This document shows positions 1 through 64,000 of a stretch of 64,000 nucleotides of DNA, in pieces (position 1 is the first letter of the stretch; the number at the start of each line of letters is the position of its first letter). Under the pieces are notes generated by a model. That model searched no databases and was not told the origin of the DNA. It worked only from the letters and a program-made list of their open reading frames with translations. This DNA comes from an uncultured Roseicyclus sp. (lineage in GTDB: Bacteria > Pseudomonadota > Alphaproteobacteria > Rhodobacterales > Rhodobacteraceae), in contig CANLEH010000001.1 in the NCBI GenBank assembly GCA_947489665.1, forward strand, positions 1,708,501 through 1,772,500, read 5' to 3'. The position numbers were made by a program, and so were the translations under genes.

Positions 1-3000
1 AGCGCCACGCTGACCGCGCAATACGTGGTGACACAGGCTGACGTGGATGCCGGTGCCGCGCTGACCAATACTGTAACCGTCAGCGCGACGCCGCCCAATG
101 GCGTGACGCCGCCGAGCGACAGCGCCCCGGCCTCGGTAAGCCTTTCGCCTGCAGTGCCCGAATTGACCGTAATCAAGGATGTGCCGAACCCACCCGCCGC
201 GCTTGTGGCCGGTGCGGATGTGACGTTCCGCATTCGGGTGCAGAACACCGGCAACGTCACGCTCGACAACGTGGTCCTGACGGATACGCTTGGGCGGCTT
301 GACGGGTCCGTCATTTCGATGCCACCGCCGGTTGGACCGGTGCAGGATGTCGGAACCATTGGCGAGTTGGACGTGGGCGAGACCTGGGAATATTCGCTAA
401 CCTACACGCTGACTCAGGAAGATGTGGATGCTGGCGGGATCTCGAACTCCGTGCTGGCGGAGGCGACGGACCCATCGGGCACTCCGGTCGACGACCTGTC
501 CGACGGAAGCTCCCCCACCGGGGACGCGCCGACATTGGTGCAAATCCCCGCCGCCCCTTCGATTGAGGCAATCAAGACGATCACCACACCGGCCACGACC
601 GTTGGCGCGCAGGTCGTATTCCAGATCGCAGTGGAGAATACCGGCAACGTGACGCTGACGAATGTGGGCATCGCCTCGGACACGGTGACACGGCTTGATG
701 GCGCTGCCGTGACGGGCGCAATCAGCGGGCCGACATTCGCCAGCGCCAGCGCGGGCTCCCCTTCCGGGACACTGACGCCAGGCGAGCGGGCGTTTTACAC
801 ACTCACCTATACGTTGACGCAGGAAGATATCGACGCGGGCGGCATTCAGAACACCGCCACTGCCACAGGCACGCCGCCAAGTGGGCCGCCCGTCACGGAT
901 ATCTCGGACGATGATGGGATCGGCGACAGCAACCCAACGGTGCAGGAAATCTTGCCGACACTTGGCCTGACGCTCGACAAGCAATTGGCCAGTGGCGGGC
1001 CGACCTTCGACGACACCACCGATGTGCTGGTCTTCAACTTCGTCGTCACAAACACAAGCAACGTGACGCTGACTGAGCCCATCGTGATCGACGATCCGCT
1101 GATCATCGGGGCAGGCGGGTCAGTTGTTTGTCCGCCAGGCGATGTGGCCCCGAATGGAGTGGTGACGTGTACGGGAAGCTATACCGTTACCCAGCCCAAT
1201 CTGGATGCCGGGTTCGTCACCAACAGTGCGACGGCTTCATCTTCGTTCAACGGAACGCCAATCGTCAGCCCCGCCGATGATGTCACTGTTCCAGCCGCGC
1301 AGGATCCGGCCCTCACCCTGCTGAAAGAAGCGGCTCCGCTGAACCCGGCAGACTTCGTCGTCGGTGCGGTCGTAACCTACACCTACACGATCACCAATAC
1401 GGGGAACGTGACACTAACTGATCCAATCACGATTACCGATGATCGCATCACACCAACCGATATTACCTGCCCGACATTCCCGGCCGCGGGGCTCGGTCCG
1501 ACAGAGGTCTACGTCTGCACGGCCGATTACACAGTGACCGACGATGATGTGGACGTGGGATCGGTCGTCAACAATGCCACAGCAACGTCCGGCACGACGG
1601 TCTCTCCGCCAGACAGTGAAACAACACCCACGGGTGCAGTGCCCGCCCTTGAGGTCGCCAAAAGCCTGGTATCGGTAACCGATTCGGGCGGCACGGTGCG
1701 GCCCGGCGGCGAATTCCTCGCCGTGGGCGATATCCTGAACTACAGCTTTACGGTCACGAACACCGGAACCCGCGCCTTTGTGGGGGATATCGAGGTTGTC
1801 GATCCTCTCATTCCTGGAGGCTCCGTCACCTGCTGGACGCGCATTCCCGGCACCGATGAGGATTTCCGCAGCGGTGAGACGGCCACCTGTACGGGCGCCT
1901 ATCCTGTTACGCAGGTCGATCTTGATGCCGGTGAAGTGGTGAATACGGCGTTCGCGTCAACATCCTTCGGCTCGATCCCGACAACCTACAATTCGCCCAC
2001 CGATAGCGTCACGACCCCGGGTGATGCCGACCCGGCGATCACGCTGGACAAGCGGGTTATCAGCCCGGCCATCACGGCCGTGGGCCAGACCATCACCTAC
2101 GAGTTTGAAGTCCAAAACACGGGCAATCAGACTCTGACGAACATCACCGTCACGGACCCGCTATTGCCTGGCCTGTCGTGCACCGTGGCCACGCTTGATC
2201 CAGGCGACAATCTTATCTGCACCGAGGACTACATCGTCGATCAGGATGATGTCGATGCAGGCTCGGTGGTCAATTCGGCGTCCGTAACCGGGACCACACC
2301 GGCGGGAACCAGTGTCTCTGACACCGATGGCGAAACCACGACAATGCCCGCCGCCATGCCAATGATGACATTGGGAAAATCCGCCTCACCGGACCCGTTC
2401 GGGCCAGTTGGCAGCGATGTGATCTATACTTTCACAGTCGAGAATACCGGCAATGTCACCCTGCGCAATATCATCGTCACGGATCCCCTGGACCCAACCT
2501 TCAGCTGCGCCGTTCCAGACCTTGCGCCGGGTGACACAAATTCAAGCTGCACATTGGCCTACACGGTCACCCAAGGCGATGTGGACGTGGCCCAGATTAC
2601 CAACTCGGCCACCGTGGCAGCAACACCGGATCGCGGCGCATTGACCCCTGTGACCACCACTATCACCACACCAGGCCCGACACCCGCACCTGCATTGGAG
2701 CTGACCAAGACCAGCAGTGTCGATTTTCTCGATGATGGCGGTACGGTCACTTACACCTTCACGGTAGTGAACACGGGCACGGTCACGCTTCTGCCGCCAA
2801 CGATCAACGATACGATGACACGCCTTGATGCCGCCAATACCCCCACGGGCCCCATCGGTTCGCTGTCAGCCCCCGTGGAAAGTGGCGTTGCGAACAACCT
2901 GCTCGATGTCGGCGAAAGCTGGACCTACACCGCGACCTACACGATCACTCAGCCCGACGTGGATGCCGGGGGCTTCCAGAATACCGCGACAGCCACGGCG

Positions 3001-5280
3001 TTCGACCAACTCGGCAATTCCGCGTCGGATGTGTCAGACGATGGCGATGATGCGGATGGGAATACCACCGACGATCCGACCCAAATCGCGATCACCAGCG
3101 CTCCGTCGCTGGAGGTCGAGAAGGTGGTGACAACCCCGGGCCTGATCGCCACCGATGAAGTCGTCTTCACGATCACGGCCCGCAATACCGGTAACGTCAC
3201 CCTGACCGCGCCCGACATTGCAGACACGCTGACCCAGATCGATGGGACGCCCGTTGGCGGGACCATTCCAGCGCCGGTCTTGACCTCTGGTAACGCCGCC
3301 GGGATCCTGCCCGGTGAGGCCTGGGTGTGGGAGCTGCGTTATATCCTGACCCAGGACGATGTGGATGCGGGCGGATTGTCGAATACCGCAACCGTCACGG
3401 CAGACCCGCCGCTTGGCGCGCCGTCCATCTCGGACGTCTCGCGCGATGGCGATCCTGCCGATGGAAATGTCTCGGATGATCCAACAGAGATGGAGATTGT
3501 CCGAAACCCTGCCATCGAGGTGATCAAGACCTTGGTCTCCGCCGGCGATGCGGTGGGCGAGGCCGTGATCTACGACATCGAGGTGCGCAACGCGGGCAAT
3601 GTCACGCTGACGGGTCTCGCCTTGACGGCGGAGGACCTGACCAACTTCGATGGCTCGGGCCTGACGCCCGACAGAATCAATCAGACGTCCGGTGATACGG
3701 GCGGCCTCTTGCCGGTGAACGGATCGTCTATCTACCGCGTGATCTACACGATTCAGCAAAACGACATAAATGCGGGCGGGGTGCTGAACTCCGCCACGTT
3801 CCAGGCGACCTCGCCAACCGGATCGCCCGTGGTCGATATTTCGGACACCGGAACGGGCACCGGCAGCACGCCGACGCCTGCGCCGATTGCGCAGATTGAC
3901 GCAATCACGGTCGGTAAGACCGCAGGCGTGCCAACTCGGATCAATGGAACGCTGACGCAGGTCGAATTCGAGATCGAGATCGAAAATACCGGCAACGTGA
4001 CGCAAACGGGCGTTGAAGTGATCGACGATCTGACAGGCTTCGTGGCGCCCGCCACGTTGGTCGGTGTCGATACACCAGCGCCCATCGGTTTGAACGGTGC
4101 GGCAGGCAACCCTTTCTATGATGGAGAGACGGACACTCTGGTCCTTGATGGGGCGGTCGACCTGGATCCGGGGCAGGGCGGCACAATCACGCTGACAGTG
4201 CGCTACGACATCGCGGGCGGCAATCCAGCCTCGCCCAACACGGTCGCGGTCACCTCAGACCGTATCACGGTGCCCGTCACGGCAACGGCCCTGGTCGCCG
4301 GTATCACGGCAGAACCTGACCTTTTCGCCACAAAGACAGCTTCGCCGCAATCGGCCATCCTAGGCGACACGATCACATATACGATGACCTTCGAGAACCG
4401 CCTGACAACGTCGGAGGGCGCGTTGACCTTGATCGATGAACTGCCGCCAGGGCTGGAATACACCCCGGGCACTGCGACCTATAACGGGTCGGCAACACCG
4501 GTGCCTGTCGTCGTCGGGCGGCAGTTGCAATGGCAAGGCGTGACCATCGGGCCGAGCGAGACCATCACCATCGCCTTGCAGGCCCGCATCACCGGTGGGG
4601 AAAGCGGTGAGCTGACCAATCGTGCCTTCATCGTGGCGGCAGACGGCTCGATCCTGTCCAACGTCGCGTCGGCGACCGTTACGCGGCGGGCCGAGGCGCT
4701 GTTCGACTGCGCCGACATCATCGGCCGCGTTTTCGACGACCGCGATTTCGACGGTGTTTTTGATGAAGGCACGGAAGAGGGGCTGCCGCGTGTCCGCCTA
4801 GTGACAGTGGATGGCACACTGATCACAACGGATGAGCATGGACGGTTCTCGGTGCCATGTGCAGCCCTCCCACGGGCCGATATCGGATCGAACTTCCAGC
4901 TGGAACTCGACGACAGGACCTTGCCGACCGGCTTTTTCGTCACAACTGAGAACCCGCGCATCCTGCGCGTGACGCCCGGCACCATGACCGTCTTCAATTT
5001 CGGCGCGACCTTTGGCCAGTTGATCGAGATTGATCTGACCGCTGATGCCTTTCTGGCGGATGGCCAACCGTCCGAGGCTTTGGTACAGGGTGTGGGTCGC
5101 TTGATGCAGGTTCTGAGCGAACGGCCATCGGTGTTGGAACTTGACTACTATCGCGGTGACGAAAGCGCCGAGGTAGCGCGACGTAACCTGGAGGCCATCG
5201 AAGCGCTCGTCCAACGCAGCTGGAACGCGGCCGCAACGTATGACCTGCAGATTATTGCGAGCATTTCGCGCATTCGTTGA
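1..5280 (+). CDS. DUF11-repeat surface protein, 3' part (5'-truncated by window)
   Basis: The frame is open from base 1, so the true start lies upstream of the window. The visible 1,759 residues are a tandem array of beta-sandwich units of about 110-130 residues. Each carries a variant of 'NTGNVTL' followed by a 'TQxDVDAGG..NTATA' strand. I count 12 units plus the tail of another. The last unit (about nt 4310-4700) is a canonical DUF11 unit with an 'ELPPGLEY' turn. Then follows an SdrD-B-like segment (about nt 4710-4990, 'GRVFDDRDFDGVFDEG') and an alpha/beta tail. DUF11/SdrB proteins are usually secreted, cell-surface or adhesin-like; that role is inferred. The gene abuts the mobile region. 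Its end 'QIIASISRIR' looks natural, but loss of a few C-terminal residues by insertion cannot be excluded. Confidence 0.85.
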   Translation, partial: SATLTAQYVVTQADVDAGAALTNTVTVSATPPNGVTPPSDSAPASVSLSPAVPELTVIKDVPNPPAALVAGADVTFRIRVQNTGNVTLDNVVLTDTLGRLDGSVISMPPPVGPVQDVGTIGELDVGETWEYSLTYTLTQEDVDAGGISNSVLAEATDPSGTPVDDLSDGSSPTGDAPTLVQIPAAPSIEAIKTITTPATTVGAQVVFQIAVENTGNVTLTNVGIASDTVTRLDGAAVTGAISGPTFASASAGSPSGTLTPGERAFYTLTYTLTQEDIDAGGIQNTATATGTPPSGPPVTDISDDDGIGDSNPTVQEILPTLGLTLDKQLASGGPTFDDTTDVLVFNFVVTNTSNVTLTEPIVIDDPLIIGAGGSVVCPPGDVAPNGVVTCTGSYTVTQPNLDAGFVTNSATASSSFNGTPIVSPADDVTVPAAQDPALTLLKEAAPLNPADFVVGAVVTYTYTITNTGNVTLTDPITITDDRITPTDITCPTFPAAGLGPTEVYVCTADYTVTDDDVDVGSVVNNATATSGTTVSPPDSETTPTGAVPALEVAKSLVSVTDSGGTVRPGGEFLAVGDILNYSFTVTNTGTRAFVGDIEVVDPLIPGGSVTCWTRIPGTDEDFRSGETATCTGAYPVTQVDLDAGEVVNTAFASTSFGSIPTTYNSPTDSVTTPGDADPAITLDKRVISPAITAVGQTITYEFEVQNTGNQTLTNITVTDPLLPGLSCTVATLDPGDNLICTEDYIVDQDDVDAGSVVNSASVTGTTPAGTSVSDTDGETTTMPAAMPMMTLGKSASPDPFGPVGSDVIYTFTVENTGNVTLRNIIVTDPLDPTFSCAVPDLAPGDTNSSCTLAYTVTQGDVDVAQITNSATVAATPDRGALTPVTTTITTPGPTPAPALELTKTSSVDFLDDGGTVTYTFTVVNTGTVTLLPPTINDTMTRLDAANTPTGPIGSLSAPVESGVANNLLDVGESWTYTATYTITQPDVDAGGFQNTATATAFDQLGNSASDVSDDGDDADGNTTDDPTQIAITSAPSLEVEKVVTTPGLIATDEVVFTITARNTGNVTLTAPDIADTLTQIDGTPVGGTIPAPVLTSGNAAGILPGEAWVWELRYILTQDDVDAGGLSNTATVTADPPLGAPSISDVSRDGDPADGNVSDDPTEMEIVRNPAIEVIKTLVSAGDAVGEAVIYDIEVRNAGNVTLTGLALTAEDLTNFDGSGLTPDRINQTSGDTGGLLPVNGSSIYRVIYTIQQNDINAGGVLNSATFQATSPTGSPVVDISDTGTGTGSTPTPAPIAQIDAITVGKTAGVPTRINGTLTQVEFEIEIENTGNVTQTGVEVIDDLTGFVAPATLVGVDTPAPIGLNGAAGNPFYDGETDTLVLDGAVDLDPGQGGTITLTVRYDIAGGNPASPNTVAVTSDRITVPVTATALVAGITAEPDLFATKTASPQSAILGDTITYTMTFENRLTTSEGALTLIDELPPGLEYTPGTATYNGSATPVPVVVGRQLQWQGVTIGPSETITIALQARITGGESGELTNRAFIVAADGSILSNVASATVTRRAEALFDCADIIGRVFDDRDFDGVFDEGTEEGLPRVRLVTVDGTLITTDEHGRFSVPCAALPRADIGSNFQLELDDRTLPTGFFVTTENPRILRVTPGTMTVFNFGATFGQLIEIDLTADAFLADGQPSEALVQGVGRLMQVLSERPSVLELDYYRGDESAEVARRNLEAIEALVQRSWNAAATYDLQIIASISRIR

Positions 5281-6016
5281 TGTGCGTCGAAACGAGTGAT
5301 CCGCTTGATTTGGGGCATAATAGCGGCGCTGCTGAAGCACCATGGTCGAAGCTGCAGTCCGATAAATCCACGCACTGCAGCTGAAATCGATGAACAAATT
5401 CACTTGCGAAGGGTTGAGTCAAAGACGTGCGTAAAAGGCTTCCGTTCACGTCTCAGCGCCATGCCTGCCGCAAAACTGCGGCATGGCGTTGAGACTACAA
5501 TCGAAATTCAGCGCGGCTATTTCAGCTGCACGAACGCATTCCGAATTGCGTCCCGCGTAAAAAAAAACGATGAGCCAAGAATCAATGCCGGACAAATCGT
5601 TGGGGAGAAAGTCCTTGTCGACCGCGGCTTGTCACAGCAACGAATTGCACTGGGTTGCCAATTCAATAGGAGCTGGTGTCCCTGCTCATTGGTGAGGTTG
5701 TTGTGAGCGGGCATAGGACGACAAGCCCCAGGCATTCACCTAAGGCTTGCGTTCCCGTGCCCGTTCGTCTTGCGTCTGCTCATCGGAGCCGGTCGCCGCT
5801 ACGGGGCCCCCAAAGTCACAACGATCCCTGCTTCGGAGTTGGCCGCTACTTTCGACACTGGATCGTGTGCCGGGAACCGGGCTTCGGCCTTTCGGACTGC
5901 CCTTGGCGTGGGGTTCCGCCCCGTGGTACGCCTTCCGCTGCTGGTGCCACCGTCTTGTCAGTACCGTCCACCAGAGCGGCCCCGCGTGCAGTTCGTGCGC
6001 GGGGTCACATGGTGGC
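5281..6016. other. gene-poor left edge of the island region
   Basis: About 740 bp with no convincing gene. Open frames on both strands are arginine/proline/cysteine-rich and lack a start site with a ribosome-binding sequence, so they look like non-coding GC-rich shadows. The segment holds a long hairpin (annotated separately) and a run of nine A around 5560. No tRNA was recognised. It probably contains the left boundary of the small integrase/AlpA island, but I could not identify an attachment repeat. Confidence 0.5.
5450..5495. repeat. long imperfect hairpin
   Basis: A 12-bp outer stem (5450-5461 with 5484-5495, one G.T pair) continues into a perfect 7-bp inner stem (5466-5472 with 5477-5483) closed by an AAAC loop. 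A 4-base bulge sits on the left arm. There is no T-run after it, so it is not a textbook intrinsic terminator. It lies 170 bp past the DUF11 gene and could act as its transcript end, or be a recombination or mobility relic. Confidence 0.6.
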
Positions 6017-6208
6017 CTATTCGGTGGCCTGGGACTCCATGAGGGCTTTCAGGTGCGCATCCACCTGGGACTGATCCCAGTAAACACTGCCAGACAGTTT
6101 CACAGGGCGAGGCAGGTTGCCGTTGCCAATGTCCCGGTAGATCGACGCCTTGGACCGGCCTCCAAGCTTGTGAGAAAGCTGGCTGATCGTGATAAGCTGA
6201 ATGTCCAT
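6017..6208 (-). CDS. alpA: AlpA-family excisionase/regulator (MerR-like HTH)
   Basis: 63 residues. The helix-turn-helix is of the AlpA type ('ISQLSHKLGGRSKASIYRDI', then 'GNLPRPVKLSGSVYWDQSQVDAH'). AlpA proteins control phage and island integrases or act as excisionases. The start at 6208 was chosen because GGAGGG lies just upstream and the HTH begins a few residues later; the longer open frame to 6310 has no such support. It sits downstream of the P4-type integrase on the same strand, the usual company of this family. The symbol denotes the family only. Confidence 0.8.
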   Translation of the reverse strand: MDIQLITISQLSHKLGGRSKASIYRDIGNGNLPRPVKLSGSVYWDQSQVDAHLKALMESQATE

Positions 6209-6266
6209 CGTTCCCTCCGTCAGTTGAGACGGTATGAGAACTATTGCTGCCTGACCGGTGTAGCTA

Positions 6267-6307
6267 ACCCCCAACAGGGGAATAGAAGCTTCAGGTGAGT
6301 TGGGGGT
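6267..6307. repeat. 9-bp inverted repeat upstream of alpA
   Basis: ACCCCCAAC (6267-6275) is mirrored exactly by GTTGGGGGT (6299-6307) with 23 bp between. The right arm touches the stop codon of the upstream hypothetical gene, and the whole lies 60 bp before the alpA start. It could be an AlpA or integrase binding site, or a weak terminator. Confidence 0.4.
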
Positions 6308-6960
6308 CACATTCTGGGGAACGCACGAGACATGACGAAAGCCAGCATCGCGAAAAGCTCATCTTGGGCGCGCATGTGGGCTTCGCCGTTATCCACTGCG
6401 GATTCTGCGGCTCGCCGCCAGTTTGCTTTTTCGCCCAAAACGAAAAAGACGTCTTGAACGCACTGGCCGAAAATTGTCGATGGCTCAGGGCCTCTTTTTG
6501 CCGCACTGGGTTTCAAGCCAAGCTGGCGGAATAGATGCGCAATCTGCATTGCTACTGCAGTTGCGGGGGCATTTTGGCGGCTAGGTTTCATGATGCCGCC
6601 AAACTCGACGGCATGACAAACAATCGTCTTTTGAACGCGCAGATTGCTTTCGATCTTGTCGAGCAGTTCGCCGTTTGACCCGTCGTCGATATCTGCAAGG
6701 AGCTCCGGGTTTGCCGCCAGGATTGATCTGAGTTCCTCTAGAGCAGCGACCTTCTCCCGAGCCTTTGACTCAATCTCGGCGAGGATTTGCATCTCTTCGC
6801 GACGGTGATAGCGCACAATCAATTCGCCGATGGCATTCGCCCGGGCGTCGTCAAAATGCTCGGTCAAACTGCGCGCTTTGTCGTCCAAGCCAGCGCTTGC
6901 AAATTGGCGGACCATGGCTTGCCTGATGATGTCGCCAATCGTGAGGTAAGCATCACTCAT
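6307..6960 (-). CDS. hypothetical protein linked to integrase
   Basis: 217 residues, soluble, helical, with no recognised domain. The start codon at 6960 overlaps the integrase stop as ATGA (6957-6960), so the two are translationally coupled. I prefer this start to the longer frame beginning at 7020. The sequence has a helical middle ('EEMQILAEIESKAREKVAALEEL') and no signal peptide or membrane segment. Position between an integrase and AlpA suggests an island maintenance or regulatory role, but nothing in the sequence proves a function. Confidence 0.7.
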   Translation of the reverse strand: MSDAYLTIGDIIRQAMVRQFASAGLDDKARSLTEHFDDARANAIGELIVRYHRREEMQILAEIESKAREKVAALEELRSILAANPELLADIDDGSNGELLDKIESNLRVQKTIVCHAVEFGGIMKPSRQNAPATAVAMQIAHLFRQLGLKPSAAKRGPEPSTIFGQCVQDVFFVLGEKANWRRAAESAVDNGEAHMRAQDELFAMLAFVMSRAFPRM

Positions 6961-8153
6961 GACCTTGCCTTGAACGGAATTACGTCGGACCCCGTTTGGT
7001 CGCAAAGAAACGCACTCCATCGGTTCATGACCTGTCTCCGTTTTTCGACGAACGTCCCGCGAATGTATGCGTTCGCGGCCGTGTCACCGACTTTGTGGTG
7101 CAGGATCGTTTCTGCGATCCGTTCCGAGCAGATATCATTGTCGACGACCCAGCCGCGAAAACTTGCGCGAAAGCCGTGAGCCGTTGCCGATAGGCCTCGA
7201 CGCTTAAGCGATGCTCCGAAGGTATTTTCGCTCAAGTAAGGGCGCTTTTTGCCTGCAGGGGACGGAAATATGTATCCGCTTCCGTTGTCGAATTCCCTTG
7301 CACGCTCGATCAGGGATAAGGCCTCTGGCGAAAGTGGCACGATGTGATCGCCTCGATTTTTCACTTTCATTCTTGTCGCTGGGATGACCCAAAGATCGTT
7401 TTCAATCTCGTCCCAAGTCGCCTGTGTGACGTTGCTGACTCGCACCACTGTAGAAACTAGGAACTTGAAGGCGGTATCCACCACGCCTTGATCGTAACTC
7501 TGGTAAAGCAAGGGCACTTCCTGCCACGGTAGCGACGGATGGCTGATGGGGCGCTTGTGCTGCTTCCCCAACAGCACCTTTGCCAACGGAACTGCATTCA
7601 AGTTCACGTCGTGCCCTTCCGCAGCCGCGTATTCCAAGATGATTTTGAGCCGTCCAATTGCCTTGCGAGCCGTATCGGGCATCTCGTTCCAAAGATGTGC
7701 AAGTGCGTCCCGGATATCAGTTTGGTGAATTTGATCGACCCGAAGATGGCCCAGCCGAGGGAGGACGTGGTCCCGAACCGGGGAGTACCAGCGCCCAGCT
7801 GTTCCACCTTTGTGTAATTGGGCCTTGCGGGCGTGAAACGCCTGAGGTGCGATTTGCGATAGGCTCGGTGCGCCTTGTTGGACTGCTGCCTTGCTAGCAG
7901 CGCGCCTGCTTTGCGGCGACGCGCCATCGGATATCAATTTCTTCATTCTTGCGGCCTCTACGCGAGCCGATGCGAGAGTGAAGTGTGCTGCTGGGCCGAT
8001 TACGCACTCGGTACGACGACCTGATCCCGGATCGGTGTACCGCAACAGCCAAGTGTCCTGCGCATTTGGTCTGCGGCGAAAGTATAAGCCGTTGCCGTCA
8101 GCATGTTTGCCTTCCGGAAGGGCTTTCAATTTGGCGTGAGTCAGCTTTGACAT
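6957..8153 (-). CDS. P4-type tyrosine site-specific integrase
   Basis: 398 residues, normal length for this family. The N-terminus is an arm-binding domain of the DUF4102 type ('LPEGKHADGNGLYFRRR'). The C-terminal catalytic domain shows the Arg in 'VVRVSN', the HxxR box 'HGFR', the second His in 'ILHHKVGD' and the nucleophile Tyr in 'NAYIRG'. It inserts and excises islands by tyrosine recombination. Start: ATG at 8153 or 8165; neither has a strong ribosome-binding site, and the longer frame to 8270 has no family-like sequence. It reads left into a hypothetical gene and alpA, so it appears to belong to a short island distinct from the serine-recombinase element to the right. Confidence 0.9.
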   Translation of the reverse strand: MSKLTHAKLKALPEGKHADGNGLYFRRRPNAQDTWLLRYTDPGSGRRTECVIGPAAHFTLASARVEAARMKKLISDGASPQSRRAASKAAVQQGAPSLSQIAPQAFHARKAQLHKGGTAGRWYSPVRDHVLPRLGHLRVDQIHQTDIRDALAHLWNEMPDTARKAIGRLKIILEYAAAEGHDVNLNAVPLAKVLLGKQHKRPISHPSLPWQEVPLLYQSYDQGVVDTAFKFLVSTVVRVSNVTQATWDEIENDLWVIPATRMKVKNRGDHIVPLSPEALSLIERAREFDNGSGYIFPSPAGKKRPYLSENTFGASLKRRGLSATAHGFRASFRGWVVDNDICSERIAETILHHKVGDTAANAYIRGTFVEKRRQVMNRWSAFLCDQTGSDVIPFKARS

Positions 8154-8305
8154 TTCGGGTAGCATCCCAGTGGTGACCAAAGAGCGAAAATGGTTACCAA
8201 GGTGTATGCGATGGGTTGAGCCAGAGTGCAACCGACTGTTCTCGAATGAGACGCAAGAAGCTCTTATCATATAGTGAATGTTGACAAATATGAGATCGCT
8301 TGGGA

Positions 8306-9877
8306 TCAGATGAGATAATTTCGGCTTTGTGATATGGTGCCGTGTGGGGGCACCATTTCACACTTCATAGCACTAATCCGGTCTAACACCTTGAACGGCA
8401 AGGTGGTTTTGGGAGTTCTATACCCTTCGCTCCGGGCATAGGCGAGGCGGTCGGCGAATGCGAGCTTTAGCACCAATCTACGATGCTTCATGTTCTCAGA
8501 AGTCCAGAGTTTCCAAGGGTTTGAGAGGAAGTTCAGGGCGAGTTCTATCTTTTTTGACTTTTGGCGCGGATCAAGGCCCGTTTGGGCGCGTTTTTCTTCG
8601 GCCAAAAGCTTCTCACTTTCGAGCTTTTCGATCTTGCGCTCATAGGCGCGGGTCGCATGTTCGCTGTCCGTGTCGGCGAGCTTGTCCAACAGATTGTCCA
8701 ATTGGCGGTCCAGCTTCAGGATTTCTCGCGTGAGAGAGGCCTTGACCGCTTCAAATTGCTTCGCGCGTTGATCCCATGCGTCGTTGAACATCGCGCGCAC
8801 GATCTGGATCAATCCCGCACTGGGTCGCATGTCTTTGAGCAAATCTGCAAAATCACCCTCTAGCTTATCGCGTGGGATGGACTTGCCGTAGGAGGCACAG
8901 CCTTTCGTGTGACACAGATAATACGCATAACGCCGCCCGGTGCAGGACTTGGATTCACAACTACGGAGCGGCTTTTCGCAATCTGCGCACGTCACAAAGC
9001 CGCGTAATGCAAACTTCTGGCCCAAATCCTTGCGCTTTGGCGCATGGGCCTGTCCGTCAATCCGCTCAAGAATTCTCTCATGTACGACGACAGTGATGAG
9101 CGGCACATGATTGCCCTTGCGCAAAGGGATTTCCCACTTTGGGGCGTGAACGAAGCCCGCATAGAGCGGATGCTTTAGGATGTCAGCGACACGCTGCATC
9201 CGAAGTTTGTGGCCATTCTTCGATACGGGAAAGTCGGGCTGATCTGCTAAGAAGCGATGAACCTCGGCCTGAGTGCCGAAGTGACCGGAGGCAAAGCCTT
9301 CTAAGGCCTCTGTGACGATGGAGGCCACGGGTTCATCGCGGACTAGGATTTTGCCCTCCCCCTTCGTCTGGACGTATTTGTAGCCCGGCATCGTCTTAAA
9401 GGGCCAAAAGCCGTTCAAAACTCGGGCTCGCATCCGATTGGCGGACAACTCTTTGATCTTCTCACGCTGATGCTGTGAGACGGATGCCAACATATTCTCA
9501 ATCAGCTTATCATCGCTGGTCTCGCCAAAGGTCATGGACGGGCTTTCCAGCTTGCCACCTGCTTTGGCCAGCAGTTCTCGCAACTGCCAATGCACCGTCA
9601 CATCGCGGGAGAAGCGGCTGATGTCGTCAATGATGACGGAATGGGTCTCATTCTGGGTTAGCAGCCAGGCGAGCATGGCTTGCATGGCAGGACGCTCAGT
9701 CAAACCACCGGACACGCCGCGATCTTGGAAGACCTTCGCGACGTTGTAGCCCTTGCGTTTGGCGTATTCCTCGCAGCGCAATTGCTGGGACGCCAGCCCG
9801 TCGCCCTCATCAAGTTGCTTGGTGCTGGAGACCCTGCAGTAGATCACTGCATCGGTTGACAGGTTGTCTGTACTCAT
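8306..9877 (-). CDS. large serine recombinase
   Basis: 523 residues. The N-terminal resolvase/invertase catalytic domain starts with 'YCRVSSTKQ' (catalytic Ser17) and includes 'DDISRFSRD'. Then come the recombinase domain and a Cys-rich zinc ribbon ('CADCEKPL...CESKSC...CHTKGC'), followed by a coiled-coil stretch ('ILKLDRQLDNLLDKLADT'). Large serine recombinases integrate and excise elements between attP and attB without high sequence homology. Its start overlaps the stop of the 105-residue gene by ATGA. Its last 17 codons overlap a hairpin and a 14-bp sequence repeated at 33202-33215, so the tail after 'MVPP' may be encoded by DNA outside the element. Confidence 0.93.
   Translation of the reverse strand: MSTDNLSTDAVIYCRVSSTKQLDEGDGLASQQLRCEEYAKRKGYNVAKVFQDRGVSGGLTERPAMQAMLAWLLTQNETHSVIIDDISRFSRDVTVHWQLRELLAKAGGKLESPSMTFGETSDDKLIENMLASVSQHQREKIKELSANRMRARVLNGFWPFKTMPGYKYVQTKGEGKILVRDEPVASIVTEALEGFASGHFGTQAEVHRFLADQPDFPVSKNGHKLRMQRVADILKHPLYAGFVHAPKWEIPLRKGNHVPLITVVVHERILERIDGQAHAPKRKDLGQKFALRGFVTCADCEKPLRSCESKSCTGRRYAYYLCHTKGCASYGKSIPRDKLEGDFADLLKDMRPSAGLIQIVRAMFNDAWDQRAKQFEAVKASLTREILKLDRQLDNLLDKLADTDSEHATRAYERKIEKLESEKLLAEEKRAQTGLDPRQKSKKIELALNFLSNPWKLWTSENMKHRRLVLKLAFADRLAYARSEGYRTPKTTLPFKVLDRISAMKCEMVPPHGTISQSRNYLI
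8334..8356. repeat. hairpin in recombinase 3' end (candidate att core)
   Basis: ATGGTGCC (8334-8341) pairs perfectly with GGCACCAT (8349-8356) around a 7-base loop. It lies within the last codons of the serine recombinase and overlaps the 14-bp direct repeat. Serine-recombinase att sites are short and partly dyad-symmetric, so this fits an attachment site; a role in transcript termination is the alternative. Confidence 0.45.
8345..8358. repeat. left copy of 14-bp direct repeat (candidate attL)
   Basis: The sequence TGGGGGCACCATTT is identical to 33202-33215. In both places the minus strand reads Met-Val-Pro-Pro in the same frame. A 14-bp match in a 64-kb window can arise by chance. The support is its position at the 3' end of the recombinase gene and, for the other copy, at the outer end of the mobilisation operon. 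Confidence 0.5.
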
Positions 9878-10191
9878 GGGGCCTCCTTTTGTTGCTTGGG
9901 TTCGTCGGTGGAATTTGCCGCTTGGGCGAATTCAGACCGAGCGTTGCAATTTCCAGAGCCTAGCATGGATGATGATCCATCCGCCGCGATGGGTCCGCCA
10001 TTGCCGAGTTGTCCACAGCTATCTTGGAGGTGCAGCTCAAAATCGAGGTCCACGAAGGAGATTACCCAAAGCCAAAGCACTTCTGCCATCTCCTTCTTTT
10101 CAGGGTCGCTTAAATCGAGCGAGTCTAACATCGCCTGATAGCGGTCCACATCGAGGGTGAGGGATCTGTAGCTCTGGCGGTCGCCTGGCAT
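9874..10191 (-). CDS. small hypothetical protein coupled to the recombinase
   Basis: 105 residues, acidic and soluble. It reads 'SLTLDVDRYQAMLDSLDLSDPEKKEMAEVLWLWVISFVDLDFELH' followed by a low-complexity tail. Its stop overlaps the recombinase start (ATGA at 9874-9877), so the pair is one transcription unit. Small proteins with this 'DxxRYQAxLD..L' pattern are, as I recall, often found next to serine recombinases in alphaproteobacteria, which would suggest a directionality or accessory factor. That association was not checked and the function is unknown. Confidence 0.75.
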   Translation of the reverse strand: MPGDRQSYRSLTLDVDRYQAMLDSLDLSDPEKKEMAEVLWLWVISFVDLDFELHLQDSCGQLGNGGPIAADGSSSMLGSGNCNARSEFAQAANSTDEPKQQKEAP

Positions 10192-10367
10192 CGCGGTTTC
10201 TCCTGTCTGTTGCGTGTCTCCGTCGTTGTTTCAAAAAAGAACGAAGAGTGAACATCGCAGTTATTTTGGAAGCTGGCAAGTAAAATTTATAAAATACAAT
10301 GGGATGCACAAAATGCGCACGACCCCATTCCCAGCCTGATGAGGGCGGAATAGGGCCGTGCTTTCGC

Positions 10368-10625
10368 TCAGTGTTCGTGTCCTTGATCGTGCGATTTGCC
10401 CTGATCCTGGCTGCGCGCTTCTTTGTACTCTTCGCGGCGTTGCTCGCGCAGCGTAAGGCGACCATCTACGGGCGTCGCATCCATCTGCACATCATAGCCC
10501 TTGCCATCTTTGTGTCCCCAGGCCGCACCGACGCGGTTCCAGGCGGCGTCTTTGTCTTGCCCACGATCACGGACGGAATAGGCGATATAGTCGGGGCCTT
10601 TTGGGCGAGTGTTGTCTTCTGACAT
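10368..10625 (-). CDS. small hydrophilic conserved-type hypothetical protein
   Basis: 85 residues, highly charged, with an N-terminal 'PDYIAYSVRDRGQDKDAAWNR' block and a Lys/Gln/His-rich tail. A good ribosome-binding site (AAAGGAG) precedes the ATG at 10625. There is no signal peptide or membrane segment. It lies 11 bp downstream of the next small gene on the same strand and the two probably share a transcript. Proteins of this look recur on mobile elements, but I cannot name a function. Confidence 0.65.
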   Translation of the reverse strand: MSEDNTRPKGPDYIAYSVRDRGQDKDAAWNRVGAAWGHKDGKGYDVQMDATPVDGRLTLREQRREEYKEARSQDQGKSHDQGHEH

Positions 10626-10636
10626 GAGAACTCCTT

Positions 10637-10912
10637 TCAGCGGGACCGTGTAAAGCCATCGCGCGCGCGAGACTTCTGGGCGTCGAGACGTTTGGTGATG
10701 TATCCGATGCGGGCTTCGCGTTGCGCTTCCACATCGCGAACAACCTCAACGGCGACTTCACCCTTGGGTTTAAGAACCGCTTCCAACACAGGCGTGGCGC
10801 GGAACTTCTCCAGGGTATCGCGCTCCAAATCACTGACCGGGGAATTGACGACATCGTTTGCAGGCGTTTTGGGCACCTGACTGTGCCAGCCTTGCTGCAG
10901 GGATTTGGGCAT
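10637..10912 (-). CDS. small hypothetical protein
   Basis: 91 residues, charged, soluble ('DLERDTLEKFRATPVLEAVLKPKGEVAVEVVRDVEAQREARIGYI'). A strong AAGGAGG ribosome-binding site lies before the ATG at 10912. It is first of a two-gene unit with the 85-residue protein. No domain recognised. Confidence 0.65.
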   Translation of the reverse strand: MPKSLQQGWHSQVPKTPANDVVNSPVSDLERDTLEKFRATPVLEAVLKPKGEVAVEVVRDVEAQREARIGYITKRLDAQKSRARDGFTRSR

Positions 10913-11032
10913 GTGAGCCTCCTTCTAAAAAGGGAAAGAAGAGGCCAAGAGATGTCCAAAGCCTCCTTTGGAGGCTGTATCACGCGGCAGACAAAGGGCC
11001 GGGGGATAGGGTCTGCAAGCACTAGCTACGAT

Positions 11033-11061
11033 TTGACAAGTGGTAACATATATTATACCAT
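11033..11061 (+). promoter_or_regulatory. toxin-antitoxin promoter with palindromic operator
   Basis: TTGACA (11033-11038) is a perfect -35 box. With 17-bp spacing the -10 would be TACCAT (11056-11061); TATACC with a 15-bp spacer is an alternative. A 20-bp dyad (11041-11060: TGGTA, two bases, ATATAT, two bases, TACCA) fills the spacer. An operator overlapping the promoter just before the toxin gene is the usual layout for autorepression by a type II antitoxin; that regulation is inferred. Confidence 0.6.
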
Positions 11062-11070
11062 TAAAGATGT

Positions 11071-11394
11071 ATGAAGCTGACAGTTTACGAGACCGCTGAT
11101 GGAAGATGCCCGTTCAACGAGTGGTTTGATGGTCTGAGCGCTGCGGCGGCTGTAAAGGTGACAACCGCGCTTGCGCGGATGGAGTTGGGCAACTTCGGGG
11201 ACATGAAGTCTGTTGGACAAGGTGTATCGGAGCGCCGTCTGACTTTTGGGCCGGGCTACCGCATCTATTTTGGTCGCGACGGTGATGAATTGGTTATCTT
11301 GCTTTGCGGCGGCACAAAGAAGCGCCAAAGCAAGGATATTGAAACGGCAAAGGCCCTTTGGGACGAGTACAAACAGCGAAAGAAAGGAGGCTGA
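11071..11394 (+). CDS. RelE/HigB-type toxin (phage Gp49-like addiction killer)
   Basis: 107 residues, typical for this family. The sequence 'FNEWFDGLSAAAAVKVTTALARMELGNFGDMKSVGQGVSERRL...GPGYRIYFGRDGDELVILLCGGTKKRQSKDIETAKALW' carries the family's 'RI.GPGYRIYF' strand and 'GG.K..Q..DI..A' end. Such toxins are ribosome-dependent mRNA interferases that stabilise mobile DNA. The toxin precedes its antitoxin by 2 bp, the toxin-first order of HigBA-like systems. A palindrome-containing promoter lies directly upstream. Confidence 0.9.
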   Translation: MKLTVYETADGRCPFNEWFDGLSAAAAVKVTTALARMELGNFGDMKSVGQGVSERRLTFGPGYRIYFGRDGDELVILLCGGTKKRQSKDIETAKALWDEYKQRKKGG

Positions 11395-11396
11395 GC

Positions 11397-11711
11397 ATGC
11401 CACTGACACGCGATTTTAAAGATACGATCAAGGCGCGCGCCGAGCGCGACCCGGAATTCCGCATGGGGCTGTTTCAAGAAGCCTTGGAGGCGCTGTTCAA
11501 CGATGATCTGGAGTTGGGCAAGGCGCTCTTGCGGGACTACGTGAACGCCACGGTGGGGTTCCAGGCGCTGGCTGATGAAATGGACAAGAGCCCGAAGGCG
11601 TTGATGCAGATGCTCAGCAAGCGGGGCAACCCGCGCGCGGATAATCTCTTGGGGATGGTAGCGCACCTCAAAAAGCATGAGGGTTTAGAAATTGGCGTGA
11701 AACTGGTGTAA
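11397..11711 (+). CDS. antitoxin of the Gp49/HigB-type module (HTH)
   Basis: 104 residues. Start at 11397 chosen because AGGAGG lies 5-10 bases upstream; a longer frame starts inside the toxin. The N-terminus 'DFKDTIKARAERDPEFRMGLFQEALEALFNDDLELGKALLRDYVNATVGFQALA' and the HTH 'LADEMDKSPKALMQMLSKRGNP' match the addiction-module antidote family that neutralises Gp49-like killers and represses the operon. Coupled to the toxin. Confidence 0.88.
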   Translation: MPLTRDFKDTIKARAERDPEFRMGLFQEALEALFNDDLELGKALLRDYVNATVGFQALADEMDKSPKALMQMLSKRGNPRADNLLGMVAHLKKHEGLEIGVKLV

Positions 11712-12311
11712 AGCTCAGGTTCACCAAAGTACAAACATCCCAGCCAGTTCTCGCGCCCCCTTCGACGCTTAGGGTGGCTCAGCCATCCAGAGACATTCAA
11801 CGGCAAAGCCGTGCTCCACATGCGTTTCGTCCCTTCGGGTGAAGTCACTGGCTAGATGAGCCAACTGCGCTCAAGCGAAGGTGGCTCCGAAGAACAGGCA
11901 TTTGAATTCGCAATCTCTTTGGGGTTGAACGAGCCGCGCTTTGGGCAAGTTGCATGAAGGAATGCGTTTGCGCAGATCGTGACTGCACAAGTGACGCCGA
12001 GATTGAGCTTAACAATGCCTGGAAATAGCCTGGACTCATCAAATGCTGGTCTGCAAGCCAATTGTGGCTACGTTGGAGCGGTCCCAGAAAGGAGTATTAC
12101 CATTGGCGGTACTGCCAAACGCTGTCGCGTAAAGCCTTTTCATAGTCTAAGCTTGTGAAACTGCGGCGGCAAAACGATCGTTTTTGTTGCCAATCGCACT
12201 GGGTTGTTGCTGCTAAAGACTCACGAATATTGTCGCAACACACCTTGAGCATTGACTGATCCACTGCCTCACTGTCTTTTAGCGGAACTACGCTACGGGT
12301 CGGGGATAAAC
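11712..12311. other. 600-bp gap without a supported gene
   Basis: Open frames here are short, on mixed strands, and lack ribosome-binding sites. The base composition is intermediate between the toxin-antitoxin pair and the AT-rich membrane-protein gene to the right. The final 60 bp (12252-12311) are in frame with that gene and would be coding only if its TTG start is used. No repeats or RNA genes recognised. Confidence 0.4.
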
Positions 12312-13715
12312 GTGAAATTGCTAAAATCTGCAAATCGGAGATGGCGGAATTTAAGCCACAATTCAATAGAAGTTGCCATGATGTTCGCTGGAATCGGCGT
12401 GGTACTGAATCTCGCCGCATGGTTTCTAGGCCTAGGATCCGTCGCTTTCGACGGAGTTGTTGCAGGGCAGCCGCTGCATGAGTATCCTGAGGTCGCAGTT
12501 AGAGAAGTCGGCTTCTTCTATGCGCCAAACTGGGCAATTGCATCAGTTTTTTTGATCCCAGGAAGCATACTCTTTCTTTTCTCGGCTCGAGCATCCGTTG
12601 AGCCAACGTTCGATGCGCTGATCGAGCGAGGCATGCTGCGAAGGATTGATGGAGAGGATTTTGACAAGGAAAATTTCCTCCATAGGTGGGAGGTAGTATC
12701 GGCCAGATGGATGCTTGGTCCCATCGCTATCGTTTCGATAGTTTTTGCTGTCACCATTCCAATGGATTTCATGCCAGTTGTCTGGCAGTGGTTGTGGGAC
12801 CCTTCAAGCGTATCTAGTATTATTGGCAATGACGACGACCCAGTCAGTATAAATCATGGCGTATATGAATTTGATTGGTCAATTGCGGCTTTGTATTCGG
12901 GGGCGGATGTTCACCCTTTGGTGAACTTAGCCTTCTCGTTTTCAGCATACATGATTGTGGCAGTAGTTGGGTCTGGAACCATTCTCGCAGTTTTTTTCTG
13001 GCTGCCAGCGATGCCGTCTTTTCTGCGTTCTACTAACTTAAGGCGACATGGTTGGGAGATAGTTCCAGACATAAATAGTGACGAAGTACGCTGCGGCTTT
13101 GAGGTCTTTGAGCCATTTTACCGACATGTCGTCTGGGCGTCGATTTTTACCTGCGTATTGGCCCTTTCGATGCACGTTCAGAACGTGTTTTTGCGTTCAC
13201 CGACATTTGAGCATATCGGGGCAATGACGTTCTCGTCGGCCATACAAATCGTGAGCGAAAACGGTACCGATTTTGGCAAGATTGTAACTCTTTTGTTGCG
13301 CAACTCTGACGGTGTGGCCGGACCGACCGGAGGAGATGTGAACCTTCAATTTGGGATAGCCTTCATCGGAATCCTATTGCTTGTGGGGATCGTTATGGCG
13401 GTCCTTCTGACGTGGCTGTCTATCACACCGCGTTTGGGCGCAGCTGCCTTGCGCAAGGGCGGCGGCTTGAAAGCCGAACACAAGCAAGCCCTAGATGAGA
13501 TGCTTGCTTGGCCGCTTCCGGACATGCCTCGCAAGTTACTTCTTGCAATGGCGCTCATACTAGTACTGTCAATCTATCTCGTTAACCTAGTAGCCCTACT
13601 CCTAGTGGTCTTGGCAGTACTGTTCATTACCAGCACCATCGCCAAAATGTTGTGGATCAGGACCACGCATCGTCGAAACGGTCAAAAAGTCTATGAAGAC
13701 GACGAAGATGTCTAG
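12312..13715 (+). CDS. polytopic membrane protein of unknown function
   Basis: 467 residues with about 7-8 hydrophobic spans, for example 'MMFAGIGVVLNLAAWFLGLG', 'WAIASVFLIPGSILFLFSA', 'MLGPIAIVSIVFAVTIPM', 'FSAYMIVAVVGSGTILAVFF' and a double span near the C-terminus. The end is highly charged ('HRRNGQKVYEDDEDV'). I chose GTG at 12312, with a GGGG tract upstream; TTG at 12252 would add 20 residues. No family recognised. The gene is AT-richer than the chromosome flanks, consistent with transfer. It is followed 57 bp later by a lipoprotein with an endonuclease/phosphatase fold. The two may form a cell-envelope unit, possibly a defence module, but that is speculation. Confidence 0.7.
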   Translation: MKLLKSANRRWRNLSHNSIEVAMMFAGIGVVLNLAAWFLGLGSVAFDGVVAGQPLHEYPEVAVREVGFFYAPNWAIASVFLIPGSILFLFSARASVEPTFDALIERGMLRRIDGEDFDKENFLHRWEVVSARWMLGPIAIVSIVFAVTIPMDFMPVVWQWLWDPSSVSSIIGNDDDPVSINHGVYEFDWSIAALYSGADVHPLVNLAFSFSAYMIVAVVGSGTILAVFFWLPAMPSFLRSTNLRRHGWEIVPDINSDEVRCGFEVFEPFYRHVVWASIFTCVLALSMHVQNVFLRSPTFEHIGAMTFSSAIQIVSENGTDFGKIVTLLLRNSDGVAGPTGGDVNLQFGIAFIGILLLVGIVMAVLLTWLSITPRLGAAALRKGGGLKAEHKQALDEMLAWPLPDMPRKLLLAMALILVLSIYLVNLVALLLVVLAVLFITSTIAKMLWIRTTHRRNGQKVYEDDEDV

Positions 13716-13772
13716 CAAGGGTCGAGCGTCCTCGCGTAGCCCAGTCTCGACGCAGAATGAAGTGGAAAGGCC

Positions 13773-14795
13773 ATGAGAATGTGGGCAGTACTATTAATAA
13801 CCGCTATGGCGTTCATTCTTGCTGGCTGTGCTGTGGTCAACCGTTTCTACGTGCCGCCAGAATTCGAGAGTGCTGAAGTTTCTGGTGAAGCGGTTACGTC
13901 GTTCTCTGAAAACGCGACAATTTCCGTCGCTACTTGGAATATCGGTTATGCGGGAATGGGGCAAGACAGCGATTTTGTTTTTGATCTCGGCGAACAGAGA
14001 CGTCCGCTTAGCGGCGAACTGGTAGATGAAAACCTCGCTGCAATTAGTCAAACACTGCCATCCTTGGACGCAGACTTACTGCTATTACAAGAAGTGGCTC
14101 TCCCGTCGTGGGTGACGTATCAGCGAGATGTTCGTGCCGGGGTTTTGGCTTCTCTGCCCTTATATGAGTGGACGTTCGGTGCTGACATAAACACGCGCGG
14201 CATTCCCCGTCCGTTCAACGTGCAAGTTGGTAATATGGTTCTTTCTAGGTTGGATATAACTTCAGCCGAACGCCGAGGCCTGCCGCTCGAACCTGACTTT
14301 CAGTTCGGTATCTTTAGGAAAGGATACCGGATGCACATCGTTCGAATAGATGACGAAACATCCTGGGTTTTCATCAATATTCATCTTTCGACTTTTGACA
14401 CTGAAGAAGAGGACGTTCGACGCCAACAAGTACTGGAACTCGTTCAATTTGCGCAGTCAGAATTTGAGCAGGGAAACCATGTTGTTATTGGTGGGGATTG
14501 GAATCTACGACTCACCGATACGGAATTTCCACACGAAACCGACGAACGGTATCTCTTCTGGATCAGAGACTTTCCGCAAGAATTGGTACCAGAAGGTTGG
14601 CAATGGGCTGTAGACCATGATGTGCCTACGGTTAGAACGGCACATCAGCCTTACCTTCCTGGTGACAACTATGTTTTGACGATCGACGGGTTCCTGGTAT
14701 CGCCAAATGTCGACATACTGGAAGTCGAAGGGCTTGACTTGGGTTTTCAGCACACTGACCACCATCCCGTAAGGGCGTTGCTTCGGACCAGGTGA
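13773..14795 (+). CDS. lipoprotein with endonuclease/exonuclease/phosphatase (EEP) domain
   Basis: 340 residues. The N-terminus is a lipoprotein signal ('LLITAMAFILAGC', lipidated Cys19). The body has the metal-dependent EEP-fold signature: 'ATWNIGYAG' (Asn56), 'LLLLQEV' (Glu107), 'INIHLS', 'GGDWN' (Asp and Asn) and the C-terminal 'DHHPV'. All expected catalytic positions are present, so it should be an active phosphodiesterase on DNA, lipid or another phosphoester. The lipid anchor places it outside the cytoplasmic membrane. It follows the polytopic membrane protein and is probably co-transcribed. Substrate unknown; a nuclease against incoming DNA or a phospholipase-type role are both possible. 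Confidence 0.85.
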   Translation: MRMWAVLLITAMAFILAGCAVVNRFYVPPEFESAEVSGEAVTSFSENATISVATWNIGYAGMGQDSDFVFDLGEQRRPLSGELVDENLAAISQTLPSLDADLLLLQEVALPSWVTYQRDVRAGVLASLPLYEWTFGADINTRGIPRPFNVQVGNMVLSRLDITSAERRGLPLEPDFQFGIFRKGYRMHIVRIDDETSWVFINIHLSTFDTEEEDVRRQQVLELVQFAQSEFEQGNHVVIGGDWNLRLTDTEFPHETDERYLFWIRDFPQELVPEGWQWAVDHDVPTVRTAHQPYLPGDNYVLTIDGFLVSPNVDILEVEGLDLGFQHTDHHPVRALLRTR

Positions 14796-15035
14796 CACAG
14801 TGGGGGCTATTGGTGGGCCAGTTACACGAGAAACCTATGTTTCAGCTGCGGAGCCGGCGTAAGCGAAAGGGGTTTCTGGCAAAAAAGGAAACAGTTGCGT
14901 TTCTCTATCACAACCGAGTTTGCCCGCATCGAGCGCGACTCCTTAGCGGCTTTCCGCAGTTGCGAAGCCTACCATAGGCACTACGAAAGCAGACTTTCTC
15001 CGTGGGTGTGCCAATGGCAGTGCTCATCTTAGATT

Positions 15036-16631
15036 TTAGCCCAAAGTTCGCATCCGCCCGCTGGCATATTGCGGATAGTGCGCGAGATTGGCTGACACAG
15101 GACCCTCTTGCACGAGCAGCATCTTGTGTCCCCAGAACGTTTTCACCCGCACGGAACCACTCGGCGGATAGAACGGATTGGGCATGAACCGCCGGGCCAT
15201 CCAGGCCTCGTTGAAATAGGGCCTACGATCAATTTCCAACGGATGCTCCAGCCCATCCACAAAGGCGTAGCCCTTGTCCGGCGGGGTCTGGATCACCTCG
15301 TCTGGTGTGCGCAGCCAACGGTTTTGCTTCGTCCGCACTTCCGCCGCCTGCTTGTGGTGTTGGTAGTTCAGCATCGCATTGAACGGATCTCCGCCGTTGA
15401 TGAAATCCTGCGCGGCCTTCTTTCGGGCCAGTTCAGCACGCGATTGCTGTAACGTGTCATCATATTCCAGCGTCTCGGTCCCCAGCATGCGGGATAGGCG
15501 CTCAGCAGATGGTAAATCACGCACAGCGAAGTAAATCGCCAACGCAGCGCTGGAAGAGATCAGGTCTCCAGCCCGAGGGCCAAGCCCATCCATTTGGGTG
15601 GTGTTTTGAAACACGGCAAATGGTTGGATGCCGATGCCTGCGCCATAGGTGTAGAGCTTTGGCACCATCGGGAATTTCCCTAACTGCCCGCATTCATCTA
15701 TGATCCAGGTTTGCTTGGGAGCCTGCGGCGCACGTGCCTTGTAGATCATGCCTGCCACAAACAGGCTCTTGATGATCGGCGACCAGGGTTCGACGAACTC
15801 GGCAGGCGGCATCAGATAGACTTGGTATCGCTGATCACTTGAGCAGAGTTGCTTCATGGAAAAATCAAATGGTGGGCTGACAGAGGCCATCAGGGTCGGA
15901 TCGGACAAGGGTGCCAGGGCCCGAAAAATCTCCCCTAAAATGCCTTGAAAGCCGTTCGAGGGATTGTCGCGCGATTGGGCGATTTCCTCTTCGACGCGCT
16001 CAGAGATCGGAAAACCGCATTCGGTCATTTCAAACCCGAAATCCAACCAGGCATCCCCGCCTCCAGGGATCAAATTGATTTTTTCGTAGAGATCGGGCAG
16101 GGTCAGCACCCCGTTGATCGAGACCAGCGTTAGGATCACCGCTTCCAGAAACTCACGGGCACGCCCTTCGAAGAAGATGCCCTGGGCTGATCCCGTGGAG
16201 ACAACCAGATTTTCGCAAAAGACTTTGACATCAGAGACAAGGGATGGACTGTCTTTTCTGATGAAATCTACGGGATTGATGCGATTCTTGGGCAATCCGT
16301 GGAGTCCATTGGGGTTCCAATAGATGCAGTATTTCTTGTCGGGGATTTGGTCCTGGCTGATGAACGCGATCTCGCCCTTGATGTCGAGGATGACGAGCGT
16401 ATGCCGGGCGATGCCGAAACAGGCATTGTAAGCCAAGACTGAGGTCAGCTTGCCCGATCTCGCGCCTGCGACCAACAAAGCGCCCCCCATTCCTGAAAAG
16501 AACAGCGGCTTCTTACCTTTGAAGCCAAAGAATAGGGCGTCCTCAGTTTGCTCGTGTAGCCCGGCTTTGCGGATCTCTTGGTCTGAGCTGAGTTCAGCAC
16601 TTCCAAATCGGAAGTATTCGTTATGATCCAT
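15036..16631 (-). CDS. type IV coupling protein, TraG/VirD4 family
   Basis: 531 residues. P-loop-like 'AGARSGKLTS', Walker B region 'LVILDIKGE', and 'TWIIDECGQ' with the downstream sensor stretch 'FAVFQNTTQ' are characteristic of conjugative coupling ATPases that bring a relaxosome to a type IV secretion channel. The first Gly of the classical P-loop is Ala and the residue after Lys is Leu. Start at 16631 has GGAG 7 bases upstream; the ATG at 16637 is too close to it. The N-terminus lacks the usual pair of membrane helices. Two very small membrane proteins are encoded immediately upstream. No mating-pore (VirB/Trb) genes occur in the element, so it would depend on another conjugative element. 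Confidence 0.88.
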   Translation of the reverse strand: MDHNEYFRFGSAELSSDQEIRKAGLHEQTEDALFFGFKGKKPLFFSGMGGALLVAGARSGKLTSVLAYNACFGIARHTLVILDIKGEIAFISQDQIPDKKYCIYWNPNGLHGLPKNRINPVDFIRKDSPSLVSDVKVFCENLVVSTGSAQGIFFEGRAREFLEAVILTLVSINGVLTLPDLYEKINLIPGGGDAWLDFGFEMTECGFPISERVEEEIAQSRDNPSNGFQGILGEIFRALAPLSDPTLMASVSPPFDFSMKQLCSSDQRYQVYLMPPAEFVEPWSPIIKSLFVAGMIYKARAPQAPKQTWIIDECGQLGKFPMVPKLYTYGAGIGIQPFAVFQNTTQMDGLGPRAGDLISSSAALAIYFAVRDLPSAERLSRMLGTETLEYDDTLQQSRAELARKKAAQDFINGGDPFNAMLNYQHHKQAAEVRTKQNRWLRTPDEVIQTPPDKGYAFVDGLEHPLEIDRRPYFNEAWMARRFMPNPFYPPSGSVRVKTFWGHKMLLVQEGPVSANLAHYPQYASGRMRTLG

Positions 16632-16704
16632 GATCATACTCCAACAAAAAAGGGCCGGACTGCACATGGCAGCCCGGCCCGTAGGTCGAGGGGGAGCTAT
16701 TTGT

Positions 16705-16818
16705 TTAGTTTGCGGCGGCGAGGATGATCACCAGTACCACCCCGATGACGAAGACGGTTGGCCAAATGCTTTCCTTCTTCTTACGCCACACGGTTCCTGC
16801 GCGTTCCCATTCTGCCAT
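16705..16818 (-). CDS. 37-residue single-span membrane protein
   Basis: A hydrophilic, basic N-terminus (MAEWERAGTVWRKKKES) is followed by one hydrophobic helix (IWPTVFVIGVVLVIILAAA). A strong AAGGAG ribosome-binding site lies 8 bases before the ATG at 16818. It sits between the coupling-protein gene and a 98-residue membrane protein on the same strand, so the three are likely co-transcribed. It may assist or anchor the coupling protein; this is an inference from position. Confidence 0.6.
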   Translation of the reverse strand: MAEWERAGTVWRKKKESIWPTVFVIGVVLVIILAAAN

Positions 16819-16841
16819 ATCGGTTCTCCTTCTTGATTGGG

Positions 16842-17138
16842 TCACATGAAGCGGCTGACGATTGCCATGCCGCCGAAAATCAAGGCTGTGCCAATCGACG
16901 CCCTTGAGATGTAGAAAACGAGCGCCGCGCAGATCACGAACCAAGCGAAGGCGGCAAAATCGACCAAGCTTGCTCCGTAGGTCTGAAACGTGATGTCTCG
17001 CACGTATCCAACGGACCGCTGCCACAGTTGCGGCGCTCCGAAGAAGGTCACTGTGACAGCGACGGTATTCGCCAATCCGGTCACGGAAGACATAAAGAGA
17101 TTACGCCCCGCAGCCGCTTGGTTTTGGTTTCCAGCCAT
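16842..17138 (-). CDS. small membrane protein linked to coupling protein
   Basis: 98 residues with two hydrophobic spans (around 'VTGLANTVAVTVTFFGAP' and 'DFAAFAWFVICAALVFYI') and a third weaker one at the C-terminus. GAAGGGA lies about 9 bases before the ATG at 17138. It lies 23 bp upstream of the 37-residue membrane protein. The coupling protein lacks its own N-terminal membrane segments, so this protein is a candidate for a separately encoded membrane module; a TrbC/VirB2-type subunit is less likely given the absence of other pilus genes. Confidence 0.65.
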   Translation of the reverse strand: MAGNQNQAAAGRNLFMSSVTGLANTVAVTVTFFGAPQLWQRSVGYVRDITFQTYGASLVDFAAFAWFVICAALVFYISRASIGTALIFGGMAIVSRFM

Positions 17139-17242
17139 TTGGGAAGTCCCTTCTTTAGGGTATTGGGCTGTGCGGCGCTTCAGTTTGAGTCACCGCACAG
17201 TCACATTAGCCCTGAATTGACCGTGTCTCGGGGGATAGCGGC

Positions 17243-17572
17243 TTAAGCGGTGTGCTGCGCCATCGAAAACAACCAGATGGTGATCAGCGCCATCGCAAGG
17301 CCCGTAAGGTTGTAAGGCCCCAATTTCTCGCCGAAAATCACAACACCCAGCGTCGAAACTACGATCGGATGCGCCATGCTGGACATCGCAGCACCTTGAG
17401 CCAGGCCACGCGCCAAGATCGGCACATAGAGCAGGTTGCTGACGGCAAAGATGCCAAACGCTGTGCCCAAATCGGTCCAAGCCCCGCTATCGGCATAGCG
17501 CTTAAGAAACACCGAGCCCGCCGCAAAGCCCGCGCTCGATGTCACCAGCTGGAAAATCATCGTCCCGTTCAT
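17243..17572 (-). CDS. small multidrug resistance (SMR)/EamA-like transporter
   Basis: 109 residues with four membrane spans, the size and layout of SMR proteins: 'TMIFQLVTSSAGFAAGSVFLKRYADSG', 'FGIFAVSNLLYVPILARGLAQG', 'HPIVVSTLGVVIFGEKL' and 'GLAMALITIWLFSM'. The start at 17572 is preceded by AAAGGAG. It resembles the EamA/DMT side of the superfamily more than EmrE; I do not see the conserved Glu14 of EmrE in helix 1. It may export a small molecule or cation. It lies in the mobilisation block and is probably cargo. Confidence 0.7.
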   Translation of the reverse strand: MNGTMIFQLVTSSAGFAAGSVFLKRYADSGAWTDLGTAFGIFAVSNLLYVPILARGLAQGAAMSSMAHPIVVSTLGVVIFGEKLGPYNLTGLAMALITIWLFSMAQHTA

Positions 17573-17664
17573 CGCCACTCCTTTCCTGGAAAGAAAAACA
17601 CCGCGCAGGTGATACGCGGTGTATTCGTCTTAGGCGGATTGTGAAGGTGATCCGGGGGATAGGC

Positions 17665-18135
17665 TTAGTCTTGTGGTTGAGTCGGGCGGTTGTCGTTTGC
17701 GGGTCTAACACCCCAGAGCGATGCCCGTACCGGATGGGTTCCACGTAGAATTGTCGCCAGCACCCGAACCCGTTCCCTAGCTTCCGGGCGCACGCGCGGA
17801 GTGACTTCGGGCGGGCATGCCTCACAGCACCAATCGCGGAACCACTCCCGGATTGATGGAACGTCGAACTCTCTCATGTCCAAGAGCACTTCGTCCTTGC
17901 CAGCGCTTTCTTCGTCCACCACCCAGCCGCGCATGTCGCGATAGAGGTTTGTGACATGTTCGTGCCAATCGGAGTCGCTGATATGCTCATCATAGGCAGT
18001 TTCGCGCACGTGGCGGATGAATTGGGAGTTGTCCAGTTCGACGTCGGTGACAATTGGCGTGAGGGTTTTCTTGCAGAAGCCGCTAAACAGACATGTGAGC
18101 GGACAATCGACTAGTGCGGTCTTGGTGCAGGGCAT
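17665..18135 (-). CDS. hypothetical protein with Cys-rich N-terminus
   Basis: 156 residues, soluble. The N-terminus is rich in Cys ('MPCTKTALVDCPLTCLFSGFC') and a second pair lies in 'WCCEACPPE', which hints at a metal site. AAAGG lies 9 bases before the ATG at 18135, which I prefer to the ATG at 18144. No family recognised. It is separated by 92 bp from the transporter gene downstream on the same strand. Confidence 0.6.
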   Translation of the reverse strand: MPCTKTALVDCPLTCLFSGFCKKTLTPIVTDVELDNSQFIRHVRETAYDEHISDSDWHEHVTNLYRDMRGWVVDEESAGKDEVLLDMREFDVPSIREWFRDWCCEACPPEVTPRVRPEARERVRVLATILRGTHPVRASLWGVRPANDNRPTQPQD

Positions 18136-18508
18136 CTCTAACAACCTTTCTAAGCGGTGATGCCCTGAGTTTCACACGAAGGTATGCGCTTAATATCATG
18201 ATAAATAACACTAATTTGTGCACGCCTTGTCTAAGCTGCGAGAAAGCCAACCCGTATTGGAGAAAGTTGTCGTTGATTCGGAGAAATCTCGCGGCCCTTC
18301 GACGTTCTTATCCAAGACTGGCACATTTTATCTTGTGCCTTTTGCCTTGCTAGGCCCCATATCTGCGACGAGCGTCGCCGAGTTATCGGAAATCGGAGAC
18401 GAATCTCCAAAATCAGATGACAGCCGATTAGCGTCCAGTCATGTTGTCCGCAGGCAGAATTAGAACTCATTGAGGCAATTCGAGCACCGGGCAATGGCTG
18501 GGGCTCAA
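18136..18508. other. divergent intergenic region
   Basis: About 370 bp between a leftward and a rightward gene. It contains an AT-rich patch around 18185-18215 with a perfect 10-bp palindrome TATCATGATA (18194-18203), a plausible operator for the leftward gene. The remaining sequence is unremarkable. Part of it (18470-18508) would be coding if the rightward gene uses its TTG start. Confidence 0.4.
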
Positions 18509-19132
18509 ATGGACAATGGTCGTAGAACGGATGCAAGCAACCAGGTCGACGGACCCGCCGACAGCGCCGACGTATCCAATGCCAACAGCTCAAAGCACTT
18601 AGATGGTCAAATCCCCGAGGGTCGCAGGGCCGTCGGTCGCTTAATCAAATCACTAGCACTAGAAAACGATCTAACCGTCACGGCCTTTCTACACCGAAAG
18701 GAGCGTTCAGACGACAAGGGAAAATTTGACAAGCTCATTCAAGGCAGAAAAATCATTCGGGAACCTGAAGCTGTGTTCCTAGTCGAATTGTTTGGTGGCA
18801 CAATCGAGTTCTGGATGACGCTCGAACACAAAATCCTTGAAAATCCAGACATTTCTGTGCCATTGTCAGTCGCCCTAAGACAAAATTCGGGTAGCGATCG
18901 GAGGTTTATGAGTGGCACAAGTAACGAATTTGGCTTTGCAAGCGGTAGTGACCCCGCATTGAACGGACATTTCATCGTTTTGGATGATGGTAGAGATAGA
19001 ACGTTAATTCCCAAAGACCTACCACCACAGCTGATTTTGGAACTTCATCATCAATGGCTAGCGCGTGAAAAAACTGACCCAAACGATACGGCTGATCTTA
19101 CGGTAGGCGGGGATGCACCTGCCAAAGGTTAA
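18509..19132 (+). CDS. hypothetical protein with HigA/XRE-like region
   Basis: 207 residues. The middle (about residues 35-100) reads 'GRLIKSLALENDLTVTAFL...GRKIIREPEAVFLVELFGGTIEFWMTLEHKI'. Its end resembles the 'A..LA..FG.S.EFWL.LQ' helix of HigA-type XRE regulators, so a DNA-binding role is possible. The flanks are low-complexity and polar. Start uncertain: ATG at 18509 has a GGGG tract upstream; ATG 18494 and TTG 18470 are alternatives. No toxin partner is adjacent. Confidence 0.5.
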   Translation: MDNGRRTDASNQVDGPADSADVSNANSSKHLDGQIPEGRRAVGRLIKSLALENDLTVTAFLHRKERSDDKGKFDKLIQGRKIIREPEAVFLVELFGGTIEFWMTLEHKILENPDISVPLSVALRQNSGSDRRFMSGTSNEFGFASGSDPALNGHFIVLDDGRDRTLIPKDLPPQLILELHHQWLAREKTDPNDTADLTVGGDAPAKG

Positions 19133-19173
19133 ACATTTATTAATCATCATAGCGTATAATTTTGATCAATGAT

Positions 19174-19187
19174 TACAATATATTGTA
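19174..19187. promoter_or_regulatory. perfect 14-bp palindrome upstream of the 238-residue gene
   Basis: TACAATATATTGTA is fully self-complementary and lies 126 bp before the ATG at 19314 in an AT-rich stretch that also holds promoter-like TATAAT (19155-19160). It is a good candidate operator. No partner regulator can be assigned, although the HigA/XRE-like protein just upstream is an obvious one to test. Confidence 0.45.
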
Positions 19188-19242
19188 CCAATGGTGATTT
19201 AAGCGGTGATCGGGTAGCATTAGGGCGAGTGGTTTCGATGAC

Positions 19243-19271
19243 TGCGCTTGTTGATGGGATCAACAAGCGCA
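19243..19271. repeat. perfect 13-bp stem, 3-base loop hairpin
   Basis: Arms 19243-19255 and 19259-19271 pair without mismatch around GGG. It lies 42 bp upstream of the ATG at 19314, after the likely promoter, so it could fold in the 5' leader of that mRNA. There is no T-run, so simple termination is unlikely. It could equally be a recombination or nicking site. Confidence 0.5.
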
Positions 19272-19313
19272 CAGGCGTATCGGTAGATACGTGCAACCTC
19301 GCACGGAGGCGCT

Positions 19314-20030
19314 ATGCCTGAGACGCCCGACGAGCTTCGCAGGCGAGAAGACCTTCGCGACTACGGAAACGAGATCGCAGGCATCGACGCCGGACGCATT
19401 GAAAGATTTGGGATCATATCATCAGGCCCAAAGGGCATTCGCGAGAAAGAACGCAAAGAGCGGGCCTATCGTGATGCACTGGCCCGGCTACTTGCAGAAG
19501 ACCCTGAATATCGCGCGCTCTATGAAGATCTGGGCAATCGCCTTCGTGAGGCAGAGACGGCGGCGGACATAGCTATTTCAGCCATTCAAGAGGCGTTGGC
19601 AACCGTACAGCAGGACAATGCCAACATGCGCAGCCAAGCGCCCAAAATCGACGGGCGCGCAGTCTTTCGCTACCGGGATGGACGCGTGGTTGATGAAGAC
19701 GGGCGCGCCATCGATCCTTTGATTGGTGGCGGGATTATTTGGCCCAACGATGCGCCGAGTGCCGAGGAATACTTTACTGGTGTTCAGCGTGAAGCGGAAT
19801 TAGCCGAGGCGTTGATGGCTTGGGACACATACCGAAACGATACGCTTGGCGATATCCGCAACCGCTATGATGATCGTGACAATCCTATGAGCGTGGAAGA
19901 GATGCGTGGCGTCTTGACCGAAATCGAAGCCGCGATGCCAACTCAGACGATCCACGCCGAACACACCGAAACAGACGTTCGGCCCGAAACGGCTCTAAAC
20001 ACATCCGCTTTTCCGAGTTTCGTTGACTAG
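19314..20030 (+). CDS. hypothetical charged, helical protein
   Basis: 238 residues, acidic, mostly helical, soluble. GGAGG lies 7 bases before the ATG. The N-terminal half is heavily charged with predicted coiled coil ('EDPEYRALYEDLGNRLREAETAADIAISAIQEALATVQQ'). The middle contains a short strand-rich motif ('GRAVFRYRDGRVVDEDGRAID'), like that seen in scaffold or relaxase-accessory proteins on mobile elements. I do not recognise a family. The leader contains an unusual perfect hairpin. Confidence 0.6.
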   Translation: MPETPDELRRREDLRDYGNEIAGIDAGRIERFGIISSGPKGIREKERKERAYRDALARLLAEDPEYRALYEDLGNRLREAETAADIAISAIQEALATVQQDNANMRSQAPKIDGRAVFRYRDGRVVDEDGRAIDPLIGGGIIWPNDAPSAEEYFTGVQREAELAEALMAWDTYRNDTLGDIRNRYDDRDNPMSVEEMRGVLTEIEAAMPTQTIHAEHTETDVRPETALNTSAFPSFVD

Positions 20031-20033
20031 TTT

Positions 20034-20354
20034 TCAGTCATACTCCCCACATGCATTTTCGATCATGATCACCAGTACCGAACTCGGGTGAAAATCACCG
20101 AATTCGGCGATCCGCGCTGTGACGAGATTGTAGCCATTGTCCGAAAGACCACGGACATCGAAGAAGTTTTCGGCAATGCAACTTGATCTTGCCTGTTCGG
20201 TTCTCGTCGCGATGGTCGATGCCATCACAAGTTGTGCTTCAAGATAGCCCCTTTGCTGGCCTTCCGACCACGTTAGGAACTCCGTTCCCGTGAAGCCGTC
20301 AGCGTTCGAAACTTGTGGAAAACTCAAGGCTGCCAAAAGCGCGAGCTTTGCCAC
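20034..20354 (-). CDS. small secreted protein, Rap1a/Tai-like pattern
   Basis: 106 residues with a signal peptide (about residues 1-18, 'AKLALLAALSFPQVSNA') and two conserved-looking Cys in the mature part ('SSCIAENFF' and 'IENACGEYD'). The layout 'W..GQQRGYL.A......C.......ARIAEFGDFHPSSVLVIMIENAC' resembles the Rap1a/Tai periplasmic immunity-like fold, but only loosely. GTG at 20354 starts cleanly at the signal peptide with AAGGGG just upstream; TTG at 20378 is the alternative. It ends 3 bp from the convergent 238-residue gene. Confidence 0.5.
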   Translation of the reverse strand: MAKLALLAALSFPQVSNADGFTGTEFLTWSEGQQRGYLEAQLVMASTIATRTEQARSSCIAENFFDVRGLSDNGYNLVTARIAEFGDFHPSSVLVIMIENACGEYD

Positions 20355-20539
20355 GGCCCCTTCAAATGTTCCAATCAAAACCGAGGGTTAATGACTACAT
20401 GACATAGGAGAGAAGCAATGAAGAAACCGTCAATGGAAAGCCTTGGCAGGCAAGGACTTTGGAAACATGACCAGTGGAAGGACCTCGCAAATGACCATCC
20501 TGCAAAAACCCTCGTTTTTGCCAGAGGAGAGTTGCGACG

Positions 20540-21157
20540 ATGAGACCAGAAACCTTCCTCTTGGGGCCGATGCACGATTTGGCACCTACGGCTCGGTTGA
20601 TAGGATATGCCAGAGTTTCGACCGAAGATCAGAAACTTGATATGCAGCTGCAAAGCCTGAAAGTGGCGGGCTGCGACCAGGTCTTCTATGACCACGGGAT
20701 TTCTGGTGGCAAGGCCAACAGGCCGGGACTCGAAGAGGCATTGTCGAACCTTGCCGCAGGCGACATGCTAATCGTCTACAAACTGGACCGGCTGGGGCGT
20801 TCAGTGCTGCATCTCGCAGATTTGCTCGCTCGTCTCGACAACCAAGACGTTCAGTTTTGGTCGATGACGGAGGGCATCAATACCGCTACGCCGGGCGGCA
20901 AACTGATCTACCACATCTTCGCCGCTGTAGCTGAATTCCACCGCGACCTCATACGCGAGAATACCCGCAACGGTCTTCGGGCCGCCCGCGAGCGTGGCTC
21001 GAGACTCGGTCGGCCTAGACTGTTGAGCATCGAAAACATCTTGGCCGCGCATCGCTCAATGCAGCAAGACGGACAAACCCTCGCGGAGGCCGCCACGCGT
21101 TTCAAAGTATCGGAAAGCACCCTTCAGCGCGGCTTGCGGCGGTGTTCGTTGTTTTGA
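20540..21157 (+). CDS. small serine resolvase/invertase (Tn3/Pin type)
   Basis: 205 residues. Catalytic domain 'LIGYARVSTEDQKLDMQLQSL' (nucleophile Ser in 'ARVST'), 'YKLDRLGRSVLHL', 'FFHIF..EFHRDLIRENT' type helix E and a C-terminal HTH ('LAEAATRFKVSESTLQRGLRR'). It is of normal length. AGGAGAG precedes the ATG at 20540. Such enzymes resolve cointegrates or invert DNA. No transposase is adjacent, so it is likely an element-maintenance resolvase or a transposon remnant. It is unlike the large recombinase at 8.3 kb and was probably acquired separately. Confidence 0.9.
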   Translation: MRPETFLLGPMHDLAPTARLIGYARVSTEDQKLDMQLQSLKVAGCDQVFYDHGISGGKANRPGLEEALSNLAAGDMLIVYKLDRLGRSVLHLADLLARLDNQDVQFWSMTEGINTATPGGKLIYHIFAAVAEFHRDLIRENTRNGLRAARERGSRLGRPRLLSIENILAAHRSMQQDGQTLAEAATRFKVSESTLQRGLRRCSLF

Positions 21158-21162
21158 ACCGC

Positions 21163-21357
21163 CTAAAGCTCCATCTCCCGACCGTTTCGACGGGCTTCGT
21201 GACCCCAATTGTCATGCTCGGCCTGTGCCGCCCGGCGCTTTGAATATTCCTCCATTCTGCGGCGATGGCGGTCATTTTCGATCGAATAGTCAGGGCCGCG
21301 CGTAGCCAGATAGATTTCTCGCTCGCGCTCTAACCGCTTGATGTCTGAAGGATGCAT
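21163..21357 (-). CDS. 64-residue basic hypothetical protein
   Basis: Very hydrophilic and charged ('DIKRLEREREIYLATRGPDYSIENDRHRRRMEEYSKRRAAQAEHDNWGHEARRNGREM'), likely one long helix. The ATG at 21357 has AGGGAAC upstream, a modest ribosome-binding site. It converges with the resolvase 5 bp away. Function unknown; a real gene is probable but not certain. Confidence 0.5.
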   Translation of the reverse strand: MHPSDIKRLEREREIYLATRGPDYSIENDRHRRRMEEYSKRRAAQAEHDNWGHEARRNGREMEL

Positions 21358-21741
21358 TGGGTTCCCTGTCTGCTGATGTCTTGCACATGTGGCTGTATAG
21401 TCAGGATCTTAGTGTATTGGCTTTGGCTCGACGGGGCATAGCTAGACATCCGGAAGGCGCGGGATCAGCATTCTGTCATCTGTTAGTTTGGCGGACAAAC
21501 CCACGTCGAGAAGGAGTCAACAGGTTAGCTGGGTAGATTAACAGGTGAGGCGGGAAGCGGACCTTCGCAGCAGCTGCGAAATCATCTTCGCGGATTTGTC
21601 AGAGCCGACCTTCGCTTTGGGTGAGGTCAGTGTCTTCCGCATGACTTCCGTGGCTGGGAACGGTGTCAATGACCATGCAAATACCGACGTTCAGCTATGC
21701 CTAGAAGGCGACTACAGAGCGAGGTTTGGATCAATGGTTGG
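21358..21741. other. gap between resolvase block and defence-like block
   Basis: No supported gene. A rightward open frame (21545-21769) lacks a ribosome-binding site and overlaps the end of the response-regulator-like gene. A 7-bp hairpin (21564-21570 with 21574-21580, loop CAG) is present. It marks the switch to more AT-rich coding DNA. Confidence 0.35.
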
Positions 21742-23661
21742 TTATTTCGCGGCAACTTCGTGTGGATAAGACGCATAACCAAGGCCTATTCGGGATACGC
21801 TTGATCCAACCCGCTGAACAAAGTTAAGAGCATATTCATATCTGAGCTTTGCCACCAAAGTGAGAACTTCTTCTGGCAACTCAATCGTGGTGTCGCCCAA
21901 CCGTGGAAGAATTACCGTGCATTTGCCGTCAGTGATCAAGCCTTGGTTCTTTGCCACAAACATTCGCCAAGTAACTTTCTGCGTGGCCGGTTTTGATTCG
22001 TCAGCGGTCGTCCGCAACCCCAAACAAAGGATTTTCCCAGTTTCTGGGTCTTCTATGAAGCAATAGGAGCCACTGTTGATGTGGTCGCTATCAACATCAT
22101 CTGCCTTAATCGGAACGAGACGCATAGCAGTAAAGGGGCGAAGGCTTCGGTTATCTCCGCCGAAGGCGATTGTGTTTTGGCCGGGCTGGAGATCACATGC
22201 AGGGGTAGCACAAATCCACCAATCCCCATTAGCTTGTTTGAGTATATGCCCGCTGTCCAGCTGGGCGTCGCCTGCCTTTTGCGGAAGTGTTGAAACGTAG
22301 CTGTTGTATTGGTTCACAGCATCGCGTTTGATGCCGTTGTCTTTCAAATCGATGCCATAATGGGATGCAAAGGCATCGCCGTTGGCTTCGTCAGCTTGCA
22401 CGATTTTCTCACCAAAACTCACAAGCTCATCCTCGATGAGGAAGGCAATCGCTTCGGACTGACGAGCGACATGTTCCTTCAGCTTAAATTCGCGGGACAA
22501 CTTTGCTTGTTCTGGAAGAGCTCCGGCTCTCGTTGGTTCCCGAATGCCGTCGTAGAATTGGGCAAACACGCTCGCCTTAGCCAGTGACTTGTCTTCTGCT
22601 GCAACACCGATGCTGTTGAGAGCATAACGATACTTAGCCGAGAGTAGTCTCGACGGTGTTGGCTGCCAGTCTTCCAATGCTAGCTGCAGCTCATTCAATA
22701 AATCACCGGGTCCTTTCTTCACAAATGCAACAAAACCCTTTGACGTACGCAGCCACTTTTGGTCTGCGTTCGCGTTCCAGCTGAGTCCCTCGAAGGTAGC
22801 ATCATTGAATTCATCGAGCCGCGGCTTTTCACTTTCACGGATTGCCCAATGTAGAAATGAGCGCAGTTGCCCGCCCTTCAAACCAATATCCGACCCCCAA
22901 CCGTGCAAAGCGGCAAGTGGACCTTTTCCCTGCATGAACTCACCAAAAACTTCGCGAGAAGACAGTTTTGGGTTTCTGATTGCCAAGTATAGATCGTCTG
23001 GAAAGAATTCTCTCAGCTTGGAACGATCGAAAGTACCCTCATCTTCGAGTTCATCGAGCTTTTCATCTAGTCCAGCTAGCTCTTGCTGAACTTTCGCATC
23101 AACCAGCGACGTGTGGCTCTGCATCAATGAAACAAGGCACTCTGTCATCACTTTCTCTAGATCATCTTCTCCAGTATGCAGAAGAACTAGATTGAAGTGC
23201 CTGTTGGCAAGCACCATGCGCAGAATTTCTCTTGCCTTCGCGCCCCCCAACCCTCCGGCCGCACCTTCCAGGTTATAGTCCAAGACAAGTAGGTCTGATT
23301 GGTGAAGGTGACTGGCTAGTTCAGACGCACTTTCTTGAGGGTTTGTGCCTGACACTACTTCGGCAGGCGTAGGGGCCAGAGCATCATGTATGTCAATGAC
23401 AAAACCTGGCTTCTGGCCTCTAAACTCTTTGATTATCGCCAATGGTTCGCTTGGGTTTTTCTCAACCCAGTCCTTGCCAACTGAACGCTCTTCCAAGGCC
23501 TTGTCTTGGGCGCCACCCACAATTTTCGAGTTCAAGATTTCTTCCCAAGTCGGATACTGATCATCCACTATCAGAACCGATCGCAGTGGTTCGATGAATG
23601 CTTCGTGGATCAAGCTTGAAAACGTGGCCGCTTCAGTCAAAGCGTACTCCTCTGAAATCAA
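21742..23661 (-). CDS. response-regulator-like protein with large unknown C-terminus
   Basis: 639 residues. The N-terminus has receiver-domain elements: 'VLIVDDQYP' (acidic pair Asp33-Asp34), 'LLVLDYNLEG' (phospho-acceptor candidate Asp128) and 'LVLLHTGED' (Thr163). The spacing between Asp34 and Asp128 is about 90 residues, roughly twice the usual value, so an insertion (residues 40-115) interrupts the domain. Residues 200-639 match nothing I recognise. There is no HTH and no nuclease motif. The start overlaps the end of the two-GHKL ATPase gene by 29 bp, so they are coupled and likely a phosphorelay pair. The C-terminus is the natural candidate for an effector. Confidence 0.7.
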   Translation of the reverse strand: MISEEYALTEAATFSSLIHEAFIEPLRSVLIVDDQYPTWEEILNSKIVGGAQDKALEERSVGKDWVEKNPSEPLAIIKEFRGQKPGFVIDIHDALAPTPAEVVSGTNPQESASELASHLHQSDLLVLDYNLEGAAGGLGGAKAREILRMVLANRHFNLVLLHTGEDDLEKVMTECLVSLMQSHTSLVDAKVQQELAGLDEKLDELEDEGTFDRSKLREFFPDDLYLAIRNPKLSSREVFGEFMQGKGPLAALHGWGSDIGLKGGQLRSFLHWAIRESEKPRLDEFNDATFEGLSWNANADQKWLRTSKGFVAFVKKGPGDLLNELQLALEDWQPTPSRLLSAKYRYALNSIGVAAEDKSLAKASVFAQFYDGIREPTRAGALPEQAKLSREFKLKEHVARQSEAIAFLIEDELVSFGEKIVQADEANGDAFASHYGIDLKDNGIKRDAVNQYNSYVSTLPQKAGDAQLDSGHILKQANGDWWICATPACDLQPGQNTIAFGGDNRSLRPFTAMRLVPIKADDVDSDHINSGSYCFIEDPETGKILCLGLRTTADESKPATQKVTWRMFVAKNQGLITDGKCTVILPRLGDTTIELPEEVLTLVAKLRYEYALNFVQRVGSSVSRIGLGYASYPHEVAAK

Positions 23662-26602
23662 TTGAGAAATTTGCGCCGCTCAGAACTCTTTGCTCGGACT
23701 CATTCAAGTGGCGAATGGAGTGGCCACCTGCCATCAAGTTTACACGACAGAGATAGAGGCCAATGCCACGCCCGCCGCTCGATTTGCGTGTGAAGAACAT
23801 CTTGAAAAGACTCTCTTGATCCAACGGATCAATCCCCGGCCCGTTATCGGCAACAATAACCTTTCCATCGTCGGCCGAGAGGAACACTTCCGGATTTTCA
23901 ACATGAGAATTTACCAACCAATAGACACTGTTGTTCACCAGATTGACAAAGACTGGCAGAATTCTGGAAGGTTGTTCCTCTAGAGAGAGGGACTTAAAGT
24001 CCTCGGACGCATGAATTTCGATCCCTCGGCTTTCTGAAACAACCCTAAAGAAGCGCTTCAAGTAGTCTATGATTTCTTGGCCTGTCATAGTTCGTCTAGT
24101 TCGCGAACCCGACACTTTGAGCGGTGAGAGGAAATCGAGTTGTTGACTGAGCGCCTCAAACCCTTCTTCAACTAGATGAGTTCCAGGTACATCTCCAACC
24201 GCCTTGATCTGTCGAAGACCTTCCCGGACCATGCGCTCATTGCTACTGAATTCATGCCCTAAAATTTCGACCGTTACTCCCAACTGTGCCACTTGATTTA
24301 GCTGATTAAGGTCGTCGCGAAGCGCGGCGTTATCTGCAATCCCTTGTCTTGCAATGAGCTCAATGTTGATGTTCTCACTCATGACCTCAAGCGTGTCCAA
24401 GTAAGATTGGAATGTGTCTTCGTTCTCCGCGTCCAGCTTCGCCTGCAGCAATTTCATTTGTTCGAGCGCTTCGTCTAGACCAAGGCGCTTCAATCGAACT
24501 TGCTCCACGAGTGGCATTGCCAGCGAATGAAAGATTTTGTTGCGCTCGTCGAAGAGAGCGTTCACGCGATCTCGTTCTGAACCTTGCAGCTCGTCTATGG
24601 ATTTACGCCAACTTCTTAGTCGCGATTGAAGCCGGCTCGCATGACTGTTCAGCTGCTTTTGCGCAAGCTCTTCAGGCTTTGCAGGATTGATTTTCTCAAT
24701 AGCTGTCGCCCGCCTGTCCTCTAACAGTTTGATACGTTCCTGCATTTCGGTAAACAAAGCTCTGAAACGTCGGTAGTCCTCTTCTGCCGACCCAAGCCTA
24801 GATGGAGCTCCTGACAACCTAAGATCACTCAAGCGCTCGCTCAAACTATCAATTGTTGATTGTGCATCCTCAAGCTGTTGTTGGTTTTCAATCGATATTT
24901 CAGTCACAACCTGGCTTGTGCTCTCATACAAGTCCATGAGAGCTGGCAAGGCTTTCCTTAGCCGGACACGAAACTTCCGAGCGTTCTTCTTCGCAAGCTC
25001 TCGCCGCTCGGCCTCAGCTTTTTCTGCGAGGTTTCTCGCTTGTATCTCTGGTAGTATTTCCTTGCGTAGGCTTGAGTTGCTCCCGAAATATTCATAGGCC
25101 GCACGCTTGAGAATATTCATTACTAAAGCTCGCAGTGCTTTTGCACTGCGGTTGTCGATAAACCCTTCTCGCCCAGCCTTGTCTCGAAGGTTTGGGTTCC
25201 TTTCTCTAGAAATCGCCACCCGACCAAACATCCGGCGCGCGTTCCAGTATTCCCGGCCAGCGTTGATGCTGCGATTGGTTTCGATCTGAAAGAAATCATT
25301 GTCGACGCGACCGTAAGGTAGCACCCTGAGGCCATTTCGAAACAGCAGGAATCCACCGTGTTGATCTGCAAGCGACTCGAACCGAGCCCAGTCTGCATCG
25401 GACAAATTCGAGTTGGTTCTGGTCCGTTCATATGTTGCGACGTGAATGCCAAATGGTCCCACAAAAGTTGTGGGACCATTTGGCAGCTTGAAGTCTTTCG
25501 GTGGGTAGATGACATAGTCGGAACCGAGTTTGCGCCATTCCCCAAAGGCTTTCACCTGCCCACGAAAGACGCCGTCAGCATCAACATTTCCCGATAGGAC
25601 ATGCTCTAGTTCTTCGGTAACGGCCCGGTTTATGACATCTCGTTCGTCCTCGACGACGGGTTTTGCGATTTCACCAACCCAAGTTTTCACCTCATAGGTA
25701 AAATCAGGGTCGAAAGCATTGTGTTCATTGGAATCAGGATCAACATAAGGGTCGGTAAAGGCAGACAACGTCGAGAAAAAGGCCTCTCTTATTTTGTCAA
25801 CATTTCCGTCAGGCTCGATCGAGGGCAACTGAGCTCTGAGATCGTAGTTGATCTCAGAGACGATAAGTGCAGTTCCATGTTCTTTTTCGCCTTTCCACAC
25901 AGACCAAGGTTCGAAATGCTTATCTTCGAATACCGCGTTGATGATCGTACCGGCTATTCGGTTGGATGGAGGCTCTATTTCTGGATCAGACTCCTGCACA
26001 ACCCGGTCATATGTTTCCCAAGCAACCTTCAAACGCTTAGCCCTCTCAGGCTCAGTAGGCGACCCCCATAGGTTGTCTGTAAGGCTATCAAACAACCCAG
26101 GAAGCAATTGACTAAGTTCGCTCTTTTTTTCGAACCGTGTTACTGGAATTTGAATGTCTGATAGGACCAAGTACGGGTTCTCAAAGATCCTCCAGTCTAG
26201 AAGTGCGGCAACAAAATTCTCACCTTTGCGTTTGGTTACAACCAATAGCAAAGGTCCAAGATTGGCTGAGGACAAGCGCCCGATGCCCTTCTGTCCCTGT
26301 TTGGAGCGTTTTTTTAGCCCGTTCCGGTCTTTCTCATCGGACAGCTCGTTATCAATCTTCGAGTCGGTGCCAATCACTAGCCACCGGTTGAGAAACTCTT
26401 CGTAGTTCATACCGTGGCCATCATCGAAAATAGCTGCCACAGGTTCAGGGTCATCATATATGTGGAGACTTACGTTCCGGGCATATGCGTCATACGCGTT
26501 CTTCCACAGTTCCGAAACGGCGGTGGGGCAATCTGCAATTTGTTCTCGCCCCAGATGGTCGACTGTCCGAGCTAGGGTTCGAAATGCTTGTGTTTCAATC
26601 AT
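23633..26602 (-). CDS. dual-GHKL protein: MORC/Hsp90-like ATPase fused to histidine-kinase module
   Basis: 989 residues. The N-terminal GHKL ATPase has the N-box 'ELWKNAYDA' (Glu31, Asn35, Asp38), G1 'DDGHGM' (60-65) and G2 'GQKGIGRLSS' (103-112), as in MORC/MutL-type ATPases. A long helical, coiled-coil middle (about 530-770) follows. Near residue 783 is a histidine box-like 'EILGHEFSSN', then a second GHKL fold: N-box 'NLVNNSVYW' (about 887), G1 'DNGPG' (about 919), F-box 'LFKMFFTRKSSG' and G2 'GGRGIGLYL' (about 943). The start overlaps the methyltransferase stop (ATGA, 26599-26602). MORC-type ATPases are known partners in bacterial restriction-modification islands; the fusion to a kinase end beside a receiver protein suggests a signalling relay in defence. 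Confidence 0.85.
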   Translation of the reverse strand: MIETQAFRTLARTVDHLGREQIADCPTAVSELWKNAYDAYARNVSLHIYDDPEPVAAIFDDGHGMNYEEFLNRWLVIGTDSKIDNELSDEKDRNGLKKRSKQGQKGIGRLSSANLGPLLLVVTKRKGENFVAALLDWRIFENPYLVLSDIQIPVTRFEKKSELSQLLPGLFDSLTDNLWGSPTEPERAKRLKVAWETYDRVVQESDPEIEPPSNRIAGTIINAVFEDKHFEPWSVWKGEKEHGTALIVSEINYDLRAQLPSIEPDGNVDKIREAFFSTLSAFTDPYVDPDSNEHNAFDPDFTYEVKTWVGEIAKPVVEDERDVINRAVTEELEHVLSGNVDADGVFRGQVKAFGEWRKLGSDYVIYPPKDFKLPNGPTTFVGPFGIHVATYERTRTNSNLSDADWARFESLADQHGGFLLFRNGLRVLPYGRVDNDFFQIETNRSINAGREYWNARRMFGRVAISRERNPNLRDKAGREGFIDNRSAKALRALVMNILKRAAYEYFGSNSSLRKEILPEIQARNLAEKAEAERRELAKKNARKFRVRLRKALPALMDLYESTSQVVTEISIENQQQLEDAQSTIDSLSERLSDLRLSGAPSRLGSAEEDYRRFRALFTEMQERIKLLEDRRATAIEKINPAKPEELAQKQLNSHASRLQSRLRSWRKSIDELQGSERDRVNALFDERNKIFHSLAMPLVEQVRLKRLGLDEALEQMKLLQAKLDAENEDTFQSYLDTLEVMSENINIELIARQGIADNAALRDDLNQLNQVAQLGVTVEILGHEFSSNERMVREGLRQIKAVGDVPGTHLVEEGFEALSQQLDFLSPLKVSGSRTRRTMTGQEIIDYLKRFFRVVSESRGIEIHASEDFKSLSLEEQPSRILPVFVNLVNNSVYWLVNSHVENPEVFLSADDGKVIVADNGPGIDPLDQESLFKMFFTRKSSGGRGIGLYLCRVNLMAGGHSIRHLNESEQRVLSGANFSIDFRGVRFD

Positions 26603-27750
26603 TGAAACTCGTTTCTTAGAGCTGGCTCGAATTCTGTATCGGACACGCTCGGTCTGTCTGAATCGCTTGCAATCAGATGTTTCCTGATTGCACTGGTTAG
26701 AACCCTCCCCAGTTCGACGGGAACGGCATTGCCAATTTGTCGTCCTGCCGCGGTCAGGCCGCCCTCAAACACTATGTGATCAGGAAATGTTTGAATCCTC
26801 GCGGCCTGCCTTGCGGTAATGCCATGATGCTCGGTTGGGTGGACAAAACGGCCCTTAGACGGGTTGATGCAAGCGGTAGTCATCGTAGGCGCAGGTTTGC
26901 TAGGATCTATTCGACCGTAAACGTCTTTATGCCCATCATGATCTTTGTGACATGCGAGCAACCTTCCGGAGTCTTTTCTACTACCGCCATTAATGGGTGT
27001 GTTCTTAAATGCTTGGATTAGTTCAGTACCATGGTTCATGTGTATGTTGTTTGCATCGCTGTCAGACGCCGGATCAAAAACGCGGCCACAAGATACCCAA
27101 GGCTCCAATCCATCGATTGCCCTGGCTGGATCGGAGTGCGTTTGTCTTGGGGGCCAAGAGAATTGTGGCGGAACCTGCACATCACGTCGAATACCCAGAA
27201 CGAAAACGCGTTTTCTCCTTTGTGGAACGCCGAAATCACGTGCGTCGAGAACAGTTGGCTGACGTACATCGTAGCCAGCCCGTTCACCCTCGTCATAGAA
27301 TTTATCTAGGTAGGGCTTGTGGCGATCCCATAAAATGCCGGGAACGTTCTCCATCAGAAACACCCGGGGTTTCAGTGCTTTGACGAAGTCAAAGTAGGCA
27401 TGAACCAGTTCATTCCGAGGGTCGTTAACACCAGCATCTAGAATTCTGTGCGTGGAAAATCCTTGGCAGGGTGGACCACCCAGTACCAAATCGCACGATC
27501 TATCTCGGCAATACAAATCTGCGATTTCTACCGGATCGTACTCGAGGATGCTGTGATCGAGCACAACAGGGCTAGCGCCGTTAGACGAATTGAACACGTT
27601 CCGTTTGTAGGTTTGAACGGCGAATTTCTCGTTCTCAATAGCGAACTTAACATCGAAACCTGATCGTATCGCACCGAGCGAAAACCCGCCTGCGCCAGCG
27701 AACAAGTCGACGGCTGTTGGCAGTGATCCACTTTGATTGTTGTCGAACAT
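26599..27750 (-). CDS. DNA (cytosine-5) methyltransferase
   Basis: 383 residues with all main motifs: I 'DLFAGAGGFSLG' (15-26), IV 'GGPPCQGFS' (catalytic Cys95), VI 'ENVPG', VIII 'RRKRVFVLG', IX 'TARQAARIQTFPD' and X 'GRQIGNAVP'. It should methylate cytosine in a short DNA sequence using SAM. It is first in a three-gene operon (ATGA-coupled) with the dual-GHKL protein and the receiver-like protein. No cognate restriction endonuclease is recognisable nearby, so it may protect self DNA from an effector carried by the partners. No ribosome-binding site was clearly seen before the ATG at 27750. Confidence 0.95.
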   Translation of the reverse strand: MFDNNQSGSLPTAVDLFAGAGGFSLGAIRSGFDVKFAIENEKFAVQTYKRNVFNSSNGASPVVLDHSILEYDPVEIADLYCRDRSCDLVLGGPPCQGFSTHRILDAGVNDPRNELVHAYFDFVKALKPRVFLMENVPGILWDRHKPYLDKFYDEGERAGYDVRQPTVLDARDFGVPQRRKRVFVLGIRRDVQVPPQFSWPPRQTHSDPARAIDGLEPWVSCGRVFDPASDSDANNIHMNHGTELIQAFKNTPINGGSRKDSGRLLACHKDHDGHKDVYGRIDPSKPAPTMTTACINPSKGRFVHPTEHHGITARQAARIQTFPDHIVFEGGLTAAGRQIGNAVPVELGRVLTSAIRKHLIASDSDRPSVSDTEFEPALRNEFQ

Positions 27751-28481
27751 TCTAACCCGTTTTTCGGTGCTTTAAAGCACAAATCTGTGTGCGACACCAA
27801 GCGCTTGTTTCTCGCCCAGCCTAAATTCAAAAAGGAGCTCGCTTGACTCCGCTCGTACGCTCGCAAGGTGGACTGTAGCAAGGTCGGCACCAGCTACCCA
27901 GCGGTTGCTACGAGCAGGATTGCTCCCGTGAGCCAAGTCATTCGGCCCAGCACCTTGATCCGGGCCGCTTGGATGTAGAGCCTATTCTTTCTGCGGTCTC
28001 AAGATTTGGTTGCGGTCAAGGCTTGTTGTGTGTGTCGTGCGCGTGCAGCGAATGTCTCCTTTGACGCGCCGTGCCGCAGGACGTCTACCTCGGTCGAACG
28101 TCGGCTCTGGGGCGAACTCATCTCTGCTCGAAGGAGAGGTCCGCGTTCGTTTGTCATGGTGGAGTCACGTGTGTCAGCTTGGCGTGCTACACTCTCCGAA
28201 ATGTAGTACGTTCCTTTTGTGGTCCTTCTGGAGAAGCTTAGAGAACACGCAAGATGTGCGCTGTGTGACAGCGCAACTTAGCTCGGCCCTTAAACGGCCC
28301 TCGGGAAGGGGGGCACGCTGCCCCCCGTTCCATCCCCCAGCCCCAAGCGCAATCAATACGCAATTGTGCCTCAAGCGACATCACGTTGGATTTTGGCATC
28401 ACTACACGAGCAAAACACGTCTCATCACGTTGACACTATCAGACGTTCCTGCACACGCTCGGCGTGCCTAATATCAGTACA
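27751..28481. other. 730-bp divergent intergenic region
   Basis: Lies between the leftward methyltransferase operon and the rightward HD-domain gene and must hold both promoters. Open frames here are Arg/Cys/Ser-rich shadows. The right half contains a strong GC hairpin (annotated separately) followed by a C-rich stretch and AT-rich DNA. That layout is compatible with a mobilisation origin or a regulatory leader. Confidence 0.4.
28304..28331. repeat. GC-rich hairpin, candidate oriT or structured leader
   Basis: GGGGGGCA (28308-28315) pairs with TGCCCCCC (28319-28326) around a CGC loop. Outer GGAA/TTCC (28304-28307 and 28328-28331) extends it past a one-base bulge. It is followed by a C-rich tract, not a T-run, so it is a poor terminator. 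It lies 150 bp before the HD-domain gene. Stable GC hairpins near AT-rich DNA are common in oriT regions of mobilisable elements; the relaxase gene, however, is 3 kb away. Confidence 0.4.
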
Positions 28482-30683
28482 ATGAGTAGAAGCGTGGATA
28501 CACGAAGCCTTAGCCATCCTCGAGCCGTTACGTCCATCAAGGACCCGGTTCACGGAAGCATAAGTCTGACAAGTTTCGAACGAGAAGTGGTTGATGGCGA
28601 ACAATTTCAACGCCTGCATCAAATTCTGCAAAACTCAACAACTTATGTCGCCTATCCGGCCAATAAGAACAGTCGGTTTTGCCACTCGCTAGGTGTGTGT
28701 CACCTGTCCGGAACGCTATTCGCAAATGCACTGAGAAACGCGACAAAAAGCGATCTTGAGGACTTCATTGAGCAGATTGCTCAATTCTTTATTCACGCGC
28801 AACTGATGCCCGGAAGCTACCGTTCTGAAGACCTAGTTTCGGCATGGAAACAGACCATATCCGGTCATTCGGGTTTCAGGCACAGGCCCACGTTACGTTA
28901 CGAAAATGGTCACCCACTCGAGAGCCTGAGCTTGCGAAGCGAATACCCTCATGACGAACGCCGGCAAGACCGAAAGTTCAGAGCTGGGTTTGTCGTAGAC
29001 ACGATCTGGCAAGCAATTAGGATCTGTGGCCTGGTGCATGACATCGGGCACCTGCCGATGAGCCACTCCCTAGAAGGCGCAGTTGAGAAATTTGAGCCTC
29101 GCTTCCGTAAATTTATCAAGCAGGGAACAGCACCCTCTAAGGCCAAAAGGAAAGAAATCGAGCGTACCCTTGATTCCGCGTGGGATACGCTTTTAGGCAA
29201 GGCAGAGTACGACTCACTTTTTGTAGAACTTCAGGGGGTGCTGGCAGCCGTCTACAACGCTGAGCAAATTTCAGAGATCAGAAGCCTATTCGCAAGCTTC
29301 CCAGAGCATGAAAAACGAAGCCTTCTAATTCTCTATTCTCTACAAGAAAATGGCATTTATGGATTTACTGGGCATCTTGCGGAATATCGGAAGCTTATCT
29401 ATCGCATTGCACATTTGATTTTGTTGTCAAGCTTAAGCACTGAGTATAGTGGCGGGCAAGAGGTGCCTGGCCCAAAAAACTCTGCGTTTCGGTTTCTGAA
29501 ATTGATTATCGCGGGTACCATCGACGCTGATCGGATGGACTATACGGTAAGAGATGGGATGAGTTGCGGCAGTGAAATTGGGCAATATAGCGCGGTCGAT
29601 ATTCTGGAAGCAGCGACACTATTTCGAGACAAAAGAGATCAAAGATTCAAGATAGGGTATTTTTATCGATCCCTTCCTGAGATTGAGAACTATTTTTCGC
29701 AACGGCACCTGGGCTACAAGCATCTCATATATCATAGAACGTCATCACGCACTGAAACTGCCCTGCAATACGCAACGGCTTCGATCTTTGAGTATTGCTT
29801 GGCGCACCCAACAGATCCCATCACCCAGTACTTCGCGAGACTAGGATTTGTCCGCGAAAAATCAGGAAAACTGGACGCTGTATTTCCGGTAAGCCTAGTT
29901 GGTGTCGATGGTATTAATTCAGATATCCCTCTTCTTGATGACTCAAAATTCCGAAGTTTTCTTGATTGGACACTGGAGGCTCTAAAAGCAAAGCTACCAC
30001 CCAGTTTTGATGTGGGCGACGGACTGGAAGCCCAAATAGTTTTGTTGCTTCAAGTTGTCCTGCGCCGGAAATTTGAACATGTATACGACCCCTTTAAAGA
30101 CACTAGCATTACGCCACGCGCGATCCTGGCGCTCGATCGGTTGTGTGGCGCGTTTACAGCTGAAGAGCGGAATGGACAGTATAAAGCGCTTCTTCAGCTT
30201 ACACTTCAAGAACGCTATGAGCTCATAAGGCGCGCGATTGTCAAGCATGAGACACTGCGCAACGAAGTTTTGAAACTGGCAATGTCTTCCCTTAACGACG
30301 AAATAGCTGGCCGAGCGCTTATTCTTACATCTACGCAAAAACCCAAAATATATGATCATGACTTTTCTCAAACAAAAGGAGAGGAGATCTACCTTACCTA
30401 TAATGGAGTTCGGGAAGATGAATTTGTGACAGTTAAGCCTGTGATACACCCATCTGTAACTCTGCGTGCAATGAGTTCAATTTACGAGAAGGAATTTCGC
30501 TTTAATTTCTATTTTATTTCTGATAATTTAAAATCGAATGAATGCCTTATTTCCGCAATTAACGATGCGATGGATAACGCATTTCTTTCTGGTTTGCCAC
30601 CAGCTATACGACACGCTGCAAAGTCCGCGACGGAAGCAGCACGGACTTTGCAAGAAAGGAATGAAGAAGATGTGCCTACCTGA
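28482..30683 (+). CDS. HD-domain phosphohydrolase, SAMHD1/dGTPase-like
   Basis: 733 residues. N-terminal motifs of dNTP triphosphohydrolase-type HD proteins: 'IKDPVHGSI', 'FQRLHQI', 'RFCHSLGVCHL' (first metal His), 'GLVHDIGHLPMSHSLE' (HD pair and downstream His) and 'GTIDADRMDYTVRD' (last metal Asp). These enzymes hydrolyse dNTPs to nucleosides and triphosphate; family members deplete dNTPs during phage infection. The C-terminal third is unassigned. Start: ATG 28482 preferred, GTG 28464 possible; neither has a clear ribosome-binding site. It overlaps the following small gene by 14 bp. Low GC compared with the chromosome flanks suggests acquisition as cargo. Confidence 0.85.
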   Translation: MSRSVDTRSLSHPRAVTSIKDPVHGSISLTSFEREVVDGEQFQRLHQILQNSTTYVAYPANKNSRFCHSLGVCHLSGTLFANALRNATKSDLEDFIEQIAQFFIHAQLMPGSYRSEDLVSAWKQTISGHSGFRHRPTLRYENGHPLESLSLRSEYPHDERRQDRKFRAGFVVDTIWQAIRICGLVHDIGHLPMSHSLEGAVEKFEPRFRKFIKQGTAPSKAKRKEIERTLDSAWDTLLGKAEYDSLFVELQGVLAAVYNAEQISEIRSLFASFPEHEKRSLLILYSLQENGIYGFTGHLAEYRKLIYRIAHLILLSSLSTEYSGGQEVPGPKNSAFRFLKLIIAGTIDADRMDYTVRDGMSCGSEIGQYSAVDILEAATLFRDKRDQRFKIGYFYRSLPEIENYFSQRHLGYKHLIYHRTSSRTETALQYATASIFEYCLAHPTDPITQYFARLGFVREKSGKLDAVFPVSLVGVDGINSDIPLLDDSKFRSFLDWTLEALKAKLPPSFDVGDGLEAQIVLLLQVVLRRKFEHVYDPFKDTSITPRAILALDRLCGAFTAEERNGQYKALLQLTLQERYELIRRAIVKHETLRNEVLKLAMSSLNDEIAGRALILTSTQKPKIYDHDFSQTKGEEIYLTYNGVREDEFVTVKPVIHPSVTLRAMSSIYEKEFRFNFYFISDNLKSNECLISAINDAMDNAFLSGLPPAIRHAAKSATEAARTLQERNEEDVPT

Positions 30684-30984
30684 GACGCGCCAGGCGTATG
30701 TGGTGCTTAGAGCTTTTGAACAAGCGGCTAAGCCAGTCACCAACCCCGAACTACGAGAAAAGATTGGGGGTCTCCTTAAACCATTTGACCTGGAATTTGT
30801 TGAAGATCTTGGCCCGGATCGATTGGAGAAAATTCTGTTTAAATTTGCGAAAGGCAGTGCAACAGCGGTGGATGTACATGGTAAACGATTCATTACATCA
30901 GAAGGTGTTGCTCTGCGTAGTGCGATTGAGCCTATTGTTCTCGCTGACTTTCCCGAACTTGTCGATGAAGTAGAACCTGCGTGA
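30670..30984 (+). CDS. small hypothetical protein coupled to the HD enzyme
   Basis: 104 residues, soluble ('TRQAYVVLRAFEQAAKPVTNPELREKIGGLLKPFDLEFVEDLGPDRLEKILFKFAKGSATAVDVHGKRFITSEG'). The start at 30670 has AAAGGA about 9 bases upstream and lies inside the end of the HD gene, so the pair is coupled. The alternating helix-strand pattern could be a winged helix. It may be a regulator or immunity factor of the HD enzyme; function unknown. Confidence 0.65.
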   Translation: MCLPETRQAYVVLRAFEQAAKPVTNPELREKIGGLLKPFDLEFVEDLGPDRLEKILFKFAKGSATAVDVHGKRFITSEGVALRSAIEPIVLADFPELVDEVEPA

Positions 30985-31361
30985 TTGATGCTAACTGTAC
31001 AATTCGCTCTTGCGCTCCCCGTGCCGCTTAGGACGATTGATTGACCAAAAGAGTCGCGCGCCGAAGGCGACAATAGGCTCGCATCTCCTCACATCATTGT
31101 TTGATCGTTTCTTCGTTAGTATCCAAACATGAAGTTGACCTTGTCTTTTATTGGTTATCGCCGCAAGAGGTGTGTGCTTGTGCTGGACCCCAAAGTATCA
31201 GTCAATTCAGCTTGTTGATTAGGTGCCAATCAAATGCGTATCCAGCCAATACTGGACTCAGATCAAGCGAATTCTGCTCATGGTCAATCGCCGTAGCTAG
31301 CTTAGCGTCCGACACTCGGGCCATCTCTGTTGCGAGTGTGTCGTGGCCGGTTGTTCGGTTG
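30985..31361. other. intergenic region between HD pair and relaxase 3' end
   Basis: About 375 bp at a convergent junction. No gene with a ribosome-binding site was found on either strand and no strong terminator hairpin was recognised. It is the natural border between the defence-like cargo and the mobilisation operon. Confidence 0.35.
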
Positions 31362-32627
31362 TTATCTTCGCTTTCTGTAGACTTCTCGGCGTTCCTTTTT
31401 CTCAGGTTGCACGGCCGTTAGGACTTTGATGTCCTGTTCAAGCTCTTTCTTTGTGGACTTTCGTTCAACTGAAGCGGACCCGGCACTTTGTATTTGCTTC
31501 TTTCGATGAGCTTCGTGCGCAGCCTTTAGTTTGGCTCTTTCGCTCTCATCGCGGCGTTTAGCGTTCTCAGCTTCGATCTGGTTCTGCGCTTTAATTTGCT
31601 TTCGCTTGCCCGTTACCCAATCGAACAGCCCCCGTACACCCGTCCGAACTCGCGCATCTCTGGCCGCTTGCTCGGCCAGTGACCGCTCAGTTTGTCGTCC
31701 CTCAAGCCTTTGCGTTTCTGCCTGGCGCGAATTTCGCGCTGCTTGTTGATCAGTACGCAGCCGTTCGAGCTTTTGTTTGGCAGCTTGGTGTTGCTCTTCC
31801 TGTAGCTCAAGCAGGCGGTCTGTGACGCGCTGTGCCGCAACTCGATGCGCTTCAATCTTTGATGGCAGATCGTCAGGTTGGCCCAAGCGGTCCCGTACCT
31901 GCTTTGCTTTCAAGCCAGTGTAACGCGACACCGCGTATGCTTCGCCGTTGTGATCGACGGCGACATGCCCACGCCGATCACCGCGTGCCAAGATCAACCC
32001 ATGAGCCTTGAGTGCGTTTGCAAATCCAGTTTTTCCATCAGAGATCGACCAAGCATCTTGGAACACCTCTTTCATCTTCGTTGGGTCACGCTTGACTCGC
32101 TTGCACTGTTGCCACTCCTGCAGGGTGAAATTGCGCGGATCGCGTTCTTCATGCCGCACAAATCCGCGCGGCATTTTCCATCCGTGATCTAGATAAAAGT
32201 CGCGCGCAACCTCTTGAAGCTTGGTTTTGGTGAATGAAAGTTGCACCGCTCGCATGTTTTCAATATCGATGCGGCACCACACGCTATGGGCATGCCGCCG
32301 CATTTGACCGTCTTCACCGATCTTCTCATGAAAGACGATGGCACGTGGCTGGCCTTCCAAGCCTAGGGCCTTCTCCGCACGGTTCACAGCGTCTTCAAAA
32401 TCCTCGGTACGGGCTTTCGCATCTTGTGGCGGATTGAGACTTAACGAAAACAGGTGCTGTTTGCATTTGGTACCACGGCTGATCGCATAGCTTTCCTGAA
32501 ACGCGGAATGCAGGTCATTGGACGCAAAGCCACGCATATCATGAACAACAACCCGCTCGTTGTCGTCTTTGAGCAGGTGCCTTGCAAGGTCACGCCCACC
32601 GCCGCGCTGGTTGCCGACTAGGATCAC
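31362..32627 (-). CDS. relaxase / mobilisation nuclease
   Basis: 421 residues. N-terminal relaxase domain starts 'VGNQRGGGRDLARHLLKDD' and has the metal-binding region 'VFHEKIGEDGQMRRHAHSVWCRID' style motif (His100, His112, His114). The C-terminus (about 250-421) is a long, highly charged helix. Relaxases nick oriT and lead the strand into a recipient. I do not see a clear N-terminal catalytic Tyr, so the exact MOB class is uncertain. Its start overlaps the mobC stop (ATGA, 32624-32627). Confidence 0.85.
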   Translation of the reverse strand: MILVGNQRGGGRDLARHLLKDDNERVVVHDMRGFASNDLHSAFQESYAISRGTKCKQHLFSLSLNPPQDAKARTEDFEDAVNRAEKALGLEGQPRAIVFHEKIGEDGQMRRHAHSVWCRIDIENMRAVQLSFTKTKLQEVARDFYLDHGWKMPRGFVRHEERDPRNFTLQEWQQCKRVKRDPTKMKEVFQDAWSISDGKTGFANALKAHGLILARGDRRGHVAVDHNGEAYAVSRYTGLKAKQVRDRLGQPDDLPSKIEAHRVAAQRVTDRLLELQEEQHQAAKQKLERLRTDQQAARNSRQAETQRLEGRQTERSLAEQAARDARVRTGVRGLFDWVTGKRKQIKAQNQIEAENAKRRDESERAKLKAAHEAHRKKQIQSAGSASVERKSTKKELEQDIKVLTAVQPEKKERREVYRKRR

Positions 32628-33073
32628 TGCAATTTTTCCGGTTTGAGACCAAGGGCTTGAACCAAGTCGCTACGCATGGCCTTGACGTCTGACAGCGTTT
32701 GACGGATTTCCGCGACAATGTCGTCGTCCACAGCAAAGCGCCCTTCGTCAACCGCGAGCATCAGGCGATGCATGTTGTTGTAGATGCCGGAACGCCCAAA
32801 CAGCCCGAGGACACGACCCAAAGCCTCGTAATCCTTCACCGGAAACTTGCCGCGCGTCTTCCGTGGCTTCGTTTTCCCGCCGAACAACCGTTCGCGGATG
32901 TAAGCACTGCGCGAAATACCCGCCGCATCCCGCTGCAACTGTTCTTTCTCTTCTTCCGTTACGCGGAACGAGATTGTCTGCGTCGGCGCATCCTTTGCCG
33001 AAGCCGATGAAGTTATCGGTTGAGGTTCATTTACCCCCAGAAAAATCGTCTTAAGAGGTGTCTTCCCGATCAT
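32624..33073 (-). CDS. mobC: MobC-like relaxosome protein (ribbon-helix-helix)
   Basis: 149 residues. A ribbon-helix-helix-like start ('TISFRVTEEEKEQLQRDAAGISRSAYIRERLFG') is followed by a helical domain ('ALGRVLGLFGRSGIYNNMHRLMLAVDEG'), as in MobC/relaxosome accessory proteins that bind oriT and recruit the relaxase. Coupled to the relaxase by ATGA, and its own start overlaps the stop of the preceding 47-residue frame (ATGA, 33070-33073). Symbol given by family resemblance. Confidence 0.85.
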   Translation of the reverse strand: MIGKTPLKTIFLGVNEPQPITSSASAKDAPTQTISFRVTEEEKEQLQRDAAGISRSAYIRERLFGGKTKPRKTRGKFPVKDYEALGRVLGLFGRSGIYNNMHRLMLAVDEGRFAVDDDIVAEIRQTLSDVKAMRSDLVQALGLKPEKLQ

Positions 33074-33213
33074 AGCCGAACCTCCGGCTCATCAACGGAA
33101 ACGGCTGCATTAGAAAGCTGTTGGTCCCAATCCGAGAGTTCATCAAGGACTTGCCCCAGCTCCTCAAAATCAACATCATCTGAGTTCGAGTTTGCTCCGT
33201 TTGGGGGCACCAT
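33070..33213 (-). CDS. orf47: small acidic frame upstream of mobC, possible recombinase tail
   Basis: 47 residues, acidic ('NSNSDDVDFEELGQVLDEL' plus 'LSDWDQQLSN' and a 'VDEPEVRL' end). The stop overlaps the mobC start as ATGA, which argues that it is translated. The ATG at 33213 follows an in-frame stop and has no good ribosome-binding site in this configuration. Its first four codons (Met-Val-Pro-Pro) lie in the 14-bp repeat shared with the end of the serine recombinase, in the same frame. If the element is excised by recombination there, this frame becomes the recombinase's own C-terminal tail. Confidence 0.55.
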   Translation of the reverse strand: MVPPNGANSNSDDVDFEELGQVLDELSDWDQQLSNAAVSVDEPEVRL

Positions 33214-33215
33214 TT
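33202..33215. repeat. right copy of 14-bp direct repeat (candidate attR)
   Basis: Identical to 8345-8358; the bases on either side differ. It marks the outer end of the mobilisation operon and the change to ordinary chromosomal genes (the sulfatase ends 187 bp to the right). See the left copy for the counter-argument from chance. Confidence 0.5.
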
Positions 33216-33401
33216 ATCTTCGTCTTTTCCGTGCCTTGTTTGCGAAGCGTTTAGCTGTTGGCGGCGCTTGCCGTGTGAATGTGAGACTGGGCGCTGGGTG
33301 GTTCGGCAAGCGTTCCGATGCAAAAGGCGGTTGCGAAAGGACTCAGCCGCAACAGGTGGCCTGTGCCCGTCACGCGGAGGCGGGACATTTCCTGCATGAA
33401 A

Positions 33402-35048
33402 TCAGGTCTTTCCAACGGGCTTGAGCTCCGCAAAAGCCTGGCCTGTGGCGTCCTCATATTCGGTTTCATCCCAAAACCCGATCAGGATGCCGTCCTGGGC
33501 AGCCCGTTTCTGGCGGGCGAGGACGGCGGGGGTTGCGGTGATCCGCGTGTGGTGGCGCGTCGCCCAGTGGAGGAGTGCGGCCTCCATCCGTGTCCGTACG
33601 GCGATGTGTTCGGGATGGTCGGATTGGCCAAGGTCCTTTAGTTCGCAGGGGTCCATTTCAACGTCGAACATGATGGGCTCGAACCCCTCACAGCGAATGT
33701 ATTTCCAGCGGCCGTCGAAGATCATGGTCGTATGCGCGTCTTCTTGGGGCACGTCGAGCGCGCGCGCCATTTCGGACCAGTGGTAATCATGTTCACTGAT
33801 GACATAGGTCCGCGAAAAGCCGTCGGTCCCATGCAGGATTGGCGTCAGATCACGGCCTTCGATGACGTGCGGTTTCGCCTCGCAGCCCAAGGCGTTCATA
33901 AAGGTTGGGGCCAGGTCGATCATCTCGACCAACTCCTCTGACACGGTCCCGCGGGTGGCGTCGGCCTGCGGTCTTGGATCGGCGATGATGAGCGGAACCT
34001 TCACCGCCATCTCATGATAAAAATCCTTATCGCCCATCCAGTGATCGCCCATGTAGTCGCCGTGATCCGAGGTGAAGGCGATGATGGTGTTCTGGCTCAG
34101 GCCCTGTTCGTTCATCCAGGCAAACAAGCGGCCCAGATTGTCATCGAGCTGTTTGATCAGCCCCATATAGGCGGGAATGACGTGTTCCCGCACATGATCG
34201 CGCGAGAAACTGCGGCAGACGCGGGCCTCGAGGTAGGCGCGCATCAGGGGGTGAGCGGTCTGACGTTCCGCGTCGGATCGGACGGGATCGACAATATGCG
34301 CCTCGTCATACATGTCGTGATAGGGCGCGGGGACGATGTAGGGCCAATGGGGCTTGATATAGCTGAGATGGCACATCCACGGGCGACCATCGGCCTGGGC
34401 CTCGGCCATGAAGTCCATGGCGCGGTCGGTCATATAGGCCGTCTCGGAATGCTCTTCGGGCACATTGGCCGGCAGGCGCGAGTTCTTCAGGAGCCAAGCC
34501 GAGAGCAGTTCGCCATCGTCATCCAGGCCGGAATTGGCGAAGTCTTCCCAGGGATTGTCGCTCTCGTGGCCATGGGCGACGAGGTAGTCGTCATAGGCCG
34601 ACCATTGCTGGCGCGGGCTGTCGGGGTGCAGGCCATCGTCGCGCTCAAACGGCTCGAACCCGCATTCGGACCGTCGCACGCCAATCTCGCTCTTGGGGTC
34701 GATGCCGAGCCACGCCATGCCTTCGCGATCGGCGATCATATGGGTTTTGCCCACCAACACGGCGCGCGCTCCGGCGTCGCGCAAATGGTCGCCCAGGGTT
34801 GGCTCCCCCACGCGCAGGGGCATGCCGTTCCAGGTTGAGCCATGGCTGCGCACATAGCGCCCGGTATAGGCCGACATCCGCGACGGGCCGCAGACCGGCG
34901 ATTGCACATAGGCCTTGTTGAACTGCACGCCGCGCGCGGCCAGCGCGTCGATATGGGGCGTGTGCAGATGCGGATGGCCGTAGCAACTGAGGTAATCGAA
35001 CCTGAGCTGATCGGCCATAATCCAGAGCACATTCGGGCGATCGGTCAT
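33402..35048 (-). CDS. sulfatase (alkaline-phosphatase superfamily, Cys-type)
   Basis: 548 residues. The sulfatase signature 'SPVCGPSRMSAYTGR' contains Cys53, which is converted to formylglycine in active enzymes. The N-terminal metal site 'LWIMADQLR' and the second metal site 'FTSDHGDYMGDHWMGDKD' are present. No signal peptide is seen, so it is probably cytoplasmic and acts on an imported sulfate (or phosphonate) ester. Its start overlaps the marR stop (ATGA, 35045-35048), so the pair is an operon. The gene is intact although it borders the island. Confidence 0.9.
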   Translation of the reverse strand: MTDRPNVLWIMADQLRFDYLSCYGHPHLHTPHIDALAARGVQFNKAYVQSPVCGPSRMSAYTGRYVRSHGSTWNGMPLRVGEPTLGDHLRDAGARAVLVGKTHMIADREGMAWLGIDPKSEIGVRRSECGFEPFERDDGLHPDSPRQQWSAYDDYLVAHGHESDNPWEDFANSGLDDDGELLSAWLLKNSRLPANVPEEHSETAYMTDRAMDFMAEAQADGRPWMCHLSYIKPHWPYIVPAPYHDMYDEAHIVDPVRSDAERQTAHPLMRAYLEARVCRSFSRDHVREHVIPAYMGLIKQLDDNLGRLFAWMNEQGLSQNTIIAFTSDHGDYMGDHWMGDKDFYHEMAVKVPLIIADPRPQADATRGTVSEELVEMIDLAPTFMNALGCEAKPHVIEGRDLTPILHGTDGFSRTYVISEHDYHWSEMARALDVPQEDAHTTMIFDGRWKYIRCEGFEPIMFDVEMDPCELKDLGQSDHPEHIAVRTRMEAALLHWATRHHTRITATPAVLARQKRAAQDGILIGFWDETEYEDATGQAFAELKPVGKT

Positions 35049-35554
35049 GTTGCTGCCTTTGCGGTTGGGCTTTCGGGCAACGGTGCCTCAACAAAAGCTT
35101 CGAAACGGTCGATGAGTTCGATGAAGGTATCCACTTCGTCTTCCGAGAATGTCCGGGACAGGGCCGCGCGGCGGGCGGACATGACGACGGAGGTTTCCTG
35201 AAAGACCTCGTGCCCGAAGTCGGTCAGTGCAATCATGGACTGCCTGCGGTCGGTTTCACTGACGCTGGTGGTCACATACCCCTTGCGGACCATTCCGGGG
35301 ATCGCGCGGCTGATCAGGGCATGATCGGTCCGTTGAATGGCCGCCATTTCTGTCACGGTCAGCGGGCCTGCTTCTGCCAGATCCCAGAGGACCCGCCATT
35401 CGGTGATGGAAAGCTCGCCGGCGGATTTCAGCATGCGTTGCGCCTGAACGCGCGAGGCCAGGGACGCCGCAGACAGGCGGCCGAACAGATTGCGGTTCTG
35501 TTCAAGCAGGCGCGCTTTGACCTTGTCTGGCTTGGTTCTGATCTGGTTTGTCAT
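35045..35554 (-). CDS. MarR-family transcriptional regulator
   Basis: 169 residues. Winged-helix core 'LSITEWRVLWDLAEAGPLTVTEMAAIQRTDHALISRAIPGMVRKGYVTTSVSETDRRQSMIALTDFG' is characteristic of MarR. GGGAG precedes the ATG at 35554; the longer frame to 35653 runs into the palindromic intergenic region and is unlikely. It is co-transcribed with the sulfatase and divergent from the TAXI transporter genes. It probably represses both from the shared intergenic palindrome, with an aromatic or sulfated ligand as inducer (inferred). Confidence 0.9.
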   Translation of the reverse strand: MTNQIRTKPDKVKARLLEQNRNLFGRLSAASLASRVQAQRMLKSAGELSITEWRVLWDLAEAGPLTVTEMAAIQRTDHALISRAIPGMVRKGYVTTSVSETDRRQSMIALTDFGHEVFQETSVVMSARRAALSRTFSEDEVDTFIELIDRFEAFVEAPLPESPTAKAAT

Positions 35555-35593
35555 GTGATCTCCCTGCCGGGATAAGAGCAGCAAATATTTTAC

Positions 35594-35605
35594 GTGACAA
35601 GTCAC
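35594..35605. promoter_or_regulatory. candidate MarR operator
   Basis: GTGAC-AA-GTCAC inverted repeat in an AT-rich context between the divergent marR and TAXI binding-protein genes, 40 bp from the marR start and 84 bp from the transporter start. Position and symmetry fit a MarR binding site; binding is not shown. Confidence 0.5.
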
Positions 35606-35688
35606 ATAATCTTTGCGACGGTACTTTTGGGAAACCCGCGGGAAGCGGGTCATTTGCCTGCGCCACGGCGCTGCATTGGGAGGAAGCC

Positions 35689-36744
35689 ATGATCAGAAAA
35701 ACCATCGCCGGGGCGATTTTGGCCGCGTTGCCGACCGCCGTGTTTGCACAAGCGACCCTTACGGCCGAGACAACGTCACCGGGGTCGACCCCGCACTATA
35801 TCGATACAACACTTGCGGCCGTTCTGGATTCTGCGGGCGTTGCCACGATGCAGATCACCGAAGGGGCCACACTCACCAATTCCGTGCAGGCTGTTGCGGA
35901 AGGCCAGTTGGACATGGCACCGGCCCCCCTGATCCTGCCGTTCCTCCTGTCGCGGGGCGTCGGGCCCTATTCCGGTCTTGGGGAAGAGCGCGGGGCCGAG
36001 TTGGCCGGGAACCTGCGGGCGCTGTTCTTTTCTGCGCCGTCGGCCCAACTTTTTGGTCACTACAACAGCGGCGCCATTCAAAGCCCTGACGACATTGAAG
36101 GCATGCGCATCTACAACGGCCCGCCGCGGGGCGCGGCCCTGACGACGGGGCGCGCGGCGATCCAGTTGCTCAGCGGTTTGCAGGACGGTGAAGGCTATGA
36201 AGGCGTGCAGACGCCGTGGCCGGATACGGTTTCCACGATCACCGGCGGTGCGGTTGATGGCTGGACGCTGCCCGAGGGTTTGCCCTCCGGTCGCCAGATC
36301 GCCATTGCGGCTGCGGGTGGCACGACGCTTTACGATATCCCATCGGATATTCTGGAAAGCGAGCTTGGGCAGCAGATTCTGAACGCGCCCGGCAACGTCG
36401 CCTATTCCATCCCGGTGGAAGAATATCGCGCGGCCTACGCAGGCAATGACATCACGATCGTCACCGATGACGATACGTTCGACACCTTCGCGCTGGCATT
36501 CGCGCAGATCGTTCCGGCCTCGATGGATGAAGAACTGGCCTACCAGATCACCAGCGCTTACCTCGCGGGGCAGGAACGCTTCCTTACCGGTTCGCCACGC
36601 GGCCCGTACCTGTTCCTGAGCTTCGGTGACATTGACGGGGCATCGCAGGGCATTTGCGGGGCGGTTACCCTGACCATGCATCCCGGAGCGATCCGCGCCT
36701 ATGAAGAGGCGGGTCATACGGTCGCCGATTGCGTGCGGCCGTAA
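35689..36744 (+). CDS. TAXI-type TRAP transporter solute-binding protein
   Basis: 351 residues with a signal peptide ('MIRKTIAGAILAALPTAVFAQA'). GGGAGG lies just before the ATG at 35689; the longer frame from 35548 would read through the intergenic palindrome and marR start. The fold markers 'TPHYIDTTLAAVL', 'EGQLDMAPAPLILPFLLSRG' and the C-terminal 'HPGAIRAYEEAG' fit the TAXI subclass of periplasmic TRAP receptors. It pairs with the fused permease downstream (28-bp gap). Ligand unknown. Confidence 0.85.
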   Translation: MIRKTIAGAILAALPTAVFAQATLTAETTSPGSTPHYIDTTLAAVLDSAGVATMQITEGATLTNSVQAVAEGQLDMAPAPLILPFLLSRGVGPYSGLGEERGAELAGNLRALFFSAPSAQLFGHYNSGAIQSPDDIEGMRIYNGPPRGAALTTGRAAIQLLSGLQDGEGYEGVQTPWPDTVSTITGGAVDGWTLPEGLPSGRQIAIAAAGGTTLYDIPSDILESELGQQILNAPGNVAYSIPVEEYRAAYAGNDITIVTDDDTFDTFALAFAQIVPASMDEELAYQITSAYLAGQERFLTGSPRGPYLFLSFGDIDGASQGICGAVTLTMHPGAIRAYEEAGHTVADCVRP

Positions 36745-36772
36745 GGGACACCTGCTCGGGCGGTAAAATTCT

Positions 36773-39058
36773 GTGACCGACGCACAGACTTTAAGACCAA
36801 AGGGACAGCGCATTGCGCTGTTCCTTGCGTTTGTTCTGGTGTTTGTCGGTATGCTCAACACCTTGCCCGAGATCCCCGGGCTTCAGGATTGGGCGCGGGA
36901 GGTCACCGGAATCCGGTTCTTCCGCATTTCCGGTTTCCCGACAGAATTCTTCTTTCCGCCAATCTTTGTGCTGATGATGGTGATCGTCGCCCTCGACGCG
37001 AGCCTGTATCGCACATGGCGCACGACACGGCCCCGGCGCGCCTGGTTGGGGCTGGTCCTGGATGTGGGTCTTGTCTTGGCCGCATTGGCGGGCGCGGTCG
37101 GGTTCTGGATTGAAATCGACTCCGTCTGTCTGATCGACCAGATCACCGGCGAACGGGCACGCCTGATCGAAGAAGCGCTGGAGCGGTCTGCCAATCTGAT
37201 CCCCGGTATGACCCTTGAGGCCGAGGTGCCAGCCTGTCAGGCCCGTCTGGGCATCTGGGTTCTGCCGCTGCTGTTCACAATCATCCTATTATTCTTTCTC
37301 TACAACGTGCGGGTCTGGGGGCTGCCGCTGGTGATCGTGGCCAGCATCGTTGTGCTCTACACCGTTGCAACGGCCCTGATTTGGGTTTTTGACCTGAGCG
37401 AGCAGAACTTCTTTCTGACCAAGCTGGGGGCAGATGGGGGGGATGCGTTGGCCGCCGCGATCCAGAAGGCCACGAACGTCTTCATCACGCCAGATGGGTT
37501 CATGGGCCGGTTCATGGACATCATTATCAATCAGGTCTTTCCCTACGTCGTTCTGGGCGCGCTGTTCGGGTCGTCGGCGGGCGGCACGTCGCTGATCAAA
37601 CTCGCCGTGCGGCTGACGCGGAACCTGCGCGGCGGACCCGCGCACGCTGCCATCGTCTCGTCGGCCATGTTCGGCACAATCACTGGTGGGCCTGTCACGA
37701 ATGTGCTGTCGACCGGGCGGCTGACCATCCCGATGATGCGGCGCAATGGCTTTTCGCCGCAATTCGCCGGTGGGGTAGAGGCTGCTGCCTCCTCGGGCGG
37801 GCAGATCATGCCACCGGTCATGGGGATTGCGGCCTTCGTCCTCGTCGCGCTGACGGCAGTGCCTTACACCAAGGTCATCACGGCGGCTTTCATTCCGGCC
37901 ATCGCCTTCTTCTTCTCCATCTTCCTTGCCGTCATGTTCCAGGCCCGCCGCGAACGGGTGGAGCCGATGCGGACCATCCCCGATGATCTGATCATGGAGC
38001 GGCAGGACTGGCGCAATCTCTGGATCATCTTCCTGCCCATTCTGGTGATCCTGTTCCTGCTGCTGGGAAACAAGGATGCGATCGGTGAAAGCTGGCTGGC
38101 CTTTGTGCTGCCGGATGCGGTCGTCCAGACCATCGTGAACGCGACCGGCGATGCCGTCTCGGCGGGGTGGTGGGCCGTGGCGGTCTTGCTGCCCCTCATG
38201 CTTCTGGACCCAGAGACGCGCGCCCATCCGCGCAAGATCGCAATCGCGCTGGGCGAGGGGGGTATCCTCATCTCCCGCTTGTTCCTGTTGCTTTTCGCGG
38301 TGTCGATCATTGCCGCGTTCCTGAACGAAAGTGGTCTGACCGGAGAGCTGACCCGAGCCGTCACAACCTGGCTGGAGCAGGTCACGTCGATCCGCATCCT
38401 CGGCTATGAGATCGCGATTGCGGGCGGCGTCTACCTGATGCTCGCACTCGTCTGCGCCATGTTCTGCGCGATCCTTCTGGGCATGGGGATGCCGACCGTC
38501 CCGGCCTATGTGAACGTCGCGTTGCTTCTTGGGCCGCTACTGGCGCAGCTTGGGGTGAGCTTTTTCACCGCCAATATGTTCGTCTTCTACTTCGCTGTGG
38601 CCTCTGCCATTACGCCGCCGGTTGCGGTTGCTGCTTTTGCCGCGTCGTCGATCACTGGGTCGGAGCCAATGCGCACGGCCTTTTCGGCGGTCCGGGTCGG
38701 CATCGTGATGTTCACGATCCCCTTTGTTTTCGCCTGGTACCCCGAATTGCTGCTGATCCCCGAGGCAGTAACGATCACCGACGAGACCGGGCGGCGTGTG
38801 TTGATGGAGGGGTATTCCGGCGAAACGGAACTCGGGGCGCTCGCGCTGCTGCTGTTGCGGCTCCTTGTGGCGCTCTACCTGTTGGCTTCCGCCTTGGCCC
38901 GCTACGACCATAAGGCTCTGTCCGGGTGGGAAATGTCACTGCGGATTCTTGCAGCGATCCTCATTCTCTGGAAAGCGCCAATGGTGATGGTCGCAGGGGC
39001 GGTGCTGGCGTGCGGTTTGGTGGCGGTACACTATTTGCGTGGCAGAGCGGGCGGGTGA
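36773..39058 (+). CDS. TRAP transporter permease, fused small and large subunits (TAXI type)
   Basis: 761 residues with many membrane spans. GTG start at 36773. The N-terminal third corresponds to the DctQ-like small subunit and a linker. The rest is the DctM-like large subunit with 'SSAGGTSLIKLAVRLTRN', 'GPVTNVLSTGRLTIPMMRRNGFSPQFAGGVEAAASSGGQIMPPVMG' and a second 'GMGMPTVPAYVNVALLLGPLL', typical of TAXI-linked fused permeases that use an ion gradient. It works with the binding protein upstream. The solute is unknown. Confidence 0.92.
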   Translation: MTDAQTLRPKGQRIALFLAFVLVFVGMLNTLPEIPGLQDWAREVTGIRFFRISGFPTEFFFPPIFVLMMVIVALDASLYRTWRTTRPRRAWLGLVLDVGLVLAALAGAVGFWIEIDSVCLIDQITGERARLIEEALERSANLIPGMTLEAEVPACQARLGIWVLPLLFTIILLFFLYNVRVWGLPLVIVASIVVLYTVATALIWVFDLSEQNFFLTKLGADGGDALAAAIQKATNVFITPDGFMGRFMDIIINQVFPYVVLGALFGSSAGGTSLIKLAVRLTRNLRGGPAHAAIVSSAMFGTITGGPVTNVLSTGRLTIPMMRRNGFSPQFAGGVEAAASSGGQIMPPVMGIAAFVLVALTAVPYTKVITAAFIPAIAFFFSIFLAVMFQARRERVEPMRTIPDDLIMERQDWRNLWIIFLPILVILFLLLGNKDAIGESWLAFVLPDAVVQTIVNATGDAVSAGWWAVAVLLPLMLLDPETRAHPRKIAIALGEGGILISRLFLLLFAVSIIAAFLNESGLTGELTRAVTTWLEQVTSIRILGYEIAIAGGVYLMLALVCAMFCAILLGMGMPTVPAYVNVALLLGPLLAQLGVSFFTANMFVFYFAVASAITPPVAVAAFAASSITGSEPMRTAFSAVRVGIVMFTIPFVFAWYPELLLIPEAVTITDETGRRVLMEGYSGETELGALALLLLRLLVALYLLASALARYDHKALSGWEMSLRILAAILILWKAPMVMVAGAVLACGLVAVHYLRGRAGG

Positions 39059-39131
39059 GACGCTTACGCGACCAGAAATCACATCCAATCTCGCATGGTT
39101 TCCATAGTGTGGCGGGCAGTTGCAATCGGCC

Positions 39132-39518
39132 CTAGGGCAGGGCGACAGATTGGGATGACAGCGACACGGTGAAGCTGAGCGATCCTTCGTTGACCAGCCA
39201 TTTGCGCACCTCGTAAGTGCGTGCGCCGGCTTGGTGCATCGGATCCCCGTCGGCGATGGCGCGGGCGGCGTCCAGATCGGCCGCGCGGTAGATGATCATG
39301 CCTTCCGCCTCCATCATCTCGCCACTGGCGTCCGAGACTGGCCCGGCCATGACGAGGGTGCCTGCGGCCTCCATTTCCTTTTGGTAGGCGAGATGGGCGG
39401 GCAGGGTGGCTTTGAGGAGGTCCATATCGCCTGCCGGGATCGACCTTACGACAAACAATTCCATGGCCAGCGCGCCACGGGATTTCGCTTCGGATTTGTA
39501 GTCTTCCCATTTCGGCAT
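39132..39518 (-). CDS. YciI-like protein
   Basis: 128 residues. 'LVVRSIPAGDMDLLKATLPAHLAYQKEMEAAGTLVMAGPVSD' and 'GMIIYRAADLDAARAIADGDPMHQAG..TYEVRKWLVNEG' match the YCII/DUF1330-like dimeric ferredoxin-type fold, with the His/Asp pair of the family visible ('AHLAYQ', 'GDPMHQAG'). GGGAG precedes the ATG at 39518. Such proteins act as lactone or dienelactone-related isomerases or dehalogenases in some pathways; here it lies beside RutE-like and OsmC genes. Its orientation is opposite to its neighbours. Confidence 0.8.
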   Translation of the reverse strand: MPKWEDYKSEAKSRGALAMELFVVRSIPAGDMDLLKATLPAHLAYQKEMEAAGTLVMAGPVSDASGEMMEAEGMIIYRAADLDAARAIADGDPMHQAGARTYEVRKWLVNEGSLSFTVSLSSQSVALP

Positions 39519-39648
39519 TTCGCGACTCCCACCTTTTTGATGCTTCAGCTTAGCCTCGATATTTTTCGACTTGAAACATAAAAATCGATTTTATTGGACA
39601 CACGGTGAAAATCGCGACAGTTTTGCGGAACGATTCTGGGAGGGGTTG

Positions 39649-40308
39649 ATGGCGGACGGTGCGTCACAGGAAGATCTGCGGGCCGCGGCCCAGGCCGATG
39701 TGCGCGACATGCGCGCCACACTTCAAAAGCTCAGCCAGGCCGAGATTGACCTGATCCTGACCAAGGCGCGCTCCCACTACGCCTGGACCGACCGGCCCGT
39801 CCCTGACGATTTGCTTCACCGCATATTCGACATCACCAAGATGGGCCCGACCAGCATGAACACGTGCCCCGCGCGGTTCATCTTCGTACGCTCCGACGAG
39901 GGGAAGGCGCGGATCGCGAAATCGCTGAAGCCCGCCAATGTTCCCAAAGTGATGGGCGCGCCTGTGACCGCCATCATCGCCTATGATCTGGATTTCTGGA
40001 CGGAACTGCCCCGGCTCTTCCCCCACGAAGACCGCCGCCCGCACTTCGAAGGCAAGCCCCAACATGCCGAGATGACGGCGTTTCGAAACGGCACACTGCA
40101 AGGGGCTTATTTCATGATCGCGGCCCGCGCCCTTGGCCTCGACGTTGGCGCAATATCGGGCTTCGACAACGCGGCGGTGGATGCGGAATTCTTCGAGGGC
40201 ACCACGCTGAAATCCAACTTCCTTTGCAACCTTGGCTACGCCGATGAGACCGCGCTGTTCCAACGGCTGCCGCGGTTCGACTTCGACGATGTTTGCGAGA
40301 TTCTCTGA
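39649..40308 (+). CDS. RutE-like malonic semialdehyde reductase/nitroreductase
   Basis: 219 residues. FMN-binding nitroreductase fold with the RutE features 'ITKMGPTSMNTCPARFIFVRS', 'FRNGTLQGAYFMIAARALGLDVGAISGFDNAAVDAEFF' and 'SNFLCNLGYAD'. In uracil catabolism RutE reduces malonic semialdehyde with NAD(P)H. The other rut genes are absent here, so it probably reduces a related semialdehyde or enone of the adjacent pathway. ATG at 39649 has a GGGAGGGG ribosome-binding site; the longer frame from 39571 lacks one. The symbol is left empty for this reason. Confidence 0.85.
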   Translation: MADGASQEDLRAAAQADVRDMRATLQKLSQAEIDLILTKARSHYAWTDRPVPDDLLHRIFDITKMGPTSMNTCPARFIFVRSDEGKARIAKSLKPANVPKVMGAPVTAIIAYDLDFWTELPRLFPHEDRRPHFEGKPQHAEMTAFRNGTLQGAYFMIAARALGLDVGAISGFDNAAVDAEFFEGTTLKSNFLCNLGYADETALFQRLPRFDFDDVCEIL

Positions 40309-40326
40309 CGTAAGGACGGCCGCCCC

Positions 40327-40785
40327 ATGGCGATAAAGATGAAAACCTCCGTGACGCTGTCCATCGACGCGACCTGCCACGGGCATTCGGTGGCACAAGT
40401 GCGCACACGCGATTTGGTGCAGATCATTGATGAGCCCGTGGAGCGGCATGGCACGAACCTGGGCTTCACGCCCACGGACACGGCGCTGAGTGCGCTGGCA
40501 GGGTGCACCAACACCATCGGGCACAAATGCGCGGCCAAGCTGGGTGTGGACATCGGCAACCTGAACATCTCGGTAAAATGCCGGTTCAACCGGTTGGGCG
40601 TGACCCTGGCGGAAGAGATCGAGGTGCCGTTTGAAGAAATCGACCTTGTCGTCGTGGCGGATGGAAGCGCCACCGACGACGAGTTGCAGGCGGTTGCCGC
40701 CGAAGTCGCGAAGTTTTGCCCGCTGGCAAAGCTCTTTCGCGGGTCAGGCACCGTCATAAACGAAACCTGGCGCACAGCCGGGTGA
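40327..40785 (+). CDS. OsmC-family protein
   Basis: 152 residues with the two conserved Cys of the family ('LSALAGCTNTIGHKC', 'FCPLAKLF') and the 'GTNLGFTPTDTALSALAGC' helix. OsmC/Ohr proteins reduce organic hydroperoxides using vicinal Cys. It follows the RutE-like gene by 18 bp and precedes the DctP gene by 23 bp, suggesting one operon. A detoxification role in aromatic breakdown is inferred. Confidence 0.88.
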   Translation: MAIKMKTSVTLSIDATCHGHSVAQVRTRDLVQIIDEPVERHGTNLGFTPTDTALSALAGCTNTIGHKCAAKLGVDIGNLNISVKCRFNRLGVTLAEEIEVPFEEIDLVVVADGSATDDELQAVAAEVAKFCPLAKLFRGSGTVINETWRTAG

Positions 40786-40808
40786 GGATTTTCTGGGAGG
40801 AGAAGACC

Positions 40809-41891
40809 ATGAAACTTACACGACGTTTTGCTTTGGCGACTTCGGTCGCCCTTGGACTGACGGGGGCCTTGGGAGGGGCCGCCTCGGCCCAAGAAGTCAT
40901 CGAATTGACGGCTATTGATGGATATCCCGAACGCTCCATGTGGGTCGCGGAATTCTCGGGCTTTTTCATCCCCCGTGTAGATGAGCTGCTGGCCGAGCAG
41001 GGCAATTACCAGATCAACTGGATGGAAGCCTATGGCGGCCAAATCGTGCGCCCGCGCGGCGTGCTGGAAGGCATCAACCTTGGTCTGGGCGACATCGGGA
41101 TCGTGACGACCATCTTCCACAACTCCGCGCTGCCCTCGCAGGGCATTTCGGCTGTAACGCCCTTCGTGGCGGCAGACGCCCGTGTGGTGGCGCAGGCCGT
41201 CGATGAGATTGCGCGCGAATTCCCGCAGATGAGCGCGGAGCTTGAGGCGGAAAACCAGGTCTATCTGGCCACCGGCGTCGTGCTGGACACCTATCAAGTG
41301 TTCTCGACCGAGCCGATCAACTCGCTATCGGATATGGAAGGATTGCGGATTGCAGGCGCGGGCTACAACCTGCGGTATCTGGAAGGCATTCCGGGTGCGG
41401 CTGGCGTGCGCGGCGGTCTGCCGGACTTCTACAACATGCTGCAAACCGGTGTCGTTGAGGCCGCGATGCTGTGGCCGGAGGCTGCGGGCACGTTCAACAT
41501 CGCCGAGGTGGCGCCTTACATGCTGCAGGCTGATCTTGGGGCAGTGAACTCCAAGACCGTGACCGTGAATGCCGACGTCTGGGCAAGCCTGCCTGAGGAA
41601 GTCCAAGGCGTGCTCCAGCAAGTCGCCATCGAGTATCGCGACCATGTGGCTGGCATCGCCATGGACCGGGCCGAGGCCGCCCGTCAGGCCTATATCGACG
41701 GCGGCGGCACCATCGTTGAGATGAGCGCGGAAGAGCGTCAGGCCTGGGCCGACAGCATGCCCAACATTGCCCAGGAATGGGCGGCCAATCTCGATGCCAC
41801 CGGCGCGCCGGGCACCGAGATGCTTGTCGCCTACATGGACAAGCTGCGCGATGCGGGCTTCACGCCGCTGCGCGACTGGGCGGCTGAGTAA
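40809..41891 (+). CDS. TRAP transporter solute-binding protein, DctP type
   Basis: 360 residues. Signal peptide 'MKLTRRFALATSVALGLTGALGGAASA' with twin Arg; AGGAG precedes the ATG at 40809. The mature protein has DctP-like elements: 'RPRGVLEGINLGLGDIGIVT', 'INSLSDMEGLRIAGAGYN' and 'MLQTGVVEAAMLWPEA'. It binds a carboxylate-type solute in the periplasm and hands it to the DctQ/DctM subunits next in the operon. The longer frame from 40716 overlaps the OsmC gene and is unlikely. Confidence 0.9.
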   Translation: MKLTRRFALATSVALGLTGALGGAASAQEVIELTAIDGYPERSMWVAEFSGFFIPRVDELLAEQGNYQINWMEAYGGQIVRPRGVLEGINLGLGDIGIVTTIFHNSALPSQGISAVTPFVAADARVVAQAVDEIAREFPQMSAELEAENQVYLATGVVLDTYQVFSTEPINSLSDMEGLRIAGAGYNLRYLEGIPGAAGVRGGLPDFYNMLQTGVVEAAMLWPEAAGTFNIAEVAPYMLQADLGAVNSKTVTVNADVWASLPEEVQGVLQQVAIEYRDHVAGIAMDRAEAARQAYIDGGGTIVEMSAEERQAWADSMPNIAQEWAANLDATGAPGTEMLVAYMDKLRDAGFTPLRDWAAE

Positions 41892-41912
41892 AGCCGGGAC
41901 TGGACCATTAAC

Positions 41913-42542
41913 ATGATCGTCACGGGTCTGAGAAAAATTGAACGCCTCGTCGTGGCGATCGCCATCATTGCCAATGTCAGCGGTGCCTTTGTGCTGCTGA
42001 CATTGGTGGCGATCATGAATGTTGATGTGGTCTCGCGGAACTTGTTCAACGCGCCGTTCCGTGGGGTCGTCGAAGTCGTTATTTTCTCGCTCGCGTTGAT
42101 CGTCTTCCTACAGCTGCCAGATGTTGTCCGCACCGGGCGTCTGACCCGCTCGGACGGGTTTCTGGGCCTGATGCGCAGCCGCGCGCCGCGTTTCGGGGCG
42201 ACGCTGACCCGAGTGCTGGATGCAACCGCCTGCGTGTTCATGTGCCTGATCGTTTGGACGGTCTGGCCGGAATTCGTGGAAAGCTTTGAGAGCTGCCATT
42301 TCTTCACGCCGCCGGACTTCGGCCCGGAGCCCACCGGCAACCTGTGGGTGGACTTCAAAGCGGGTCTGGCGCGCTGCGATTACTTCGGAACACCCGGCAT
42401 CTTGCAGGCGCCATGGTGGCCCGTGCGCCTTGCCATCGCCTTTGGCTGTGCCTGGGCCGCCGTGCTGTTCTTCTTCAAAGCCGTGTTGGGCGACACGCAG
42501 GCCCCCCGCCACGTTACCGCGCAATCCAGTGGCGAGGTCTAG
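41913..42542 (+). CDS. dctQ: TRAP transporter small permease (DctQ)
   Basis: 209 residues with four membrane spans ('IAIIANVSGAFVLLTLVAIMNVDVVSRNLFNAPFRGVVEVVIFSLALIVFLQL' region carries the family motif). A cysteine-bearing periplasmic loop separates spans 3 and 4. It lies 21 bp after the binding protein and 3 bp before DctM. Symbol by family only. Confidence 0.85.
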   Translation: MIVTGLRKIERLVVAIAIIANVSGAFVLLTLVAIMNVDVVSRNLFNAPFRGVVEVVIFSLALIVFLQLPDVVRTGRLTRSDGFLGLMRSRAPRFGATLTRVLDATACVFMCLIVWTVWPEFVESFESCHFFTPPDFGPEPTGNLWVDFKAGLARCDYFGTPGILQAPWWPVRLAIAFGCAWAAVLFFFKAVLGDTQAPRHVTAQSSGEV

Positions 42543-42545
42543 GGG

Positions 42546-43853
42546 ATGGATCCGCTTACAATTGGCATGCTGTCGGTGGCGGCGATCGTCGTCCTCGTCT
42601 ATCTCGGCCTTTATATTCCCGTGGCCCTTGGCCTTGTGTCGTTTGTGTCGATCTGGCTGATGTCGGGCCGGCCCATCCTGGCGTTCAACTTCCTCAAAGT
42701 GGCGGTCGGGGATGGGGTCACCGAATACAACTTCGCGACAATCCCGCTTTTCACGCTGATGGGCTTGCTGGTGTCGAAGGCCCGATTGGGCAGGGACATC
42801 TATGACGTGATGAACTCCGCCTTTCGCCGGGTACTGGCGGGCATCGGCATGGCCACAGTCGGGGCCAATGCGATCTTTGCGGCGGTGACAGGGTCGTCCA
42901 TCGCCTCTGCCTCGGTCTTCACCAAAATCGCCGTCCCACAAATGCTGCGCTACAACTATAACAAGCGTTTCGCCGTGGGGGTTGTCGCTGGATCGTCGGT
43001 TCTGGGCATGATCATCCCGCCGTCCGCGATGCTGATCATCTATTCCTTCGTGGCCGAAGTGTCGGTGGGCGACATGTTCCTTGCGGGCATCATCCCGGGC
43101 CTGTTGCTGACCGCCGTGTACATCGCCGCCATCTTCCTGATGGCGCGGTTCTGGCCCTCTTTCATCGGCACGGACATCAAGGCCGACACCCTGCCTGCCA
43201 TGCCGCCTGCCGAGATGTTCCGCAAAGCCTGGCCGGTTGTGGCGCTGATCCTGCTGGTTCTGGGCGGCATCTACACCGGCTGGCTGACACCGGTGGAGGC
43301 CGGGGCGGCGGGTGCGGCCCTCGCCTTGATCGTGGCCCTTGCCAGAAAATCCATGTCGCGTCGCGAATTCTGGGAAACGCTGGTGGAAACCGGCCATATC
43401 AGCGCCGCGATCCTGCTGCTGATCGCCATGGCCTCCTTCTACAGCCGTATGCTGGGATATGCGGGCCTGCCCAACCAGCTCGACGCGCTGTTGCAGGGGT
43501 GGGACCTGTCGTTCTTCCAGATCATGCTGCTTTACGTGATCCTGATGCTGGTCCTTGGCACGTTGCTGGATACGGCCTCCATCATCCTGATCGTGGTCCC
43601 GCTGTTCATCACCTTGATCGAGGGCATGGGCTTCAGCCTGATCTGGTTCGGCATTGTCACGGTCATTGGTGCGGAGATCGGGTTGCTGACGCCACCGCTC
43701 GGGATCTCGTGTTTCGTCATCAAAAGCACGCTCAATGACCCCAATATTTCGCTCAAGGACGTGTTCCTGGGCTCACTTCCCTTCGCTTTCCTCATGCTGC
43801 TGGTGCTGATCGTGATCATCCAGTTCCCGATCCTGTCCACCGCGCTGCTTTAA
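42546..43853 (+). CDS. dctM: TRAP transporter large permease (DctM)
   Basis: 435 residues, about 12 spans. Contains 'TIPLFTLMGLLVSKARLGRDIYDVMNSAFRRVLAGIGMATVGANAIFAAVTGSSIASASVFTKIA' and 'GSSVLGMIIPPSAMLIIYSFVAEVSVGDMFLAGIIPGLLL' characteristic of DctM/SiaM, plus a C-terminal 'GLLTPPLGISCFV' box. It is the ion-coupled channel of the transporter. ATG at 42546 directly follows dctQ. Symbol by family only. Confidence 0.92.
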   Translation: MDPLTIGMLSVAAIVVLVYLGLYIPVALGLVSFVSIWLMSGRPILAFNFLKVAVGDGVTEYNFATIPLFTLMGLLVSKARLGRDIYDVMNSAFRRVLAGIGMATVGANAIFAAVTGSSIASASVFTKIAVPQMLRYNYNKRFAVGVVAGSSVLGMIIPPSAMLIIYSFVAEVSVGDMFLAGIIPGLLLTAVYIAAIFLMARFWPSFIGTDIKADTLPAMPPAEMFRKAWPVVALILLVLGGIYTGWLTPVEAGAAGAALALIVALARKSMSRREFWETLVETGHISAAILLLIAMASFYSRMLGYAGLPNQLDALLQGWDLSFFQIMLLYVILMLVLGTLLDTASIILIVVPLFITLIEGMGFSLIWFGIVTVIGAEIGLLTPPLGISCFVIKSTLNDPNISLKDVFLGSLPFAFLMLLVLIVIIQFPILSTALL

Positions 43854-43874
43854 CCCTGACGGAGCCTTTGCCCG

Positions 43875-44747
43875 ATGAAGAACGTCACAATGGACACCAT
43901 CACGCAGGCCTTTGTGGACTACTGCGCGGACGACACGGACCCGCGCACGATGTTCGTGCTGACCAAGCTGGTCGAGCATCTGCACGCCTTCGCCAAGGAA
44001 ACGCAGCTGACCCACGCGGAATGGAGCCGGGCGCTGAAATTCGCGACCGATGCCGGCAAGATAACGGACGAGGAACGCAACGAGTTTGTGCTGATCTCGG
44101 ATGTCACGGGCCTGTCGTCGCTGGTGGACATGATCGGCTCGCAGCACGAGGGCACCTCTTCAAGCGTGCTTGGCCCGTTTCACTCTGTGGGCGCGCCCTT
44201 GCTGCCAGTGGGAGGTGACCTGAAAAAGGACAATGACGGCGCTACGGTCGTGATCGAAGGCCATGTGCGCGATCTGGACGGGAACCCCGTCGAGGGCGCG
44301 ATGATCGAGCTGTGGCAGACCGCAGAGAACGGCCTCTACTATTCCCAGGACGGCGGCCAGGATGACTTCAACCTGACCTGCTCCATGAAGACCGGCGCCG
44401 ATGGCCGCTATGCCATGACCACGGTCAAACCCGCCCCTTACAAAGTGCCCGATGACGGCCCGGTGGGGGAGCTTTTCCGCGCCACCGGGCGCACACCCTG
44501 GCGTCCCTCGCACCTTCATTTCATCGTTCAGGCCGAGGGGCTAAAATCGCTCGTCACCGAGGTCTTCGCCAATGGCGACCCCTACCTGGACCAAGACGCG
44601 GTCTTCGGCGTGCGCACCGATCTGATCATGGACTACGTGGAATGCCGCGACCTCAACGCGCTGCCGGATGATCTCGAGATTGGACGCAACGCCACCATCC
44701 CCTATTTCAAGGTCGATTTTGATTTCGTCCTTGTTCCTGACTCCTAA
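43875..44747 (+). CDS. intradiol ring-cleavage dioxygenase
   Basis: 290 residues. N-terminal dioxygenase helical domain (about 10-85), then the catalytic beta-sandwich. Likely Fe(III) ligands are Tyr155/156 in 'GLYYSQD', Tyr189 in 'APYKVPDDGPVG' and His213/His215 in 'RPSHLHFIV', all present. The family oxidatively opens catechol, hydroxyquinol or related diols to muconates or maleylacetate. The motif set resembles hydroxyquinol 1,2-dioxygenase more than catechol 1,2-dioxygenase, but I cannot fix the substrate. It follows dctM by 21 bp, tying import to ring cleavage. Confidence 0.9.
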   Translation: MKNVTMDTITQAFVDYCADDTDPRTMFVLTKLVEHLHAFAKETQLTHAEWSRALKFATDAGKITDEERNEFVLISDVTGLSSLVDMIGSQHEGTSSSVLGPFHSVGAPLLPVGGDLKKDNDGATVVIEGHVRDLDGNPVEGAMIELWQTAENGLYYSQDGGQDDFNLTCSMKTGADGRYAMTTVKPAPYKVPDDGPVGELFRATGRTPWRPSHLHFIVQAEGLKSLVTEVFANGDPYLDQDAVFGVRTDLIMDYVECRDLNALPDDLEIGRNATIPYFKVDFDFVLVPDS

Positions 44748-44777
44748 GAATTTCTGACCTGTAGAAGGAATGCACAG

Positions 44778-45989
44778 ATGCGCGAAACACATCTTGAAGA
44801 CGGCAAATGGTGGGTCAGCCCGTACAATTTTGAAAGCGACGTCCGGGGCGCGTTGAACCTGCCGGAAAAGGTGGAAATCCACGACGCGACCCTTCGCGAT
44901 GGGGAGCAGACACCGGGCGTGGTGTTTTCCGTCGACGACAAGATCGAGATTGCGACGAAGCTGGATGAATTGGGCGTGGACCGGATCGAGGCGGGCATGC
45001 CCGCCGTTTCGCCCGATGACCAAACGGCGATCAAGGAAATCTCCAAACTCGGCCTGAACTCCAAGATCTTCACCTTCGCGCGCGCCATGCAGAAAGACAT
45101 CGACCTGGCGTTGGAATGCGGCGCGGACGGTGTCGTGATCGAGGTGCCGATTGGCTACCCCAAGCTGGTCACGCAATTCGGCTGGACCTGGGAGGATGTG
45201 GCCAAGAAAACCGCGCCGGTGATCAACTATGCCCGCGAAAACGGGCTGCATGCGCTGTTCTTCCCGTATGACACGACGCGCGCGCGCAAGGACGATCTGA
45301 CCAACCTGTGCAACTACATCATGGACAACGCGCCGCCCGACAGCATCGGCATTGTCGACACGATGGGCTGCGCCACGCCCGAGGCGATCAAGCATATGGT
45401 GCGCTGGGTCAACGACATGACCGGCCTGCCGATCGAGATCCACACCCACAACGATTTCGGCATGGGCGTGGCCACCGAACTGGCCGCCGTCACCGCAGGC
45501 GCGGTCTGTGTGCATTCTTGCGCCAATGGTCTGGGAGAGCGCACCGGCAACGCCGCGTTGGAAGAGCTGATGATGGGCCTGCACCTGCTCTACGGCTACG
45601 ACACGCAATACAAGTTGGACAAAATCCCCGAACTGGCCGAGATGATTTCGGCCAAATCCAACATCCCGATTGCGCGGAATAAACCCGTTCTGGGGCACGG
45701 AAATTTCATCCGGGAGAGTGGCATCGGCATCAATTATGTGATGAACGATCCGCTGGTGATGTTTGCCACGCACCCGTCCTTGACGGGCAAGGAAGGGGAG
45801 GTCGTTTTGGGCAAGAAATCTGGCAAAGCCTCCATCATCTACAAGATGGGCGAATTGGGCATGGGCGAGCTTGAGGACGAGAAGATCGGGGCTATCCTCG
45901 ATGAGGTCAAAAAGGCCGGTATCGCCAAGCGCGATGTGCTGTCCAACGAGGAATTCGCCAATATCGTCGCCGCCGTCAAAGCGGCCTGA
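44778..45989 (+). CDS. homocitrate/isopropylmalate-synthase-like DRE-TIM metallolyase
   Basis: 403 residues. The DRE-TIM signature 'EIHDATLRDGEQTPGVVFS' and the metal site 'IEIHTHNDFGMGVATELAAVTAGA', with 'GLGERTGNAALEELMMGL', mark it as a member of the HMGL-like family that condenses acetyl-CoA with an alpha-keto acid or cleaves the product. The leucine-feedback domain of LeuA is absent, which fits a homocitrate- or citramalate-synthase-like or lyase role. In this operon it probably processes the ring-cleavage product. The stop (45987-45989) is in frame with the GntR gene that follows. Confidence 0.85.
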   Translation: MRETHLEDGKWWVSPYNFESDVRGALNLPEKVEIHDATLRDGEQTPGVVFSVDDKIEIATKLDELGVDRIEAGMPAVSPDDQTAIKEISKLGLNSKIFTFARAMQKDIDLALECGADGVVIEVPIGYPKLVTQFGWTWEDVAKKTAPVINYARENGLHALFFPYDTTRARKDDLTNLCNYIMDNAPPDSIGIVDTMGCATPEAIKHMVRWVNDMTGLPIEIHTHNDFGMGVATELAAVTAGAVCVHSCANGLGERTGNAALEELMMGLHLLYGYDTQYKLDKIPELAEMISAKSNIPIARNKPVLGHGNFIRESGIGINYVMNDPLVMFATHPSLTGKEGEVVLGKKSGKASIIYKMGELGMGELEDEKIGAILDEVKKAGIAKRDVLSNEEFANIVAAVKAA

Positions 45990-46004
45990 ACGGAGGACCA
46001 GACG

Positions 46005-46664
46005 ATCCCTTTCCAGTCTCTTCCAACGCAAGCGGAATCCTCGACCAAGCTGGCCTATCGCCAGCTGCGCCAGATGCTTCTGACCGGCGGGCTTGCCCCC
46101 GGTGAGAAGCTGAAGATCGACCGTTTGCGGAAGGTGCTGGATGTCGGCGCGTCGCCCATTCGCGAAGCCCTTAGTCTGCTGGTGTCGGACCAGCTTGTGG
46201 TCCGGCACGAACAACGCGGGTTTCAGGCGGCGTTGACCAGCCGTGAGAATTTCGACGAAATTCTCAGCCTGCGCAGCACGTTAGAGGGCAAAGCACTCCG
46301 CAAAAGCATGGAGCGCGCGACACCGGAATGGATCGAAGACCTTGTCCTCATCCACCACCGGATGACCCGCACGAAATCCGAAGGGGTTGAGGCGTTTGAG
46401 GTCGAGCACAAGAATTTCCACATGGCCCTGATCGGGAACTGCAATTCGCCCTTGCTGATCCGAATTTGCGACCAGCTATACGACCTCAATATTCGCTACC
46501 GCTATATCGCCGGGCGCTCCAAGGACTACAAAGGGCGCAGAGTAGATGATGAACATCAGGACATCCTGAATGCCGTCATAGCCGAGGATCCCAGCGAAGC
46601 CGTGCGGCTTCTATTGCTTCACTATGAAAGGACCGGCGACTTTCTGAAGGCGTTTATCGCTTAG
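46005..46664 (+). CDS. GntR/FCD regulator with a non-canonical (ATC) start
   Basis: 219 residues if started at ATC 46005. The winged-helix begins 'STKLAYRQLRQMLLTGGLAPGEKLKIDRLRKVLDVGASPIREALSLL' and the FCD ligand domain follows ('EILSLRSTLEGKAL', 'HKNFHMALI', 'DEHQDILNAV'). There is no ATG, GTG or TTG in frame between the upstream stop and ATG 46074; the latter would delete the first helix of the DNA-binding domain. GGAGGA (45992-45997) lies 7 bases before ATC 46005. Likely ligand: an intermediate of the upstream pathway. A substitution that removed an ATG is the main alternative. Confidence 0.75.
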   Translation: MPFQSLPTQAESSTKLAYRQLRQMLLTGGLAPGEKLKIDRLRKVLDVGASPIREALSLLVSDQLVVRHEQRGFQAALTSRENFDEILSLRSTLEGKALRKSMERATPEWIEDLVLIHHRMTRTKSEGVEAFEVEHKNFHMALIGNCNSPLLIRICDQLYDLNIRYRYIAGRSKDYKGRRVDDEHQDILNAVIAEDPSEAVRLLLLHYERTGDFLKAFIA

Positions 46665-46926
46665 TCAACGGCATCTTGGCCCCGGCCGTTTTCACGAAAC
46701 CTGCCGTGCTTTTCCCGGAAAAGGTGCCCAGTTGGGCAGCGGTTTTTTTCCAGTTTGTTCTGCGCCAGTGCCCCCTGTCCGCGTCAGACGGAGAGGCCAA
46801 CGCGGCTTTCATGTGCGGCTTCTTTGCGGAGGCGGGTCGTCGCCATTTGTCAAAGTCAGTACGGACGCGTAAGAGCGGTCGGACCGTCATACCCGATGCG
46901 CACAAGGCCTGCGAAATAGACGATTG

Positions 46927-48834
46927 ATGACATACCGACGCGAAATAGATGGCTTGCGCGCCGTGGCGGTTTTGGGGGTCATCCTTTACCATTTCGCCAT
47001 CCCCGGCTTTTCCGGCGGCTATGTTGGCGTCGACGTGTTTTTCGTCATCAGCGGATACCTCATCACGCGCATTCTTGTGGATGACCTGCGCGCAGGCACC
47101 TTCTCGATTGTCCGCTTCTACAAGCGGCGTATTTTGCGGATCATGCCGGCATTGCTGGTGGTGCTGGCGGCCACGACACTTGCGGCATGGATGCTTCTGG
47201 GCCCTCCCTCGTTTGCAGAATACTCAAGAACGTTGACCGCGACGTCGACCTTTGTGGCTAATATCTATTTCTCGCAACAGGCCGACTACTTCGCACCCGC
47301 CGCGGCCAGCGTGCCGCTGTTGCATATGTGGAGTCTTGCCGTTGAAGAGCAGTTCTACCTGTTCTTCCCGCCCTTGCTGTTTTTCGTATGGAAATTGGGC
47401 ATCCGTTGGGTGGGCATGGGCCTCATCGTGATTATTTTGGCCAGTTTTGCCTACGTTCTTTGGGGGCAATTCGCCGAGATTGAGGGGCTTTTCTTCCAGA
47501 CCCGTGCGCGGGCGTGGGAGCTGGCGATTGGTGCGGGATGTGCCCTGCTGCCCGCGTTTTCCAACGAAGCCATTGCGCGCCGCGCATCTGATCTGGGGCT
47601 GATTGCAATTGCGTGCGCCATCGGGTTCGGGGGCTGGATTGACCCATCCTTTTCGCAGATCTGGGTCGCCATCCCGGTGCTTGGAACGGCCCTGGTGATC
47701 TTGGGGCCCAAGACTGCGTTGGCCGCCCGCCTGCTGTCGACGCGTGTTTTGGTGGGGATCGGGTTGATCAGTTACTCGGCCTACCTGATCCATCAACCGG
47801 TCTCGGCCTTTCATCATATCATCACGGTCGAACGTGCGCCCATGATCACGCGTATGGGCTTGATTGCCGTGGTGCTGGCGCTGGCCTATCTGAGCTACCG
47901 TTTCGTTGAGACGCCGTTTCGTGGCGCGCGGGCTAGGTCCGTGCACGGTGCACCGTTATTTCTTGGGACGCTGGCGGCGGTTTTCGCGTTTGTGGCCGTT
48001 GGCGTGTATGGACATGCCAATCGGGGCGTGCCGTCGCGGTTCGCCGCCGACCCGGAGCTTCTGGCCTATTCCGAGACGGCAATCAGCAGCCCCATCCGGG
48101 CAGCCTGCCACACGGAAGGGGCATCCTATCTGTCGCCGAGTGCGGCGTGCATCCACGGCGACGGGCCCCTCGGCATGGCCGTTTTGGGCGATAGTCACGG
48201 CGTGGAATTGGCCGCCGCCATTGGAAACGCACTCGCCCCTGAGATGAGCGTGCTGCACCTGACATTCTCTGCCTGCTATCCGTTCTTCGAGCATCCGGGC
48301 AACAATCCCGATTGTGAGGCCTGGACGATGGAGGCCCTTGAAGTCCTTCGGAACACGCCGGACATCGAAACGGTTATTCTGGCCTACCGGGTTCATTCGC
48401 ACATGTACGGCAATCATCCGGGTGCCTACCCGGAAATCCTGCGGGACAATGCGGCACGCCCTGCTGACGAGGTCGCGGCGGATTTGGGCGCGATTGCTGA
48501 CGTCCTGATCGCCGCAGGCAAGCGCGTCGTGATCGTGGCCTCGGCCCCTGATCTGCCGCGCCATATCGAGGATCTGGTCTTTGTGCAGGGCACCGTTATG
48601 GGCGAGGGTATCTCGGGCGCATCGCGCGCCTGGTGGGACCAGCGCCGCGAGGGCGCGTTCGCCGATGCAGTGGCGGCTGGAGCAGAGCTATTCGACACCA
48701 CGCCCCTGTTTTGTGACGATGTGGACTGTTATGCAGGCCGGGATGGGGTTTCCTTTTATTTTGACGACGATCATCCGTCAGTTGCCGGGGCGCAAATGAT
48801 CGCAGACGCGATGATGGACGCGATCGCCAGATGA
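46927..48834 (+). CDS. acyltransferase-3 / SGNH fusion (OafA-like)
   Basis: 635 residues. N-terminal acyltransferase-3 domain with about 10 spans begins 'YRREIDGLRAVAVLGVILYHF', including the conserved 'FFVISGYLIT' and 'FYKRRILRIMPAL'. The C-terminal SGNH-like part has 'AVLGDSHGVELA' (catalytic Ser) and 'DDDHPSVAGA' (Asp-His). Such two-domain proteins O-acetylate surface polysaccharide or peptidoglycan sugars. ATG at 46927 chosen over TTG 46924. It ends in an ATGA overlap with the glycosyltransferase gene. Confidence 0.93.
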   Translation: MTYRREIDGLRAVAVLGVILYHFAIPGFSGGYVGVDVFFVISGYLITRILVDDLRAGTFSIVRFYKRRILRIMPALLVVLAATTLAAWMLLGPPSFAEYSRTLTATSTFVANIYFSQQADYFAPAAASVPLLHMWSLAVEEQFYLFFPPLLFFVWKLGIRWVGMGLIVIILASFAYVLWGQFAEIEGLFFQTRARAWELAIGAGCALLPAFSNEAIARRASDLGLIAIACAIGFGGWIDPSFSQIWVAIPVLGTALVILGPKTALAARLLSTRVLVGIGLISYSAYLIHQPVSAFHHIITVERAPMITRMGLIAVVLALAYLSYRFVETPFRGARARSVHGAPLFLGTLAAVFAFVAVGVYGHANRGVPSRFAADPELLAYSETAISSPIRAACHTEGASYLSPSAACIHGDGPLGMAVLGDSHGVELAAAIGNALAPEMSVLHLTFSACYPFFEHPGNNPDCEAWTMEALEVLRNTPDIETVILAYRVHSHMYGNHPGAYPEILRDNAARPADEVAADLGAIADVLIAAGKRVVIVASAPDLPRHIEDLVFVQGTVMGEGISGASRAWWDQRREGAFADAVAAGAELFDTTPLFCDDVDCYAGRDGVSFYFDDDHPSVAGAQMIADAMMDAIAR

Positions 48835-49937
48835 CGACGCCCCAATCCAACCTTCCGCCACAGGAAACCCGTTACCTGTCGCGCACCCAATTGGCGCAGA
48901 CCGCCGGGCAGGGGCTGGTGGCCATCTCCATTGCGCACAATGAAGGGCATATCCTGCCCGGCTACCTTGAGCATTACCGCGCCAGAGGTGTGGCGCACTT
49001 CATCCTGATCGATGATCATTCCACGGATGCCACGGCCTCTGTCCTGGAGGGGCAGCCGGATGTCACGATCTACAAACCCAAGCCGGGATCAACGTTCGGC
49101 GTCCATAAATCACCCTGGCGATGCGATGTGCTGGATGCGTTTTGCGATGGCGCATGGGCGATGTTGCCGGATGTGGACGAGCATATAGTCTATCCGTCGA
49201 TGGAAGAGCGCCCCCTAAGTGATCTGGTCGCGCATATCGAAGCCGAAGGCGCCGAGGTTATGATCGCCATCATGGTTGACATGTTTCGCGATGCCCCGCT
49301 GGGCGAGCAGCCCTATGACGGCGGGAGCCTTATAGAGGCCTATCCCCTGTTCGACGACCCCACCGACCCGGTCGACGGCTACCGTTTGCTGCCCGCCGCG
49401 ACGCGCTTTCAGCGGAAATATCCCACGCCCCCGATTTGTGCCTATGGCGGGGTCCGTGAACGCATGTTTTACCGCAGCGGTCGCAAACTGGCGCGGTGGC
49501 AGCGCACGTTGCTTGAGAAATATGCCCATATCGGCAGGCCGCTGGACCCCAAGGGCTGGGATTGGTGGACGTACCGCATAACGCGGCGTGCTGTGAAACG
49601 ATGGCTGGGCACAGACCCCTTCCAGATGACCAAGATCGCGCTGGTAAAGTGGCGCACGGGAATGCGTGTGCCCGGCGGGCCGCACGCGCTGACGCAGTCG
49701 CTGAAACTCAGTGAAACCTCGGCGGCTTACCTTCATTTCAAGTTTGTGGGTGGGGCCGACCGCTTCCAATACAATTCCGATCGGGGCCAACATGCGGCTG
49801 GCGGTGCCTACTATCAGCAGATAATGGATGCAGAGCAGGCTTTGAGCGAATTGCCGACACGCGACAGCACGCGCCGCTATTCATCCTCGCGCGATTTCGA
49901 GGATCTTGGCCTGATCCGCCGCGGGACATGGCGATGA
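48831..49937 (+). CDS. glycosyltransferase, GT2-like
   Basis: 368 residues. Starts with a GT-A fold core 'ISIAHNEGHILPGYLEHYRARGVAHFILIDDHSTDATASVL' and a 'LPDVDEHIVYP' acidic motif where a metal/nucleotide would bind. No membrane spans. Family fits the Glyco_tranf_2_4 type. Start ATG overlaps the acyltransferase stop (ATGA). It probably adds a sugar to the surface polysaccharide modified by the acyltransferase. Confidence 0.8.
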   Translation: MTTPQSNLPPQETRYLSRTQLAQTAGQGLVAISIAHNEGHILPGYLEHYRARGVAHFILIDDHSTDATASVLEGQPDVTIYKPKPGSTFGVHKSPWRCDVLDAFCDGAWAMLPDVDEHIVYPSMEERPLSDLVAHIEAEGAEVMIAIMVDMFRDAPLGEQPYDGGSLIEAYPLFDDPTDPVDGYRLLPAATRFQRKYPTPPICAYGGVRERMFYRSGRKLARWQRTLLEKYAHIGRPLDPKGWDWWTYRITRRAVKRWLGTDPFQMTKIALVKWRTGMRVPGGPHALTQSLKLSETSAAYLHFKFVGGADRFQYNSDRGQHAAGGAYYQQIMDAEQALSELPTRDSTRRYSSSRDFEDLGLIRRGTWR

Positions 49938-49955
49938 TATGAAAGGACGAGGGGC

Positions 49956-50729
49956 ATGAAGGCAGTTATCCTTGCCGGGGGTTTGGGAACCCGGCTTAGC
50001 GAGGAAACCACCGTCCGACCAAAGCCGCTTGTCGAAGTCGGAGGTCATCCAGTCCTTTGGCATATCATGAAGGTTTACGGCCATTACGGCGTGACCGAAT
50101 TCACGATCTGCTGCGGCTATAAAGGATATATGATCAAGGAATACTTCGCGAACTACGCGCTGCACCGGTCCGACATCACCATTGATCTCCAAAGCGATGC
50201 CATCACCGTGCATCGCAAGAATATCGAACCGTGGAAAGTGACGCTGATTGATACCGGGGATCACACCATGACAGGCGGGCGTCTGTTGCGCCTGAAAGAG
50301 CACCTGAAAGACGAAGAGGCGTTCCATTTCACCTATGGCGACGGGGTCGCGAATATCGACGTCGGCGCGTTGGAGGCCTTTCACAAGGCCCATGGAGGGG
50401 CCGCCACCGTCACGGCCGTGCAGCCGCCAGGGCGCTTTGGATCATTGAGTTTTGCGGAAACACGGGTGACGGGCTTCAAGGAGAAACCGGACGGCGATGG
50501 GGGCTGGGTGAACGGCGGCTTCTTCGTGCTCAGCCCGCAAGTGTTCGAGCATATCGACGGCGACAGCTCGGTCTGGGAAGCGGAGCCGCTGGAGGCACTG
50601 GCGCGCGGCAATCAGCTCCACGCCTATTTCCATGATGGGTTCTGGAAGCCGATGGATACCCTGCGCGACCGGACCGAATTGCAGCGGCTGTGGGAAACCG
50701 ACACCGCCCCGTGGCGCGTCTGGAGGTGA
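49956..50729 (+). CDS. rfbF: glucose-1-phosphate cytidylyltransferase
   Basis: 257 residues with the nucleotidyltransferase signature 'MKAVILAGGLGTRLSEETTVRPKPLVEVGG', 'FTYGDGVANIDVGAL' and 'VNGGFFVL', all diagnostic of RfbF. It makes CDP-glucose from CTP and glucose-1-phosphate, first step of the CDP-deoxyhexose route. AAAGGACGAGGGG precedes the ATG. It is followed 2 bp later by RfbG. Confidence 0.95.
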   Translation: MKAVILAGGLGTRLSEETTVRPKPLVEVGGHPVLWHIMKVYGHYGVTEFTICCGYKGYMIKEYFANYALHRSDITIDLQSDAITVHRKNIEPWKVTLIDTGDHTMTGGRLLRLKEHLKDEEAFHFTYGDGVANIDVGALEAFHKAHGGAATVTAVQPPGRFGSLSFAETRVTGFKEKPDGDGGWVNGGFFVLSPQVFEHIDGDSSVWEAEPLEALARGNQLHAYFHDGFWKPMDTLRDRTELQRLWETDTAPWRVWR

Positions 50730-50731
50730 TC

Positions 50732-51811
50732 ATGCCGTTTTGGCAGGGCAAGCGGGTTTTGATCACCGGCCATACCGGCTTTAAGGGCGCATGGCTGTCC
50801 CATGTTCTGCTAAGCCTTGGTGCGGATGTGCATGGCATGGCACTGGCGGCAGAAGACTCGCTGGGTATTTATAAGCAGACCGATCTGGACGCTTTGTTGT
50901 CGAGTTCCTCACTCACCGACATTCGGGACCGCGACGCAACAACCCGACGCATTGCCGATGTCAAACCGGACATTCTGTTCCACCTGGCGGCGCAGGCGCT
51001 TGTGCCGGACTCCTACAACGACCCGTCCACCTGCATCGAGACAAACGTCGCAGGCACTGCCCATGTCCTCGACGCAGCGCGGACCTGTGGGGCGGATCGG
51101 ATCGCCGTTATCAACGTCACGTCCGACAAGTGCTATCTGAACCTGGAAAAGGGCGTGCCCTTTCGTGAGGGTGATCCACTTGGCGGGCATGACCCGTATT
51201 CGGCCTCAAAAGCCAGCGCCGACATCATCGGGTCGTCGTTCCGATCCAGTTTCGGTCGTGCCTTTCAGTATGACGTCGCAAACGCCCGCGCGGGCAACGT
51301 GATCGGTGGCGGCGATTGGGCCGCGCGCAGGCTCGTGCCGGATCTTGTGCGCGCGCATATGCAAAGCGAACAGACGGTCTTGCGTCGTCCCAATGCCGTG
51401 CGGCCCTGGCAACATGTCCTGGAACCGGTCTGGGGCTATATCGCGCTGGCCGAAGAGCTTTGGCAAAACCCGTCCGATGCGGCATCGGATTGGAATTTCG
51501 GACCCGATGCAGATGATACCCGAACGGTCGAAGAGGTCGCGGGCCTTTTGCTGTCACGGCTAGGAAGTACCCAAGGCGCGCGCGTCGAGGCCGAAAGTTT
51601 CGGAGAAGCCGAACATCTCAGCCTTGATGTCTCCAAAGCGAAGGCAAAGCTGAATTGGCGCCCGGTCTGGTCCATCGAGACCGCCCTTGAGGTGACGGCC
51701 GACTGGTACGCAGAGGTTTTGCGTGGCGCAGATATGACGGCGGTCACCCAGGCGCAAATCCAGCGATACCTGTCCGCGCCGCAAGCCAATGGCGTTCGAA
51801 TTGACCCCTAA
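50732..51811 (+). CDS. rfbG: CDP-glucose 4,6-dehydratase
   Basis: 359 residues, short-chain dehydrogenase fold: 'VLITGHTGFKGAWLS' (NAD site), catalytic 'YSASKASAD' Tyr-Lys and the 'NVTSDKCYLN' strand that is specific to this subfamily. It converts CDP-glucose to CDP-4-keto-6-deoxyglucose. ATG at 50732 has TGGAGG upstream; the longer frame from 50690 runs into rfbF. Confidence 0.95.
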   Translation: MPFWQGKRVLITGHTGFKGAWLSHVLLSLGADVHGMALAAEDSLGIYKQTDLDALLSSSSLTDIRDRDATTRRIADVKPDILFHLAAQALVPDSYNDPSTCIETNVAGTAHVLDAARTCGADRIAVINVTSDKCYLNLEKGVPFREGDPLGGHDPYSASKASADIIGSSFRSSFGRAFQYDVANARAGNVIGGGDWAARRLVPDLVRAHMQSEQTVLRRPNAVRPWQHVLEPVWGYIALAEELWQNPSDAASDWNFGPDADDTRTVEEVAGLLLSRLGSTQGARVEAESFGEAEHLSLDVSKAKAKLNWRPVWSIETALEVTADWYAEVLRGADMTAVTQAQIQRYLSAPQANGVRIDP

Positions 51812-51862
51812 CATGGCAGGTTATATCAGGCACTAACCTGTCTTGACCTGAATGGTGCCCGC

Positions 51863-53119
51863 TTGTCCCAGACGCTCAAAGAAATCTCGGATTGCGAGGT
51901 CTGCGGAAGCACGAACCTTGTGCCTGTGCTCGACCTTGGTGCCCACGCGCTGTGCGACGATCTGGTATCGGTCAACAGCGACCGGATCTGTACGGAATAC
52001 GCGATCGAGATCCTGTATTGTGAGACCTGTCGGACGGCCCATCAGCGCTTTCAGGTCCCGCCGCGCGAGCTTTTCCCGGAAGACTACCATTACCGCGCCA
52101 AGCACACGGCTGATGTGCTGAACGGCATGAAGGCGCTGGTCGAACGTGTGGCGCAGACCGGAACCGAGCTTCGGGGCCGGTGCGTTCTGGACATCGGATG
52201 CAACGACGGCAGCCTTCTTGGATTTTTCCGCAACGCCGGCGCGCGCACGTTCGGGATCGAACCGACCGGCGCTGCCAATGATGCAAAAGCCGCTGGTCAC
52301 GACGTCCTGCAGGCGTATTTTTCGCCCGACAGTGCGCGCAGCTTTGTTGAAAAAAATGGCCAGCCGGACGTCATCACCTTCACGAACGTGTTTGCGCATA
52401 TCGATGATCTGGGCTCGGTCATCGAGGCGCTGAACGTTCTTCTGGGGCCCGAGACCTTGCTGGTGATCGAGAACCATTATCTCGGTGCCATCGTGGCGCG
52501 CGATCAGTTCGATACCTTCTATCACGAACATCCGCGCACCTACTCGCTGGGTTCGTTCGAGGTCATTGCAGATCGGTTGGGGCTGGTCCTGTCGCGCGTG
52601 GCCTTCCCCGCGCGCTACGGCGGCAATATCCAGGTGCTCATGTCCCGGGTGCTGCCGCAGTCGGACGAGACCGCCGCGGTCATCGCCCAGACCCGCGCGG
52701 AAGAGGCGACGTTCGGGCGTGCGCTGGCCGCCATGCAGGAAAGGGTGCGCCATTGGAAAGCGCGCAAGTCGGCGCAGCTCGCCAAGCTTGTGGCCACACA
52801 CGGCCCCCTCCGCGCCAAAGCCTTTCCGGGGCGATCTGCCATCCCGGTCAAACTGCTTGATCTGGACGTGGCGGATCTGGCCTGTGTCTATGAAAGAGAC
52901 ACCTCAATCAAAGTGGATCACTATGTGCCGGGCACCCGGATTCCGATCGTCGCGGACGCTGGGATTGATGTGACAGACGCTGCTCCCATCCTGAACCTGG
53001 CATGGCACATTCGCGATGAAATCCACGCATTCATGCGGCAAAGAGGGTTCTCCGGCGAGATCGTTGACGTCATTCACCCCGACGATTTCGAACCCGGCGC
53101 GCCAGACACGCACCCGTGA
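51863..53119 (+). CDS. sugar C-methyltransferase (class I SAM, zinc-binding N-terminus)
   Basis: 418 residues. N-terminal Cys motif 'CEVCGSTNLVPVLDLGAHAL' and 'LYCETCRTAHQ' binds a zinc, as in Methyltransf_13. The SAM site is 'GRCVLDIGCNDGSLLGFF'. A third C-terminal domain ('HIRDEIHAFMRQRGF') fits the C-methyltransferases that add a branch methyl to 4-keto-6-deoxysugars. With RfbF and RfbG it predicts a CDP-3-C-methyl-6-deoxyhexose. TTG at 51863 is the only in-frame start near the family N-terminus. The stop overlaps the next gene (GTGA, 53116-53119). Confidence 0.88.
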   Translation: MSQTLKEISDCEVCGSTNLVPVLDLGAHALCDDLVSVNSDRICTEYAIEILYCETCRTAHQRFQVPPRELFPEDYHYRAKHTADVLNGMKALVERVAQTGTELRGRCVLDIGCNDGSLLGFFRNAGARTFGIEPTGAANDAKAAGHDVLQAYFSPDSARSFVEKNGQPDVITFTNVFAHIDDLGSVIEALNVLLGPETLLVIENHYLGAIVARDQFDTFYHEHPRTYSLGSFEVIADRLGLVLSRVAFPARYGGNIQVLMSRVLPQSDETAAVIAQTRAEEATFGRALAAMQERVRHWKARKSAQLAKLVATHGPLRAKAFPGRSAIPVKLLDLDVADLACVYERDTSIKVDHYVPGTRIPIVADAGIDVTDAAPILNLAWHIRDEIHAFMRQRGFSGEIVDVIHPDDFEPGAPDTHP

Positions 53120-54048
53120 AGATTGGGATCCTCGGCAGCGGCTTCGGGCTTTATGGCTACGCTCCGGTTGTCGCTGCCCTGCCGCGGGCGCAATTGGTCC
53201 TTGCTGAAAAGAGCCGAGCGATTTTGCGCGCTCGCGAGGATGTCGGCCACTTGGAAGCCGAAGCACAATGGGTGCCGGACTTCGCAGCGATGCAAGCGGA
53301 CTGTCAGGGTCTGATCCTGGCGGTGCCGCCGCAGGTGCAGGACGATCTTGTCCAGCAAATCGCCAAAAACACCTTGGTTGAACGGATCTTGCTGGAAAAG
53401 CCCATTGCTGCCACGCCGCTCAAGGCAAAGGCGGTCTTGAAGCACCTGGAGAACACGGGGATCCATGTGGGCTTTGGCTACAACTTCCGTCACCTGCGAT
53501 GGGCACAAGAGCTTCGATCACAGATCGAAAACGCGCCTGACGGTTCGGACTTTCAGATGAGGTGGCTGTTCAACGCCCACCATTTCCAGAACGATCTCGA
53601 CAATTGGAAAAGGGACCCGAACCAAGGCGGCGGCGCGCTGAGGTTTTATGGGATACACGCAATCGATCTGTTCCGATGGCTGGGGTTTGAGAAGGTTCTT
53701 GCCTCAACGCTTGCAGGAAACCCGCCTGACATTGCGGTGGAATGGCAGGCTTCGTTCGAAGACAGCCGGTCGCGGAAAGTGCACCTGCACATAGACACCC
53801 GTTCACACGAAACCCTCTTTGAAGTGGCCTCCGCGTCTCAAGACTGGCGGGTCGAGTTGGCTGATCCCTATGCGCAGGAACGGCTTCCGGAACGCGGGGA
53901 TCGGCGCCAAACTGTCCTTGCACATGTTGTGCGCGAGACCTTTGTTGAACCCGCAACCGCCGTGAGCGCTTACGACTATGCCACCATCGCCGGCTGGCAA
54001 GCGACTGAGGCGCTGGCCCGACAATCCGAAAAGGGCAAGGAACCGTGA
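53116..54048 (+). CDS. Gfo/Idh/MocA-family oxidoreductase
   Basis: 310 residues. Rossmann start 'MKIGILGSGFGLYGYAPVVAAL', 'ILLEKPIA' (catalytic Lys region) and 'GGGALRFYGIHAIDLFRWLG' are family hallmarks. In this cluster it is likely to reduce or oxidise the 4-keto group of the CDP-sugar. The GTG start overlaps the C-methyltransferase stop and its own stop overlaps the next GTG (54045-54048). Confidence 0.88.
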   Translation: MKIGILGSGFGLYGYAPVVAALPRAQLVLAEKSRAILRAREDVGHLEAEAQWVPDFAAMQADCQGLILAVPPQVQDDLVQQIAKNTLVERILLEKPIAATPLKAKAVLKHLENTGIHVGFGYNFRHLRWAQELRSQIENAPDGSDFQMRWLFNAHHFQNDLDNWKRDPNQGGGALRFYGIHAIDLFRWLGFEKVLASTLAGNPPDIAVEWQASFEDSRSRKVHLHIDTRSHETLFEVASASQDWRVELADPYAQERLPERGDRRQTVLAHVVRETFVEPATAVSAYDYATIAGWQATEALARQSEKGKEP

Positions 54049-55268
54049 AGCTATCATTGGTCATCCCCACGAAAGACCGGCTCGACACCTTGCGGCATTG
54101 TGTGGCCAGCGCGCTGGCAACCCGCAATGACCAGCTTGAGATTGTGGTTTCAGACAATCATTCGGTTGATGGCACGGCCGAGTTCCTGGCCGGGCTGTCC
54201 GATCCGCGTCTCAAGATCGTAAAGCCGCCCACACCGATGAGCATGCGTGGGCACTACGATTTCGTGCTGACCCAAACGGCGGGCGACTACATTGTCTATA
54301 TCGGCGATGATGATGCGATCGCCCCGTTCGGGCCGGACGCGCTGTTGGAATTGATCCGCCGCACGGGCGCGGATGCCATCGCGTGGAAGCCCATCGGGTA
54401 TCTTTGGCCCGGGATGGCGGGTGAGGGGAGCTTTGCCTCCACACTCCTCAAGCCGAAGCACTTCGCGCTGCTGGCCGAACGGGTCGATGCAGACCAGGCC
54501 TTTGAGGCGTTTCTGAAGGCCCAACAGCCAAGTTACCTGAACGGTGCCAAGATCTACCACGGGGCCGTGTCGCGCGACGTTGTGAACCGGCTGACCGCGC
54601 AGTCCGGCGGAAGCTATTTCGGCGCTATGTCACCAGACGTCTACGCCGCTATCTTCGGGCTCAAATTCGCCCAAAACTTCGTGCGGACAACCTGTTCGAT
54701 CACGGTGAGTGGCAAATCGCGGCATTCGTCGGGCTGGGCCCTGCTGAAGGCCAAGCGGGACAAGGACGTGGCGCAGAAGTTCTTCGATGATGAACTTCAG
54801 GCGAAACAACGGGACCCGGAAAACCGAATTGACCTGTCGGTGCGCGCCACCGCGTCGCATGAATTGAATGCACTGATGATCGGCAATGATGCGCTGTTTG
54901 GCGGCGCGCTCGACATCGACTATTCGGCCTGGGTGCAGAAGATCGCGTCTTCGTTCAGCTATTCTGATCAGGCGGAATATGATCATTCGGTTGCCAAAAT
55001 CGAAGCGATGGTGGCGGCTTTGGGGGCCACGCCGCCGACCCTTCCGGCCTACAAGACGCCTGGGCCGGCCAAACCGACAATCGGGGCACGTGAGAGAGTG
55101 CACAGCTCCGGCCATTGGGAAGTTCACTCGGAGAAGTTCCCGAACATCAACCTGTTTTGCCACAGCCTCGACTTTTCCGTAACCGACCTGTCGCAGGGCG
55201 CGGTGGGCGCGCGATTGTCCTGGCGCAAGCGACGCCGGCTGATTTCGTCTCGGATGGCGGCGCTGTAA
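54045..55268 (+). CDS. glycosyltransferase family 2
   Basis: 407 residues. GT-A fold 'LSLVIPTKDRLDTLRHCVASAL' and 'EIVVSDNHSVDGTAEFL', with the 'DYIVYIGDDDAIAP' acidic motif. It likely transfers the deoxysugar or another residue to the polysaccharide acceptor. Coupled to the oxidoreductase by GTGA and last of the rightward run; it converges with manC. Confidence 0.88.
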   Translation: MKLSLVIPTKDRLDTLRHCVASALATRNDQLEIVVSDNHSVDGTAEFLAGLSDPRLKIVKPPTPMSMRGHYDFVLTQTAGDYIVYIGDDDAIAPFGPDALLELIRRTGADAIAWKPIGYLWPGMAGEGSFASTLLKPKHFALLAERVDADQAFEAFLKAQQPSYLNGAKIYHGAVSRDVVNRLTAQSGGSYFGAMSPDVYAAIFGLKFAQNFVRTTCSITVSGKSRHSSGWALLKAKRDKDVAQKFFDDELQAKQRDPENRIDLSVRATASHELNALMIGNDALFGGALDIDYSAWVQKIASSFSYSDQAEYDHSVAKIEAMVAALGATPPTLPAYKTPGPAKPTIGARERVHSSGHWEVHSEKFPNINLFCHSLDFSVTDLSQGAVGARLSWRKRRRLISSRMAAL

Positions 55269-55309
55269 CGGCGAGGGCTGCGTTTCACGGCCCGCCCTGC
55301 GACCGCGTG

Positions 55310-56743
55310 TCAATCGCGGGCGTAAACATCCTCGTATCGGACGATGTCGTCCTCGCCGAGATAGCCGCCGGTTTGCACTTCAACCAGGCGCATGGGCAGC
55401 TTTCCAGGGTTCTCCAGCCGATGCGTGGCGCCTAGGGGCACGTAGACGGACTGGTTCTCGGACACCAAATGCACCTCGTCGTTGATGGTGACCTTTGCCG
55501 TCCCCTCAACAACGATCCAATGCTCGGCCCGGTGATGGTGGCTTTGCAACGACAGCGCCGCACCCGGTTTGACGACGATCTGTTTGACCTGAAAGCGCGT
55601 GCCGATGGTCAGGCTTTCGAACCAGCCCCATGGACGGTAGTCGATGGGCAGGCGCGTGGCCTGATCCGCGCCCTTGGCAGACAGGCGGGCCACGGCATCC
55701 TTCGCCTCTTGCGCCCGGTCGCGATGGGCCACCAGCACGGCGTCGGGCATGGCGACCACGACCAAGTTTTCAAGCCCGATGCCTACGACCTCCTGCCGGT
55801 CAGAGGTGCCGAACAGAAGCGTATCCTTGCATTCGACCGCTGTGACCTGCCCGGTTGCGGCGATGCCGTCGGAATCCTTTTCCGCTTCGCGCCACACCGC
55901 GTGCCAATCGCCCATATCACTCCACGCGCCGTCAAAAGGCACAACCACCAGACCCTCAGCCTTCTGCATCACGGCATGATCAATGGAGATATCCGGCAGC
56001 TGTTCCCAAGGCGCGGGCGAGAGGCGGCGAAAGCCCAGATCGGGCTCGGACGCGTCCATCGACTGACGGGTCAGCTCCAGCGTATCGGGGGCGTGGTGGG
56101 CCAATTGGGCCAGGATGGTCCGTGTGGAAAAGAAGAAGATGCCTGCATTCCACAGGTGCGTTCCGCTGGCCAGCATGGCCGTTGCCGTGTCGGCATCGGG
56201 CTTTTCCACGAAGGAGCGGAGCGGTTGGGCAGCTGCTGGCGTATCGTTTGCCGTGTCCTCGGACAGTTCCAGCCAGCCATAGCCCGTCTCGGCTCGGTCG
56301 GGGCGAATGCCAAAGGTCACGATATGGCCCGCCTCTGCGGCCGGGCGGGCGGCGGCAACGGCCTCGTGAAAGCGGTCCACATCCGGGATCAGGTGGTCAC
56401 TTGGGGCCACCAGCATCAGCGAGGGCCCGTGACGCGCCTCAATCGACAGGGCAGCCGCACAGATTGCTGCGGCTGTGTTCTTGGCCGAAGGTTCCAGCAG
56501 GATCTCGGACGGTGCAATTTCGATCGCGGCGAGTTGCTCCAAGGCGATGAAGCGGAAATCTGATCCTGTCACGATGACCGGTGCGGCGAAATCGGCGCCC
56601 GTCAGGCGGGCGGCGGAAGTCTGGAATAGGGAGTGCGCGCCCGTCAGCTGGGTGAACTGCTTGGGAAAGGATTGCCGCGACACCGGCCAAAGCCGCGTGC
56701 CAGATCCGCCGCACAGAATGACCGGATGCACAGGGTTTGTCAT
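55310..56743 (-). CDS. manC: mannose-1-phosphate guanylyltransferase / mannose-6-phosphate isomerase
   Basis: 477 residues, normal length for the bifunctional enzyme. The pyrophosphorylase part has 'ILCGGSGTRLWPVSRQSFPKQF' and 'FVEKPD'. The C-terminal cupin isomerase part begins 'YRPWGWFESL' and has 'LSLQSHHHRAEHWIVVEGTA'. It makes GDP-mannose for polysaccharide. GGGAGAAGG precedes the ATG at 56743. It faces the CDP-sugar operon and belongs to the same surface-polysaccharide programme. Confidence 0.96.
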   Translation of the reverse strand: MTNPVHPVILCGGSGTRLWPVSRQSFPKQFTQLTGAHSLFQTSAARLTGADFAAPVIVTGSDFRFIALEQLAAIEIAPSEILLEPSAKNTAAAICAAALSIEARHGPSLMLVAPSDHLIPDVDRFHEAVAAARPAAEAGHIVTFGIRPDRAETGYGWLELSEDTANDTPAAAQPLRSFVEKPDADTATAMLASGTHLWNAGIFFFSTRTILAQLAHHAPDTLELTRQSMDASEPDLGFRRLSPAPWEQLPDISIDHAVMQKAEGLVVVPFDGAWSDMGDWHAVWREAEKDSDGIAATGQVTAVECKDTLLFGTSDRQEVVGIGLENLVVVAMPDAVLVAHRDRAQEAKDAVARLSAKGADQATRLPIDYRPWGWFESLTIGTRFQVKQIVVKPGAALSLQSHHHRAEHWIVVEGTAKVTINDEVHLVSENQSVYVPLGATHRLENPGKLPMRLVEVQTGGYLGEDDIVRYEDVYARD

Positions 56744-56959
56744 GTTGCGCCTTCTCCCTCTGCCCCGGGATGGGACATCATGCCCATCCCGCTCGGCCCA
56801 TCATCAGCTTATCCGGCCTAACCCATGTTGTCGTCACGGATTTTCGCGGTCCCGCTCGGCAATTCATGCATACCTATGCAAAAAACCTTTGTGGAATTCA
56901 AAACTCCGCTTAAGGTCGAAGGTATCGGACTGAGAATCGCCAAACTGGGAGGTATAGCG

Positions 56960-58282
56960 ATGCAAAGACGGACATTCCTAACAACAGTATCAGCAATGGC
57001 AATGGCGGCCGGTTTGCCCAGGCTCGCCCACGCGCAAGACCTGCCATACGGCCTGCTTCCCGACCGCCCGTATGAGGGCACGACCCTGAACATCCTGTCG
57101 GTCGTCACCCCGCAATTCGACGGCCTGCGCCTGCGCGACGCCGAATTCACAGAACTGACCGGCATCAACGTGGAATGGACGTTTATCCCGTTCGGCTCCC
57201 TGCAGGAGCGTGTGAACGCAGAAGGCATCGCCGCCAATGGCGCCTTCGACGTGGTCAACTACCTCGACAGCTGGGGCCCGCCAAACGCGCACTGGCTGAC
57301 GCGCATTGACGAGCTGATGGAACGCGACGGCATCTCGATGGATCGCTATCCGCCGGCCTTTGCGCGGTCTGCACAGTTTGAGGGCGAGACGCTCGGCTTC
57401 CCGCTCCGGGCCCACGCGCAGCTTATGTTCTATCGCAAGGACCTCATTGAGACGCCGCCCGCCACATGGGACGACGTGATCCGCATCGGGCAGGAACTGT
57501 CTGAGACAAACCCCGACATCGCGCCCCTCGCGCTCTACTACAACAATGACGGCAACCGTCAGAACCTGTTCATCTGGATCAACTTCCTCTGGGCCGCTGG
57601 CGGACAGATCTTCAACGATGACTACACTGCCGGTTGGACCACGGAAGAGGCGCTGGCCGCGACCGAGGCCTATATCGCGCTGCACACTGAACATGGCGTG
57701 ACGAACCCGAACTCCCTGGCGTTCGTCGAACAAGACGCGCGGCAGTCGTTCATGCAGGGCAATTCGGCGATGATCCCCGTCTGGTGGTGGGCCTATTCTG
57801 GCTTCATCAACCCTGACAGCTCGACGCTCAACGCCGATCAGGTGGGCTTCGTGGGCATGCCCTCCTATCAGGGCACCACGGCGACCTACGCGATTTCCAT
57901 GCCGTTCTCGATCTCCAGCTATTCGCAGAACCAGGAAGCGGCTTGGGAATTCCTCAAATGGCTGTCGAACCCCGACATGGACCGTGCGAATGCAATCGAG
58001 CGGGAAGTGGGTGGCGAGACGATCATCAACAACGTGGTCACGCACGTGACGTCGCTGACCGACCCGGACGTGAACGCGGCCAACGCCAACATCCAGTCGG
58101 CGGCTTATGACAGCCTCGCGAATTCCGACATCATGCCGCAAATCCCGGAATGGCCTGAGGTCGGCGACATCCTGTCGGCTGCGATTGCCGAAGCGGCGGC
58201 TGGCGGCGATGTGCGCGAGCTGATGATGGCGGCTGCCGAACAATCGGACCGTGTGCTGCGGCGCGCGGGACGCATCCAGTAA
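56960..58282 (+). CDS. ABC transporter substrate-binding protein (sugar family)
   Basis: 440 residues. Tat-like signal 'MQRRTFLTTVSAMAMAAGLPRLAHAQ' with twin Arg. GGGAGG precedes the ATG at 56960; the upstream frame from 56825 lies in leader DNA. The family-1 binding-protein pattern is seen in 'LQERVNAEGIAANGAFDVVNYLDSWG', 'YPPAFARSAQFEGETLGFP', 'FMQGNSAMIPVWWW' and 'AAWEFLKWLSNPD'. It is first in an importer operon whose permeases and ATPase are of the CUT1/MalFGK type. Ligand probably a carbohydrate or polyol-like compound. Confidence 0.92.
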   Translation: MQRRTFLTTVSAMAMAAGLPRLAHAQDLPYGLLPDRPYEGTTLNILSVVTPQFDGLRLRDAEFTELTGINVEWTFIPFGSLQERVNAEGIAANGAFDVVNYLDSWGPPNAHWLTRIDELMERDGISMDRYPPAFARSAQFEGETLGFPLRAHAQLMFYRKDLIETPPATWDDVIRIGQELSETNPDIAPLALYYNNDGNRQNLFIWINFLWAAGGQIFNDDYTAGWTTEEALAATEAYIALHTEHGVTNPNSLAFVEQDARQSFMQGNSAMIPVWWWAYSGFINPDSSTLNADQVGFVGMPSYQGTTATYAISMPFSISSYSQNQEAAWEFLKWLSNPDMDRANAIEREVGGETIINNVVTHVTSLTDPDVNAANANIQSAAYDSLANSDIMPQIPEWPEVGDILSAAIAEAAAGGDVRELMMAAAEQSDRVLRRAGRIQ

Positions 58283-58296
58283 CCTCCCTGGACCAA

Positions 58297-58320
58297 GGGT
58301 GGCCCCGAAAGGGGCCGCCC
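58297..58320 (+). promoter_or_regulatory. intercistronic hairpin with GAAA loop
   Basis: A 10-bp stem (58297-58306 with 58311-58320, one G.U pair) closed by GAAA sits between the binding-protein and first permease genes, 15 bp after the stop codon. Such stem-loops commonly shield the binding-protein mRNA from 3' exonucleases, giving excess binding protein over permease. No T-run, so readthrough to the permeases is expected. Confidence 0.65.
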
Positions 58321-58333
58321 GAGGCTTTGCAAA

Positions 58334-59206
58334 ATGCGTGATCAAACCCTGAAATACCTGCTGGTCGTGCCAGCGGTCCTGGTGGTCTTTGCCACCGCCG
58401 TCTGGCCTCTGATCGAGTCCCTGCGGTTTTCCTTCTATCAAGGCCGCACGGATCGGGGCGATTTCCCCCAGAATTGGCTGGGGTTTGAGAACTATACCTG
58501 GGCCTTCCTGTACGAGCCCGCCTTCTGGAATTCCGTCTGGGTCACGGGCCTTTACACCGTCGTCACGGTGACGCTGACGACGCTTTTCGCCCTTGGCCTC
58601 GCCATGTTGCTGGCCCCCGGCGGCAAGCTACGCTCGGGCGTGCAGACGCTTTTGATCCTGCCCTTTGCGATGAGCCCCGCGCTGATCGGCGTGTCCTTCC
58701 GCTTCATGTTCAACCCGGAATTCGGCCTGTTCGATGCCTTCTTTGGCGTGGTCTTCCCACCCTTGGCCGATGTGTCCTGGCTGGCCGATCCCGACCTCGC
58801 CTTCGCCGTGATCGTCATGGCTGATGTCTGGGGCTGGATCCCGTTCTTGACCTTGGTTCTGATCGGCGGTCTGGCAAGTGTCCCGCAAGACACAATCGAG
58901 GCTGCGCAGGTCGACGGCGCCTCCGGCTGGCGCGTCTTCAAGGACGTAACGCTGCCGCAGCTTATGCCGGTGCTGGCCGTCGTGATCATCCTCAAGGCGA
59001 TCTTCAGCCTCAAGACCTTCGATCAGGTCTTCATGCTGACCAATGGTGGGCCGGGCACGGCGACCCAGACGCTCAGCCACTACATCTACATCACCTCCAC
59101 CCGCTACGGGCAGGTGGGCTACGCGGCCTCCGTCGCCTGGCTGATGGTGATCCCGATGATGGTGCTGACCTATTTCTACGCCAAATTCGTGTTCAAGAAG
59201 GATTGA
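58334..59206 (+). CDS. ABC transporter permease (MalF/UgpA type)
   Basis: 290 residues, six spans. The EAA loop 'SVPQDTIEAAQVDGASGWRVFKDVTLPQLMPVL' that contacts the ATPase is clear. Start ATG 58334 lies 13 bp after the hairpin. It partners the following permease (4-bp gap) as a heterodimeric channel. Confidence 0.93.
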   Translation: MRDQTLKYLLVVPAVLVVFATAVWPLIESLRFSFYQGRTDRGDFPQNWLGFENYTWAFLYEPAFWNSVWVTGLYTVVTVTLTTLFALGLAMLLAPGGKLRSGVQTLLILPFAMSPALIGVSFRFMFNPEFGLFDAFFGVVFPPLADVSWLADPDLAFAVIVMADVWGWIPFLTLVLIGGLASVPQDTIEAAQVDGASGWRVFKDVTLPQLMPVLAVVIILKAIFSLKTFDQVFMLTNGGPGTATQTLSHYIYITSTRYGQVGYAASVAWLMVIPMMVLTYFYAKFVFKKD

Positions 59207-59210
59207 GGGC

Positions 59211-60086
59211 ATGACCGAACAATCCACAGTCCCCACAACCGGCGCCAATTCCGAGTTCTGGACCGGCAAGCGCAAGCAGCGCCTCTGGCGCGCGGTTCAG
59301 ACCGTGCTGATCCTGATTGCCGCCTTCATCATGTTGATCCCGATCATCTGGATTTTCCTGGCGGCGTTCAAATCCCACGTGGAAGTCTACCAACTGCGGC
59401 TGTTCTTCACACCGACGTTTGAGAATTTCGGCACGGTGTTCGAAGAACCCTACGATCTGGGCGCGAAGCTCTTCAACTCTACCATCGTGGCCTTTGTGAC
59501 GGTCGTTTTCGCCATCCCGATTGCGACCATGGCGGCCTATTCGTTCAGCCGCTTCCGTCTGAAGTTTGAAACCACGATCCTCGTCGTCATCCTCGCCACG
59601 CAATTCGTGCCTGCGGTGGTGATCATCCTGCCGTTCTTCATCATGTTCCGCGATCTGGGGCTGCTCGACACGCGCATCGGGCTGATCATGGTCAACCTCG
59701 CCATCGTCATGCCGTTTGCGATCTGGATGATCAAAGGCTTCATCGACGGCATCCCGATGGACACGGAAGAGGCCGCGATGGTCGACGGCTCGTCCCGCTT
59801 GCAGGTGATCCGCAACATCGTGTTGCCCATGGCCGCGCCCGGCCTGGTCACAGCCTCGATCTTCTGTTTCATCCTCGCGTGGAACGAGTTCCTGTTTGCC
59901 CTGTTCCTCACGAACCGAGAGGCCACGACACTGCCCATTGGCCTGGCGCTGTTCCGGGGGGAGGAGGGGGATTTGTGGAACCTGCTCTCCGCCGCCGGGA
60001 TCATCATCATGCTGCCGATGTTCGTCCTCGCCTTGGCGATCCGGAAATACTTCGTTCAGGGCATGACGATGGGGGCGGTGCGATGA
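59211..60086 (+). CDS. ABC transporter permease (MalG/UgpE type)
   Basis: 291 residues, six spans, with the EAA loop 'IDGIPMDTEEAAMVDGSSRLQVIRNIVLPMAAPGL'. Its spacing and C-terminal 'YFVQGMTMGAVR' end are typical for MalG-like partners. It is separated from the ATPase gene by 147 bp containing an unusual repeat array, which is unexpected inside a transporter operon. Confidence 0.93.
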   Translation: MTEQSTVPTTGANSEFWTGKRKQRLWRAVQTVLILIAAFIMLIPIIWIFLAAFKSHVEVYQLRLFFTPTFENFGTVFEEPYDLGAKLFNSTIVAFVTVVFAIPIATMAAYSFSRFRLKFETTILVVILATQFVPAVVIILPFFIMFRDLGLLDTRIGLIMVNLAIVMPFAIWMIKGFIDGIPMDTEEAAMVDGSSRLQVIRNIVLPMAAPGLVTASIFCFILAWNEFLFALFLTNREATTLPIGLALFRGEEGDLWNLLSAAGIIIMLPMFVLALAIRKYFVQGMTMGAVR

Positions 60087-60163
60087 TCGTTCGATCAACA
60101 GCGCGCCTTTGGCGCGACGGGGGCCGTGCGATGAGTTCGGATCATTCGAGCGTCAGACCGTGC

Positions 60164-60215
60164 ACTACAATTGTAGTTACAGAAAAACTACAGATTCACT
60201 ACAGCTTCACTACAG
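60164..60215. promoter_or_regulatory. phased ACTACAG repeats and a palindrome before the ATPase gene
   Basis: A perfect 14-bp palindrome ACTACAATTGTAGT (60164-60177) is followed by GTTACAG (60176) and three exact ACTACAG copies at 60187, 60198 and 60209. Spacing is 12, 11, 11 and 11 bp, about one helical turn. The array ends 19 bp before the ATPase ATG. It looks like a cooperative operator or upstream activator site that would let the ATPase and downstream enzymes be controlled separately from the permeases. Confidence 0.6.
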
Positions 60216-60233
60216 CGCAAAAGGGCCTGATCC

Positions 60234-61301
60234 ATGGCTGAAATCCGGCTCAACAACCTCACCAAACGCTGGGGCGATTTCGTAGGTGTCGACGACCAGT
60301 CGCTGCACATCAAAGATGAGGAATTCCTGGTCCTGCTCGGCCCGTCAGGCTGTGGCAAGACCACCACGATGCGGATGATCGCGGGGCTGGAAGATCCTAC
60401 GGCAGGCGAGATCTGGATCGGCGACCGCATGGTCAACGATGACCTGCCCAAAGACCGTGACGTGGCCATGGTGTTCCAGAACTACGGGCTCTATCCGCAC
60501 ATGACGATTTTCGACAATATCGCCTATCCGCTGAAGGTCCGCGGCACGCCGAAAGCGGATATCGAGCCTCGCGTGAAGAAAGCCGCGGAACAGGTTGAAT
60601 TGACGGAGTTTTTGCACCGCAAGCCCAAGGCGCTTTCGGGCGGTCAAAGGCAGCGCGTGGCACTGGCCCGCGCCATCGTGCGGACGCCCAAGGTCTTCCT
60701 GATGGATGAGCCGCTGTCCAATCTGGACGCCAAGCTGCGCGTGACGATGCGGGCAGAGCTCAAGCACCTCAGCCGTGAGCTTCAGATCACCACCGTCTAC
60801 GTGACCCACGACCAAATCGAGGCCATGACCCTTGCCGACCGCGTCGCCGTCATGAAAAACGGGGTAATTCAACAGCTTGGCACCCCCGACGACATCTACA
60901 ACGACCCCGCCAATATGTTTGTGGCGGGTTTCATCGGCTCACCTGCGATGAACCTCATCAACGGCTCCGTCCAATCCGGCATGTTCGTCACCACCGGCGG
61001 CACAAAACTCGTTGGCATCGGCGCCCCCGACCGCGAGACGGCGATCCTCGGCGTGCGAGCGGACGACATGAGCGTGCACGACGCCGGGCAAGGTGACATT
61101 GATGTCAGCATCTATGCCTTTGAGAACACGGGCGAAAGCACGCTCCTGACGGTGCAATGGGGCAAGCAGCGGGTCATCGCACGCGGCGACCGGCACCTGC
61201 GCAAGGAGCAGGGGGAAACGGTGGGCATCAAACTCGATCCGGACCACCTGTACCTGTTCGATCCCGACAGTGGCGACCGCATCCGGCTAGGGGGTAAGTG
61301 A
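60234..61301 (+). CDS. ABC transporter ATPase (MalK/UgpC type)
   Basis: 355 residues. Walker A 'GPSGCGKTT', Q-loop 'VFQNYGLYPHMT', signature 'LSGGQRQRVALARA', Walker B 'VFLMDEPLSNLDA' and switch His in 'YVTHDQIEAMTLADR' are all present. The C-terminal OB/TOBE regulatory domain follows. ATG at 60234; a ribosome-binding site is weak. Stop overlaps the next start by one base. Confidence 0.95.
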   Translation: MAEIRLNNLTKRWGDFVGVDDQSLHIKDEEFLVLLGPSGCGKTTTMRMIAGLEDPTAGEIWIGDRMVNDDLPKDRDVAMVFQNYGLYPHMTIFDNIAYPLKVRGTPKADIEPRVKKAAEQVELTEFLHRKPKALSGGQRQRVALARAIVRTPKVFLMDEPLSNLDAKLRVTMRAELKHLSRELQITTVYVTHDQIEAMTLADRVAVMKNGVIQQLGTPDDIYNDPANMFVAGFIGSPAMNLINGSVQSGMFVTTGGTKLVGIGAPDRETAILGVRADDMSVHDAGQGDIDVSIYAFENTGESTLLTVQWGKQRVIARGDRHLRKEQGETVGIKLDPDHLYLFDPDSGDRIRLGGK

Positions 61302-62443
61302 TGGCTAAGGTCCCGGCAGTGGCGAAAGCGGCAAACAGCCTTCTGGTTGTCCCGGCGGAGCTTATGCCGAAGGACCTCAGCGTTTCGCTCCACGACTATA
61401 CGCGGGGCGGCACAGACCGTTTCCTGGCCGAAGGGCAGGGTGCTAGCCAAGAGATGACGGGGTTCGAGGACCAATACCTCAACATCATCGACTATATCGT
61501 CCGCATCACCCATCGGATCTGGGAAGAGAAGGATATCGGCTACATCTACGACACCTACGCCCATAATTGCCGGGTCTGGGATGATGTCGGCCTGCAATAC
61601 GGACGCGACAAGATCGTCGCCGACACCACCCACACGATCAACGCTTTCCCTGATGTGAAGCTCTACGCCGATGAAATCATCTGGGCGGGCGATGCGGAGC
61701 ATGGCTTCCACACCTCACACCGCACGGTGATCAAGGGCACCAACACCGGGTTCAGTCGCTGGGGTCCGCCGACGATGCGACCGGTGAACGTCTGGTGCAT
61801 TGCCAATTGCGTGGCCCGTGAGAACGAGATTTTCGAGGAGCATGTTCAATACAATCTCGGCGCAATTCTCCAGCAATTGGGCTATGATCTGAAGGCGTTG
61901 GCCGCCACCGCACGGGCCGCGGGGGTCGCGACTGACCCGCTTTTCGCCGCCTCGGGCCGAACGCGCGTGCCGGGCCAAGGCAAGCCTGCCCACGGCGCCC
62001 CGCGCGGAGATGGGCCGTTCGACGTGGCCGATTTCCTGTGCTCGATGACGCAAGACGTCTGGAACCGCCGCATGCTCTCGCGCCTGACCCGCGCCTACGC
62101 GCCCGCGCTGAACTACCAAGGCCCGACGAACCGCAGCTATCGTAGCCTCGCGCAATACCAATCCGCGCTTCTGTCGTTGCTCGCCATGTTCCCAGACCTC
62201 AGCTTTGAGCCTGAGGCGCTTTACTACATGCAGGACGGGCAGAGCACGACATGGTCGTCCCTGCGTTGGTCTGCCACTGGCACCCATGGCGGGTTTGGGC
62301 CATATGGGGCGCCAACGGGCCGGGAAGTGCGCATTTGGGGCATCACCCAGCACAAGATCGTCGGTGAGACGATCACCGAGGAATGGATGCAATTCAACGA
62401 ATTCGACCTCTTGCGCCAATTGGCGCCGGACCCGACCCCTTAA
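61301..62443 (+). CDS. double SnoaL/NTF2-like protein
   Basis: 380 residues with two SnoaL-like halves: 'DYIVRITHRIWEEKDIGYIYDTYAHNCRVWDDVGLQYGRDKIVADTTHTINAFPDVKLYADEIIW' and, after residue 215, 'RMLSRLTRAYAPALNYQGPTNRSYRSLAQYQSALLSLLAMFPDLSFEPEAL'. SnoaL proteins act as aldol-type cyclases, isomerases or ester-cyclases on small molecules. The start at 61301 overlaps the ATPase stop (TGATG). Presumably it acts on the imported substrate. The two-domain arrangement is notable. Confidence 0.75.
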   Translation: MAKVPAVAKAANSLLVVPAELMPKDLSVSLHDYTRGGTDRFLAEGQGASQEMTGFEDQYLNIIDYIVRITHRIWEEKDIGYIYDTYAHNCRVWDDVGLQYGRDKIVADTTHTINAFPDVKLYADEIIWAGDAEHGFHTSHRTVIKGTNTGFSRWGPPTMRPVNVWCIANCVARENEIFEEHVQYNLGAILQQLGYDLKALAATARAAGVATDPLFAASGRTRVPGQGKPAHGAPRGDGPFDVADFLCSMTQDVWNRRMLSRLTRAYAPALNYQGPTNRSYRSLAQYQSALLSLLAMFPDLSFEPEALYYMQDGQSTTWSSLRWSATGTHGGFGPYGAPTGREVRIWGITQHKIVGETITEEWMQFNEFDLLRQLAPDPTP

Positions 62444-62497
62444 GCCAAGGGCAATCAGCCCAAGCCAGACCGCAACCCACATCAGGTGGAGGACGAC

Positions 62498-63490
62498 ATG
62501 AAAGACATGAAAGCTGCACAGATGGACGCCAACATTGTCCGCTACGGGGAGCTCAAGCCCTGCAAAACCGCCTTCATCGACGCCCACACGCCGGGCAGCG
62601 ACCAGAAAGAGAATTTTACGATCATTGGCGGTGGGGTCTCAGAATCCGCCGATCAGCACGTCCACATCACGGACAAGATCGGGTTCAACATCGGGGCGGC
62701 GGGCCAGCCCCCGAAATGCCGCAACTCTCTGCACAGCCACCGCACCGCAGAGGTGTTCTTTGTCCTCAAGGGCCGCTGGCGGTTCTTCTGGGGTCGCTAC
62801 GGCGATGCGGGTGAAGTGACGCTGGAGGAAGGCGATATCTTCAACATTCCCACCGGCATCTTCCGGGGATTCGAGAATATCGGCGATGATTACGGGATGA
62901 TCATGGCGATCCTGGGCGGCGACGACGCCGGGGGCGGCGTGATCTGGGCGCCGCAAGTGATCGAGGATGCGGCCGATCATGGGTTGGTCCTGTCCGAGCA
63001 GGGGAAGCTCTACGACACCAAGAAGGGCGAAGCCTTGCCCGATGGCGTGAAGCCGATGCCGATGCTGACGGCGGAAGAGTTGAAGGCCTTCCCGGAACCT
63101 ACGACGGCAGATGTCGTGCCGAACTATGTGGCGCGCTACTGGGATATGGTCGCGCTTTCTGATCGCACGCCGGCCAAGGTGATCGGCGCGACAGGCATGC
63201 TGCGCGACAAGCCGGGATTTGAGGTTGATTTCATCACCCGTGGATCGGCCTCGGACGCGATGCACAGCCATGACCATGCGTCTGTCCTCATGCCCGTGAC
63301 GGGCCATTGGCGGGTGACCTGGGCAGGCAATGGTGAGTTTGAGGCGGGCGAAACGACGCTCGCGCCCGGTGACACCATGAAAGTGCCCGCCGGTCTGGCG
63401 CACTCCGCCGTGCCGTCCATGACGGGCGAAGCGGCGCTTTATCATGTGGTCGGCACCGATGATCCGGCAGGAGCGACCTGGAATGGCTGA
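62498..63490 (+). CDS. bicupin protein
   Basis: 330 residues with two cupin boxes: 'SLHSHRTAEVFFVLKGRWRFFWG' plus 'GDIFNIPTGIFRGFENIG', and 'AMHSHDHASVLMPVTGHWRVTW' plus 'GDTMKVPAGLAHSAVP'. Metal-binding His-rich motifs in both halves suggest an iron or manganese enzyme such as a dioxygenase, decarboxylase or isomerase. AGGTGGAGG precedes the ATG at 62498. It overlaps the following RraA gene by 8 bp. Substrate unknown. Confidence 0.82.
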   Translation: MKDMKAAQMDANIVRYGELKPCKTAFIDAHTPGSDQKENFTIIGGGVSESADQHVHITDKIGFNIGAAGQPPKCRNSLHSHRTAEVFFVLKGRWRFFWGRYGDAGEVTLEEGDIFNIPTGIFRGFENIGDDYGMIMAILGGDDAGGGVIWAPQVIEDAADHGLVLSEQGKLYDTKKGEALPDGVKPMPMLTAEELKAFPEPTTADVVPNYVARYWDMVALSDRTPAKVIGATGMLRDKPGFEVDFITRGSASDAMHSHDHASVLMPVTGHWRVTWAGNGEFEAGETTLAPGDTMKVPAGLAHSAVPSMTGEAALYHVVGTDDPAGATWNG

Positions 63491-64000
63491 GATACCTGCC
63501 GATCTGCTGGCGCTTCTGCGCCAGGTCGACACGCCCACCGTCTGCAATGCCATCGAAGTCGCACAAGGGCAGCGCGGCTTCAACCGCTTCACGCGGGGCA
63601 CGATGCAGCATTCCAAACCGGGGGATCCGCCCATCGTCGGCCGCGCTCGGACGGCAAAGATTGCGGGTCTTGCCCCGCCGCAAGAAGCGCCCGACGTGAT
63701 CCGCGCCCGGCGGATGGAATACTTCCGATCCATGGCAGGCGGCGACGGTCCGACCTGTGCTGTGGTCGAGGATCTCGACTACCCCAATTGCATCGCCGGT
63801 TGGTGGGGCGAGGTTCACGTCGCCGTCCATAAGGGCCTTGGCCTTGCGGGCGCAGTGACGAACGGGGTGATGCGCGATCTGGACGTGATTGATGAGGGCT
63901 TCCCCGTTCTGGCCGGATCGGTCGGGGTGAGCCATGGCTTCGTCCATGTCCGCGAGATCGGGACACCGGTGTCGATCATGGGGCTTCAGGTGGCGCAGGG
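63483..64000 (+). CDS. RraA-family protein (HMG/CHA aldolase-like), 3'-truncated by window
   Basis: The first 172 residues are visible. 'LLALLRQVDTPTVCNAIEVAQGQRGFNRFTRGTMQ' and 'GAVTNGVMRDLDVIDEGFPVLAGSVGVSHGFVHVREIG' are typical of the RraA/class II aldolase-like family, which includes 4-hydroxy-4-methyl-2-oxoglutarate aldolase as well as RNase E inhibitors. In this catabolic operon an aldolase or decarboxylase role is more likely than RNase control. ATG at 63483 lies inside the bicupin end. The rest of the gene is beyond base 64000. Confidence 0.85.
   Translation, partial: MAEIPADLLALLRQVDTPTVCNAIEVAQGQRGFNRFTRGTMQHSKPGDPPIVGRARTAKIAGLAPPQEAPDVIRARRMEYFRSMAGGDGPTCAVVEDLDYPNCIAGWWGEVHVAVHKGLGLAGAVTNGVMRDLDVIDEGFPVLAGSVGVSHGFVHVREIGTPVSIMGLQVAQ

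Follow-up and report, generated by a model that had tools for sequence, protein, structure and literature searches.

A serine integrase of an uncultured Roseicyclus with its attachment site in its own 3' coding region and a predicted change of C-terminus between the integrated and free states

In the 64-kb stretch of DNA analysed here (64,000 nucleotides from an uncultured Roseicyclus sp., hereafter the window), the last codons of a large serine recombinase gene and the first codons of a small open reading frame, orf47, share a 14-bp repeat that is read in the same frame in both. The repeat, TGGGGGCACCATTT, occurs at 8345-8358 and at 33202-33215; copy 1, translated on the minus strand, gives Met-Val-Pro-Pro as recombinase residues 508-511 and copy 2 gives the same residues at the start of orf47, which confirms at both positions what the initial annotation had described. 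That annotation proposed a mobile element whose excision would make orf47 the recombinase C-terminus and bring the transfer genes behind it.

Three occurrences of the repeat, allowing up to one mismatch, are found in the 4.13-Mb genome against none for a reversed-pattern control, and the third forms the 3' terminus, with its CCA, of a tRNA-Thr(TGT) gene (approximately G000:C1:1692925-1693000), for which reasons the repeat is not taken as a chance match. The tRNA copy and copy 1 have 19 bp in common (CCGTGTGGGGGCACCATTT), from which copy 2 differs by one base. The repeat had thus been read correctly, but copy 1 is the junction of two elements, which escaped the first reading because the tRNA gene lies outside the window, 15.5 kb to its left and 23.9 kb to the left of copy 1; tRNA and Rfam scans of the 64-kb window gave no match.

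The two abutting elements are element A, with a tyrosine integrase (6957..8270, minus strand) about 75 bp from the middle attachment site, and element B, with the large serine recombinase (8306..9877, minus strand; Pfam Resolvase and Zn_ribbon_recom; 523 aa as integrated). At the middle site (8345..8358, minus strand) the attP arm of B, inside the recombinase gene, makes up the right half, and the left half is formed by A's right end and not by a tRNA T-arm. The left site of B was probably born at tRNA-Thr, and A, now lying between the tRNA and B, would have entered the same tRNA-Thr later, so that B lost the tRNA half of its site. Since A now occupies this position, the present recombinase tail HGTISQSRNYLI, the last 12 residues after MVPP, is encoded by the end of A; the tail does come from outside B, as had been suggested, but from element A and not from the original tRNA flank. 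With this order of entry, A should have to leave first before B could be excised by its own integrase.

Element B, a candidate integrative mobilizable element, has direct repeats at both ends and carries a mobilisation set made up of integrase, MobC, relaxase and coupling protein, mating-pore genes having been scanned for in part of the ORFs. Its right attachment site, attR (33202..33215, minus strand), forms the first codons of orf47 (33070..33213, minus strand; 47 codons counted from Met508), the stop codon of which overlaps the start of a NikA-like mobC (32624..33073, minus strand) in an ATGA at 33073-33070, and mobC in turn overlaps a MobA/VirD2-like relaxase gene (31362..32627, minus strand), both overlaps being as first annotated. 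At the other end of B, a gene for a 105-aa protein (9874..10191, minus strand) overlaps the recombinase start; ORFs upstream of the recombinase are linked in one BLAST cluster in 53 of 56 cases, and the 105-aa protein is a candidate directionality factor. Between these ends lie a T4CP/VirD4-like coupling protein (15036..16667, minus strand) and, as cargo, a small serine resolvase (20540..21157, plus strand) and a Response_reg_2 protein, an HEF_HK/HATPase protein and a C5 cytosine methylase (21742..27750, minus strand). No promoter was predicted near attR (0.2 in shuffles), and upstream of the recombinase 4 were predicted versus 1.1; just one of the 4 lies on the recombinase strand, and the scan is not conclusive. 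When the ends are joined in silico, as was also done for the junctions of relatives, orf47 falls in the recombinase frame, and the circle, if formed, would read recombinase-MVPP-NGANSNSDDVDFEEL...-mobC.

Judged from its sequence, the recombinase of B is a member of an alphaproteobacterial family that inserts at the ends of tRNA genes. An antisense ARAGORN tRNA lies no more than 45 nt from the expected recombinase end in 90 of 99 scored genes (100 loci were given; L178 was dropped for want of a C-terminal hit, and L037 had been excluded beforehand as lying on the same contig as L012), and one is found in 24 of 26 class loci, nearly all at offset 0, the other two resembling an antisense tRNA by eye. 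The homology of most relatives to the recombinase ends at residues ~498-514, a few alignments reaching 516-523, and beyond this point the recombinase frame of the relatives continues into the antisense tRNA; for example, L026, a relative at tRNA-Thr(TGT), reads MVPPHGLEPRTY and a stop at its C-terminal end. The tail that follows MVPP in the window is not conserved in the aligned homologues. The recombinase trees hold 91 and 82 of the 99 scored rows, with short or stop-holding rows left out and, in the smaller tree, also those lacking an ARAGORN tRNA; rows holding stops were left out of later alignments. An N-terminal resolvase domain and a zinc ribbon are both present in 29 of 29 family proteins, and PF07508 Recombinase is present in 17 of the 29 and absent from the window protein.

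The att sites themselves follow a regular spacing. In 11 far ends first chosen by their tRNA-end repeat, GTTCGA (10) or GTTCCA (1) stands at 23 nt, and in the tRNAs the same motif stands at 18 nt; in the element studied here, the GTTCGA of the attP arm (33184..33189, plus strand) lies 23 nt before the CCA end and the T-loop motif of the tRNA 18 nt before it. attP and attB therefore share a putative zinc-ribbon motif shifted by 5 bp, and a shift of this size between attP and attB motifs has been described for serine integrases (PMC3783163). A conserved leucine in the attP arm is encoded by TTA in 67 of 78 genes (78 of the 90 being scored) versus 2.7% of 3,049 other leucine codons, a bias counted as support for an attP arm lying inside the recombinase gene. 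Viewed by eye for symmetry that would place the crossover dinucleotide, the two arms of attP do not mirror each other cleanly. In G092 and G003b, tRNA base 73 is not the same in attL and attR.

The far ends of relatives bear a conserved counterpart of orf47. In all 23 bacterial elements with a far end found, a 'SNSLFEELExWExxL'-like tail lies in the recombinase frame, and by this comparison orf47 is the tail of the recombinase family. The search for far ends used GTTCGA, a distance of 23 nt to the CCA end and the last six tRNA bases, and was blind to frame and peptide; 56 of 61 elements were covered, L078, L091, L098, L111 and L115, without an ARAGORN tRNA, being out. Exact hits bore an in-frame tail in 17 of 17 cases, with an LxxWxxxL-type motif in 16 (L116 by eye), and the loosest hits in 0 of 24, giving 22 tail-bearing ends and one more by eye (L101); only L109 and L116 were new, because the spacing rule had been learned from the earlier ends. 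In 27 of the 56 elements there was no candidate far end and in 7 more only tail-less candidates; elements without a tail-bearing far end mostly have at most 20 kb of sequence, G053, G361 and G326 having 40 kb.

In the phage contig L218, recombinase and tail form one uninterrupted ORF, which makes the tail a part of the integrase and not only of a transfer operon; together with the in-frame homologues at far ends, this supports the proposal that orf47 becomes the recombinase C-terminus after excision. The 37-residue C-terminus of L218 had no match among 16 other records, and since AlphaFold predicts its tail as a helix with a pLDDT of about 40, no docking of the tail can be read from the model. 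In a provirus record (G1146) the tail and the recombinase with tRNA-Ala lie at opposite ends. Among 17 IMG/VR loci, an ARAGORN tRNA is found in 4, a fused tail in 1 and neither in 12; of the last group, three are cut at or before att (L213, L215 and L208, the last being identical to the tRNA-bearing L209), and L203, L204, L205, L207, L214 and L217 end in neither a tRNA nor a fused tail. The relative L201 sits at tRNA-Met.

Among the genus loci examined there was no clean empty site for this locus. Nine genus genomes have tRNA-Thr followed by 1.1-1.5 kb stretches that match neither each other nor the right flank of the window, with the exception of G378, which has an element-A-like neighbour. 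Genus searches for G003 and G300 also gave no clean empty site; a plasmid search with three queries returned 2, 2 and 6 records, in none of which 80% of the query lay together, and the phages collection gave no match.

The anatomy of the element, the family-wide overlap with tRNA genes, the conserved in-frame tail and one naturally fused gene in a phage contig are all sequence observations. attP lies within the 3' coding part of the integrase's own gene. In the mechanism proposed, the zinc ribbon would recognise GTTCRA in both sites, as the T-loop motif of the target tRNA at the spacing of attB and, displaced outward by 5 bp, in attP; crossover would take place within the six final bases of the tRNA. 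Integration would cut off the tail and replace it with residues read from the antisense tRNA, restoring the tRNA and separating mobC and the relaxase gene from the integrase operon; excision would bring back the full integrase gene and place the transfer genes behind it. The free form would then be one run of small protein, recombinase with conserved C-terminal tail, mobC and relaxase, and only the free circle would be expected to contain the complete integrase gene with the DNA-transfer genes adjoining it. This explanation as a whole, in which integration swaps the integrase tail for tRNA-read residues and excision restores the gene and adjoins the transfer genes, is in our judgement very probably correct. 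The tail would most likely serve to adapt the integrase to the free state, in favour of integration by attP x attB, and the mob genes may have come under this switch as well.

A different emphasis would be that the junction is there to couple transfer genes to excision, orf47 being a mere linker between recombinase and mobC. It draws on the 17 of 23 tail-bearing bacterial elements in which a match to mobC, the relaxase or both adjoins the tail on its strand, and on the overlap of the tail stop with a start triplet (10 ATGA and 4 GTGA of 18, not each confirmed as a mobC start). However, the tail is also conserved in the phage contig, at the provirus end, and in G355, G092, L088, L109, L116 and the remnant G327b, which have no match to the window MobC or relaxase, although a divergent mob set could escape such a comparison. 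Because the tail is kept in these settings, the coupling suggested in the initial annotation is regarded as an add-on and not as the first function of a tail that is part of the integrase, and the linker account is unlikely; a tail serving mob coupling alone was dropped after the fused gene of L218.

The start codons invite another account, with orf47 an independent small protein beginning at the att NTGG and the common frame a by-product of a common start codon. The NTGG is indeed ATG, GTG or TTG in the main-clade ends observed, but L084, which belongs to a subclade offset by one base, lacks a start codon at att and yet has recombinase and tail displaced alike, still in one frame, and L218 is a single uninterrupted ORF, so that this account is very unlikely. 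Somewhat less probable still is that the repeats belong to the tyrosine integrase of A, with the serine recombinase a passenger and B not its element: that integrase is close to the middle site and tRNA genes are described as the usual target of its class (PMC4383910), yet it is the serine recombinase that reaches the tRNA end throughout the class, the attP arm in copy 2 is of the serine type, its GTTCGA standing at 23 nt, and B possesses a tail and mob end of its own. That the tail is conserved as a mere consequence of conserved att DNA, as the SN residues overlying the GTTCGA motif might suggest, is hardly credible, given a conserved block that lies past the motif and whose variation is greatest at the third position of codons (identity by codon position 0.60/0.76/0.38 in 18 tails, with pS 0.83 and pN 0.32, statistics biased because the block was chosen by peptide pattern), a pattern not seen in the two shifted frames (0.41/0.42 and 0.26/0.48).

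Parts of the favoured mechanism, a tail exchanged at a tRNA gene, have parallels in known systems. Circularisation of Tn916 and ICEclc joins genes or promoters over the junction and is not known to create an in-frame protein fusion such as the one predicted here, and integrases of the archaeal SSV1 type target tRNA genes. SSV1-type suicidal tyrosine integrases also have attP in the integrase gene, which integration splits, as described in PMC8371274; those archaeal enzymes have both halves parted, whereas the bacterial enzyme here would lose its C-terminal tail only and, being a serine recombinase, is not a member of that type although it works alike. The A118-type large serine integrases share the resolvase domain, the zinc ribbon and an attP motif 5 bp further out (PMC3783163), and the present family differs in its regular tRNA 3'-end targets, its attP in the integrase's own coding sequence and its state-dependent C-terminus. 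The serine-recombinase phage phiPam-6 of Paracoccus aminophilus, the only such phage in its survey for which a site was identified, is placed at a tRNA-Met gene (PMC3925955, PMC6536676), as is L201 here; the published account, as far as it goes, does not connect this position with the 3' end of the phage's own integrase gene. In mycobacteriophage integration-dependent immunity attP likewise lies in a gene whose product has its C-terminus altered by integration at a tRNA, but as reported the gene encodes a repressor and the integrase is of the tyrosine type (PMC9262239). In reported serine integrase-RDF fusions a fused partner controls direction (PMC5737554), these being engineered and not natural.

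Extended to the class, the reading would be that its serine integrases read the universal T-loop and CCA end of tRNA genes and carry a removable C-terminal domain, so that integrated and free proteins differ and this difference decides which way recombination runs, alone or in concert with a distinct directionality factor, while genes behind the tail, here the mobilisation operon, join the free-state operon; we consider the chances of this extension evenly balanced. A targeting rule made of T-loop and tRNA end suggests why such enzymes shift easily between tRNA genes, as exemplified by the near-identical recombinases L021 and L022 at tRNA-Arg and tRNA-Thr, both of which end in the same six bases, and the exchange of tails would offer a possible route to direction control in serine integrases.

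The 14-bp repeat had been described in the initial annotation as lying in one reading frame at the end of the serine recombinase gene (copy 1, 8345-8358) and at the start of orf47 (copy 2, 33202-33215), and both copies are indeed exact and in the frame described. With at most one mismatch, the repeat is found three times in the genome, the third occurrence corresponding to the CCA end of tRNA-Thr(TGT), 23,855 bp to the left of copy 1. Copy 1 is therefore where two elements meet within a single tRNA hotspot. The first, element A, lies in this tRNA-Thr and extends from it to 8358 (window 25-8358 plus 15.5 kb to the left); it carries a tyrosine integrase as its terminal gene (6957-8270), a DUF7507 repeat protein of 1751 aa and, at its left end, a large protein that is helicase-like by eye, and part of this left end has a DNA counterpart of about 1.2 kb, with 91.6% identity, beside the same tRNA-Thr in genome G378. 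The second, element B, is the candidate mobile element of the initial annotation; it encodes the large serine recombinase (8306-9877, minus strand) and has a G+C content of 0.45-0.57 per kb (8 to 33 kb), lower than the 0.57-0.65 of the DNA to its right. A defence-like cassette of Response_reg_2, a HEF_HK/HATPase protein and a C5 methylase is located at 21742-27750. In the genus, tRNA-Thr is a hotspot, the downstream stretches of nine genomes having no match to each other (L118, L144-L155).

Including the genome of the window itself, matches to the window recombinase (query P0001) occur in 79 of 394 family genomes (E <= 1e-30), 21 of 385 class genomes (E <= 1e-60) and 15 of 398 phylum genomes (E <= 1e-40); every matching genome among these last 398, of which an unstated share lies outside the class, is the own genome or labelled as the same genus, family or class. 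In most matches the homology ends at residue ~498-514 and the frame continues into an antisense tRNA. ARAGORN places a tRNA at most 45 nt from the expected end in 90 of 99 scored genes (Arg 28, Thr 20, Leu 12, Ser 10, Ala 7, Tyr 6, Val 4, Glu 2, Phe 1). An ARAGORN tRNA is lacking for nine genes, namely the window gene and those of loci L012, L035, L078, L091, L098, L111, L115 and L166; L012 and L166 are antisense-tRNA-like by eye, and at the attachment site of L035 the recombinase frame enters IS66-type transposase-like sequence (by eye), not a tRNA.

On a tree of 82 recombinases, the isotype of the target requires 28 changes, against a shuffled mean of 50.1, and tRNA bases 71-73 require 14, against 40.6: targets switch isotype while the tRNA end bases tend to stay, and it should be considered that fewer labels also favour fewer changes. 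Loci L021 (tRNA-Arg) and L022 (tRNA-Thr) are close tree neighbours with different targets. The tRNAs carry GTTCRA 18 nt from the CCA end, and the attP arm carries it at 23 nt, the same 5-bp shift as in A118-family integrases, whose zinc ribbon follows a 5-bp attP/attB shift rule according to PMC3783163. The leucine codon of the recombinase gene ~31 nt before the tRNA end of relatives is TTA in 67 of 78 cases, compared with 2.7% elsewhere, and this rare codon indicates that the attP arm inside the gene is under constraint at the DNA level. In most elements, the overlap between attL and attR puts the crossover within tRNA bases 71-76; attL and attR of G092 and G003b differ at tRNA base 73, as would be expected if the crossover fell inside the CCA. 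At the middle site of the window GTTCGA is absent at 18 nt, and therefore the attL of element B appears to have been broken by element A. The predicted order of exit would be A first and B second.

Upstream of the recombinase, 56 of 58 elements have a same-strand ORF ending -90 to +60 nt from the recombinase start, 53 of these 56 ORFs falling in one BLAST cluster; in the window, this partner gene (9874-10191, 105 aa) overlaps the recombinase start. The partner ORF is a candidate directionality factor.

The far end was analysed in 40-kb stretches assembled for 20 relatives, making 21 with the window. A relaxase match lies on the recombinase strand in 16 of the 21, and a tRNA-end repeat beside an attP-like arm was picked in 11, ten of these repeats being top-ranked and that of G254 the best by identity. 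When the ends are joined, a tail with a common peptide follows in the recombinase frame in 11/11. A further search, which took account of neither frame nor peptide and used a rule derived from the earlier ends (GTTCGA, 23 nt, last six tRNA bases), gave 55 hits in 29 of the 56 elements examined, with L109 and L116 as new ends: the tail is found at 17/17 exact hits (16 with an LxxWxxxL-type motif; L116 by eye), at 5/14 hits in which one or the other part had a single mismatch and at 0/24 doubly loosened hits. One further tail-bearing end, L101, was recognized by eye. An open frame alone is little proof, because among the 24 loosest hits, 16 also stay open over at least 26 codons (manual count); the proof of the tail lies in the peptide common to these ends, in its reading frame and in its codon pattern. 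In the L084 subclade the recombinase reaches the attachment site shifted by one base, and the L084 tail is shifted alike and in frame. Loci L042/L043 (G151) form a tandem array, in which the match of the second recombinase fragment crosses the attachment site into the tail region of the first element, and L074 (G327b) is a 1.6-kb remnant between tRNA-Ser and tail, its recombinase ORF seemingly lacking the N-terminus.

A non-exhaustive search of the open-licence literature found no description of serine integrases that insert at tRNA genes and have attP within the 3' coding part of their own gene, and passages of PMC5704250, PMC12884075 and PMC11476347 describe none; among the papers searched, the nearest cases are phiPam-6 at tRNA-Met and the archaeal suicidal integrases.

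A scan of IMG/VR returned 17 loci, of which 4 have an ARAGORN tRNA, 1 has the tail and 12 have neither, some of these 12 being cut at the attachment site. In the phage records L203, L204, L205, L207, L214 and L217, the integrase end at the attachment-site position lacks both an ARAGORN tRNA and the conserved tail. The phage contig L218 has neck and terminase genes among the ORFs scanned after the integrase, and its integrase ORF (2224-3825) runs uninterrupted through the attachment site into LVDISGESSNSFLDILRNWSDALNPYKSTLLAA; neither a tRNA nor end repeats were found on this contig, and its C-terminus had 0 matches in the other 16 IMG/VR records. In the provirus record G1146, the tail is in frame at the left end and the recombinase meets tRNA-Ala at the right end, a junction that is complete in the identical locus L209. 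The tail is also kept in G355, G092 and L088, elements with no match to the window mob proteins. Judged from these sequences, the tail belongs to the integrase.
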